Of a DNA stretch of 30,125 nt, positions 1-30,125 are shown in pieces. Positions within the stretch are counted from its first letter, which is position 1. Every line of letters starts with the position of its first letter. Source of the DNA: a virus. A program made the position numbers and the translations under genes. The notes below the pieces were generated by a model. That model was not told the DNA's origin and ran no database searches. It was given only the letters and a program-made list of their open reading frames with translations. The stretch covers positions 1-30,125 of IMG/VR virus record IMGVR_UViG_3300037184_000153; one strand, written 5' to 3'.

Positions 1-89
1 TCATCTGGAAAGAACCATATGACGTTCCCAACGATTTCCTTGATCTTGATGCCGAGGTTCCGATAGCTTGGTTATCAGAAAAGGTTTGA
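1..89 (+). CDS. 3' end of an unidentified gene (5' cut by window edge)
   Basis: Reading from base 3, the frame is open and encodes 28 residues ending WLSEKV before a TGA at 87-89. That TGA lies inside the first repeat promoter (TTGAC at 86-90), a stop-in-promoter arrangement seen many times in this window, which supports this being a real gene tail. Too little is present to assign a function. Confidence 0.55.
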   Translation, partial: IWKEPYDVPNDFLDLDAEVPIAWLSEKV

Positions 90-103
90 CATTTGATTAA
101 ATT
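86..103 (+). promoter_or_regulatory. Repeat promoter copy 1
   Basis: TTGACATTTGATTAAATT; first T is 38 nt before the ATG at 124. Its TGA ends the partial gene upstream. Confidence 0.75.
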
Positions 104-123
104 TTGATCTAACTCATCATATT

Positions 124-1038
124 ATGTTTAAGGTACGGACAGAACCACAGGCAAATTATCGTGCCGTCTTCATTGATGGAAAGACATTGAGGATTCCTCT
201 TGATCCAAAGAAGCCAATCACAGAGTTGCATTTTCCTGAATTTTACGATGTAAGTTTTGGGACAAAATGCAGTGGAAATTGTTTCGACGTGTGTTATGCA
301 TCGGCATTGAAAGCCGGTGTTCATTATACACATCTTGCTGAAAAAATCCATAAGTTTTTTGGTCCTCTGACAGAGAACCAGAGACCAATACAAATGGCTT
401 GCGGAGGCGAATCGGACAGTATGGAGAATCCGGAATGTTGGGAAGCACTTGAAGCATTTCGTTCGCTTGGCATTGTTCCAAATCTTACTACCCACGGTAT
501 TTTTGTGAATGACAAGACGATTGGGAATATTCAGAAATACACAGGAGGCGTGGCCGTGAGCCTACATCCACATTTAGAAAAAGCGTGGAGAAAGGCAATT
601 GATATTCTTCATGATGCAAAGGTTCGTCTTAATGTTCACTTTATCATTTCAGATAAAGAGTCCGTGGATCTTTTCATGAAGTTGTATAAGGAACTGTCGG
701 AGACGGTGGAATATTTCGTACTTCTTCCATTGATGAATGTTGGTCATGCAAAGAAGAATCCTAAGAAAGTTGATCTCATCGCACTTGAGAAAGCAATGGA
801 TTCTATTTACTCGGAAGGAAAATTAGCCTGTGGTGCTAATCTCTATCCGTGGCTCTGTACAGTAGGAAAGAAGTATGGAATTTCATTATACAGCCCAGAG
901 ATTTTTTCCAAGTATCTTCTCTTAAATGATCGACTTGATGTGTTCAATAATTCTTTCGAAAGAAAGCCGGTTCCATATACAACGGAAAACGGATGTGAAC
1001 TTGGATTTGCTAGGACGGAGTTTGGGTTAAATACCTGA
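124..1038 (+). CDS. Radical SAM superfamily protein
   Basis: 304 aa. Residues 45-60 carry a cysteine trio (C49, C53, C57) followed by Tyr, the place of the [4Fe-4S] cluster motif of radical SAM enzymes. A GGES sequence at 94-97 fits the GGE motif that contacts the methionine part of SAM, and LTTHG (121-125) plus VAVSLHPH fit later strands of the partial TIM barrel. Such enzymes cleave SAM to a 5'-deoxyadenosyl radical; the substrate here is unknown. The cluster motif is CX3CX3C, not the usual CX3CX2C. The ATG at 124 follows a repeat promoter with no Shine-Dalgarno. The gene stands alone, and an HNH endonuclease gene follows 43 nt after its stop. The family call is from motifs; the role in infection is not inferable. 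Confidence 0.75.
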   Translation: MFKVRTEPQANYRAVFIDGKTLRIPLDPKKPITELHFPEFYDVSFGTKCSGNCFDVCYASALKAGVHYTHLAEKIHKFFGPLTENQRPIQMACGGESDSMENPECWEALEAFRSLGIVPNLTTHGIFVNDKTIGNIQKYTGGVAVSLHPHLEKAWRKAIDILHDAKVRLNVHFIISDKESVDLFMKLYKELSETVEYFVLLPLMNVGHAKKNPKKVDLIALEKAMDSIYSEGKLACGANLYPWLCTVGKKYGISLYSPEIFSKYLLLNDRLDVFNNSFERKPVPYTTENGCELGFARTEFGLNT

Positions 1039-1062
1039 AAATAAATCCGTGTTTTCTCGATG

Positions 1063-1082
1063 TCACTTATAGTTATAAGTGA
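1063..1082. promoter_or_regulatory. Perfect palindrome at the start of the HNH gene
   Basis: TCACTTATA, two bases, then TATAAGTGA form a perfect 9-bp inverted repeat that ends on the first base of the ATG at 1082. It could be an operator or an RNA hairpin restricting expression of the endonuclease. There is no repeat promoter here. Confidence 0.5.
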
Positions 1083-2047
1083 TGTCAATAAAGAAAGAAC
1101 CTCGTAAATTTAATTGTGTTATCTGTGGAATCGAATGTGTTTCTAGGGATAAACGGTCCAAACTTTGTGGCTCTTTAGATTGCCAAAGAGCGTTCATTCG
1201 CAAAACGTATCATTCTACTCTATATCCACGTAAGTGTGTCATATGTGGAAAAGAGTTTGAGGGGAAGTATCATGAAACTGTGTGTAGTGATGAATGTGAA
1301 TCAAAGTCATATTCGAACGGGTCACTCTCGATGGGAACCATCGATGTTAATTTTACTTGTCGCTATTGTGGAAAAATTCTTGAGACGGTAAAGAAGGTTA
1401 AAAATTGGAAAGTAAATCCAAACACAAAGAAACGATTAAAGACTTGTTCGGATTGCAGAAAGATGGTTCTCCAGAAGATGTCCGAAGCCAAGAAAGGAAA
1501 CAAGAATCCTAACTGGAAAGAAGTAAAGAAAATACGGACTAAATACATACAAAATTATTCTAGTAAAGAAGATTTTAAAAAAGCAATGTCTGATCGGATG
1601 AAGAGAAACAATCCAATGAAGAACCTAGAAACGGTTAAAAAGGTATTTCGAACTAGAAAACAAAAAATAGAAAATGGAACTTTAGTTTTTAAAAAAGGGA
1701 TAAATAATCCTAGATGGAAGGGAATCTCTGACCGAAAACACATTCTTCGAACTCGTTTATATTCTTCGTGGGTGAAACCTGTAATGGAACGAGACGGCTG
1801 GAAATGTACAATGTGTGGTCAAAGGAAAAATTTAGAAGTCCATCATAAAGTTCCATTTAGAGAAATTTTGATAAAATGTCTTTCCAAGTTCAATAAGAAG
1901 ATAAAAGAATTGACTAATGAAGAATTTGAGTTATTGTGGACAGACGTTTTAGGTGAGCATTCACTTGACACCGGAATAAGTTTGTGTAAGAAATGTCATT
2001 CAAATGCAGATTCTTGCCGTGCCCACTTTGAACCAATTTTAGCTTGA
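1082..2047 (+). CDS. HNH homing endonuclease with zinc-finger and NUMOD3-like repeats
   Basis: 321 aa from the ATG at 1082 (a GTG at 1079 is also in frame). The N-terminal third has three CxxC...C-type clusters (CVICG near 12, CVICG near 51, CRYCG near 92), likely zinc-binding. The middle has NUMOD3-like GNKNPNWK and GINNPRWKG motifs typical of homing-endonuclease DNA-binding regions. The C-terminal part holds the HNH nuclease: RDGWKCTMCG, then LEVHHKVPF, then LCKKCH. A free-standing mobile endonuclease is the best reading. It lacks the repeat promoter of its neighbours, has a palindrome over its start, and ends on the TGA of the next repeat promoter. Confidence 0.85.
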   Translation: MSIKKEPRKFNCVICGIECVSRDKRSKLCGSLDCQRAFIRKTYHSTLYPRKCVICGKEFEGKYHETVCSDECESKSYSNGSLSMGTIDVNFTCRYCGKILETVKKVKNWKVNPNTKKRLKTCSDCRKMVLQKMSEAKKGNKNPNWKEVKKIRTKYIQNYSSKEDFKKAMSDRMKRNNPMKNLETVKKVFRTRKQKIENGTLVFKKGINNPRWKGISDRKHILRTRLYSSWVKPVMERDGWKCTMCGQRKNLEVHHKVPFREILIKCLSKFNKKIKELTNEEFELLWTDVLGEHSLDTGISLCKKCHSNADSCRAHFEPILA

Positions 2048-2061
2048 CATCCAATAAAATC
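2044..2061 (+). promoter_or_regulatory. Repeat promoter copy 2 (variant)
   Basis: TTGACATCCAATAAAATC; TTTGAT is replaced by TCCAAT. First T is 36 nt before the ATG at 2080, and its TGA ends the HNH gene. Confidence 0.65.
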
Positions 2062-2079
2062 TCCTTCACCCTCACCATC

Positions 2080-2976
2080 ATGAGCTATATTTTCATTATT
2101 CCTTTTCACTCCTCCGTTGACGTTATCACCAACTCTTCAAGTGAACTTTTTATATGTTCAACGAAAGAAACTCTCGACACGATTAAAGCCGCTGTCGTTG
2201 CCATGGTCGAAGAGTACAATAAGACCCCTCCGACTGACCCGGAGGAACTTAAATGGTGGACCCCAGTGAATATTGAGTGTCTGTTTAAGGATATTCGGGG
2301 CGGCGAAAGAATCTTTGCTGAACCTGAAATTTCTAGGTACACCATCAATCTGGACTGTGAAGAATATCGTCATTATTCAGATATTTCACAACATTACAAT
2401 TACAGTTATGATGCACGTCCGCTACATCCTGAACGATTGAAGGGCGACAAGGCGATGAAAGCTTGGAAAAAGCTTCATCCGGAACCTCGTTTCGATTACG
2501 AGACGGTCAAGGATCAGACTTACGAGGTATACGAGAAAACTCCAGCTTATAAAAAGTATAGCAAGGAACACGATGCGTGGAGGGATGCTGAACGTCGTGA
2601 GGCCAATAAGGTTTACAAGGTATGGGGAAAACTTGTGCTCATGGCTTATCAGGCTATGATGGAACACTTCGCCGAAGTCAACGGCATTGATCTGAGTGTG
2701 GTAGGCAAGCCGACCAATCGTGATTTCGAGTATTCATATTGTCGATATGAGACGTTTGATTTCATCAAGAAGGGTGGAGATTACAAGAAAAGCACATCGA
2801 AGGCAGTTATTCGTGCTTTTGAATTTATTGAAATTGTCGAAGAGGCCACCGGTTGGGGTTTCTCTGTCAAAGCTGGAGATATTCTCCTACGATCTGAGTC
2901 GGATAATTCCATCCCTTACGGGCTTTTCGATACTATTGAAAAAATCTTCAATGCAGAACGGAGACACCTTGGATGA
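2080..2976 (+). CDS. Conserved-looking phage protein of unknown function
   Basis: 298 aa. The open frame extends upstream to a TTG at 2044, but that TTG is the start of the promoter repeat; ATG 2080 is at the standard 36-nt distance and is taken as the start. The N-terminus is hydrophobic and contains VDVITNSSSELF; Asn-Ser-Ser-rich motifs of this kind recur, from memory, near the N-termini of unknown phage proteins. The middle (about 90-180) is rich in Tyr, Lys, Glu and Arg and probably helical. The stop overlaps the ATG of the next gene (ATGA), so translation is probably coupled. Function unknown. Confidence 0.75.
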   Translation: MSYIFIIPFHSSVDVITNSSSELFICSTKETLDTIKAAVVAMVEEYNKTPPTDPEELKWWTPVNIECLFKDIRGGERIFAEPEISRYTINLDCEEYRHYSDISQHYNYSYDARPLHPERLKGDKAMKAWKKLHPEPRFDYETVKDQTYEVYEKTPAYKKYSKEHDAWRDAERREANKVYKVWGKLVLMAYQAMMEHFAEVNGIDLSVVGKPTNRDFEYSYCRYETFDFIKKGGDYKKSTSKAVIRAFEFIEIVEEATGWGFSVKAGDILLRSESDNSIPYGLFDTIEKIFNAERRHLG

Positions 2977-3152
2977 AAATTTCAACTTTTTATCATCCTT
3001 GGACATTGTTCGTGGCAGGAATTCTCACTCTGTCATTTGTTCCTTTTCACATAGGAGAACCTGTCGGTTACATGTTCGGACTTTGGGGCGGAGCATTTTT
3101 GGTTTCAGCTTTCATCCGGTTGTTGATCATTTCTCCCGATCCTAGATGGTAA
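2973..3152 (+). CDS. Small two-helix membrane protein
   Basis: 59 aa starting MKISTFYHPW. The ATG overlaps the previous stop (ATGA). Two hydrophobic segments, about residues 10-25 and 33-54, are joined by a short loop containing GEP, with a charged SPDPRW tail. Resembles in length and layout the next gene and several others in the window (6068, 6257, 13015). Function unknown. Confidence 0.65.
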   Translation: MKISTFYHPWTLFVAGILTLSFVPFHIGEPVGYMFGLWGGAFLVSAFIRLLIISPDPRW

Positions 3153-3171
3153 CATTCTAACAACATTTCAA

Positions 3172-3369
3172 ATGAGAATAGCATTCACAAAAATAGAAAT
3201 CAGCATCAAGAATCCTTGGGTTCTTTTCGTTCTTGCTTTATCCTGTTTTTCTTTGATTCCAATTTTCTGGGATCGTCCGATGGCATGGCTTGGAGTGATC
3301 TGGGGTTTTGGTCTCATGATCGCAACCATTGCTCGTGCTACATCAGATCGTCAGGAATTTTGGAGATAG
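3172..3369 (+). CDS. Small two-helix membrane protein
   Basis: 65 aa. Predicted membrane segments at about 14-31 and 36-55 with a DRP turn, and a polar tail ending RQEFWR. It starts 20 nt after the preceding small membrane gene. Shared features (NPWVLF versus HPWTLF, second helix ending I(A)RA) suggest the two arose by duplication. Third gene of the operon beginning at 2080. Confidence 0.65.
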   Translation: MRIAFTKIEISIKNPWVLFVLALSCFSLIPIFWDRPMAWLGVIWGFGLMIATIARATSDRQEFWR

Positions 3370-3372
3370 ATC

Positions 3373-3390
3373 TTGACATTTGATTAAAAT
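3373..3390 (+). promoter_or_regulatory. Repeat promoter copy 3
   Basis: TTGACATTTGATTAAAAT, 3 nt after the upstream TAG; first T is 36 nt before ATG 3409. Confidence 0.8.
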
Positions 3391-3408
3391 TGTTCCACAC
3401 TCTGAACC

Positions 3409-4149
3409 ATGAAATTCAAACCCGGAAAGACATTCACGATTAAGCCTTCGGGAGTCGTTGTCAACCAGAGTGGTGATTTTTATTACTGGAAATGCACGGT
3501 GTCAGGAATGTACACCATGGCAACCAAGGAACGGTTTGAAAAAAGTGTCCTTCCTGAGTACGGTAATGACGAATTTCGGTTGACCAAGGAATTCGTTAGT
3601 GCCCCTGCCACTCGTTATCTTGCTGCTGGCTACACCAAGGAACAGATTGAAGAAATTGCCGAAAAGAACGACGGTAAACTTCCCTCACTCAGTGGAATTC
3701 CACGCAAGACTCGGAATAAGGACGAAGATCCTGAAAAAAACGCAATTAAGAAAGAGCGGGAGGAATTGATTGAAAGTGTCAAACCCGTTCGTCAGGCAAA
3801 CAATCTGGAAACTGCGGTGATTAAAACGATTGTTGTCAAGTCGGCTGATGTGGTTGTTCCTCAGAAGGCCGAAAAGGTTTATGCTTGGTCAGGTGATCCA
3901 AATTATTTCAAGTCTGCTGCGGCTTCCCCGATTGACATTGGGGAAGTGACCAAAGAAGCATGTTTGTTTCCAAATCATTTTTTGGACAGTGAGTGTGCCG
4001 AATGTCCAGTGTATGACAAATGCACGCTGTCAATCAAGTTCACCGAAGAGACTCGTGGAAAGAACAAGCGTGCAGTTGCTCCGGTGGTAAAGAAGATCCA
4101 ATCATGGCAGGATGATGAAATTTCAGTTCCTGCTGAAACTTTGGGTTAG
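3409..4149 (+). CDS. Unknown protein with a C-terminal Cys cluster
   Basis: 246 aa. The N-terminal half (1-95) is mixed alpha/beta. Residues 98-130 are strongly charged (many Lys and Glu, likely helical or flexible). Near the C-terminus four cysteines (C185, C196, C199, C205; spacing C-x10-C-x2-C-x5-C) could bind zinc or an iron-sulfur cluster. The tail is basic then acidic. Single-gene transcript: a repeat promoter in front and a strong hairpin terminator 25 nt behind. No family recognised. Confidence 0.75.
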   Translation: MKFKPGKTFTIKPSGVVVNQSGDFYYWKCTVSGMYTMATKERFEKSVLPEYGNDEFRLTKEFVSAPATRYLAAGYTKEQIEEIAEKNDGKLPSLSGIPRKTRNKDEDPEKNAIKKEREELIESVKPVRQANNLETAVIKTIVVKSADVVVPQKAEKVYAWSGDPNYFKSAAASPIDIGEVTKEACLFPNHFLDSECAECPVYDKCTLSIKFTEETRGKNKRAVAPVVKKIQSWQDDEISVPAETLG

Positions 4150-4174
4150 GTTTGGGGTTAAGGTCATGGTCAAA

Positions 4175-4214
4175 GGAAACCCGGTCTTGTGGTGGGGCCG
4201 GGTTTCCGCTTTTT
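4175..4214 (+). terminator. Strong rho-independent terminator
   Basis: GGAAACCCGG (4175-4184) pairs perfectly with CCGGGTTTCC (4198-4207) around a 13-nt loop and is followed by GCTTTTTAT. The next repeat promoter begins 12 nt later, which supports the promoter reading of that repeat. Confidence 0.9.
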
Positions 4215-4225
4215 ATAGAAAGAGC

Positions 4226-4243
4226 TTGACTTTTGATTTAATT
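4226..4243 (+). promoter_or_regulatory. Repeat promoter copy 4
   Basis: TTGACTTTTGATTTAATT, directly after a terminator; first T is 36 nt before ATG 4262. Confidence 0.85.
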
Positions 4244-4261
4244 CCGTCAACAGTGTTACCC

Positions 4262-4810
4262 ATGATGATTATGAGAATCATTGAACAACTTCCAGTCAAA
4301 GAAACCCTCCGCAAGAGTCTTTTGACTTCGATGAACATGAATTATGCCGTTATTAATGGCAAACGTCGTTCCATCGAACGTCTCAAAGCATTTGCTGTTC
4401 ATGGTTGCACGTGTGTCCGTTGCGGTAACACTGGGAACGAAATAATTGTTTGGGAAGCCAATGATGGGGCAACCCATGTTGATCTCTTCTTTCGTGATAA
4501 GAAAGGTCGTCCGGTGATGATGACACGGGATCACATCATTCCAAAAAGCAAGAAGGGGCTGAACAATATTTTTAATTATCAGCCAATGTGCTGCCGGTGC
4601 AATCTCCACAAAGGTTGTAACGAGACACAAGAAGACATCAATCTTTCAGTATTCAGAAATCGATGGAAGGATATCTATTACGGTATCCATGATCGGGTGA
4701 TTTCTTGCTCTTGCAATCGAATCGTCGGGCGGTTCTACCCGCACATAAAGTATTTAATGAGTCTGTATCTCCACCGTGTTTCATGGGTGATTGCAAAGAT
4801 TTCTTCTTGA
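4262..4810 (+). CDS. HNH endonuclease
   Basis: 182 aa. Upstream in-frame codons run through the terminator and promoter, so ATG 4262 (or 4265) is the start. The core is a typical HNH fold with a structural zinc site: CTCVRCG (C51, C54), then TRDHIIPKSKKG (D90, H91), Asn residues at 101-105, then MCCRCNLHKG (C111, C113). Such enzymes nick or cut DNA using one metal ion. Unlike the homing-type HNH gene at 1082, this one has the standard promoter and no NUMOD repeats, so it may be a domesticated phage nuclease. The stop is the TGA of the next promoter. Confidence 0.8.
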   Translation: MMIMRIIEQLPVKETLRKSLLTSMNMNYAVINGKRRSIERLKAFAVHGCTCVRCGNTGNEIIVWEANDGATHVDLFFRDKKGRPVMMTRDHIIPKSKKGLNNIFNYQPMCCRCNLHKGCNETQEDINLSVFRNRWKDIYYGIHDRVISCSCNRIVGRFYPHIKYLMSLYLHRVSWVIAKISS

Positions 4811-4824
4811 CATTTGATTAAAAT
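4807..4824 (+). promoter_or_regulatory. Repeat promoter copy 5
   Basis: TTGACATTTGATTAAAAT; first T is 37 nt before ATG 4844; its TGA ends the HNH gene. Confidence 0.8.
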
Positions 4825-4843
4825 TTGATCAACTAGCGAGATC

Positions 4844-5368
4844 ATGAACGCAGAAATCGATCTGGAAACAGCTCGTCGCGAAATGCTTTTGACGGAGATT
4901 CCTCGCTTCAACAGCTTTGAAGAGGTTACGGTGTTCCTCAATGGTTACATGGTAAAACGGTATGGGTTGCACAGCACTTATGACATTAACTGTGGTTTTT
5001 GTTTCATTTGGGCTTATCTTGTATGGGTGTTGTGGGATTATGCCGATGAAATAGTTTTTGTTACCACTCGTGGCCATGTCGGAGTAAAATATCAAGGAAA
5101 GTTTTATGACTCTGAAAATTTGTACGGAGCAAATGAAGATGCCGTATTTACCCAATATTACAGCCCAATTTCTATCAGTCTTTTTGACATGTGCTGGTAT
5201 TGGGCTCGTGGTGGGATTGAACGTTTTGAATTTCGAAAACTCATTTCAGCCTTTGACCCCCAATTGTTCGAGGAAGTCAAAAAGAATCCTTTTGTATGGG
5301 ATAGTCCTCCGATGGAATACGATCAGATAAATGAACTTTATTCTAATCTTGTACCACTTCAAGCTTGA
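4844..5368 (+). CDS. Possible cysteine peptidase / transglutaminase-like protein
   Basis: 174 aa. Residues 48-58 read INCGFCFIWA, and 77-90 read GHVGVKYQGKFYDS. A Cys at the start of a helix (C50 or C53), then His (H78) before a beta hairpin, then Asp (D89), is the order of a papain/transglutaminase-like triad. The C-H-D order is visible; activity is inference. The rest (100-174) is rich in Phe, Tyr and Trp with no recognised motif. Single gene with its own promoter; the stop is the TGA of the next promoter. Confidence 0.6.
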   Translation: MNAEIDLETARREMLLTEIPRFNSFEEVTVFLNGYMVKRYGLHSTYDINCGFCFIWAYLVWVLWDYADEIVFVTTRGHVGVKYQGKFYDSENLYGANEDAVFTQYYSPISISLFDMCWYWARGGIERFEFRKLISAFDPQLFEEVKKNPFVWDSPPMEYDQINELYSNLVPLQA

Positions 5369-5382
5369 CATTTGATTAAAAT
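5365..5382 (+). promoter_or_regulatory. Repeat promoter copy 6
   Basis: TTGACATTTGATTAAAAT; 36 nt downstream lies an ATA, not an ATG, at 5401. The leader TTAATTCACACC is identical to those before genes 10285, 12019 and 13015. Confidence 0.8.
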
Positions 5383-5400
5383 TTAATCTTAATTCACACC

Positions 5401-5535
5401 ATAAAAAACAGCAAAATCTTCTTCGCCACTCTCAAAGAATTGGCTGAATTCTTGGAATCATACCATGGCACCTCAGCTTTTGAAGTGCATCAGCGTGGAG
5501 GAGATTGGATTATGGAATTTACCGAAGGATTCTGA
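5401..5535 (+). CDS. 44-codon gene with ATA at the expected start
   Basis: From ATA 5401 the frame reads KNSKIFFATL, then KELAEFLES, and ends WIMEFTEGF at TGA 5533. It looks protein-like (an amphipathic helix, then a beta-rich end), and the codon at the exact 36-nt start position is ATA where all comparable cassettes have ATG. Either AUA initiates here, the gene is silenced by a G-to-A change, or translation begins internally. A rival 27-codon frame (MAPQLLKC..., ATG near 5465) ends in the next promoter's TGA but looks less convincing. Confidence 0.45.
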   Translation: MKNSKIFFATLKELAEFLESYHGTSAFEVHQRGGDWIMEFTEGF

Positions 5536-5544
5536 ATTTAATCC

Positions 5545-5562
5545 TTGACTTTGGATAAAAAA
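5545..5562 (+). promoter_or_regulatory. Repeat promoter copy 7 (GGATAAAA class)
   Basis: TTGACTTTGGATAAAAAA; first T is 37 nt before ATG 5582. Confidence 0.8.
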
Positions 5563-5581
5563 TCTGATCCACTCTTCAATC

Positions 5582-5899
5582 ATGAAGCTTAAGACCGAAG
5601 CAGAAATTAAAGCCATCTTGAAGTCCATTCGGGAGGTTTTCGAGTACCGCAACATCGAGTATCTCACGAAGTCAGCTTATGGTTATCTTTACCTTTGCTC
5701 TGGCTTCATCGCTCATTACAATCTGAATGGTTTCCGTGATGCCTATCGGAACATCGAAACGCTTCGTGAAGCCCTCTTCTCCAATGAGCCTATGAACCAG
5801 TGGAGGAACTTCCTTCCGGAAGATCATGATTACGAGTACATGATGCAGAAGCGTAACATCTATAATCGGATCGTTGCCATTGCCGAGGAGAACACCTAA
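5582..5899 (+). CDS. Unknown 105-aa protein, probably helical
   Basis: Begins MKLKTEAEIKAILKSI and is predicted mostly alpha-helical, with a Tyr-rich stretch at 33-45. No motif recognised. First gene of an operon of four with 5901, 6068 and 6257. Start fixed by the promoter distance. Confidence 0.75.
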   Translation: MKLKTEAEIKAILKSIREVFEYRNIEYLTKSAYGYLYLCSGFIAHYNLNGFRDAYRNIETLREALFSNEPMNQWRNFLPEDHDYEYMMQKRNIYNRIVAIAEENT

Positions 5900-5900
5900 A

Positions 5901-6071
5901 ATGAATAAGGGTGACAAGGTTCTTGCTCGTTTTCCATCCGGCTGGGCTGTTGGTGGAACGGTATTGATGATCATTTCTCCCAAGGGCAATGAGATAACTG
6001 AAATCGATGTTCTTTTTCTCGATGGTTGCCATCAAGCTTTTCCTGTTCAATCAGTAACTCCAATTCCATGA
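5901..6071 (+). CDS. Small SH3/KOW-like protein
   Basis: 56 aa, begins MNKGDKVLARFPSGWAVGG one base after the previous stop. Alternating beta pattern with GDKV near the N-terminus, as in small SH3-like barrels; compare the gene at 20419 (VGDLIAFNPP...KGVIVAF). This fold often binds nucleic acid or peptides, but no partner is evident. The stop overlaps the next ATG. Confidence 0.65.
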   Translation: MNKGDKVLARFPSGWAVGGTVLMIISPKGNEITEIDVLFLDGCHQAFPVQSVTPIP

Positions 6072-6253
6072 AAATCTTTTCATTCTTCTCCACTCTTACG
6101 TTCCATTTCATTGCCGCAACGACTTTTATCGGTCTTGCTATCGGATATGGAAACACTCCCGGCAATCGTCCGATGGAACTTGGTATTTTAATCGGCCTCG
6201 CGGCAGGAACGGCTATTTCTTGTTTCGTTCGGCTCTTCAACACGCTCGACTAA
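6068..6253 (+). CDS. Small two-helix membrane protein
   Basis: 61 aa. Membrane segments about 8-27 and 37-56, separated by a GNTPGNRP loop. ATGA overlap with the previous gene. Likely a paralogue of the following gene (both read MKI..., GLAIG/GIAIG, then LGIL). Function unknown. Confidence 0.7.
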   Translation: MKIFSFFSTLTFHFIAATTFIGLAIGYGNTPGNRPMELGILIGLAAGTAISCFVRLFNTLD

Positions 6254-6256
6254 TTT

Positions 6257-6472
6257 ATGAAAATTCCAACGATCTCGATTTCAATCATGGCTCATTTCTT
6301 CATCGCGATTCTCTCATGGGGTATTGCGATTGGAACAGCCAATTTCAATCATCCGAATACCCTGTTACTGGGAATTCTTTTCAGTTGGGCCGTTGCTTGT
6401 TTTAGTGCTTGGGCTTACCGGGCAATCATGTACCGGATCGAACAGGACGAAGCTAACAGAAGGAGATATTGA
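6257..6472 (+). CDS. Small two-helix membrane protein, basic tail
   Basis: 71 aa. Helices about 8-28 and 35-55, then a charged tail ending EANRRRY, likely cytoplasmic. It starts 3 nt after the previous stop. Last gene of the operon beginning at 5582. Confidence 0.7.
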   Translation: MKIPTISISIMAHFFIAILSWGIAIGTANFNHPNTLLLGILFSWAVACFSAWAYRAIMYRIEQDEANRRRY

Positions 6473-6481
6473 AATTAATCC

Positions 6482-6499
6482 TTGACATTGGATAAAATT
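6482..6499 (+). promoter_or_regulatory. Repeat promoter copy 8 (GGATAAAA class)
   Basis: TTGACATTGGATAAAATT; first T is 36 nt before ATG 6518. Confidence 0.8.
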
Positions 6500-6517
6500 T
6501 CTGTCTCACTCTCGACC

Positions 6518-6705
6518 ATGAAGAATTTCCAGTTAACTATTGATGCCATCAACTCTGTATAAAGGAAGAAGCTCGGAAGTTTGCTTACGAGAATTATTTC
6601 TATCCAACGGCAATGGAAATCCTGATCATTGAAACTGCCATGCGGAGGGCAGTGGTGATCACAACGGAAAAGCTTCTTGAAAACATCAACGCAAATCACC
6701 GATGA
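6518..6705 (+). pseudogene. Frame-disrupted small gene
   Basis: ATG 6518 has the correct promoter distance and encodes MKNFQLTIDAINSV before TAA. Coding then continues convincingly in the -1 frame (KEEARKFAYENYFYPTAM, then EILIIETAMRRAVV, ending NANHR) to TGA 6703, which overlaps the next start. The second frame has no early ATG. A single-base indel near 6555-6562 would join both parts into about 62 aa. No slippery heptamer is visible, so a mutation or assembly error is more likely than programmed frameshifting. Confidence 0.6.
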
Positions 6706-6911
6706 ATATTAATATTTCAGCGTTGCAACTGCAATCCGACTATGACAGTAATATCGAGATTCATGCTCATGTGATGGATTTTACCCGAGCTGTTTACGGT
6801 CCCAATCCTACAGCCACGGATATTGAAATCGTTCGTGGTGTCATGCGGGCCGGGGCGACTATCGGAACGTATAATGTTCTCAAGAATCTCCGGACCGAAT
6901 TGAGGAAATAA
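6702..6911 (+). CDS. Unknown 69-aa protein
   Basis: Begins MNINISALQLQSDYDSN; helical, ending LKNLRTELRK. The ATG overlaps the stop of the frame-disrupted gene (ATGA), so its translation may depend on that gene being read to the end. No family recognised. Confidence 0.7.
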   Translation: MNINISALQLQSDYDSNIEIHAHVMDFTRAVYGPNPTATDIEIVRGVMRAGATIGTYNVLKNLRTELRK

Positions 6912-6924
6912 TCTCAAAAAAGTC

Positions 6925-6942
6925 TTGACATTTGATAAACTT
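6925..6942 (+). promoter_or_regulatory. Repeat promoter copy 9 (long-leader type)
   Basis: TTGACATTTGATAAACTT; 36 nt downstream is GTC (6961) where other cassettes have ATG. The true start is 34 nt further, after an A-rich unstructured leader. Confidence 0.8.
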
Positions 6943-6994
6943 TCTGTCTCACTCTCCCACGTCAAAGTAAAACTAACAAAACAAAACTCTATCT

Positions 6995-7507
6995 ATGAGC
7001 ACCGAAACTGCCAGTGTTAAGTCTCCCAGTAAAACTGCCAAAGCCGTTACGGCGAAGGCCAAGACCGCCAGCAAGACCAATAAGGTCAAGGCTGCAACCA
7101 CTCCGGTTGTTGCTCCCAAGGCGAAGTCTGATCGTGTTGAGTATGGATTTGAACTCAACTTCCCCAACAAGCCCTTCACGGTGAAGCAGCTTGCCGACAT
7201 CAAGCACAACACCGTCAAGGAGATCACTCTCTACGTGCGGATTCAGAAGGCGTTGAAGACCGGCGTGCTGGAGATCGCTGGCAAGCGCGTTCCGACTGAG
7301 GCTCGCAAGGGTCGTCAGGAAATCCTCTATCGTCGGGCCAATGTTGGTGCCGCTGTGACTTCCGCAACTCCGGTTGCTGAGGTTGCTGCCGAAACCGCTC
7401 CGGTGGTCGAGGTCGCTCCGGTGGTCGAGGTCGCTCCGGTGGTCGAGGCCACGCCTGCCGTGGTTGATGCTCCGGTGACTGCGGAGGTTGCTCCGGTCAC
7501 GGTGTAA
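6995..7507 (+). CDS. Lys/Ala-rich winged-helix protein, probably abundant
   Basis: 170 aa in three parts. Residues 1-48 are a basic Ala/Lys/Thr tail like those of histone-H1-type proteins. Residues 50-115 (FTVKQLADIK, then VRIQKALKTG, then KGRQEILYRR) resemble a winged helix-turn-helix DNA-binding domain. Residues 122-170 are an Ala/Pro/Val/Glu tail with tandem APVVEV repeats. Codons are strongly C-ending (CTC, AAC, TTC, AAG), unlike most neighbours, suggesting high expression. A single-gene unit with an A-rich leader and a hairpin behind. Nucleoid-like binding or transcription control is inference. Confidence 0.7.
   Translation: MSTETASVKSPSKTAKAVTAKAKTASKTNKVKAATTPVVAPKAKSDRVEYGFELNFPNKPFTVKQLADIKHNTVKEITLYVRIQKALKTGVLEIAGKRVPTEARKGRQEILYRRANVGAAVTSATPVAEVAAETAPVVEVAPVVEVAPVVEATPAVVDAPVTAEVAPVTV
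7397..7450 (+). repeat. Three tandem 18-bp repeats in the coding region
   Basis: Unit GCTCCGGTGGTCGAGGTC at 7397, 7415 and 7433 (the last copy ends GCC). Encodes the APVVEV repeats in the C-terminal tail of the winged-helix protein. Confidence 0.95.
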
Positions 7508-7540
7508 GTTGATCGACGGTTAATGAAATTCAATTAGAGC

Positions 7541-7568
7541 TTGACAAGAACAGAGGCTCGCCTATGAT
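7541..7568 (+). promoter_or_regulatory. Consensus sigma70-type promoter
   Basis: TTGACA (7541-7546), 16-bp spacer, TATGAT (7563-7568). It does not contain the TTTGAT part of the repeat promoter. The -10 box is exactly the loop of the hairpin at 7554-7578. Drives the HD/kinase-like pair starting at 7587. Confidence 0.7.
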
Positions 7569-7583
7569 GGGCGAGCCTTTTTT
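7554..7583 (+). terminator. Hairpin terminator overlapping a promoter
   Basis: AGGCTCGCC (7554-7562) pairs with GGCGAGCCT (7570-7578), followed by a T run. Ends the winged-helix gene transcript. Its loop is the -10 box of the next promoter. Confidence 0.85.
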
Positions 7584-7586
7584 ATT

Positions 7587-8018
7587 ATGAACTACAACGA
7601 TCTTATTCAACCGGCAATTGATATTGCCACGAAGGCCCACGAAGGACAATTCCGTTTTGATAACGAAATTCCTTACATCGAACATCCTAAAGCGGTTGCT
7701 GCGATGTTTGACAGCATTCCAGATCCAATCTCTCGATACTATCGCCAAAGTGTGGCGTGGCTCCATGATACAATCGAAGATTCTTCGGTTACGGCTGATG
7801 ATCTTCGAAAGGCTGGAATTCATTGGATAATCATTGAAGCGGTCGTTGCCATGACCAAGCTTCCCGGTGAAGATTATGATGCTTATTTAATTCGAGTCAA
7901 AGCCAATGATCTAGCTCGTGAGGTCAAAATCAGGGATATTCTCCACAATCTCGGTGACAGTCCTACCAAGAACATGGTCAAGAAGTATGCCAAGGCACTT
8001 CTATTTCTTCTATCTTAA
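7587..8018 (+). CDS. HD-domain (p)ppGpp hydrolase-like protein (SpoT/MESH1 type)
   Basis: 143 aa. Motifs in order: AHEGQFRFDNEIPYIEHP (R23, H33), then AWLHDTIED (H60, D61, E64, D65), then the segment with MTK and YLIRVKANDLAREVKIRDILHN (N107, D108, D117). This matches the metal-dependent HD hydrolase domain of RelA/SpoT homologues and the single-domain MESH1 enzymes that remove the 3'-diphosphate from (p)ppGpp. No synthetase, TGS or ACT domain is present. A phage copy could lower the starvation alarmone during infection (inference). Transcribed from a sigma70-like promoter, with the kinase-like gene 3 nt downstream. Confidence 0.8.
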   Translation: MNYNDLIQPAIDIATKAHEGQFRFDNEIPYIEHPKAVAAMFDSIPDPISRYYRQSVAWLHDTIEDSSVTADDLRKAGIHWIIIEAVVAMTKLPGEDYDAYLIRVKANDLAREVKIRDILHNLGDSPTKNMVKKYAKALLFLLS

Positions 8019-8021
8019 CCC

Positions 8022-8420
8022 ATGACGTTCAAGCTTACTCGCCAAGAAAGAAGCTTTCTTCGTACTGTCATCGGTATTATTGAACATAAGAATTTTCCAA
8101 CGTCCATTCCAGAAATTGGTTTCCGACAAATTTGTAAAAGAAACCCAACAGTTTATAAAAATCAGAAATTAGGTTTGGTTGTAAAACAATTCTATCTAAT
8201 CGTTGCTCCTAACACTCCGTTGAGAGTCAGGATTCCAACGGTGTATCTAGGTGACTTCTGGGTTGTTCAACCCCTAGCCATTCGAAAGAACGCGAAGGAA
8301 GCTTGTTCTGAAATTAGAAAAAGTCTGGGTAGCTTTAACACAGATTTACACCGAGGGAATGTGGGGTGGATACAAAATGAAGTTACTGGTAAATTGGTGC
8401 CAAAGCTTTTTGATTGGTAA
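8022..8420 (+). CDS. Miniature kinase-like (APH-like) protein
   Basis: 132 aa. The C-terminal half carries the catalytic pattern of aminoglycoside/choline-kinase-like enzymes: DLHRGNVG (catalytic-loop Asp D108, Asn N113) and terminal FDW (metal-binding D131). A VVK (K55) could be the ATP-binding lysine, and WVVQPLA (80-86) sits where the hinge strand should be. It is far shorter than normal kinases (250 aa or more) and ends right after the second Asp, so it may be a minimal or degenerate phosphotransferase. A paralogue is at 18121. Residue pattern seen; activity inferred. Confidence 0.55.
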   Translation: MTFKLTRQERSFLRTVIGIIEHKNFPTSIPEIGFRQICKRNPTVYKNQKLGLVVKQFYLIVAPNTPLRVRIPTVYLGDFWVVQPLAIRKNAKEACSEIRKSLGSFNTDLHRGNVGWIQNEVTGKLVPKLFDW

Positions 8421-8422
8421 CG

Positions 8423-8487
8423 ATTATAATTGTTTTAGGTAACTACGCACTAAAAAGACGAAATAACCCCGGAAATGCAATTATAAT
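8423..8487. repeat. 10-bp inverted repeat flanking the convergent junction
   Basis: ATTATAATTG (8423-8432) and CAATTATAAT (8478-8487), separated by 45 nt. They lie between the kinase-like gene and the convergent GIY-YIG gene and could form a long-loop hairpin or mark an insertion edge. Confidence 0.4.
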
Positions 8488-8502
8488 GGCTGAAAAGAGA
8501 TA

Positions 8503-9270
8503 TTAAGAGCTAGATGATATTCTTGATTTAGCTGCCAGTCTAAATTCCTTCAAGATTTTCTTTTCTTCTTCGGTATAAATCTGTCTACGATGAATTGATT
8601 TAATAATGGATCGTTCTTCTTCAGTATAGTCAGTTAACTTAGGATTTTTACCTAGCATACATTTTCGTTGTTTAGCTAGATGGTCAGCAGAATGCTTTCT
8701 CCCTATTCTAACGGCTACATGGTGATTTCTATAAATTGGGTCTTCCCATAATTTTCTAGCTAGGTCGCTCTGTCTTTTATGACTAACCGGGTTATTCCAG
8801 TAATCGATAGAAAAGTTAGATGCCTTTGAACGAGCTTGTTGATTATCTTTCCAGTATTCATTCAAAGAATTTTTTAATTTTAGAAGCGATTCCGTGCTTA
8901 ACTCCCGTGAATCTCCGCCATATGTCAGGTTATATCCATCTTCTACCGAATTAAAGACAATTATCCAATACGTTTCTCTTTGATCTAAATCAGATATATC
9001 ACATTCTTCAATGATTTCTTTTTTGAAAGAATCAAATCCGTACTTGATCAACGCCCTATACAAGTGCGCTTGATCTTTACATTTTAACATTTTATATTTA
9101 TTCCATCGATTTTCGGGTTTTTGAATCGTCTGCCCGACATAAATCTTATTCACTGGGCTTGTCAACTTGTAAATTATTCCTTTTTTTGTAATAGAGGACA
9201 AGAGCTTTTCTCCGATATTGGTCGGCATGTTTTCTGTAGCATCGCATGCGATAGATTCTGTTTCGTTCAA
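8503..9270 (-). CDS. GIY-YIG homing endonuclease (nuclease frame)
   Basis: 255 aa if started at TTG 9270. Residues 31-60 contain GIIYKLTSP and KIYVGQT, the GIY and YVG parts of the catalytic motif; the catalytic Arg (ENRWNKY) and Glu (ETYWI) follow. The C-terminal half has NUMOD3-like helices, as in mobile endonucleases. The true N-terminus is doubtful: an MGRK module typical of such genes lies just upstream in the other frame (9146-9310), 40 nt ahead, exactly as at the 18464 locus. A GGAGG precedes the TTG but falls within that module's codons. One of only three genes on the minus strand. Confidence 0.8.
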   Translation of the reverse strand: MNETESIACDATENMPTNIGEKLLSSITKKGIIYKLTSPVNKIYVGQTIQKPENRWNKYKMLKCKDQAHLYRALIKYGFDSFKKEIIEECDISDLDQRETYWIIVFNSVEDGYNLTYGGDSRELSTESLLKLKNSLNEYWKDNQQARSKASNFSIDYWNNPVSHKRQSDLARKLWEDPIYRNHHVAVRIGRKHSADHLAKQRKCMLGKNPKLTDYTEEERSIIKSIHRRQIYTEEEKKILKEFRLAAKSRISSSS

Positions 9271-9310
9271 TTTTTTGTTCCTCCGTTAGATTGTGTGATT
9301 TTCGTCCCAT
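9146..9310 (-). CDS. MGRK-type N-terminal module in the alternative frame
   Basis: 54 codons beginning MGRKSHNLTEEQKIERNRI and continuing RMRCYRKHADQYRRKA. A basic helical module aligned with the one at 19113-19289 (MGRK, N, T, NRI, RMR, KHA all shared). It runs at a +1 offset over the start of the GIY-YIG frame. At TAC AAA AAA AGG a +1 shift, or loss of one A from a run of seven, would join it directly to KKGIIYKL. Probably the real N-terminus of the endonuclease, by frameshift or as a broken gene. Confidence 0.55.
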   Translation of the reverse strand: MGRKSHNLTEEQKIERNRIYRMRCYRKHADQYRRKALVLYYKKRNNLQVDKPSE

Positions 9311-9364
9311 GTCAATAAATATCATGTAGAAAAGTAAATCTCCAAAAAATCTTCGGAAATCTTC

Positions 9365-9382
9365 TTGACATTTGATTAATTT
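9365..9382 (+). promoter_or_regulatory. Repeat promoter copy 10
   Basis: TTGACATTTGATTAATTT; first T is 36 nt before ATG 9401. Confidence 0.8.
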
Positions 9383-9400
9383 TAGGTGATATCCATAGCC

Positions 9401-10252
9401 ATGATAGATTTAAGTGAGGTCATTGCAGAGCGGCCATATGATTCTATGGGACGAGAGTTCCAAGAAATCTTTGGTAGGTGGTGCAACGAAACTGTGTTGA
9501 CTGATGATAGCCAGTTCATTTCCCTTGCCTTTGACTTGTTCAGAAAACGTCTTGCTCTAGCTCAGAAGTACAACACGTTCTTTGCTACTCAGGTCTTGGA
9601 GGGTGGGCATGAAAAATGGAAAGAGCGTGCAGCTGGACTCGGCAATGATCCAGCTTACAGCTTTGCCACTCCAGAGGTGCCACGGACGAAAAGATTTTTT
9701 AAGTGGTGTCGGATGGTAGATGAGAAGGAGGAGGCAAATGATATTCGATTCTGGGATTTGAGTTATGCTCCCTATCCTAATCTTCCCGGCAATCCAAAGC
9801 CATATGAACAAATTCAAGTTTGGGCTCATCCTTATCTTCCTCATTTCACTGCTCGTACCGGTGGTGCCTTTGAATGTCGAAGAATGCTTTACTCGACTGA
9901 TTTCTATTTAATCGAACATCCAAGAAGCCGTTGGATCAATCGGATTTTACGGGAAGCAGAAACATTCTGGCGGATAGCTCTCGACGAAAAGATGCCACAA
10001 GACTCGCGTTTTATTGCTTTGTCAAGCTTTGAATGGCTGTGGTTCTGGGGGAATTGCTTTATGAGATCCGGGGCGCTAACAGGAGATGCCTTGTCTCTAG
10101 TGATGCAAAAACGAGTGGGTGCCAAGATTCGACCAAGCTTCTACCATCAGGATTGTGAGGCATTACTGATGACATTCGACGATTACGTTGACAAAAGATT
10201 CTTGGACATGACGGCGGGATTTCAACCAAAGTTCCCGATGGATATTTCTTGA
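9401..10252 (+). CDS. Unknown 283-aa protein
   Basis: Begins MIDLSEVIAERPYDSMGREF. An upstream in-frame ATG (9386) falls inside the leader and is rejected by promoter spacing. Rich in Trp, Phe and Arg, mixed helical; the middle has Pro-rich YAPYPNLPGNPKPYEQ. No membrane segments and no recognised catalytic motif. Transcribed alone; the last codon is Ser (TCT) followed by the TGA of the next promoter. Confidence 0.8.
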   Translation: MIDLSEVIAERPYDSMGREFQEIFGRWCNETVLTDDSQFISLAFDLFRKRLALAQKYNTFFATQVLEGGHEKWKERAAGLGNDPAYSFATPEVPRTKRFFKWCRMVDEKEEANDIRFWDLSYAPYPNLPGNPKPYEQIQVWAHPYLPHFTARTGGAFECRRMLYSTDFYLIEHPRSRWINRILREAETFWRIALDEKMPQDSRFIALSSFEWLWFWGNCFMRSGALTGDALSLVMQKRVGAKIRPSFYHQDCEALLMTFDDYVDKRFLDMTAGFQPKFPMDIS

Positions 10253-10266
10253 CATTGGATAAAAAA
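10249..10266 (+). promoter_or_regulatory. Repeat promoter copy 11 (GGATAAAA class)
   Basis: TTGACATTGGATAAAAAA; first T is 36 nt before ATG 10285; its TGA ends the upstream gene. Leader TTAATTCACACC is shared with 5401, 12019 and 13015. Confidence 0.8.
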
Positions 10267-10284
10267 TTGATCTTAATTCACACC

Positions 10285-10473
10285 ATGAAATTCACAGTTA
10301 TGTTCAAAACCCCGGATGCTCCGGACGATGCTATACGTGAAGCTGGTTTGGTTGGAGCCGAATTCAACAAGGCCAATCAAGTTTGTCAAAGATTCTTCGA
10401 GTATGGCGAGTATGCTTACATCGAGATTGATACGAAAAAAGGCACTGCTACTGTGCTTCCGACAAAGAATTAA
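10285..10473 (+). CDS. Unknown 62-aa protein, paralogue of gene 25169
   Basis: MKFTVMFKTP at the start and IEIDTKKGTATVLP at the end match MKFKVVFPMS and VEFDTKTRMAKVLP of the 57-aa protein at 25169; the middles differ. A beta-rich beginning and end flank a helix. Function unknown. Confidence 0.75.
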   Translation: MKFTVMFKTPDAPDDAIREAGLVGAEFNKANQVCQRFFEYGEYAYIEIDTKKGTATVLPTKN

Positions 10474-10475
10474 GC

Positions 10476-10493
10476 TTGACTTTTGATTTAATT
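10476..10493 (+). promoter_or_regulatory. Repeat promoter copy 12
   Basis: TTGACTTTTGATTTAATT; first T is 35 nt before ATG 10511. Confidence 0.8.
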
Positions 10494-10510
10494 TCATCAG
10501 GCTCTGTCTC

Positions 10511-10855
10511 ATGAAACTTCAAATCAAAGAAGCTTATCCTCTTAAGGGTGCCCTTTACGAAGTCTACGGAGAGGAACCCATCGTTACTTTCAATTGTCGA
10601 GTTGCTGCTATCAGCAAAGCCGGTCAACGTTTCATTCACAATGACTTTTTTTCCAAGGGTCATTGTGTGGATGAAGAAGGAATCATCCGTTGTGCTTGTT
10701 CCCGTCGTGACGCTGAAAAATTCGCTGCTAAAGTAGAAGCTCGTGGCGTGATCGATACGGATTACTGGACATTGCTTGAGCCGGAACCGACTCTTGAACA
10801 AAAGCTTGCGCAAGAGTATTGGAGGGAACAACAGGAACAGGGGCTTTGCGCTTGA
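10511..10855 (+). CDS. Unknown 114-aa protein
   Basis: Begins MKLQIKEAYPLKGALYEVYG. A beta-rich N-terminal part includes a CxC (RCACSRRDAEKFAAK, near 60-75), followed by a Glu/Gln-rich helical tail (EQKLAQEYWREQQEQ). Ends Ala-stop on the TGA of the next promoter. No family recognised. Confidence 0.75.
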   Translation: MKLQIKEAYPLKGALYEVYGEEPIVTFNCRVAAISKAGQRFIHNDFFSKGHCVDEEGIIRCACSRRDAEKFAAKVEARGVIDTDYWTLLEPEPTLEQKLAQEYWREQQEQGLCA

Positions 10856-10869
10856 CTTTGGATAAAACT
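10852..10869 (+). promoter_or_regulatory. Repeat promoter copy 13 (extended leader)
   Basis: TTGACTTTGGATAAAACT; first T is 49 nt before ATG 10901, 13 nt more than usual. Its TGA ends the upstream gene. Confidence 0.75.
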
Positions 10870-10900
10870 TTTATCTACTCGGCATCAACCTATCACCACC

Positions 10901-11614
10901 ATGTCAGACGATACCAAATACCACACGGATTATTTGCAAAAGGTCTTTCGCAATCTAAACAAGAATCTTGAAGAGGTTAAGGCACTGATCCTGAAATCTG
11001 GAATCGAATATGACACCATCGTTGTCTCTGGGGTAAGCGGGATGATGTTCGGTTCTCCATTGTCTATCCTGCTTGGAAAAGATATTGCCGTTGTTCGCAA
11101 GGACGGTTCGGCACATTCCATGTTCAAGATTGAAAGTGCTGGAAAGGTTGGCCGATGGATCTTCGTTGATGATCTTGTTGCCAGCGGAAGCACATTTCGG
11201 AAGGTGATGTTCGAATTGAAGAAGGACAGGCGACATCGGGAAACCCATAAGTTTGTTGGAGTTCTCTGTTATGATCCTCACGAATGTAACAGCTCAAGTA
11301 GATTTTACACGGCAAAACAATTCGTCGGAGATTTTGGCCGTTCAGATGACGACTGGCTTCCAAGGGCTCCGGTGAATCCGGAACCGGAAACTCCTCCAAA
11401 GATTGTTCGGTTGGAGCAAATTGTTGAAATGAAGAAAGAACTGGTTGACAAGAATATTTTGAGTCTTCCGGTGATGCCGATGTTACCGGTGAAAGATCCG
11501 GAAGGTATTGTTATAAAAGAAACAGATCCTTTTGAAAATGCCAAATTCAAATTCGATTACATGAAGCCAATGACCTTTGGAACGAAATACATTCTTCCGG
11601 GAGCCTACTGCTGA
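10901..11614 (+). CDS. Phosphoribosyltransferase-like protein
   Basis: 237 aa. The segment RWIFVDDLVASGSTFRKVM (about 85-103) is the PRPP-binding loop of type I phosphoribosyltransferases (two acidic residues, then a small-residue loop). The preceding TIVVSGVSGMMFGSPLSILLGKD fits the N-terminal Rossmann strand and PPi loop. Such enzymes join a nucleobase to PRPP, so a salvage role is possible; the substrate hood is not recognisable. A Pro-rich C-terminal extension (from about 150) is additional to the usual domain. The start lies after a longer leader than the other cassettes. Confidence 0.75.
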   Translation: MSDDTKYHTDYLQKVFRNLNKNLEEVKALILKSGIEYDTIVVSGVSGMMFGSPLSILLGKDIAVVRKDGSAHSMFKIESAGKVGRWIFVDDLVASGSTFRKVMFELKKDRRHRETHKFVGVLCYDPHECNSSSRFYTAKQFVGDFGRSDDDWLPRAPVNPEPETPPKIVRLEQIVEMKKELVDKNILSLPVMPMLPVKDPEGIVIKETDPFENAKFKFDYMKPMTFGTKYILPGAYC

Positions 11615-11620
11615 AAGTGC

Positions 11621-11638
11621 TTGACTTTTGATTTAATT
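11621..11638 (+). promoter_or_regulatory. Repeat promoter copy 14
   Basis: TTGACTTTTGATTTAATT, 6 nt after the upstream stop; first T is 36 nt before ATG 11657. Confidence 0.8.
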
Positions 11639-11656
11639 CACTCCACTCTCTTGCTC

Positions 11657-11980
11657 ATGAACATCGAAGAATTGAATCTCGGTTTTGTGGTGGATGTCGA
11701 GTTTGCCGATGAAGAGAGTCGGAAACTTTTTTACGATGGCCGTTTTTCTGCCGTGATTGTTGACATTTCCAACGGCAAGATCCGTGTCGAGGATGAAGAA
11801 GGAAATGATTTCGTGGTTACTTCGGAAGAAATCTTGGAAATTATTTCGGAAGAGGACGATTCCGATCATGATGGTTTTCGCAATGACGTGGAAGCCGATG
11901 CCGATGCCCTTGCTTCTGCGGGGTTCGGTGAAGATGAGTGCTACGAGCACGGCAGTTTCGATGAGGCCGGGGGCGATTAA
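11657..11980 (+). CDS. Acidic protein with one EF-hand-like loop
   Basis: 107 aa, very acidic. The N-terminal 60 residues look like a small beta domain (VVDVEF, VIVDISNGKIRVEDEEGN, FVVTSEEIL). Residues 68-79 (DSDHDGFRNDVE) place D, D, D, G and E at positions 1, 3, 5, 6 and 12 of a calcium-binding loop, as in EF-hand or thrombospondin-3-type repeats. The remainder is a disordered acidic tail. Calcium binding is inference from one loop; DNA mimicry by the acidic tail is another option. Confidence 0.7.
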   Translation: MNIEELNLGFVVDVEFADEESRKLFYDGRFSAVIVDISNGKIRVEDEEGNDFVVTSEEILEIISEEDDSDHDGFRNDVEADADALASAGFGEDECYEHGSFDEAGGD

Positions 11981-11982
11981 TC

Positions 11983-12000
11983 TTGACTTTGGATAAAACA
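11983..12000 (+). promoter_or_regulatory. Repeat promoter copy 15 (GGATAAAA class)
   Basis: TTGACTTTGGATAAAACA; first T is 36 nt before ATG 12019. Confidence 0.8.
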
Positions 12001-12018
12001 CGTCCTTTAATTCACACC

Positions 12019-12348
12019 ATGAAATCAGAGGCCATTTTTATTCGTGATTGCCAAGCCGATCTCAGAAAGTGCGGCATAAAAATTACACTGGCTCAAGTAG
12101 TCGAGTTGGTTGGAATTAAAACGTCGCACATGAAATGGCTTCGGAAAGCGGTGAAGGGTTACGATCTTCCAGCGGCTTCCCCGCCTTATGGTCTTGACAC
12201 GATGGAACGTGATGCACTATTTGATCACGTGGCTGTTGTTTTCACCAAGTACAAGCGTTGGCCGTGCAACTGTGATGATTATGGTCAAAAATTCTTCAAG
12301 GCTCTCATGAAGGGTCTCAAGAAGAAGGGAATTAAAATTTGTTCTTGA
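12019..12348 (+). CDS. Unknown 109-aa protein
   Basis: Begins MKSEAIFIRDCQADLRKCGI. A possible helix-turn-helix lies near 20-45 (KITLAQVVELVGIKTSHMKWLRKAV), and the C-terminus is basic (ALMKGLKKKGIKICS). DNA binding is a guess. The stop is the TGA of the next promoter. Confidence 0.7.
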   Translation: MKSEAIFIRDCQADLRKCGIKITLAQVVELVGIKTSHMKWLRKAVKGYDLPAASPPYGLDTMERDALFDHVAVVFTKYKRWPCNCDDYGQKFFKALMKGLKKKGIKICS

Positions 12349-12362
12349 CATTTGATTAAAAT
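12345..12362 (+). promoter_or_regulatory. Repeat promoter copy 16
   Basis: TTGACATTTGATTAAAAT; first T is 36 nt before ATG 12381; its TGA ends the upstream gene. Confidence 0.8.
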
Positions 12363-12380
12363 CTGTCCAACCTCTTCACC

Positions 12381-12536
12381 ATGCAAATCGAAATCTCTGA
12401 CGAATATATCAAGTGGGCTTCAACTTTCATTGAAGGTGATGGTGCCACTCCTCCGACTGAGGAAGAGGTCACTGAGTACGTCAACGAAGTGTTGGCCGAA
12501 CATCGTAAATCATGGGATGAACTTTCTGAGGAATAA
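12381..12536 (+). CDS. Small acidic protein (51 aa)
   Basis: Begins MQIEISDEYIKWASTFIEGD and ends RKSWDELSEE. Helical and acidic. Start fixed by the promoter; the next gene starts 4 nt after its TAA. Function unknown. Confidence 0.75.
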   Translation: MQIEISDEYIKWASTFIEGDGATPPTEEEVTEYVNEVLAEHRKSWDELSEE

Positions 12537-12540
12537 TCCC

Positions 12541-12783
12541 ATGTTCAAGCAATTCAAGTACGTCATCATCGGAGACATTGCTCCTCGGGTTTGTTCCGTG
12601 TGTGAGCAACATCACCAACTTGCGGGAGGGTTCAATGTTACTTCTGCTGGATGGGGTAGAATCGAACAGAATGAAGCCGGTGAATTCTCCATTGTTACCT
12701 TTGGAGAGTCAATCGGTCTCAAACTTAAACCCGCTGAAAACGACGCTTATCTTCTAAAAAGACTCTTTTTTGGTTATGATTGA
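12541..12783 (+). CDS. Unknown 80-aa protein with a CxxC
   Basis: Begins MFKQFKYVIIGDIAPRVCSV. One CSVC pair (about 18-21) followed by EQHHQ could hold a metal. Mostly beta. Second gene of the 12381 operon; its end overlaps the next gene by 8 nt. No family recognised. Confidence 0.7.
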   Translation: MFKQFKYVIIGDIAPRVCSVCEQHHQLAGGFNVTSAGWGRIEQNEAGEFSIVTFGESIGLKLKPAENDAYLLKRLFFGYD

Positions 12784-12982
12784 TTCTAACAGAAAATTCA
12801 AATCCATTGCAGTTTGGCCCAAGGGGACAATCTGTGATGACACCGATACGTCAACGGATACCCATCCGACCTTTGCAGCTGCGGAAGCAGTTTGTTATTT
12901 GCTCCGGATGCATGGCTTCGGTGGCAATCATCAAATCTATCCACTGGTAACATGTGTGGAAGAAATCAAAGAATCTGCTTGA
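12776..12982 (+). CDS. Small unknown domain protein (68 aa)
   Basis: ATG 12776 lies inside the end of the previous gene. The pattern THPTFAAAEAVCYLLRMHGFGG, then a Pro-containing LVTCVEE end, resembles a small uncharacterised domain seen in phage and bacterial proteins (from memory only). Ends Ala-stop on the TGA of the next promoter. Confidence 0.7.
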   Translation: MIDSNRKFKSIAVWPKGTICDDTDTSTDTHPTFAAAEAVCYLLRMHGFGGNHQIYPLVTCVEEIKESA

Positions 12983-12996
12983 CTTTTGATTTAACC
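12979..12996 (+). promoter_or_regulatory. Repeat promoter copy 17
   Basis: TTGACTTTTGATTTAACC; first T is 36 nt before ATG 13015; its TGA ends the upstream gene. Confidence 0.8.
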
Positions 12997-13014
12997 CATT
13001 CCTTAATTCACACC

Positions 13015-13194
13015 ATGAAATTACCGAATTTTTTCTTCCTCGTGATGGGTTTTCTCATTGGTAACATGTTTGTCAATCATCGGCCTGACATTGGAATTGC
13101 GTTGTCGTTAGTGACGTTAGTTGCATTAGTGAGTTGCACTCTTGGGTTAATTTACTATCACGGCAAATATCGTCACTGGTTCTTCGCAGATTAA
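13015..13194 (+). CDS. Small two-helix membrane protein
   Basis: 59 aa. Helices about 5-21 and 26-48 with an NHRPD turn, and an aromatic/basic tail (HGKYRHWFFAD). Same plan as genes 2973, 3172, 6068 and 6257, but here transcribed alone from its own promoter. Confidence 0.75.
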   Translation: MKLPNFFFLVMGFLIGNMFVNHRPDIGIALSLVTLVALVSCTLGLIYYHGKYRHWFFAD

Positions 13195-13196
13195 CC

Positions 13197-13214
13197 TTGA
13201 CTTTTGATTTAATT
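13197..13214 (+). promoter_or_regulatory. Repeat promoter copy 18
   Basis: TTGACTTTTGATTTAATT; first T is 36 nt before ATG 13233. Confidence 0.8.
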
Positions 13215-13232
13215 CACTCCACCCTCTTCATC

Positions 13233-13577
13233 ATGAACCTACTCAATATTCCCTCCTGTCTTGTGATCAACGGTAAGACGCTCACGCAACCGGAACGCAA
13301 TCTCCTAGCCAAGATCCAGAAGGATTACGGTTTCGATGTAACGGATACAGGTTTGGTGGACATGCCGAACCGTGTCACTGGAATCTATTGCAATGGCATG
13401 AATCCTCTCGTTGCTGCTCTCGTTCGATTCGCTTACGAGTGTTATGACAATTACGAGAACAGCGGCACCTATCAGATGAGCTACAACGGCAAGAAAGTTG
13501 CCATTGGCACATATGATCGTGTGCGATATCTTGTTTTGAAGCTTGACAACAAGGCATATAACACTTTACTGGACTGA
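13233..13577 (+). CDS. Unknown 114-aa protein
   Basis: Begins MNLLNIPSCLVINGKTLTQP. Helical in the middle (LVAALVRFAYECYDNY), beta at the end (VAIGTYDRVRYLVLKLD). No motif recognised. Followed 2 nt later by the zinc-ribbon gene, so the two form an operon. Confidence 0.75.
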   Translation: MNLLNIPSCLVINGKTLTQPERNLLAKIQKDYGFDVTDTGLVDMPNRVTGIYCNGMNPLVAALVRFAYECYDNYENSGTYQMSYNGKKVAIGTYDRVRYLVLKLDNKAYNTLLD

Positions 13578-13579
13578 TT

Positions 13580-13879
13580 ATGTCCGAACCACATCAAATC
13601 GTCGATCATTACGTTCCTCCCTCTTTGACGGGGGAGGAAAAGATTTGCCCGTGTTGCCGTGCAAACTGGCAGGGCAAGGAGATTCCTGTCGAGTCTCGTA
13701 AGCATTACGGAACCAAGACGCACTTTTCCAATTTAATTGGGATTGAGATTCGAGGACAAGGAGATTGTGTTTCAGCTTGGGAATGTCCTTCATGTCACAC
13801 CGTTTTCCCTCGTAAGTATGTTTCCGAGGCTGGACAGTTCCGGACGTGTGATGTTGCAATTTCACGAAGAAGCTTCTAA
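13580..13879 (+). CDS. Zinc-ribbon protein
   Basis: 99 aa. Two CxxC knuckles, ICPCCRANW near 23 and ECPSCHTVFPRK near 69, frame a beta domain as in zinc ribbons. The basic tail (SRRSF) would suit nucleic-acid contact. Role not inferable. Second gene of the 13233 operon. Confidence 0.75.
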   Translation: MSEPHQIVDHYVPPSLTGEEKICPCCRANWQGKEIPVESRKHYGTKTHFSNLIGIEIRGQGDCVSAWECPSCHTVFPRKYVSEAGQFRTCDVAISRRSF

Positions 13880-13885
13880 AATGTC

Positions 13886-13903
13886 TTGACTTTTGATTTA
13901 ATT
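13886..13903 (+). promoter_or_regulatory. Repeat promoter copy 19
   Basis: TTGACTTTTGATTTAATT; first T is 37 nt before ATG 13923. Confidence 0.8.
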
Positions 13904-13922
13904 CGGTCAACCTCATCTAATC

Positions 13923-14102
13923 ATGCCAAACAAGTTCACGTGGGGAGAGGATCAGTTTAACACCAAGATTCAAACGGAAATCGCCATTGCGAAATCCATT
14001 GTTGAAGATCTTGAGAATACCGGTTACGAATCGGTGTCTAGCCAAACCGGACGAATCTATAACATCGTGGTGTCGGTCAAGTTGGTTCCAGCTGGTAAAT
14101 AA
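13923..14102 (+). CDS. Unknown 59-aa protein
   Basis: Begins MPNKFTWGEDQFNTKIQTEI and ends NIVVSVKLVPAGK. One long helix then a beta hairpin. Start fixed by the promoter; function unknown. Confidence 0.75.
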   Translation: MPNKFTWGEDQFNTKIQTEIAIAKSIVEDLENTGYESVSSQTGRIYNIVVSVKLVPAGK

Positions 14103-14105
14103 AGC

Positions 14106-14123
14106 TTGACTTTTGATTTTCTT
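14106..14123 (+). promoter_or_regulatory. Repeat promoter copy 20 (variant end)
   Basis: TTGACTTTTGATTTTCTT; first T is 37 nt before ATG 14143. It is followed directly by the hairpin at 14124-14147. Confidence 0.75.
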
Positions 14124-14147
14124 GTCATAGGGTTGATTCCCTATGAC
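14124..14147 (+). promoter_or_regulatory. Perfect 9-bp hairpin enclosing the start codon
   Basis: GTCATAGGG (14124-14132), TTGATT loop, CCCTATGAC (14139-14147). The ATG at 14143 is inside the right arm. It could be an RNA hairpin hiding the start or a DNA operator. The gene at 22729 has a similar but weaker arrangement. Confidence 0.65.
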
Positions 14148-14421
14148 ATTGGATTATGCACTTCGGGAGGGGTTCATTGATCTCCGTCGAAAGGAGAAAT
14201 ATGGTGAATTCTCCTATAACATGACGCCGGGAAATCACACGTTCATCTGTCTTAACAGAATGGATGGCGGCAACAACATCCCGGTGATCATTGATCTTTC
14301 CACCATGAAAGCAACACTGGTAACAACTGATTTAACTTACAAGTATGGCGTGGAAGAAAAACACGTCGTTCCCGGTTATGATGCCGTGGCAATTCCGAGG
14401 TTGCTTGATGAAAAGGCTTGA
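14143..14421 (+). CDS. Unknown 92-aa protein
   Basis: Begins MTLDYALREGFIDLRRKEKY; beta-rich middle (HTFICLNRM, IPVIIDLSTMKATLVTTD). The start lies in the arm of a hairpin. Ends Ala-stop on the TGA of the next promoter. No family recognised. Confidence 0.75.
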   Translation: MTLDYALREGFIDLRRKEKYGEFSYNMTPGNHTFICLNRMDGGNNIPVIIDLSTMKATLVTTDLTYKYGVEEKHVVPGYDAVAIPRLLDEKA

Positions 14422-14435
14422 CTTTTGATTTAATT
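14418..14435 (+). promoter_or_regulatory. Repeat promoter copy 21
   Basis: TTGACTTTTGATTTAATT; first T is 35 nt before ATG 14453; its TGA ends the upstream gene. Confidence 0.8.
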
Positions 14436-14452
14436 CTGATTCACTCCATCTC

Positions 14453-14806
14453 ATGAAACTTTCACTAGAGAACGTCAAGGTTCTTTCCTCGGAGAAGATC
14501 GTTCAGAACTTCAATGCATGGAACGATATTCAGAACAGTTTTGATCTAAAATGTGTTGACAGTAATATGCGATATCCAAAGTCATTGGTGATAGCTGCTC
14601 TTCGACGATTTAATGAAATTGCTGAATCCTATCATATGGATGCCAGCAAATTTTGTTTCGTTCGTGTTAGTGGAGGAGGAACAACATGGCAAGTGGATTT
14701 TCATGACGATACCAACTCAACGGGGTGTAACGTCAGTATCTATGACATTTATTTTGACAGTAACCGCCGAATGATCATGCAATCGTGTTACGCTCTTGGC
14801 GGTTAA
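14453..14806 (+). CDS. Unknown 117-aa protein
   Basis: Begins MKLSLENVKVLSSEKIVQNF. A helical first half, then a beta part containing RVSGGGTTWQVDFHDDTN. No known motif is certain. Single-gene unit; the next promoter starts 7 nt after its stop. Confidence 0.75.
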   Translation: MKLSLENVKVLSSEKIVQNFNAWNDIQNSFDLKCVDSNMRYPKSLVIAALRRFNEIAESYHMDASKFCFVRVSGGGTTWQVDFHDDTNSTGCNVSIYDIYFDSNRRMIMQSCYALGG

Positions 14807-14813
14807 AAATGTC

Positions 14814-14831
14814 TTGACATTTGATATAAAT
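14814..14831 (+). promoter_or_regulatory. Repeat promoter copy 22
   Basis: TTGACATTTGATATAAAT; first T is 36 nt before ATG 14850. Confidence 0.8.
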
Positions 14832-14849
14832 CACTCCATTCTCAGCACC

Positions 14850-15203
14850 ATGAAAGACATTACCACCCTTCCCTTCTTCCCCCAGCTCGAAAAGTTTGTT
14901 GCTGGCGTCAACGAAAAGATCGCGGCATATTGGAAACAGAATAATTTCACGTTTGACACGCCTCCGGTTGTAATGGTGGAAAACGTTGGAAATCGGTATG
15001 CCCGCCTTGCCATGTTTGAACATCGTCCGCATATCACCGGGCCGTTGGTGGCGGAATCGGTATATTGCTTCATTGATCTCACGAATGGTGACTTGATCAA
15101 AGGCAGTTGGAAGGCTCCCGTAAAGAATGGTGTGCGGGGCAACGTCAACGATGCAAATGTTCTCGACAGGTTCAATCATCATGGTCCGCTTTATCTTCGA
15201 TGA
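14850..15203 (+). CDS. Unknown 117-aa protein
   Basis: Begins MKDITTLPFFPQLEKFVAGV. A helix followed by a beta sheet (VYCFIDLTNGDLIKGSWKAPVKN) with a YxFIDLxxGDIxK-like pattern seen in small phage proteins of unknown role. First of three overlapping genes (14850, 15200, 15481). Confidence 0.75.
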   Translation: MKDITTLPFFPQLEKFVAGVNEKIAAYWKQNNFTFDTPPVVMVENVGNRYARLAMFEHRPHITGPLVAESVYCFIDLTNGDLIKGSWKAPVKNGVRGNVNDANVLDRFNHHGPLYLR

Positions 15204-15484
15204 AAACATTCCGTAATATCAGGAACGAAGTTGAACCGGTTGCAGTCTCTTTGGAAAAACACGTCAAAGAGCTGAATAACTTCTCTCGGAGACATCGACG
15301 GGCCGAAGAAGCCAAGAAGAAATTTAGCACCGAAGTTTTGTCTCTAATTTTTAAGCGTCTCAAGGAAGAAAAGAACGCAGAAGAACTGATGAATGTCGGA
15401 GATACGTTAAGCAGAGCCGGAATTTCTTCTGCTCATTACTTTTACGAAGCTGCCTTCCGACTTGATCCATCAAAAATTAAATGA
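15200..15484 (+). CDS. Unknown 94-aa basic helical protein
   Basis: Starts MKTFRNIRNEVEPVAVSLEK at an ATGA overlap; highly charged helices (RRHRRAEEAKKKF, FKRLKEEKNAEEL), possibly coiled coil. The in-frame extension upstream is antisense-like noise and is rejected. Function unknown. Confidence 0.7.
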   Translation: MKTFRNIRNEVEPVAVSLEKHVKELNNFSRRHRRAEEAKKKFSTEVLSLIFKRLKEEKNAEELMNVGDTLSRAGISSAHYFYEAAFRLDPSKIK

Positions 15485-15723
15485 AAAAATCAACCAGACT
15501 GAAAAAGTATCGGGTGACGGTACGTTATCGTTTTGAGGGTTATCGTTCGGATCACGAGGAAACTTGTTGGTATGATGTGGAAGCACAGAACGAGAAATCT
15601 GCCTTGAAGAAGGGGGAAGCCAGAGCAAAAGATTATCCTAGTTTCGAACGAATCATCTGGTCGAAGGTTGAACCGGAAGCTTTAACGATTTTTGACATTT
15701 GGTCTCCATATAATAAAGCTTGA
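15481..15723 (+). CDS. Unknown 80-aa protein
   Basis: ATGA overlap with the previous gene. KKYRVTVRYRFEGYRS, then CWYDVEAQNEKSALKKGEARA, follows the pattern of small proteins with two strands, a WxDVxA strand and an Ala-rich helix. Ends Ala-stop on the TGA of the next promoter. Confidence 0.7.
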   Translation: MKKSTRLKKYRVTVRYRFEGYRSDHEETCWYDVEAQNEKSALKKGEARAKDYPSFERIIWSKVEPEALTIFDIWSPYNKA

Positions 15724-15737
15724 CTTTGGATAAAAAC
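15720..15737 (+). promoter_or_regulatory. Repeat promoter copy 23 (GGATAAAA class)
   Basis: TTGACTTTGGATAAAAAC; first T is 35 nt before ATG 15755; its TGA ends the upstream gene. Confidence 0.8.
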
Positions 15738-15754
15738 CTGTTCCACTCATTCCC

Positions 15755-16024
15755 ATGTCTTACACTTCGTTCACAGATCGATCCACCTTTACGGTAGCAT
15801 GGACAACGCCTGAAGTGATTGCGATCATCGACATGGATCGGGGAATGAGTGTGACCAACGATGCCTGTAATGTGGTGGATTTTCTTCTTGCCAAATATGG
15901 TAATCGTCGAATTTTTTATCGGGATACAACGAATCGTTGGGATGAATTAGTTCATAACGGTCATGGATTCACTTGCTTTCGTCCTATTAGTGATTTTGAC
16001 AAAAAGAAATTCAACCTCCCATGA
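15755..16024 (+). CDS. Unknown 89-aa protein
   Basis: Begins MSYTSFTDRSTFTVAWTTPE; mixed alpha/beta with VIAIIDMDRGMSV and a Phe-rich end. Operon with the next gene through an ATGA overlap. No motif recognised. Confidence 0.75.
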   Translation: MSYTSFTDRSTFTVAWTTPEVIAIIDMDRGMSVTNDACNVVDFLLAKYGNRRIFYRDTTNRWDELVHNGHGFTCFRPISDFDKKKFNLP

Positions 16025-16242
16025 AACTCATCAATGTTTGTCAATTTAATGGAAATACCTATACTATGGACATTCCAAGTCTCACGCCTGAGAAGCTGGC
16101 GAAAGGATTGAAAGCTCATAGGAACGGTGCTATGATCCAAGATGCTTTTTCGTTCTTGAATGCCGATGAACGGGAATTTATCTTGACCGGGACACCTCCG
16201 GAAGTGTGGGATGAAATGTTTTCTCTAGAGGAACGGGATTGA
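16021..16242 (+). CDS. Unknown 73-aa protein
   Basis: Begins MKLINVCQFNGNTYTMDIPS; the helical second half ends FSLEERD. Its last 65 nt overlap the 3' end of the convergent GIY-YIG gene, so part of the endonuclease tail is antisense to it. Confidence 0.7.
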   Translation: MKLINVCQFNGNTYTMDIPSLTPEKLAKGLKAHRNGAMIQDAFSFLNADEREFILTGTPPEVWDEMFSLEERD

Positions 16243-17041
16243 TTTTCTTTCGTTTGGATTCTCTAATTTTTCTCTTAGTCTCCTCCGAACATGGTTGGCG
16301 AACTTTTCTACTCATTTCGCTCAATTTCTTTCGGTGTTCGTTACTACAAACATACCCCCGATAAGTTGGGGATAATGTCCAACCGGATCTGGTTCCATCT
16401 ACTTTTCCAAGAATTAGACGAGAAACCTCTTTGATATTATATTTTTTAGAAAAATCAAATGTAGGTAGAGTAACTTGCTCATTCGTTTTGTAGTTGTAGA
16501 ATGTTCGAATGGTCATATCACTTCGTCTCATTGGAACGTTTTTCTTTGATGGTCTTCGAGCAATAATTTCAAATGGAATTTTCCGACCTGTTAACTTATC
16601 TCTCATTTTTTGGATAGATGCTTCCGGCAACCTTCCTCGTCGATGGTTAGCTTCTCCAATTTTCCTTCTCCATTCTATATTTCGAGGAATTTTCTTCATC
16701 ACTTCGCTTAAGTGATTTTTTCGTTGTTCGGAAAGCGAACCAATATTTGAAGAAACATAAAAACAATTGTAGTTAGAATCTTTGTCTTGTTCGCAAATGG
16801 CGAGATATCGATCCTCTACTTCTTTTAATTTTTCAGGAGATATACCGTCCAATTGCTCCGTAACTTCAAATTTAAAACATTCTTCTCCATGAAAATTCCA
16901 TGCTGCTTGTAATTTTGGATTGACGTGTTTGTTTTTTCTCAAGTCGAGCCGGTGACGGTTCCATCGTTTTTCGATTCGATTGGAACTCCCAACATAATAT
17001 TTTCCGTTATTCTTGTTGACAATTTTGTAGATTCCTTGCAT
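16178..17041 (-). CDS. GIY-YIG homing endonuclease
   Basis: 287 aa from the ATG at 17041, which directly precedes QGIYKIVNK; an upstream in-frame ATG (17134) runs through the promoter region of the next gene and is rejected. Motifs: GIYKIV, KYYVGSS, catalytic Arg in EKRWNRHR, then ...EDRYL; NUMOD3-like segments at KIGEANHRRGRLPEASIQKM and near the end (SNEHRKKLSEMSRK, SEETKRKIRESKR). Unlike the two other GIY genes it has no MGRK module, so its frame is simple. Upstream on its strand, ATATTTATTAAC precedes the ATG, as in the other two. Confidence 0.85.
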   Translation of the reverse strand: MQGIYKIVNKNNGKYYVGSSNRIEKRWNRHRLDLRKNKHVNPKLQAAWNFHGEECFKFEVTEQLDGISPEKLKEVEDRYLAICEQDKDSNYNCFYVSSNIGSLSEQRKNHLSEVMKKIPRNIEWRRKIGEANHRRGRLPEASIQKMRDKLTGRKIPFEIIARRPSKKNVPMRRSDMTIRTFYNYKTNEQVTLPTFDFSKKYNIKEVSRLILGKVDGTRSGWTLSPTYRGYVCSNEHRKKLSEMSRKVRQPCSEETKRKIRESKRKKINPVPLEKTFHPTLPEVSRSR

Positions 17042-17103
17042 GTTAATAAATATATTACGAACCTTGATTCGCAACATTTGTTGACTTTTTATAACGATTT
17101 TTG

Positions 17104-17121
17104 TTGACTTTTGATAAAAAT
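17104..17121 (+). promoter_or_regulatory. Repeat promoter copy 24 (with upstream partial duplicate)
   Basis: TTGACTTTTGATAAAAAT; first T is 34 nt before ATG 17138. A partial copy, TTGACTTTTTATAACGAT, lies 23 bp upstream at 17081. Confidence 0.75.
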
Positions 17122-17137
17122 CGATTACTCTCACATC

Positions 17138-17491
17138 ATGAACTCAATTATTGCTCCAAAACCCGTTCTAGTTAATGGTCCGAAAGTCGGTGACATTCTC
17201 ATGGGTAGTTTTGGATATGAAGCACGAATTGCTGTCTGGTGTTGCGTTGTAAAGGTCAATCCCAAGACCATCGTTCTCGTAGAATTGGCCGATATTCAGA
17301 CTCCCAAGGCCAATGCTGGTGGAATGTATTGGACTTCGATGCCCGGTGAACCGAACGGCAAGGAAGAAACGAAGCTGGTTAAAATCTTCACCGATCATAC
17401 CGGCAAGGTCACATATCGTGTCAAATGGAACAGTTGTTGCCGTCTGTATCCATGGACCGGCAAATCAATCGAGTGTTACGATGTTCATTGA
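17138..17491 (+). CDS. Unknown 117-aa protein
   Basis: Begins MNSIIAPKPVLVNGPKVGDI. Beta-rich, with VGDILMGSFGYEARIAVWCCVVKVNPKTIVLVEL suggesting a small barrel, and Lys-rich turns. An upstream in-frame ATG at 17111 lies within the promoter and is rejected. Function unknown. Confidence 0.75.
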   Translation: MNSIIAPKPVLVNGPKVGDILMGSFGYEARIAVWCCVVKVNPKTIVLVELADIQTPKANAGGMYWTSMPGEPNGKEETKLVKIFTDHTGKVTYRVKWNSCCRLYPWTGKSIECYDVH

Positions 17492-17493
17492 TC

Positions 17494-17511
17494 TTGACAT
17501 TGGATAAAAAA
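17494..17511 (+). promoter_or_regulatory. Repeat promoter copy 25 (GGATAAAA class)
   Basis: TTGACATTGGATAAAAAA; first T is 38 nt before ATG 17532. Confidence 0.8.
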
Positions 17512-17531
17512 TCTTTCAACATCCTCAAATC

Positions 17532-17774
17532 ATGATTACATGTTCATCTGGATTTTCACTTGAATGCAAAACACGTTATATGGTTCGAAAGGCCAAGAAA
17601 CGTCTCATAGCGGCAGGATTCGAAGAAGTCGGGCGGCGACCATCTTGCGTTGTTCCGTGCGTTGTTCGGGTGGGACAGGTCAGTAAATTTTTTGGGGTGA
17701 ACAAGGCTCCAATTACTCCACACGACGATTATCCTACACTCGAACTCGAAACATTTTTTGCTTTGACTTCATGA
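17532..17774 (+). CDS. Unknown 80-aa protein
   Basis: Begins MITCSSGFSLECKTRYMVRK; the basic helix RKAKKRLIAAGFEEVGRR is followed by a Cys/Val-rich strand. First of a four-gene operon with 17771, 17914 and 18121. ATGA overlap at its end. Confidence 0.7.
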   Translation: MITCSSGFSLECKTRYMVRKAKKRLIAAGFEEVGRRPSCVVPCVVRVGQVSKFFGVNKAPITPHDDYPTLELETFFALTS

Positions 17775-17917
17775 TCGTCCTCGGTTGCATATTCTGTGTT
17801 CTTGATACTATGATGGCCATGGTAGTTTTCGCTCCGGTCATCTGGATGATTCGAAAACGTCATAAACATCGGCAAACCTGCAAGTGCAACGACTGTCACA
17901 AATATCCTGAAACATGA
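17771..17917 (+). CDS. Small single-helix membrane protein with a Cys tail
   Basis: 48 aa. Hydrophobic residues 1-27 form one membrane segment; then the basic RKRHKHRQ and the tail TCKCNDCHKYPET, whose CxCxxC and His could bind zinc. Translationally coupled on both sides (ATGA overlaps). Confidence 0.65.
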   Translation: MIVLGCIFCVLDTMMAMVVFAPVIWMIRKRHKHRQTCKCNDCHKYPET

Positions 17918-18114
17918 ACCCACTATCTATACTTCTTTTAATACTCTGGGGATTCTTTGGTCTTCTCCTTTTTTGTGGTAACTACGAAAAAGTAAAAGAG
18001 TCTATCATTCATCAAGCTCTTTTCGGCTTCATAAGCGGCCCAGCGGTCTGGATCGTCGCAGTTGTTGCAATAATCATCTCTGGTTTCGGTAAATTCTTCT
18101 TCAAGAAAAATTAA
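17914..18114 (+). CDS. Small two-helix membrane protein
   Basis: 66 aa. Helices about 4-22 and 36-60, a charged loop (NYEKVKES), and a basic end GKFFFKKN. ATGA overlap with the previous gene; the kinase-like gene starts 6 nt after its stop. Confidence 0.7.
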   Translation: MNPLSILLLILWGFFGLLLFCGNYEKVKESIIHQALFGFISGPAVWIVAVVAIIISGFGKFFFKKN

Positions 18115-18120
18115 TTCTGC

Positions 18121-18564
18121 ATGGCATCATCAAAGCGAGACAAACTCACACCAATCCAACGCTCACGAGCATTTCAGAGACTTGAAAAAGTAAAGAAATG
18201 GCTGGAGCAGATTAACTACCGGTTGGACGAGTTAGTAACGCTTCATGGGTTCAAGAAGATTCATCATAATGGAGTAAGTAAAATAATTTACGTCAATTAT
18301 CAATTGAAGGTGGTGGTTAAGACTCCTTTCACTATTTATAAGAAAATTCCGAAATATGCCGTTCCGACTATCATTGTACCTCGGAAGGTGACTGGACTAT
18401 ATCGAAATATTTTTATACAACCTCTGGCAAAAGTCAAGGACATTTGTAAGCGTCAAAATGTTTTCAAATTCCTAATGAGATGCCATCGAAGCAATGACGT
18501 TCCTGATCGTCATTCTGGGAACGTAGGTTATTATTGCCAGATTCCATGTTGGATTGATTGGTAA
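18121..18564 (+). CDS. Miniature kinase-like (APH-like) protein, paralogue of 8022
   Basis: 147 aa. Shares with gene 8022 a VVVK (K67), IFIQPLA (97-103), DRHSGNVG (D129, N134) and a terminal IDW (D146). This is the catalytic-loop and metal-site pattern of aminoglycoside/choline-kinase-like folds in a very short protein. The N-terminus (1-50) is longer and basic-helical. As at 8022, a minus-strand GIY-YIG gene lies against its 3' end, here overlapping by 101 nt across the DxHxGN codons. Confidence 0.55.
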   Translation: MASSKRDKLTPIQRSRAFQRLEKVKKWLEQINYRLDELVTLHGFKKIHHNGVSKIIYVNYQLKVVVKTPFTIYKKIPKYAVPTIIVPRKVTGLYRNIFIQPLAKVKDICKRQNVFKFLMRCHRSNDVPDRHSGNVGYYCQIPCWIDW

Positions 18565-19249
18565 GTTCTGGATGCCACCTATGAAATGTACCCTGTCTTA
18601 TTTTTTCTTTAATTTCATTTGATAACTTCTTGCCATAGTTAGGATGATTTCTGCCAGCAAGGGATAAACTTATTTTTAGTTTTACTTCCTCTGATCTCGG
18701 ACCAACTCCTTTACCTTTTCTACCCATAGATACTTTCTCACCGAATTCTTTAGGCCAAACCTTTCCGGTGTTTGACATTGATATTAGCTTACGAGTCTCT
18801 TCTGTTTGAGAATGCCCCTTCTTTCCTTTCCAAGAATGAAACATTTTTCGTTTTGAATGTTCTGTCCATCCAGAATTTCCTCCTTCGTTACAATTGTATC
18901 CATTATCAACCGAGTTATATTTTCTTATCCAAATGGTTTCTTTCTCGTTTAACATTAGAATGTCTGAACAACATTCTTCAAGTATGACTTTATTGAAACC
19001 ATCAAATCCATATTTTTTCAACGCTGAAAATAATTTTGGATGTCTTTTACATTCTAATCTTCTATATTCATTCCACCTTCTAGAAATATCTCGACTTTGA
19101 CCGACGTACCATTTATCCGGCTTCAATTTGTTCTGTAATCCGTAAATTCCTACTTTCTTTGTTGATGTGATATCGGGCAAGATTCTTTGCTCGCTCTGTG
19201 TTGGCATGCTTCCAATAGCTTCGCATTCTTCGGATTCGGTTTTGTTCAT
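18464..19249 (-). CDS. GIY-YIG homing endonuclease (nuclease frame)
   Basis: 261 aa if begun at ATG 19249 (MNKTESEECE); the frame is also open further upstream to 19306. Motifs: GIYGLQNKL, KWYVGQS, catalytic Arg in SRRWNEYRR, Glu in NEKETIWI; then several NUMOD3-like units (SGWTEHSKRKM, HSQTEETRKLIS, GRNHPNYGKK). An MGRK module lies in the displaced frame at 19113-19289, at the same 40-nt offset as at 9270. Its last 34 codons are antisense to the kinase-like gene. Confidence 0.8.
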   Translation of the reverse strand: MNKTESEECEAIGSMPTQSEQRILPDITSTKKVGIYGLQNKLKPDKWYVGQSRDISRRWNEYRRLECKRHPKLFSALKKYGFDGFNKVILEECCSDILMLNEKETIWIRKYNSVDNGYNCNEGGNSGWTEHSKRKMFHSWKGKKGHSQTEETRKLISMSNTGKVWPKEFGEKVSMGRKGKGVGPRSEEVKLKISLSLAGRNHPNYGKKLSNEIKEKIRQGTFHRWHPELTNQSNMESGNNNLRSQNDDQERHCFDGISLGI

Positions 19250-19289
19250 CAAGTTCATCTTTCGTTCGGTTAAGTTTTTTTCGTCCCAT
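19113..19289 (-). CDS. MGRK-type N-terminal module in the alternative frame
   Basis: 58 codons beginning MGRKKLNRTKDELDEQNRIR and continuing RMRSYWKHANTERAKNLARY. This basic helical start is familiar from phage homing-endonuclease genes and aligns with 9146-9310. It overlaps the GIY frame at +1 and runs past the GIY motif before its stop. A +1 shift near AGT AGG AAT would fuse it to VGIYGL. The upstream in-frame extension to 19535 is not believed. Confidence 0.55.
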   Translation of the reverse strand: MGRKKLNRTKDELDEQNRIRRMRSYWKHANTERAKNLARYHINKESRNLRITEQIEAG

Positions 19290-19342
19290 ACTAATAAGTA
19301 TAACACCGTTACAAAAAACGTTACAAAATTGAACGATTTTTC

Positions 19343-19360
19343 TTGACTTTGGATAAAACT
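19343..19360 (+). promoter_or_regulatory. Repeat promoter copy 26 (GGATAAAA class)
   Basis: TTGACTTTGGATAAAACT; first T is 37 nt before ATG 19380. Confidence 0.8.
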
Positions 19361-19379
19361 TAGTTACAACCTGTCGAAT

Positions 19380-19532
19380 ATGGATAAACATACTATCAAT
19401 GCCATCGGTGTTTGGATTCTCCGTGTGATCGGAGCAATTGCCGGAGCCTATCTTGAAGTTCATGGTCATCACGATGCGGCAATTGGATGTCTCTGTGGAA
19501 TCATCTGGTCTTTCGCCCTTCTTGACAATTAA
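19380..19532 (+). CDS. Small two-helix membrane protein
   Basis: 50 aa, MDKHTINAIGVWILRVIGAI..., helices about 8-25 and 32-47 separated by a His-rich turn (EVHGHHD). The lipoprotein gene follows 1 nt after its stop, so the two are probably made together at the cell envelope. Confidence 0.75.
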   Translation: MDKHTINAIGVWILRVIGAIAGAYLEVHGHHDAAIGCLCGIIWSFALLDN

Positions 19533-19533
19533 C

Positions 19534-20166
19534 ATGAGAAAGATAATTTTAGCCGTTTTTGCCGCGATGGTCCTCTTTGCTTCCGCAGGTTGTGAGAAAC
19601 GTCATCATGTGCATTATCTTCAGACATCCAAGCATCACAAGACTGCTGTTCAACACATGAAGAAAAGTCCGGTGTATCAGGTCTCGGCCCATCGTCAAGT
19701 GGTCTATGACTCGAACAACGATCTTTGGTTTTGGCTATACATTATGAACAACAATTCTTACATCGTAGGCTACAGCAAAACAGCTCCTTCTGACTGGAAT
19801 TCAATTTCAAAAACAGCTCCGGTTCGGTCAATCGATACCACGAAATTGGAAGCTGACAAGGCCGAAGTCAAGGAAGAAGTTGAACCAACCGAAGAAGAAC
19901 CAAAGGCTGGTGAAAAAGAAATTGCGGTAGAAGAAGAACCCGTAACCGAAAAGGAAGTTTCTACTTGGGAGGAAGATGGTGGAAAAGTCAACGATGAAAT
20001 CGAAGAATCTCCCAGTGAAGAAAATGGAGATAACAATGTTGAATCTCCCAGTGAAGGTGGGGAAGAGTCTGGCGCTGCTGAATCAGGTGGAGAGTCCGGT
20101 GGAGATTCCGGCGGTGACAGTGGTGGAGATTCCGGTGGGGGCGATGGTGGTGGCGGAGGAGATTGA
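19534..20166 (+). CDS. Lipoprotein with an acidic, Gly/Ser/Asp repeat tail
   Basis: 210 aa. The signal peptide MRKIILAVFAAMVLFASAGC has a basic start, a hydrophobic core and an ASAGC lipobox, so Cys20 should be lipid-anchored. Residues 21-100 are a His-rich globular part (YDSNNDLWFWLYIM, YIVGYSKTAPSDWNS). From about 105 the chain is Glu-rich and disordered, with two ESPSE units, then GGDSGGDSGG-type repeats to the end. The upstream in-frame extension is rejected because the signal peptide fixes the start. A phage lipoprotein could block superinfection (inference only). Confidence 0.8.
   Translation: MRKIILAVFAAMVLFASAGCEKRHHVHYLQTSKHHKTAVQHMKKSPVYQVSAHRQVVYDSNNDLWFWLYIMNNNSYIVGYSKTAPSDWNSISKTAPVRSIDTTKLEADKAEVKEEVEPTEEEPKAGEKEIAVEEEPVTEKEVSTWEEDGGKVNDEIEESPSEENGDNNVESPSEGGEESGAAESGGESGGDSGGDSGGDSGGGDGGGGGD
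20084..20160 (+). repeat. Low-complexity GGDS-coding repeats
   Basis: Imperfect 12-nt units (GGTGGAGATTCC and variants) encode the Gly/Asp/Ser tail of the lipoprotein; likely length-variable. Confidence 0.75.
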
Positions 20167-20168
20167 GC

Positions 20169-20186
20169 TTGACATTTGATTTAATC
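20169..20186 (+). promoter_or_regulatory. Repeat promoter copy 27
   Basis: TTGACATTTGATTTAATC; first T is 35 nt before ATG 20204. With its spacer it matches the 23256 copy except at one base over 40. Confidence 0.8.
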
Positions 20187-20203
20187 GTGTCACCGTTGAT
20201 CCC

Positions 20204-20410
20204 ATGAAGATTACTTCAATCGTCAAGAATGACTTTGGCCAAATCATCGTCGAAGTCATAGACTGCAACAGTACCAAACGGATTCCGGTTGCTGCCAAGG
20301 CCGATATTCCCAAGGTCATTGCCAAGGCGTGTTGCTGCACGGATAAAGAAGACGTTATCATGGATCTCCAGCAAAACTTTCCTGAATTCTATCAACCTCC
20401 AATGTGGTAA
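20204..20410 (+). CDS. Unknown 68-aa protein with a CCC cluster
   Basis: Begins MKITSIVKNDFGQIIVEVID. A beta N-terminal half, then KACCCTDKEDVIMDLQQ with three adjacent cysteines. No family recognised. Operon with the next gene. Confidence 0.7.
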   Translation: MKITSIVKNDFGQIIVEVIDCNSTKRIPVAAKADIPKVIAKACCCTDKEDVIMDLQQNFPEFYQPPMW

Positions 20411-20418
20411 ATTTTAAC

Positions 20419-20619
20419 ATGCTCGACATTTTTGATAGAGAACTTTCGGTTGGTGATCTCATTGCCTTCAATCCTCCGAGTTACAAAGGACTCCGGAAGG
20501 GGGTCATCGTTGCCTTCACTCCTAAAAATGTAAAGATCCAGTATTTCGATTTCTCCCATGATCAACGGATTACGTGGATGTCTCCAAAAGACGTAATGAA
20601 AAGAACCGATTGGTCTTGA
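20419..20619 (+). CDS. Small SH3/KOW-like protein
   Basis: 66 aa from ATG 20419; a GTG at 20404 overlaps the previous gene and is less likely. VGDLIAFNPP, KGVIVAFTPKNVKIQYFDF is the beta pattern of a small barrel, similar to gene 5901. Ends Ser-stop on the TGA of the next promoter. Confidence 0.65.
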   Translation: MLDIFDRELSVGDLIAFNPPSYKGLRKGVIVAFTPKNVKIQYFDFSHDQRITWMSPKDVMKRTDWS

Positions 20620-20633
20620 CATTTGATAAAAAA
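20616..20633 (+). promoter_or_regulatory. Repeat promoter copy 28
   Basis: TTGACATTTGATAAAAAA; first T is 36 nt before ATG 20652; its TGA ends the upstream gene. Confidence 0.8.
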
Positions 20634-20651
20634 TTCATCTCAATTATTCCC

Positions 20652-21845
20652 ATGCAAAACAAAGCTCGTCGTTCTGCTTTCCTTGCCCTCGCCGAAGATA
20701 TGTTCGTGCATCCTGAGTTCACGTGCATCAAAATGGAATTCCCCAAATCGAGTCCGCTTCTGTCTGGATTCGGCAACATGGAACTGGAATTGAAGTTCTT
20801 TATAGATCATTTCAAACCTGAGAACGCAGCTGTGGTTGAAAGTATTCCGTCCAATCATGGTGGTTGGTGGCAAACCAATACCGATGGAACCGCAATTGGA
20901 TTCGGATATGAGTGCCGTATCTTCGCCCTTTTGCTCTGTGCTGAAATGCTCCGTCGTCCGGAAAAGAAGAAATTAAAGGAAGTCATCAACATCGATCCGG
21001 AAGAAGTGTTCAGGGATACTTCCAAAGTCCCAGAGGGTTGGAAAATCGTTCCTCACAATCAGCGAATCAAGGCCGGTGATCGTTTCAATATGGGTGACTT
21101 GTGTTGGAATATCACCAATCAACCCGGTGATAAACAAGATATGGGTTTGACTTACATTCGGAAACTTCCGGAAAAGAAAGTCGAAGAGAAGTTTGTTGTC
21201 ACTGAGAACATGGCCGGTGGAAACGTGATGGATTATTTCATTTCTCGTGCTCCGGTTGCCAAGAAAGTTCCTTCCGAACATTTGATTCCTGCTGGTTATG
21301 AGGAAATCTTTCCCGGCACCGTCTTGAAAAAGGGCGACAAATTTTGGTGCAACTTCCTTGGCTGGAATGAAACTGCCGAGGTTGGTGAGGTCATCAAGGA
21401 TTCCAAAGGATTCATGACTTATATTCGAAAGACTGTTGCTCCGGTTGCTGTCAAGAAAGTCTTTTCCATCAATGACGTGACATCACCATGGAACCTTTAT
21501 CCTCCCGGTATTCCTGAGGGTTGGACTCGTTTGGCTCCAACCATCTGTGTGAAAGAGGGCGATCTGATTTGGGTTGGTTGTCATTGGATGAAAGCAACTC
21601 CCGGTGACATTGGTAAGCCTGCAAGATTTGGACTTTCTGATACGGTGTTAGTGACGATTCGAAAGATAGCCAAGCCGGTCAAGGTCAACGGTGTTGCTGT
21701 TCCGGAAGGTTGGGCAATCATCGAACATGGCCTAGAGATTCGTGATGGTGACAAGTATCTCGACGGTGATTGGACATACACTGGCAACGGTAGAACCGGT
21801 CGCAAGGTAGGTGAAAGCCGATTGGTCTATATCCGCAAGATCTAA
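20652..21845 (+). CDS. Protein with four PEGW...YIRK repeats
   Basis: 397 aa. Residues 1-110 form a mostly helical unique domain. Four repeats of about 46-52 residues follow, at about 126-171, 212-260, 287-338 and 350-396. Each starts (V/I)P(E/A)G(W/Y), has a central GD with a following Trp, and ends (Y/T)IRK. This is a beta-rich repeat seen in phage proteins of unknown role, perhaps for binding. Linkers are Lys/Val/Pro-rich. The upstream in-frame extension includes the promoter and is rejected. Confidence 0.8.
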   Translation: MQNKARRSAFLALAEDMFVHPEFTCIKMEFPKSSPLLSGFGNMELELKFFIDHFKPENAAVVESIPSNHGGWWQTNTDGTAIGFGYECRIFALLLCAEMLRRPEKKKLKEVINIDPEEVFRDTSKVPEGWKIVPHNQRIKAGDRFNMGDLCWNITNQPGDKQDMGLTYIRKLPEKKVEEKFVVTENMAGGNVMDYFISRAPVAKKVPSEHLIPAGYEEIFPGTVLKKGDKFWCNFLGWNETAEVGEVIKDSKGFMTYIRKTVAPVAVKKVFSINDVTSPWNLYPPGIPEGWTRLAPTICVKEGDLIWVGCHWMKATPGDIGKPARFGLSDTVLVTIRKIAKPVKVNGVAVPEGWAIIEHGLEIRDGDKYLDGDWTYTGNGRTGRKVGESRLVYIRKI

Positions 21846-21846
21846 C

Positions 21847-21874
21847 TTGACACGCAACAGAAAACTGTCATAGT
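21847..21874 (+). promoter_or_regulatory. Sigma70-like promoter without the TTTGAT block
   Basis: TTGACA (21847-21852) and CATAGT (21869-21874), 16-bp spacer. The TTGAC is 36 nt before ATG 21883, as in the repeat promoters, but the AT-rich block is absent. Confidence 0.55.
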
Positions 21875-21882
21875 TCTCTTTC

Positions 21883-22029
21883 ATGACACCAACAGAATAC
21901 ATCGAAGCATATCGTCTGATCAAAGCCAAGAAGAAGTCTGGAACGACCTTGGCCGATCTTCGCGAGGAATTCAAAAAGTTCTCTCTTTCCGATAAGGAAA
22001 AGATTCTTTCAGTTCTCCACGGAGATTGA
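21883..22029 (+). CDS. Small helical protein (48 aa)
   Basis: MTPTEYIEAYRLIKAKKKSG..., ends DKEKILSVLHGD. Two or three amphipathic helices, basic in the first half. Start supported by TTGAC spacing; function unknown. Confidence 0.7.
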   Translation: MTPTEYIEAYRLIKAKKKSGTTLADLREEFKKFSLSDKEKILSVLHGD

Positions 22030-22031
22030 TC

Positions 22032-22049
22032 TTGACATTTGATTAAGAA
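22032..22049 (+). promoter_or_regulatory. Repeat promoter copy 29
   Basis: TTGACATTTGATTAAGAA; first T is 36 nt before ATG 22068. Confidence 0.75.
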
Positions 22050-22067
22050 TCCATAGTCTTATTGCCA

Positions 22068-22262
22068 ATGAATGACAATGAGACTAAACGGTTGAGCCTA
22101 TTACAGCAAGAGGAACACTTCTTGCGAACGGATGGTATTCGTTATTTAGAAACGATGCAAGACAAGCCGTTGTTTCAACGACATGAAGACAAGGACGTGG
22201 CTGATGGTCTTTACCTCTTCCACACCTATGAATTCAGGTCATCCCATTCAGAAAAGTCTTGA
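22068..22262 (+). CDS. Unknown 64-aa protein
   Basis: Begins MNDNETKRLSLLQQEEHFLR; charged and helical. ATG 22068 is at the standard distance (the TTG at 22062 is not preferred). Ends Ser-stop on the TGA of the next promoter. Confidence 0.7.
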   Translation: MNDNETKRLSLLQQEEHFLRTDGIRYLETMQDKPLFQRHEDKDVADGLYLFHTYEFRSSHSEKS

Positions 22263-22276
22263 CTTTTATTTTAGTT
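22259..22276 (+). promoter_or_regulatory. Repeat promoter copy 30 (degenerate)
   Basis: TTGACTTTTATTTTAGTT; the GAT is lost, yet the first T is still 36 nt before ATG 22295 and the TGA still ends the upstream gene. Confidence 0.65.
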
Positions 22277-22294
22277 TGTTCCCTACTCAACACC

Positions 22295-22483
22295 ATGAAA
22301 GAAATTTTTCTCGTTGAACTGTCATCCACCGGGAAACATCCTTGGTCATCGATGGAAGCATTTGAAACAGAAGAAGAAGCTCAAAAAGCGGTGGTCTCTC
22401 AACGGAAGAAAGTCACGGGATGGTTTTTTCGGAAAAGACCCGTCACGTTGTACAAGACACTTGAAGAAGCAAAGAGATCATGA
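22295..22483 (+). CDS. Unknown 62-aa protein
   Basis: Begins MKEIFLVELSSTGKHPWSSM; the plan strand - helix (EAFETEEEAQKAVVSQRKK) - strand - helix is typical of small uncharacterised phage proteins. ATGA overlap with the next gene. Confidence 0.75.
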   Translation: MKEIFLVELSSTGKHPWSSMEAFETEEEAQKAVVSQRKKVTGWFFRKRPVTLYKTLEEAKRS

Positions 22484-22698
22484 ACTTCACCGAATCTGAA
22501 ATTACTGCTCTTGAAAAGGCCGGTTGGTATGATATCAAAGATGGCAGAGCTTACGATGGATGGCATAGAGTCATCAAGCAAGATTCAAATTATTTCGAAT
22601 TTCAAGCATCGATGGATGATGGGGAAGGTGGAAATTGGTGGGAGTTTGACAATGGATTCCCCACGATTGAGGGAGTCATTGATCGAAATAATTCTTGA
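22480..22698 (+). CDS. Unknown 72-aa acidic protein
   Basis: Begins MNFTESEITALEKAGWYDIK; aromatic-rich, with GEGGNWWEFDNGFPTIEGVI. Second gene of the 22295 operon. Ends Ser-stop on the TGA of the next promoter. Confidence 0.7.
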   Translation: MNFTESEITALEKAGWYDIKDGRAYDGWHRVIKQDSNYFEFQASMDDGEGGNWWEFDNGFPTIEGVIDRNNS

Positions 22699-22712
22699 CA
22701 TTTGATATAATT
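22695..22712 (+). promoter_or_regulatory. Repeat promoter copy 31
   Basis: TTGACATTTGATATAATT; first T is 34 nt before ATG 22729. The spacer TAGGGTGATCCTATGA can form a short hairpin over the start, like the one at 14124. Confidence 0.75.
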
Positions 22713-22728
22713 TAGGTAGGGTGATCCT

Positions 22729-23259
22729 ATGATTCAAATTAGTGAGCATCGATTCCAACGGAAGTTTGGAGACTGCAAGAACGCGCATGGCATCGGAATT
22801 TGGTACGATTCCAAACCCGGTGGCTTCTACAGTGGTTGGACGGCACGCCTTATCGTCAAGGATGATCGGATTCTCTATGGCTACAGCAAGGATTCACTGC
22901 ATGAAGCCATGAACCAATTGCGTTATCAAATGTCCGTGGTCGAGCTATGGATCAACATGCCAGTTATCTTTCATCGTCGGTCGTTCCAACATAAAAACAG
23001 TGTTTCGAGGCATTTCGACTCGGATTTCATTGGATCGGATGGATTGAATCGTTGGTGGTGCCATCGAACTCTCATCATTGAAAAAACCGATGAATATAAT
23101 TTCTTTCAGTACCGTTCTTGTATGGAAACTGCTGGGAGGAATTGCCGTGGACAATGGCAACCAAGGGATGATCCGGTTGAGTTTACCGTGATGGGACGTT
23201 CCATCAAAGACATCAAAGTGGTTTTGAAGGAGATGGAAAAAATCTTCAAAAGAACTTGA
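22729..23259 (+). CDS. Unknown 176-aa protein
   Basis: Begins MIQISEHRFQRKFGDCKNAH. Rich in Trp, His, Arg and Phe; two similar stretches (IWYDSKPGGFYSGWTARLIVK and WWCHRTLIIEKTDEYNFFQY) hint at a duplicated beta unit. No catalytic motif recognised. Single-gene unit; the stop is the TGA of the next promoter. Confidence 0.75.
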   Translation: MIQISEHRFQRKFGDCKNAHGIGIWYDSKPGGFYSGWTARLIVKDDRILYGYSKDSLHEAMNQLRYQMSVVELWINMPVIFHRRSFQHKNSVSRHFDSDFIGSDGLNRWWCHRTLIIEKTDEYNFFQYRSCMETAGRNCRGQWQPRDDPVEFTVMGRSIKDIKVVLKEMEKIFKRT

Positions 23260-23273
23260 CATTTGATTTAATC
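23256..23273 (+). promoter_or_regulatory. Repeat promoter copy 32
   Basis: TTGACATTTGATTTAATC; first T is 35 nt before ATG 23291. Near-identical to the 20169 copy including its spacer. Confidence 0.8.
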
Positions 23274-23290
23274 GTGTCACCGTTGCTCCC

Positions 23291-23740
23291 ATGAACGTGA
23301 CCATCATCTATCCTACCGATTACCGTTCAACCTATCCGAAAGCCGTAGAGCTATGGCTGGAAGGCAAATATAACGAATCGGTTGCATCATTCGTCAAGAG
23401 TTCTTGTCAGCTTGTTCTTAAAGGTGATGAGAAGCGTGCCTATGCCTATGCTTACGAACGACAACAGTTTGAATCGAGTCGAGTAGAAGCCAAACGGCAC
23501 GAAGCAATCACCGATGCAATGTGCCACGCTGCACAAGCGTTTGAAGGAATCGACCGGAACCGTGTTACTCCGGAAAATAAGGATTACTGGGAATTGGTTC
23601 GAATGATCGAGGCTCGGCGGAAGGAATGGCAGAAGCTTTACGGAGTTTGGAATCAGCACGAAAAGGCAAAGCTGAATGCCATTCGATTAAAAGCTTTCGT
23701 TCGCTCGATGCGATTGTTGAAAGTAAATATTGACATTTGA
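23291..23740 (+). CDS. Unknown 149-aa helical protein
   Basis: Begins MNVTIIYPTDYRSTYPKAVE. Almost wholly helical, rich in Ala, Arg and Glu; AVELWLEGKYNESVASFVKSS resembles one TPR-like helix pair. Its stop is the second TGA of the next promoter (in TTTGAT), so the last residues NIDI are encoded by the promoter repeat itself. Confidence 0.75.
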   Translation: MNVTIIYPTDYRSTYPKAVELWLEGKYNESVASFVKSSCQLVLKGDEKRAYAYAYERQQFESSRVEAKRHEAITDAMCHAAQAFEGIDRNRVTPENKDYWELVRMIEARRKEWQKLYGVWNQHEKAKLNAIRLKAFVRSMRLLKVNIDI

Positions 23741-23747
23741 TTTAATT
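23730..23747 (+). promoter_or_regulatory. Repeat promoter copy 33
   Basis: TTGACATTTGATTTAATT; first T is 35 nt before ATG 23765. The upstream gene ends at the TGA of its TTTGAT part. Confidence 0.8.
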
Positions 23748-23764
23748 TCGTTACCGTCGATTAC

Positions 23765-24088
23765 ATGAAACTCGTAGACGATCTTGCAACACTTCTTTCC
23801 ATTTGGTCTAACCGTGGAACGAAATTCAATTTCGATTTTCCTATGGTCATTGCAAACTCCTTGACAGAAGAGGAAATCCGTGCGGTTTTGATTTGGATTC
23901 GTTCTCTCGGGCCGGTGACAATCGAGACGGATTCAACTTCTTATAATACGCCCGGTGGTTATGCGGATACCTATCATGTCTGGATCAAAGGAGTTTCACC
24001 CGTCAGAATGTATCTTGGATTCCGCTTCGAAGGCGAAGACGATTCCACCTTGGTAATGTCGAGAAAGATTCTTTCAGAACTGTCTTGA
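23765..24088 (+). CDS. Unknown 107-aa protein
   Basis: Begins MKLVDDLATLLSIWSNRGTK; a helix with LTEEEIRAVLIWIRSLGPV, then a beta part (DTYHVWIKGVSPVRMYLGFRF). No family recognised. Ends Ser-stop on the TGA of the next promoter. Confidence 0.75.
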   Translation: MKLVDDLATLLSIWSNRGTKFNFDFPMVIANSLTEEEIRAVLIWIRSLGPVTIETDSTSYNTPGGYADTYHVWIKGVSPVRMYLGFRFEGEDDSTLVMSRKILSELS

Positions 24089-24102
24089 CTTTTGATTTAA
24101 TT
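24085..24102 (+). promoter_or_regulatory. Repeat promoter copy 34
   Basis: TTGACTTTTGATTTAATT; first T is 34 nt before ATG 24119. The spacer holds a small ATTCAG/CTGAAT inverted repeat just before the ATG. Confidence 0.8.
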
Positions 24103-24118
24103 CAGTAAAGCTGAATCC

Positions 24119-24364
24119 ATGAAATCAAACAACAGGTGGACGACTCCTTATTTTGGAGTTTCTCATTATGGTGAAATGTCCTCTGAAAACCGATGGGCAA
24201 CGATAACCAGACTGGGGAACAAAACCATTATTCTCATTTGTTGGAACGCCGACAAGGCTCATACGTTCAACTCTCCGGAGTTTACTTTTACTTCCATCAT
24301 TGCTGCTCAGCAAGCCGGCGAAGCATTCGTCGAAAACAACACGATTCCTGAAATTAAATCTTGA
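24119..24364 (+). CDS. Unknown 81-aa protein
   Basis: Begins MKSNNRWTTPYFGVSHYGEM; beta strands (WATITRLGNKTIILICWN) then a helix (SIIAAQQAGEAFVEN). Ends Ser-stop on the TGA of the next promoter. Function unknown. Confidence 0.75.
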   Translation: MKSNNRWTTPYFGVSHYGEMSSENRWATITRLGNKTIILICWNADKAHTFNSPEFTFTSIIAAQQAGEAFVENNTIPEIKS

Positions 24365-24378
24365 CTTTTGATTTAATT
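24361..24378 (+). promoter_or_regulatory. Repeat promoter copy 35
   Basis: TTGACTTTTGATTTAATT; first T is 36 nt before ATG 24397; its TGA ends the upstream gene. Confidence 0.8.
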
Positions 24379-24396
24379 CCTACCAACCTCTTTCCC

Positions 24397-24840
24397 ATGA
24401 ACATCACCCACATCGTTAGTCTCTCCCCTCGTTTCCCGGCTGTCAATACCGCCGAGATTCTTCGCAAGAAGTACCTGCAAGCTCAGAAACGCTACGGTCT
24501 CAAGGCCGGTGATCGGGTTCGTGTCATCGCCAAGGCCGGTGATTACCAACTTGGTTGGAGAAATACTTGGGAACTCCGTATGGATTCTGCCGTGGGCAAG
24601 AACTTCACGGTCAAGAGTATCGATGGAGCAACCGGTGTAGATCTCGTTGAAGGCGAATATTGGTTCCCCTTCTTTGTTCTCCAGAAGATCAACACGAATC
24701 CGATTCGCATTCCTTTGAAGGACGGCGGGGAGGCCATTGTCACCAAGGGCCACACTTACATTGACGGTCGCCCCTTCTCAAAGGGAACCCTCAAGCGCCT
24801 CAATGCTGCTGTGCTCCGGATGGAACGGAACATGGCGTAA
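24397..24840 (+). CDS. SH3-like-barrel protein, probably well expressed
   Basis: 147 aa. GLKAGDRVRVIAKAGDY (about 35-50) and GEYWFPFFVLQ (about 89-99) follow the strand pattern of an SH3-like barrel; the C-terminus is basic (GRPFSKGTLKRLNAAVLRM). C-ending codons (GCC AAG, CTC, AAG AAC TTC ACG GTC AAG) are enriched, like genes 6995 and 27204, and a strong terminator follows, so an abundant single-gene mRNA is likely. Specific role unknown. Confidence 0.75.
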   Translation: MNITHIVSLSPRFPAVNTAEILRKKYLQAQKRYGLKAGDRVRVIAKAGDYQLGWRNTWELRMDSAVGKNFTVKSIDGATGVDLVEGEYWFPFFVLQKINTNPIRIPLKDGGEAIVTKGHTYIDGRPFSKGTLKRLNAAVLRMERNMA

Positions 24841-24861
24841 CGCCAATCGACAGAATTAACA

Positions 24862-24894
24862 AAACCCCGGAGACTGCAAATCCGGGGTTTTTGC
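24862..24894 (+). terminator. Strong rho-independent terminator
   Basis: AAACCCCGG (24862-24870) pairs with CCGGGGTTT (24882-24890), followed by TT. The loop contains GACTGCAAA, also the loop of the terminator at 27808. The next promoter begins immediately after. Confidence 0.9.
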
Positions 24895-24912
24895 TTGACT
24901 TTGGATAAAATG
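24895..24912 (+). promoter_or_regulatory. Repeat promoter copy 36 (GGATAAAA class)
   Basis: TTGACTTTGGATAAAATG, directly after a terminator; first T is 37 nt before ATG 24932. Confidence 0.85.
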
Positions 24913-24931
24913 AGGATCTTAATTCAAAACC

Positions 24932-25162
24932 ATGGACACTCCCGTTCCTACTCGTGAGGATTACGATGCAAACACTCCAAAACCCAATTGTCGTTTGAAT
25001 GGCGATGGAGTTCCTCTTTCGATTGACAAACAGAGATGGCTCAATATTGCCTTTGGAACGATCCGTGCTGAACGTGATTATGCCAAGGCAACCGGAAATA
25101 CCCGGCTCACCGAAATGTTAACCAATGTCCTTTCCACACTGATTCTGGTAGACTGTGAATAA
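24932..25162 (+). CDS. Unknown 76-aa protein
   Basis: Begins MDTPVPTREDYDANTPKPNC; a polar N-terminal part, then the helical RWLNIAFGTIRAERDYAKAT and a hydrophobic end. Operon with gene 25169, 6 nt downstream. Function unknown. Confidence 0.75.
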   Translation: MDTPVPTREDYDANTPKPNCRLNGDGVPLSIDKQRWLNIAFGTIRAERDYAKATGNTRLTEMLTNVLSTLILVDCE

Positions 25163-25168
25163 TAATTT

Positions 25169-25342
25169 ATGAAATTCAAGGTCGTGTTCCCAATGTCCGA
25201 TTCACTACAAGCACTCCAGAAGATGGACTCTCAGAAGAATCGGCTTCTAGGCAAGTTCATTCAATTCGATGAGACTGTCACTGTCGAATTCGACACCAAG
25301 ACTCGAATGGCAAAAGTGCTACCGATTAAAAAAGGTTCTTGA
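25169..25342 (+). CDS. Unknown 57-aa protein, paralogue of gene 10285
   Basis: MKFKVVFPMS... ends VEFDTKTRMAKVLPIKKGS. Same start and end motifs as the 62-aa protein at 10285. Ends Ser-stop on the TGA of the next promoter. Function unknown. Confidence 0.75.
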   Translation: MKFKVVFPMSDSLQALQKMDSQKNRLLGKFIQFDETVTVEFDTKTRMAKVLPIKKGS

Positions 25343-25356
25343 CATTTGATTAAAAT
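25339..25356 (+). promoter_or_regulatory. Repeat promoter copy 37
   Basis: TTGACATTTGATTAAAAT; first T is 39 nt before ATG 25378; its TGA ends the upstream gene. Confidence 0.8.
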
Positions 25357-25377
25357 CATCTCAACCTCTCCAGCATC

Positions 25378-25665
25378 ATGAATCACCTTGAGCAGTATCG
25401 CTGTGCTGTTATCTCCAATATCCGTTACGGTCATGGGTTTGGCCGAAATCACACCCTTTATGCGGAGATCCGTGGAACCAACGATGAACTTCTCGTGAGT
25501 GCTACACTGGAGTATTGCACTGCACGTATGGTCGAAGCGGCGAAGTATTTCGCCAAGGTGGATCGAGTCGTTCCGTTGTCTCGTGCAATTACTGTAGATA
25601 GTTTGATTCGCACCATTGCCGGAATCGAATGTCCGGATCGTCGGGACGACACTTACTTTCCATGA
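25378..25665 (+). CDS. Unknown 95-aa protein
   Basis: Begins MNHLEQYRCAVISNIRYGHG; a beta N-terminal part (HTLYAEIRGTNDELLVSATL) then helices. First of three ATGA-coupled genes (25378, 25662, 25790). No family recognised. Confidence 0.75.
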   Translation: MNHLEQYRCAVISNIRYGHGFGRNHTLYAEIRGTNDELLVSATLEYCTARMVEAAKYFAKVDRVVPLSRAITVDSLIRTIAGIECPDRRDDTYFP

Positions 25666-25793
25666 TCACCCTTCACGGATGCAACTCCGGAAACCGCACT
25701 CGCACGCTCTATTCAAAGGACGGCGGGCAAACGTGGTATCTCAATCCAGAATGCACCATTCAAATCAACTCTAAAAAAATCAGAACATCATGA
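25662..25793 (+). CDS. Small unknown protein (43 aa)
   Basis: MITLHGCNSGNRTRTLYSKD, GGQTWYLNPEC...; a beta meander with two Cys (positions 7 and 31). Overlaps both neighbours by ATGA, which supports it as a coupled gene despite its size. Confidence 0.6.
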   Translation: MITLHGCNSGNRTRTLYSKDGGQTWYLNPECTIQINSKKIRTS

Positions 25794-25975
25794 ATGCATT
25801 CACCCTCATTGGAATCATTTTTGTCATCCTCATTGCAATTGCTTATGTTGCGATTGGTGCTTGGTGTATCACTATCGAGATGGCTGATAATGACACTCCA
25901 TGGTACAAGGCATTTCCCGCTGGAGTTATCTGGCCTCTTATGATTCTATGTCTCTGGTTGGCGAACAAGCTTTAG
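25790..25975 (+). CDS. Small two-helix membrane protein
   Basis: 61 aa. Helices about 4-29 and 41-60 with an EMADNDTPWYK loop. Last gene of its operon. Confidence 0.7.
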   Translation: MNAFTLIGIIFVILIAIAYVAIGAWCITIEMADNDTPWYKAFPAGVIWPLMILCLWLANKL

Positions 25976-26047
25976 TTACTACCACACCTAACTTCCTCAG
26001 GTCAAAAAGCTTCGGCGGCAACCCTAAGAAAATAATTCACTTAGGTC

Positions 26048-26065
26048 TTGACATTGATAAAAACT
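26048..26065 (+). promoter_or_regulatory. Repeat promoter copy 38 (one-base deletion)
   Basis: TTGACATTGATAAAAACT; one T or G is missing from TTKGAT. First T is 39 nt before ATG 26087. Upstream, CCTAAG/CTTAGG form a weak hairpin. Confidence 0.7.
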
Positions 26066-26086
26066 AGGTGCTTACTACCCAAAGTC

Positions 26087-26287
26087 ATGAAATCTATTCC
26101 AGCCCTCCATTGGTATTCAGTCACGTTTTACCTGAAACCAGATTCATTTTACCTCAAGGTCAATCCTCATGTCAACCCGGTAACGAATGTTTCAATTCAT
26201 TGCATTAGGGGTCAGGCAAAGCGAATTGCCAGCGAACTTACCGGCCTTGCTCATTGGTCTTACAAGATAACCGTCAATGGCCGATGA
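26087..26287 (+). CDS. Unknown 66-aa protein
   Basis: Begins MKSIPALHWYSVTFYLKPDS; three beta strands, then a helix (GQAKRIASELTGLAH) and a last strand. The TTG at 26048 belongs to the promoter. ATGA overlap with the next gene. Confidence 0.75.
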   Translation: MKSIPALHWYSVTFYLKPDSFYLKVNPHVNPVTNVSIHCIRGQAKRIASELTGLAHWSYKITVNGR

Positions 26288-26508
26288 AAAAGCTCAAAAC
26301 GATTCTTATCATTCTTGCCTTACCGTGGATATTTTTTTGGATCATCCTTCGAAGTGGATTTGATATTTTCAAGGATACCGGTGGGCATACGGCTGGAATT
26401 GCAGCTGGTTTCATGATCATCGGAGCATTCTTTGCTCTTGCCGTTGGAATCGGGGAATTGATCGTGGCAGGACTTGTTATAATGGCCTGCGTCCATTTCT
26501 TTGGTTAA
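26284..26508 (+). CDS. Small membrane protein (2-3 helices)
   Basis: 74 aa. Basic start MKKLK, then hydrophobic segments about 5-23, 36-56 and 58-73, with a polar FDIFKDTGGH loop. Coupled to the previous gene. Function unknown. Confidence 0.7.
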   Translation: MKKLKTILIILALPWIFFWIILRSGFDIFKDTGGHTAGIAAGFMIIGAFFALAVGIGELIVAGLVIMACVHFFG

Positions 26509-26697
26509 ATAATCTTTAGGATTGGCCTGTCGTTGAACGGAAAGGGCAATATAAAAGGTTTTGACCGTTGAAACGGGTCAACGGAGCTATTTGACGGAAA
26601 GTGGCGTAATTGGGCAGGTTGATCAGAGTTTTTATAAAACACAAGCCCAAAGTGAGAAGAGAGGAAAGATTTTCTTTTGGATCTGAGACGATTTGTG
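26509..26697 (+). other. Non-coding leader region with palindromes
   Basis: No convincing gene. Contains a perfect 7-bp hairpin CCGTTGA/TCAACGG (26565-26584) without a T run, flanked by related pieces (GTTGAACGGAAAGGGC at about 26531, TTTGACGGAAAGTGGCG at about 26590). It could be a structured leader RNA, a small RNA or an operator cluster ahead of gene 26736. Confidence 0.4.
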
Positions 26698-26714
26698 TTG
26701 ATTTATTAAATCAA
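26698..26714 (+). promoter_or_regulatory. Diverged promoter copy with inverted repeat
   Basis: TTGATTTATTAAATCAA: TTGATTT and AAATCAA form an inverted repeat. First T is 38 nt before ATG 26736 and the spacer ends TCAGCACC like other cassettes, so it may be a mutated repeat promoter. Confidence 0.45.
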
Positions 26715-26735
26715 ATCTGCATGCTTCTCAGCACC

Positions 26736-27071
26736 ATGATCAAACTTAACTTCTTCAACATGAGTCTCTCAGCTCGCCGCAATGTTGTGAATAATTGCAA
26801 CAGTTTTAGCGATCTTCCCTTTGAATACTGGCATGCAAGGAAAATTGAAGGTGGCAAGTGTGCCATTGAAAATCTCATCCATGGCACAGGATTGCAGTTG
26901 AATCGTAAAAATCTTGCCGAATATTACGAATTCATGAGTGCAAATGAATTGTATCGGCATCTCCAATATCAACGAGACGAGGCAGCAAAGATTGCCAAGG
27001 AGCTTACGGAAACGATGGAGGAAATGGACGGCACCGTGACCAAGGTAACGGTGATCCTTCGGAATGAGTAA
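26736..27071 (+). CDS. Unknown 111-aa helical protein
   Basis: Begins MIKLNFFNMSLSARRNVVNN. Charged helices (NELYRHLQYQRDEAAKIAKEL TETMEEM) suggest a coiled coil, then a short strand (TKVTVILRNE). The frame is open to 26610, but that part is non-coding-like; ATG 26736 fits promoter spacing (26760 is an alternative). Followed by a strong terminator. Confidence 0.65.
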   Translation: MIKLNFFNMSLSARRNVVNNCNSFSDLPFEYWHARKIEGGKCAIENLIHGTGLQLNRKNLAEYYEFMSANELYRHLQYQRDEAAKIAKELTETMEEMDGTVTKVTVILRNE

Positions 27072-27073
27072 AA

Positions 27074-27126
27074 GCCCCTTCGGGCAAGAGTGAGGTTGAA
27101 AGAAAGTTTAATTCAACCTCACTTTT
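27074..27126 (+). terminator. Rho-independent terminator preceded by a small hairpin
   Basis: GCCC-CTTC-GGGC at 27074-27085, then AGTGAGGTTGAA (27089-27100) pairing perfectly with TTCAACCTCACT (27112-27123) and a short T run. The next promoter starts at 27130. Confidence 0.9.
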
Positions 27127-27129
27127 CGC

Positions 27130-27147
27130 TCGACATTTGATAAAAAG
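27130..27147 (+). promoter_or_regulatory. Repeat promoter copy 39 (TCGAC variant, long leader)
   Basis: TCGACATTTGATAAAAAG; 36 nt downstream is ATA (27166) where others have ATG. The true start is 38 nt further, at 27204. Confidence 0.75.
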
Positions 27148-27203
27148 TCTGATTCACTCTTCACCATAGTAAGGAAAGCAAGTAATTCAACCCTCCGAAA
27201 CAA

Positions 27204-27782
27204 ATGAATAACACACCTGATTCAATCGTCAAAGCCAACGTGGCAGTCGCGCAACTCATTGCCAAGTCTGCCGCCATCGGAAACAAAGTCCAATTCGTTG
27301 GAGTCACCTATCGCAGCAAGTCAACCGGTGAACTTGCCCGCCATGTTTTCAACGTGGGAGCTTCTTACGTTAACACCCTCAAGGCGAGCATTGAAACGCT
27401 TGGGGCCAAGATCAACAGCCTTTCCGGTATCGATGCACAAGCAGCGGCCAACGTAATGGCTTCCCTTTCCAAGAGCCTCACGGCACACTTGAACGGTGAA
27501 CAGAGCGAGGATTTCACCAAGAAAGGCATGTATGAACCCGTTTGCACGGGAATCAAAGCCTCGCTCAATGACGGAACCCTTGAGCTTTACGGCTTGAGCG
27601 TTTCCAAGACGGTGCTTGAAGCCGGAATCGAAAAGCCGGATACCCGCCGGCCCTTGACCAAGGCGCAAGACAAGATCAAGCACGATCTTCCAATTTCCAA
27701 ATTCCGCACGCTGGCAATCGATATGGGAGCGCTGGAAAGCGTTCGAATCGGCGGAACAGAGCTTGAAGTCAGTCAGGTCTGA
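27204..27782 (+). CDS. Unknown 192-aa protein, probably highly expressed
   Basis: Begins MNNTPDSIVKANVAVAQLIA. Ala-rich helices (INSLSGIDAQAAANVMASLS) and a beta part (VQFVGVTYRSKSTGELARHVF). Codons are strongly biased to GCC, AAC, AAG, CTC, TTC, ATC. Terminators flank it on both sides and it has a leader of about 40 nt, so it forms an isolated, probably abundant mRNA. No family recognised; a structural or DNA-associated early protein is possible but unsupported. Confidence 0.8.
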   Translation: MNNTPDSIVKANVAVAQLIAKSAAIGNKVQFVGVTYRSKSTGELARHVFNVGASYVNTLKASIETLGAKINSLSGIDAQAAANVMASLSKSLTAHLNGEQSEDFTKKGMYEPVCTGIKASLNDGTLELYGLSVSKTVLEAGIEKPDTRRPLTKAQDKIKHDLPISKFRTLAIDMGALESVRIGGTELEVSQV

Positions 27783-27807
27783 CTTCGGGGGTTGAAGATC
27801 AAGGGTG

Positions 27808-27837
27808 AAGGGGAGGGACTGCAAACCTCCCTTTTTT
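27808..27837 (+). terminator. Rho-independent terminator
   Basis: GGGAGG (27811-27816) pairs with CCTCCC (27826-27831), followed by six T. The loop GACTGCAAA is identical to part of the 24862 terminator loop. Confidence 0.85.
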
Positions 27838-27848
27838 ATTTAATAGGC

Positions 27849-27866
27849 TTGACATTTGATTTAATT
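27849..27866 (+). promoter_or_regulatory. Repeat promoter copy 40
   Basis: TTGACATTTGATTTAATT; first T is 36 nt before ATG 27885. Last standard copy in the window. Confidence 0.8.
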
Positions 27867-27884
27867 CTGTCCAGTCTCTCCACC

Positions 27885-28141
27885 ATGAAAGATGCAATCA
27901 CGGTTCACTCAGTAGCCAAGTATTGTCCGATTCCAATGCCGACAAGAATCCTTGTCCGCAGGTCAGTCGTTCGGCGTCGTTCATCGTTCAGATCCAACAC
28001 CGTTTCATCCGTGGGCGAAGCCTTCGCGGTGCTTATGGTAAGAAGGGGTTGGCTGTTGAACGCTGGGGTTGGACAATAAAAGTCAACACAACAATGTGTG
28101 TCGAGGGGAAGAATCCTCTTGACACACTCGACATTGTATAA
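27885..28141 (+). pseudogene. Frame-disrupted last gene of the block
   Basis: ATG 27885 has the correct spacing and starts MKDAITVHSVAKY, continuing in frame to a TAA near 28079 with unlikely Arg/Ser-rich content. From about 27923 the -1 frame has codon use like the neighbours and reads SDSNADKNPCPQVSR, then GAYGKKGLAVERWGWTIKV, to TAA 28139. One indel near 27920 would join the two parts into about 84 aa. Which frame is translated cannot be settled here. Confidence 0.45.
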
Positions 28142-28189
28142 ACGTGTGAGTGACTCTCGGCAGTGTGACAGAAGTTTATACAATGTCAA
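28128..28189. repeat. Two promoter-like repeats facing each other (14-bp inverted repeat)
   Basis: GACATTGTATAAAC (28130-28143) and GTTTATACAATGTC (28174-28187) are perfect inverted repeats with a 30-nt loop. Read outside-in, each arm is a promoter-repeat look-alike: TCGACATTGTATAAAC on the plus strand and TTGACATTGTATAAAC on the minus strand. They close the promoter-cassette block. Confidence 0.7.
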
Positions 28190-28216
28190 GCTAAAAATTT
28201 AATAAGGGTACATCTA

Positions 28217-28303
28217 TTGGCCTTGACCCCGCCCCCGGTGGGGTGCTCTGGTGGGGTAACAGGTGTCTTCTAGCTAGGGGTTCCGGGGGTGGTGGGGGGA
28301 GGC
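28217..28303 (+). other. C-then-G-rich tract with quadruplex potential
   Basis: A short C tract (CCCCGCCCCC) is followed by several G runs, including GGGG at 28277, GGGGG at 28285 and GGGGGG at 28294. It stands out against the AT-leaning surroundings and could form a hairpin or G-quadruplex. Confidence 0.5.
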
Positions 28304-28357
28304 CCAGATACGTTTTACTTACGAGGTCACTTTTTCTATCAACTTTTTCATATATAC

Positions 28358-28430
28358 GGAAAGAATCCTTTCCACATATTTCCACTGCCTTGGAAAGAAT
28401 CCTTTCACGCTTTATCGAAGAATCCTTTCA
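28358..28430. repeat. Three GGAAAGAATCCTTTCC-type repeats
   Basis: GGAAAGAATCCTTTCC at 28358-28373 (arms GGAAAG/CTTTCC), GGAAAGAATCCTTTCA at 28392-28407, GAAGAATCCTTTCA at 28417-28430. A related GGAAAGAATCTTTTCT lies at 28671-28686. Likely binding sites for one protein. Confidence 0.75.
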
Positions 28431-28469
28431 CTATCTTCACTCTCTTATAAAAACCTCGGTTATATCTCT

Positions 28470-28496
28470 ACTCAATGTTACTCAATTCGACTCAAT
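28470..28496 (+). repeat. Three ACTCAAT repeats at exactly 10-bp spacing
   Basis: ACTCAAT at 28470, 28480 and 28490. The spacing is one helical turn, placing all copies on the same DNA face, as in iteron or regulator arrays. Confidence 0.75.
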
Positions 28497-28628
28497 CATG
28501 TTCTCCGATATCCGTAGATGTTCGTAGAAGGTCCAAACCGTTTCCTACTTTTTTGACTTTTTTGACCTCAATTTCAAATAAAAAAATTGGAAAAAATTCC
28601 TTAGAAGTTTTATATCTCAAAAAAGGTG

Positions 28629-28657
28629 TTGACAAAACAGAAAATCCTCCATAACAT
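28629..28657 (+). promoter_or_regulatory. Sigma70-type promoter of the right-hand gene
   Basis: TTGACA (28629-28634), 17-bp spacer, TAACAT (28652-28657). The expected start near 28664 gives a leader of about 50 nt containing GGAAAGAATCTTTTCT (28671-28686), a possible operator. A second TTGACC at 28686 is 31 nt before the ATG. Confidence 0.6.
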
Positions 28658-28670
28658 GATCAAATCGTCG

Positions 28671-28686
28671 GGAAAGAATCTTTTCT
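28671..28686. repeat. Fourth GGAAAGAATC-type repeat
   Basis: GGAAAGAATCTTTTCT, just downstream of the predicted transcription start for gene 28717; placed as an operator would be. Confidence 0.6.
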
Positions 28687-28716
28687 TGACCATATACAAC
28701 ATACAAAGTTCAAATT

Positions 28717-30125
28717 ATGAGTAATTCATTGACAGAAACACAGACACCAATAACAGCAAACGTAGCATCTAACAGTAATGATCTATTAGGTCTTCATACA
28801 GATGATATGAAGATTGGAACAGACACCACGAAAAGTCCAAACGATACGCCAGTTCCTCAAGCTGTTGTAAAGAAAACGGAGAAAAAATATAATCCGAAAA
28901 ACACAGGATATGCTGGTGGTGCCTGTATTGGACCTTATGTCCGCGTTGTGGGGGCGACCCGGAGTGATATTCCGGATATTAATATAAAGGTAAAATATTA
29001 TAAGTGCCACATCAACAACGGTACACCAAAAGGTATAAATATAAAACTCACCAGTGGAAGACTTGAGACTTTAGAGGCGGCTTATAGAATAAGTGTATTG
29101 AAAGGGAATAACAAACTTAGAGCTTATCTGAAAGCTAAACATATTACAGCTGATGTACCAATGGTGGACACGCTCTTTCCTTTCAAATTTATAGGCAATC
29201 TTTATGTAATTGTAAATGAAACGGAAGAAACGAGTAATGTTGTTGCTGCCGTTCCCACCGATGCCATCCCGGAGAAAACTGAGGATATTCCAAAACCAAA
29301 GGAAACCGTGGTAAAGGAATCGGTGATACTTCATCCAATCACTGGGGAACCGGTTCTCACTTCTAAAATTGTCAAAGATAATCCAAACCCAAAATTCTAT
29401 ATGGGTAAGGTATTAGGTAATATTAGATGTAGTAGAATTGCCCACGAAGATCCGAATAATATTGGAGGAACCGTTATCGAAGGAATCAGTCTATTGAGTG
29501 GAATGACGATATTTCGAACATTCGCCCAACTTCGCAGTGATCATCGAGGGTGGATGAACGGTGAAAAGGTAGGAAGCTGTGGAATAGATTCTGAATTCAA
29601 TACTCAATTTAAGGTAGGAGGTTCTAAGGGTGATCTTGAATTTATTGCGGACGGTAAACCGGAAGTGTATAGAAGCAATGATTACGGAGCCACCAATTAT
29701 ACACGCACTTTTAAATGCCGAGATAAAATTAATGGCAGGATAGTTGAAAATGTTAGTGTTTCATATCTAGCTAAAAACAAACATCCATCTTATGGTAATT
29801 TCATTAAATATGTGAGGGAACACAAAGGTATAGTGGAATATGAGAGAATTACCGGAGAGAAATGGAAAGGAAAAGAAAAAGATGAACTGTATATGGGAAT
29901 TATTCATAGATCAACGTTCAACAGAATGAAGTATGATGGCATGTGTAGAATGAAGGATCTCGGTCTTACTTGGGAAATTACAATTGATGATGTTTGTAAT
30001 AAATTAAAAGAACAAAATTATAGATGTGCCCGAACAGGAAAATTGATAACAGGATTTCCATTGCCACGCAAATTACGTGGTGAAAACAGAATCGTTGACC
30101 GTAACCTAGGTTCAATTGATAGAAA
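28717..30125 (+). CDS. Large protein ending in an HNH-type nuclease domain (3' cut by window edge)
   Basis: Open for 469 codons to the window end. Residues 1-60 are a polar Thr/Asn/Lys-rich tail. About 60-150 (TGYAGGACIGPYVRVVGATR, KVKYYKCHINNGTPKG) and 240-400 are mixed domains not recognised. The last 50 codons (WEITIDDVCNKLKEQNYRC, ARTGKLI, then GSIDR) fit the start of a phage HNH nuclease domain (helix, CxxTG, then SIDR). Codon use (AGA, ATA, GTA, TTA) differs sharply from the CGT/GCC/AAG style upstream, hinting at separate origin. It has a sigma70-like promoter, not the repeat promoter. Confidence 0.65.
   Translation, partial: MSNSLTETQTPITANVASNSNDLLGLHTDDMKIGTDTTKSPNDTPVPQAVVKKTEKKYNPKNTGYAGGACIGPYVRVVGATRSDIPDINIKVKYYKCHINNGTPKGINIKLTSGRLETLEAAYRISVLKGNNKLRAYLKAKHITADVPMVDTLFPFKFIGNLYVIVNETEETSNVVAAVPTDAIPEKTEDIPKPKETVVKESVILHPITGEPVLTSKIVKDNPNPKFYMGKVLGNIRCSRIAHEDPNNIGGTVIEGISLLSGMTIFRTFAQLRSDHRGWMNGEKVGSCGIDSEFNTQFKVGGSKGDLEFIADGKPEVYRSNDYGATNYTRTFKCRDKINGRIVENVSVSYLAKNKHPSYGNFIKYVREHKGIVEYERITGEKWKGKEKDELYMGIIHRSTFNRMKYDGMCRMKDLGLTWEITIDDVCNKLKEQNYRCARTGKLITGFPLPRKLRGENRIVDRNLGSIDR

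Follow-up and report, generated by a model that had tools for sequence, protein, structure and literature searches.

The window, that is, the whole stretch of DNA that was analysed, is the complete IMG/VR virus record IMGVR_UViG_3300037184_000153 (30,125 nt) and belongs to an uncultured, probably T4-related phage whose relatives share its early-promoter arrangement. It contains early-type genes only, and it is tied to the T4 superfamily via the related contig G1, which shares genes with the window and with G14, a related contig that carries T4-like terminase, portal and major capsid genes. One window ORF (3409–4149) is homologous to genes of the related contigs G1, G5, G10 and G11. A conserved early protein used as query gave no relatives beyond the contigs already compared. 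We found 37 copies of the block TTGACWTTKGATWWAA (at most two mismatches) on the plus strand of the window; its minus strand has no more than a single match, attributable to chance. The earlier note had placed such copies between 86 and 27885, limits which the copies at 86 and 27849 fit. The block is absent from the cultured relatives Mel-JY01, immuto and RM378. In a scan of genome contigs, a single match turned up in an epsilonproteobacterial MAG, which, without further enrichment, looks like chance. The blocks of the window and the starts they face are listed below; the offset is the distance in nt from the first T of TTGAC to the ATG.

86–123, plus strand: block before ORF 124–1038, offset 38
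2044–2079, plus strand: block with divergent AT box before ORF 2080–2976, offset 36; CACCCT 7 nt before the ATG
3373–3408, plus strand: block before ORF 3409–4149, offset 36
4226–4261, plus strand: block before ORF 4262–4810 (HNH), offset 36
4807–4843, plus strand: block before ORF 4844–5368, offset 37; block TGA serves as stop codon of the preceding ORF
5365–5400, plus strand: block facing ATA (5401), which opens a 44-codon frame; exception
5545–5581, plus strand: block before ORF 5582–5899, offset 37; CACTCT 6 nt before the ATG
6482–6517, plus strand: block before ATG 6518; frame broken 15 codons on
6925–6994, plus strand: block before ORF 6995–7507, offset 70; A/C-rich leader of about 34 nt, leadered exception
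9365–9400, plus strand: block before ORF 9401–10252, offset 36; N-terminus consistent with relatives
10249–10284, plus strand: block before ORF 10285–10473, offset 36; holds the stop of the previous ORF
10476–10510, plus strand: block before ORF 10511–10855, offset 35
10852–10900, plus strand: block before ORF 10901–11614, offset 49, longer distance
11621–11656, plus strand: block before ORF 11657–11980, offset 36; CACTCT, spacer 17
11983–12018, plus strand: block before ORF 12019–12348, offset 36
12345–12380, plus strand: block before ORF 12381–12536, offset 36; CAACCT, spacer 17
12979–13014, plus strand: block before ORF starting at 13015, offset 36
13197–13232, plus strand: block before ORF 13233–13577, offset 36; CACCCT, spacer 17
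13886–13922, plus strand: block before ORF 13923–14102, offset 37
14106–14142, plus strand: block before ORF 14143–14421, offset 37; TAGGGT, spacer 16
14418–14452, plus strand: block before ORF 14453–14806, offset 35
14814–14849, plus strand: block before ORF 14850–15203, offset 36; CATTCT, spacer 17
15720–15754, plus strand: block before ORF 15755–16024, offset 35
17104–17137, plus strand: block before ORF 17138–17491, offset 34; TACTCT, spacer 16
17494–17531, plus strand: block before ORF 17532–17774, offset 38
19343–19379, plus strand: block before ORF 19380–19532, offset 37
20169–20203, plus strand: block before ORF 20204–20410, offset 35; CACCGT, spacer 16
20616–20651, plus strand: block before ORF 20652–21845, offset 36
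21847–21882, plus strand: TTGACA-16-CATAGT-8-ATG lacking the AT-rich box, before ORF 21883–22029; direct reading
22032–22067, plus strand: block before ORF starting at 22068, offset 36; TAGTCT, spacer 16
22259–22294, plus strand: block before ORF 22295–22483, offset 36
22695–22728, plus strand: block before ORF 22729–23259, offset 34; TAGGGT, spacer 16, 6 nt to the ATG
23256–23290, plus strand: block before ORF 23291–23740, offset 35; CACCGT, spacer 16
23730–23764, plus strand: block before ORF 23765–24088, offset 35; TACCGT, spacer 16
24085–24118, plus strand: block before ORF 24119–24364, offset 34
24361–24396, plus strand: block before ORF 24397–24840, offset 36; CAACCT, spacer 17
24895–24931, plus strand: block before ORF 24932–25162, offset 37; immediately 3' of an intrinsic terminator (-13.3 kcal/mol)
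25339–25377, plus strand: block before ORF 25378–25665, offset 39
26048–26086, plus strand: block before ORF starting at 26087, offset 39
27130–27203, plus strand: block (TCGAC) before ORF 27204–27782, offset 74; leader of about 38 nt
27849–27884, plus strand: last block, before ATG 27885, offset 36; 3' of a terminator; CAGTCT, spacer 17

In related contigs the block takes the variant form TTGACWTTTATAAAA, and in both settings an AT-rich box is fused to the TTGAC element (TT[TG]GATWWAA in the window, TTTATAAAA in relatives). The box is conserved as strongly as TTGAC itself, and across the whole block about 15 positions hardly vary, a number well above that of a -35 box. Its information profile drops to 0.1–0.6 bits at positions 17–22 and again at 29–34. 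The TGA within TTGAC is the stop of the preceding gene in 16 copies, and intrinsic terminators lie immediately 5' of only a few blocks. Many near-identical copies in a single orientation would suit a single-subunit (T7-type) or virion RNA polymerase whose promoter leaves a leader of 15–20 nt; yet conservation in T7-type promoters runs unbroken to about +6 whereas the block profile has gaps, and no RNA polymerase gene was recognised among the 73 proteins scanned in two relatives. We consider such a polymerase extremely unlikely, and the same lack of continuous conservation up to +1 disfavours the phage-polymerase branch of the earlier note, which had also assumed a 15–20 nt leader.

An ATG that opens an ORF of 30 or more codons lies at an offset of 34–39 in 32 of the 37 window blocks (34 nt in 3, 35 in 6, 36 in 14, 37 in 6, 38 in 2 and 39 in 1), where the chance of such an ATG at a random position is 5.3% (binomial P = 6.5e-36). 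This measured distribution bears out the earlier claim of a fixed 34–39 nt distance with a mode of 36 in nearly all copies. Uniformity stops short of the distant starts behind the copies at 10852 (49), 6925 (70) and 27130 (74), of the copy at 5365, which faces ATA, and of the frame-broken ORF at 6482. The block of ORF 6995–7507 is likewise leadered in two relatives, with offsets of 68 in G1 and 69 in G5. As had also been claimed, the bases from block to ATG are rich in pyrimidines (68%, against 49% for the strand) and practically free of GGAG-like elements (GGAG in 0, GAGG in 1 and AGGA in 1 of 32 leaders). A pyrimidine directly precedes the ATG in 91% of block genes and in 64% of others (P = 5e-10). 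ATG is the start in 174 of 175 block genes, a figure partly built in, ATG having helped to choose the starts; orthologous N-termini are consistent with the block ATG as start.

Shine-Dalgarno (SD) complementarity was assessed from duplex energies with a cut-off of dG <= -4.5 and internal ATGs as comparison. It occurs at 3.6% of block starts against 19.5% of internal ATGs (P = 4e-31), and at starts other than block starts it is not raised above internal ATGs. The block starts do lack SD motifs, as had been proposed, and such motifs are not common elsewhere in these genomes either. The unrelated contig G2, taken as a positive control, has SD at 44% of starts and 8% of internal ATGs. An apparent SD signal in window leaders came from a target that included GATC and is false; duplex energies were used instead. 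The tight link to start codons could mean that the block is a translational or protein-binding element and not a promoter, as with the Start-Associated Sequences of cluster K mycobacteriophages, which are also a repeated one-orientation motif beside starts, mostly ATG, of non-structural genes (PMC3203893). Those sequences, however, have an AGGAG core 3–7 bp before the start, whereas block leaders have no SD core, and the TGA of TTGAC doubles as a stop in the copies mentioned above. Moreover, the same block lies 5' of phage tRNA-Met, -Ala and -Lys genes, with no ATG following. Because the same block precedes tRNA genes lacking an ATG, it is read as a promoter and not a translation signal, and the translational alternative is left with very little probability.

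We searched the blocks for a -10 element by expectation maximization (EM). Among 113 blocks of six relatives EM found CA[CT]T[CG]T, located in most of them 16–17 nt after TTGACA and 6–7 nt before the ATG, with log-likelihoods of 199 and 237 against 20–32 for shuffles. A2 is kept at 95–96% and T6 at 94–98%; these are the two key bases of the bacterial -10 box. The first base is mostly C, so that the T at -12 is usually replaced. A TTGACA-like -35 with a sigma70-type spacer of 16 or 17 nt is thus present in most relatives' blocks, while the window is mixed. EM on the window alone returned a pyrimidine-rich pattern beside the ATG and not a -10; scoring with the relatives' matrix settled the point. 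So scored, the window hexamer is weaker (mean 2.65 against 0.43 ± 0.41 shuffled): about half of the window copies have it in weak form or at the wrong distance (apparent spacer 14 or 18–21), and several have no credible -10-like hexamer. In tRNA-Met copies the hexamer is closer to the -10 consensus (TATAGT, TAGAGT or CATAGT) and is usually followed by a boxA-like TGTTCTTT. The geometry of the blocks recurs in contig G2, there with boxes of textbook form (TTGACA-17-TATAAT-6-ATG).

The AT-rich box (TATAAAA, TTTAAT, TAAAAT) might itself be the -10, with transcription starting about 14 nt before the ATG and giving a short, pyrimidine-rich, SD-less leader. The box is strongly conserved, resembles TATAAT (perfectly at 22695) and, in the window, often lies 3' of TG as in an extended -10. 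This assignment nevertheless leaves TTGAC and the CANNNT hexamer without explanation. Upstream of TTGAC there is no conserved -35, TATAGT or TAGAGT stands at the second hexamer in the tRNA-Met copies, and the promoters at 21847 and in G2 keep the geometry without the box. We regard the AT box as -10 as unlikely. An archaeal TATA/BRE reading, with the AT box about 24 nt before the ATG, is rejected in view of the T4-type bacteriophage genes, the boxA-like tRNA leaders and the -10 hexamer.

The block and its geometry, the missing SD and the tRNA copies are read directly in the DNA; the +1, the polymerase and sigma factor that act, and the mode of ribosome initiation are inferred. The reading we favour, with a probability of roughly 0.78, is that each early gene has one compact sigma70-type promoter that yields a leaderless or nearly leaderless mRNA. 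TTGAC[AT] would be the -35 element, and a degenerate [CT]ANNNT 16–17 nt downstream (mostly CACTCT, CACTGT or CAACCT) the -10 element. Because this -10 ends 6–7 nt before the ATG, RNA polymerase would initiate at the A of the ATG, or else 1–2 nt before it; with that A as +1, TTGACA occupies -35 to -30. Start selection would then proceed via the 5'-terminal AUG, possibly through 70S or IF2/initiator-tRNA recognition. Where a gene lacks a block but lies near the gene upstream, its start is mostly no more than a few nt from that gene's stop, and it would initiate by coupling. The other branch of the earlier note, with TTGAC as -35 box and +1 at or beside the ATG, is supported by the -10-like hexamer conserved at the right place in relatives, the block before tRNAs, the pyrimidine before the ATG and the absence of SD use. 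Weighed against the favoured reading are the weak or misplaced hexamers of the window, the C at -12 and the scarcity of terminators directly before blocks. The AT-rich box, being as conserved as the -35, is not explained by ordinary sigma70 promoters; it may serve as an additional feature for recognition or melting, and a phage factor perhaps reads it. A phage sigma factor or MotA-like activator could even read the extended -35 and AT box together, making these middle-type promoters with mRNAs still leaderless. That alternative overlaps the favoured reading on geometry and differs on the factor. The many nearly invariant positions and the non-consensus -10 speak for it, but no such factor is among the family matches listed for the 73 proteins of two relatives, and the tRNA copies, with near-consensus -10 and boxA, point to the host polymerase; it is possible, though the less probable account.

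The T4 early region has many separate host-type promoters with an extended consensus, and T4 early mRNAs have leaders with SD. In the present phages the promoters, likewise many and separate, sit directly against the ATG. In published work, leaderless bacterial genes are marked by a TANNNT located about 12 bp before their start (PMC3160421). Like these TA-led genes, the block genes have an ATG start, no SD and an A-N4-T hexamer, whose A in relatives lies 12 nt upstream of the ATG; unlike them, the hexamer starts mostly with C, a strongly conserved extended -35 is added, and nearly every early gene is involved and not a fraction of the genome. In Deinococcus-Thermus (PMC12340547) the -10 region likewise adjoins the ORF and the product is leaderless, as is predicted here; there, however, the -10 suffices and the -35 only enhances, whereas -35 and AT box dominate the block, and the present case is a phage of a different host. 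Thermus phage phiYS40 also relies on leaderless mRNAs (reviewed in PMC3594737), for middle and late transcripts, whereas the prediction here, made from sequence, concerns an early region of small genes in a T4-superfamily lineage. Leaderless transcription as such is already known; the novelty lies in the extended -35 block, in the non-consensus -10, and in their near-universal early use in this lineage.

More tentatively, we suggest that in a T4-superfamily lineage with an SD-poor host the whole early set may be leaderless and mostly monocistronic, transcribed from extended -35 promoters (TTGACWTTTATAAAA or TTGACWTTKGATWWAA plus a CANNNT -10) that need a factor specific to the phage; choosing a promoter and choosing a start codon would then be one decision. 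The block provides a practical rule for locating where the small early genes of these phages really start, as well as a promoter signature by which the lineage can be recognised in metagenomes. If the favoured reading is true, tens of leaderless promoters, nearly identical to one another, would occur naturally in one genome. Such a set would be a testbed for the competition of leaderless mRNAs for ribosomes during infection and would let one ask whether phages fit their transcription geometry to hosts that ignore Shine-Dalgarno.

The element TTGACWTTKGATWWAA, with at most two mismatches, occurs 37 times on the + strand of the window (30,125 bases with 42% GC, the whole of one IMG/VR virus record), and at most one chance match was found on the other strand. 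For 32 of the 37 blocks, the first T of TTGAC is followed after 34-39 nt (mode 36 nt) by an ATG that begins an ORF of 30 codons or more; the distance was counted to ATG only, which favours AUG, and gene calling relied on a simple script based on codon usage. Such an ATG has a probability of 0.053 at a random window position (binomial P = 6.5e-36). The spacing distribution over the window thus bears out the fixed distance reported in the earlier note, and the other features it described also hold: the stretch from block to ATG is 68% pyrimidine, and GGAG is found in 0 of 32 such stretches. The TGA within TTGAC doubles as the stop of the ORF before it in 16 copies, so that the intergenic space there is one core promoter alone.

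ORFs ending in a block TGA, + strand: 2047, 4810, 5368, 10252, 10855, 12348, 12982, 14421
ORFs ending in a block TGA, + strand (continued): 15723, 20619, 22262, 22698, 23259, 24088, 24364, 25342

Pattern scans of viral contigs, all of them metagenome fragments, recovered relatives carrying a variant block, TTGACWTTTATAAAA, in up to 36 copies of one orientation.

G1: 52.7 kb
G5: 63 kb
G10: 68 kb
G11: 33 kb
G12 and G13
G14: 97 kb

EM runs on 52 blocks (G1 and G5) and on 61 blocks (G10 to G14) returned a second element, CA[CT]T[CG]T, whose second base is A in 95-96% and whose sixth is T in 94-98%; log-likelihoods were 199 and 237, versus 20-32 in shuffled controls. In the relatives this hexamer begins 16 or 17 nt past TTGACA and ends 6-7 nt ahead of the ATG. 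Scored with the relatives' matrix, the window hexamers average 2.65 versus 0.43 +/- 0.41 for shuffles; good matches end mostly 5-7 nt before the ATG, but about half of the copies show an apparent spacing of 14 or 18-21. If the A of the ATG is taken as +1, TTGACA occupies -35 to -30 and the hexamer -13 to -8, both at most one base off the textbook positions. Spacer length covaries with ATG distance (r = 0.44, n = 104), which is what a start site set by the second element would produce. The first base of this -10-like element is mostly C, and the AT box, the AT-rich part fused to the -35, equals the -35 in conservation (1.4-1.9 bits per position). We put at about 0.78 the probability that transcription starts on or adjoining the ATG, as the earlier note had envisaged in proposing leaderless mRNAs.

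In comparisons of orthologs from different contigs, the N-terminus falls at the block ATG: 30 of 64 pairs are in exact register and nearly all others at most a few residues off. A pyrimidine precedes the ATG in 91% of block genes versus 64% of other genes (P = 5e-10), as a transcription start at the A would predict. Anti-SD duplex energies of -4.5 or below are found at 3.6% of block starts versus 19.5% of internal ATGs (P = 4e-31), and pairing at non-block starts is not stronger than at internal ATGs, in agreement with the proposed lack of SD use; the positive control G2, an unrelated phage contig of 194 kb (L043-L044, L078-L085), gave 44% versus 8%. G2 mixes SD-led genes with canonical leaderless promoters, in which the geometry is built from textbook boxes, TTGACA-17-TATAAT peaking 6 nt before the ATG. 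Among non-block genes near a neighbour, 76 of 101 begin -5 to +12 nt from the upstream stop, so these likely start by coupling. Several window blocks depart from the common arrangement.

Block at 6925: expected ATG replaced (CACGTC), gene start 70 nt after TTGAC
Block at 27130: expected ATG replaced (CACCATAG), gene start 74 nt after TTGAC
Block at 10852: distance of 49
Block at 5365 (span 5365-5535): ATA in place of the ATG, opening a frame of 44 codons
Block at 6482: ORF 6518-6705, frameshift-broken after 15 codons

The ATA-facing block may be decayed or serve a non-AUG start, and the frameshift is perhaps an assembly error. In G1 and G5, the orthologues of the 6925 gene begin with an ATG 68 and 69 nt past the block, behind an A/C-rich leader devoid of SD; the arrangement is thus conserved, and a few genes appear to retain a leader of about 33 nt.

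Since the block also precedes tRNA genes, which need no ATG, it acts in transcription, as a promoter and not as a translation signal. It lies upstream of tRNA-Met in G1, G5, G11 and G13, of tRNA-Ala in G5 and G12 and, with a shortened AT box, of tRNA-Lys in G13; in a further contig (G6, L045), a tRNA with a CTA anticodon, called tRNA-Pyl and possibly an amber suppressor, begins 37 nt after the block. The second hexamer of the tRNA-Met copies reads TAGAGT, TATAGT or CATAGT and is usually followed by a boxA-like TGTTCTTT. This boxA-like sequence, found between block promoter and tRNA genes in G1, G5, G12 and G13, suggests that host Nus factors are used. Window copies 14106 and 22695 have TAGGGT at the place of the second hexamer; CATAGT, with no AT box, is found in the promoter at 21847. 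A few blocks lie directly downstream of intrinsic terminators. At 7541-7587, TTGACA-16-TATGAT sits inside an intrinsic-terminator hairpin (GGCTCGCC..GGGCGAGCC TTTTTT) whose T-run stops just ahead of the ATG of ORF 7587-8018; here a promoter and a terminator seem to overlie each other.

The block, its second element, the spacing, the SD absence, the tRNA use and the conserved starts are established at the sequence level. A sigma70-like holoenzyme would recognise the block, and the ribosome would be recruited to the 5'-terminal AUG. A phage activator or sigma possibly acts on the block; none was recognised among the 25 families most often matched by 73 proteins of two relatives.

Homologues of window proteins in G1, G5, G10 and G11 are 30-67% identical, and G1 has genes in common with the window, these three relatives and also G14. 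The latter encodes terminase, portal and major capsid protein. Because its terminase and capsid match the Microcystis phage Mel-JY01 and Flavobacterium phage immuto proteins at 51-58% identity, and given the gene links through G1, the lineage would be placed near the T4 superfamily. The block is absent from the cultured relatives searched. Blocks are confined to the small-gene region, with none over the structural region; in G14 and the late part of G1, ATTTATA occurs 3-18 nt upstream of late-gene ATGs, possibly a T4-like late promoter with short leaders. Homing-endonuclease-like genes of the window, which have homologues in the relatives, oppose the main strand and lack the block.

8503-9325, - strand: homing-endonuclease-like gene
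16178-17134, - strand: homing-endonuclease-like gene, GIY-YIG with NUMOD3 recognised
18464-19306, - strand: homing-endonuclease-like gene

A block-like TTGACATTGTATAAAC is present twice at the early-region border (28119-28192), the two copies forming an inverted repeat and facing one another, and a short intergenic hairpin, TTGACCGTT-GAAA-CGGGTCAACGG, lies at 26561-26581.

Leaderless genes and phage leaderless transcripts are already known, and the present finding is a variant of them. Zheng et al. (PMC3160421) treat a TANNNT lying about 12 bp ahead of the start as the sign of a leaderless gene, and such genes exceed 20% in Actinobacteria and Deinococcus-Thermus; promoters of this type have been tested in Deinococcus (PMC12340547), and the middle and late transcripts of phiYS40 are leaderless (review, PMC3594737). 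Bacteroidota and some Verrucomicrobiota are SD-scarce with an intact anti-SD (PMC10783764), which would be in keeping with the phage relatives. G10 (L065:7503-7949) and G14 encode proteins carrying the ribosomal L7/L12 C-terminal domain. Since translation factors, IF2 among them, bind to this domain, a link of these proteins to leaderless translation is conceivable.
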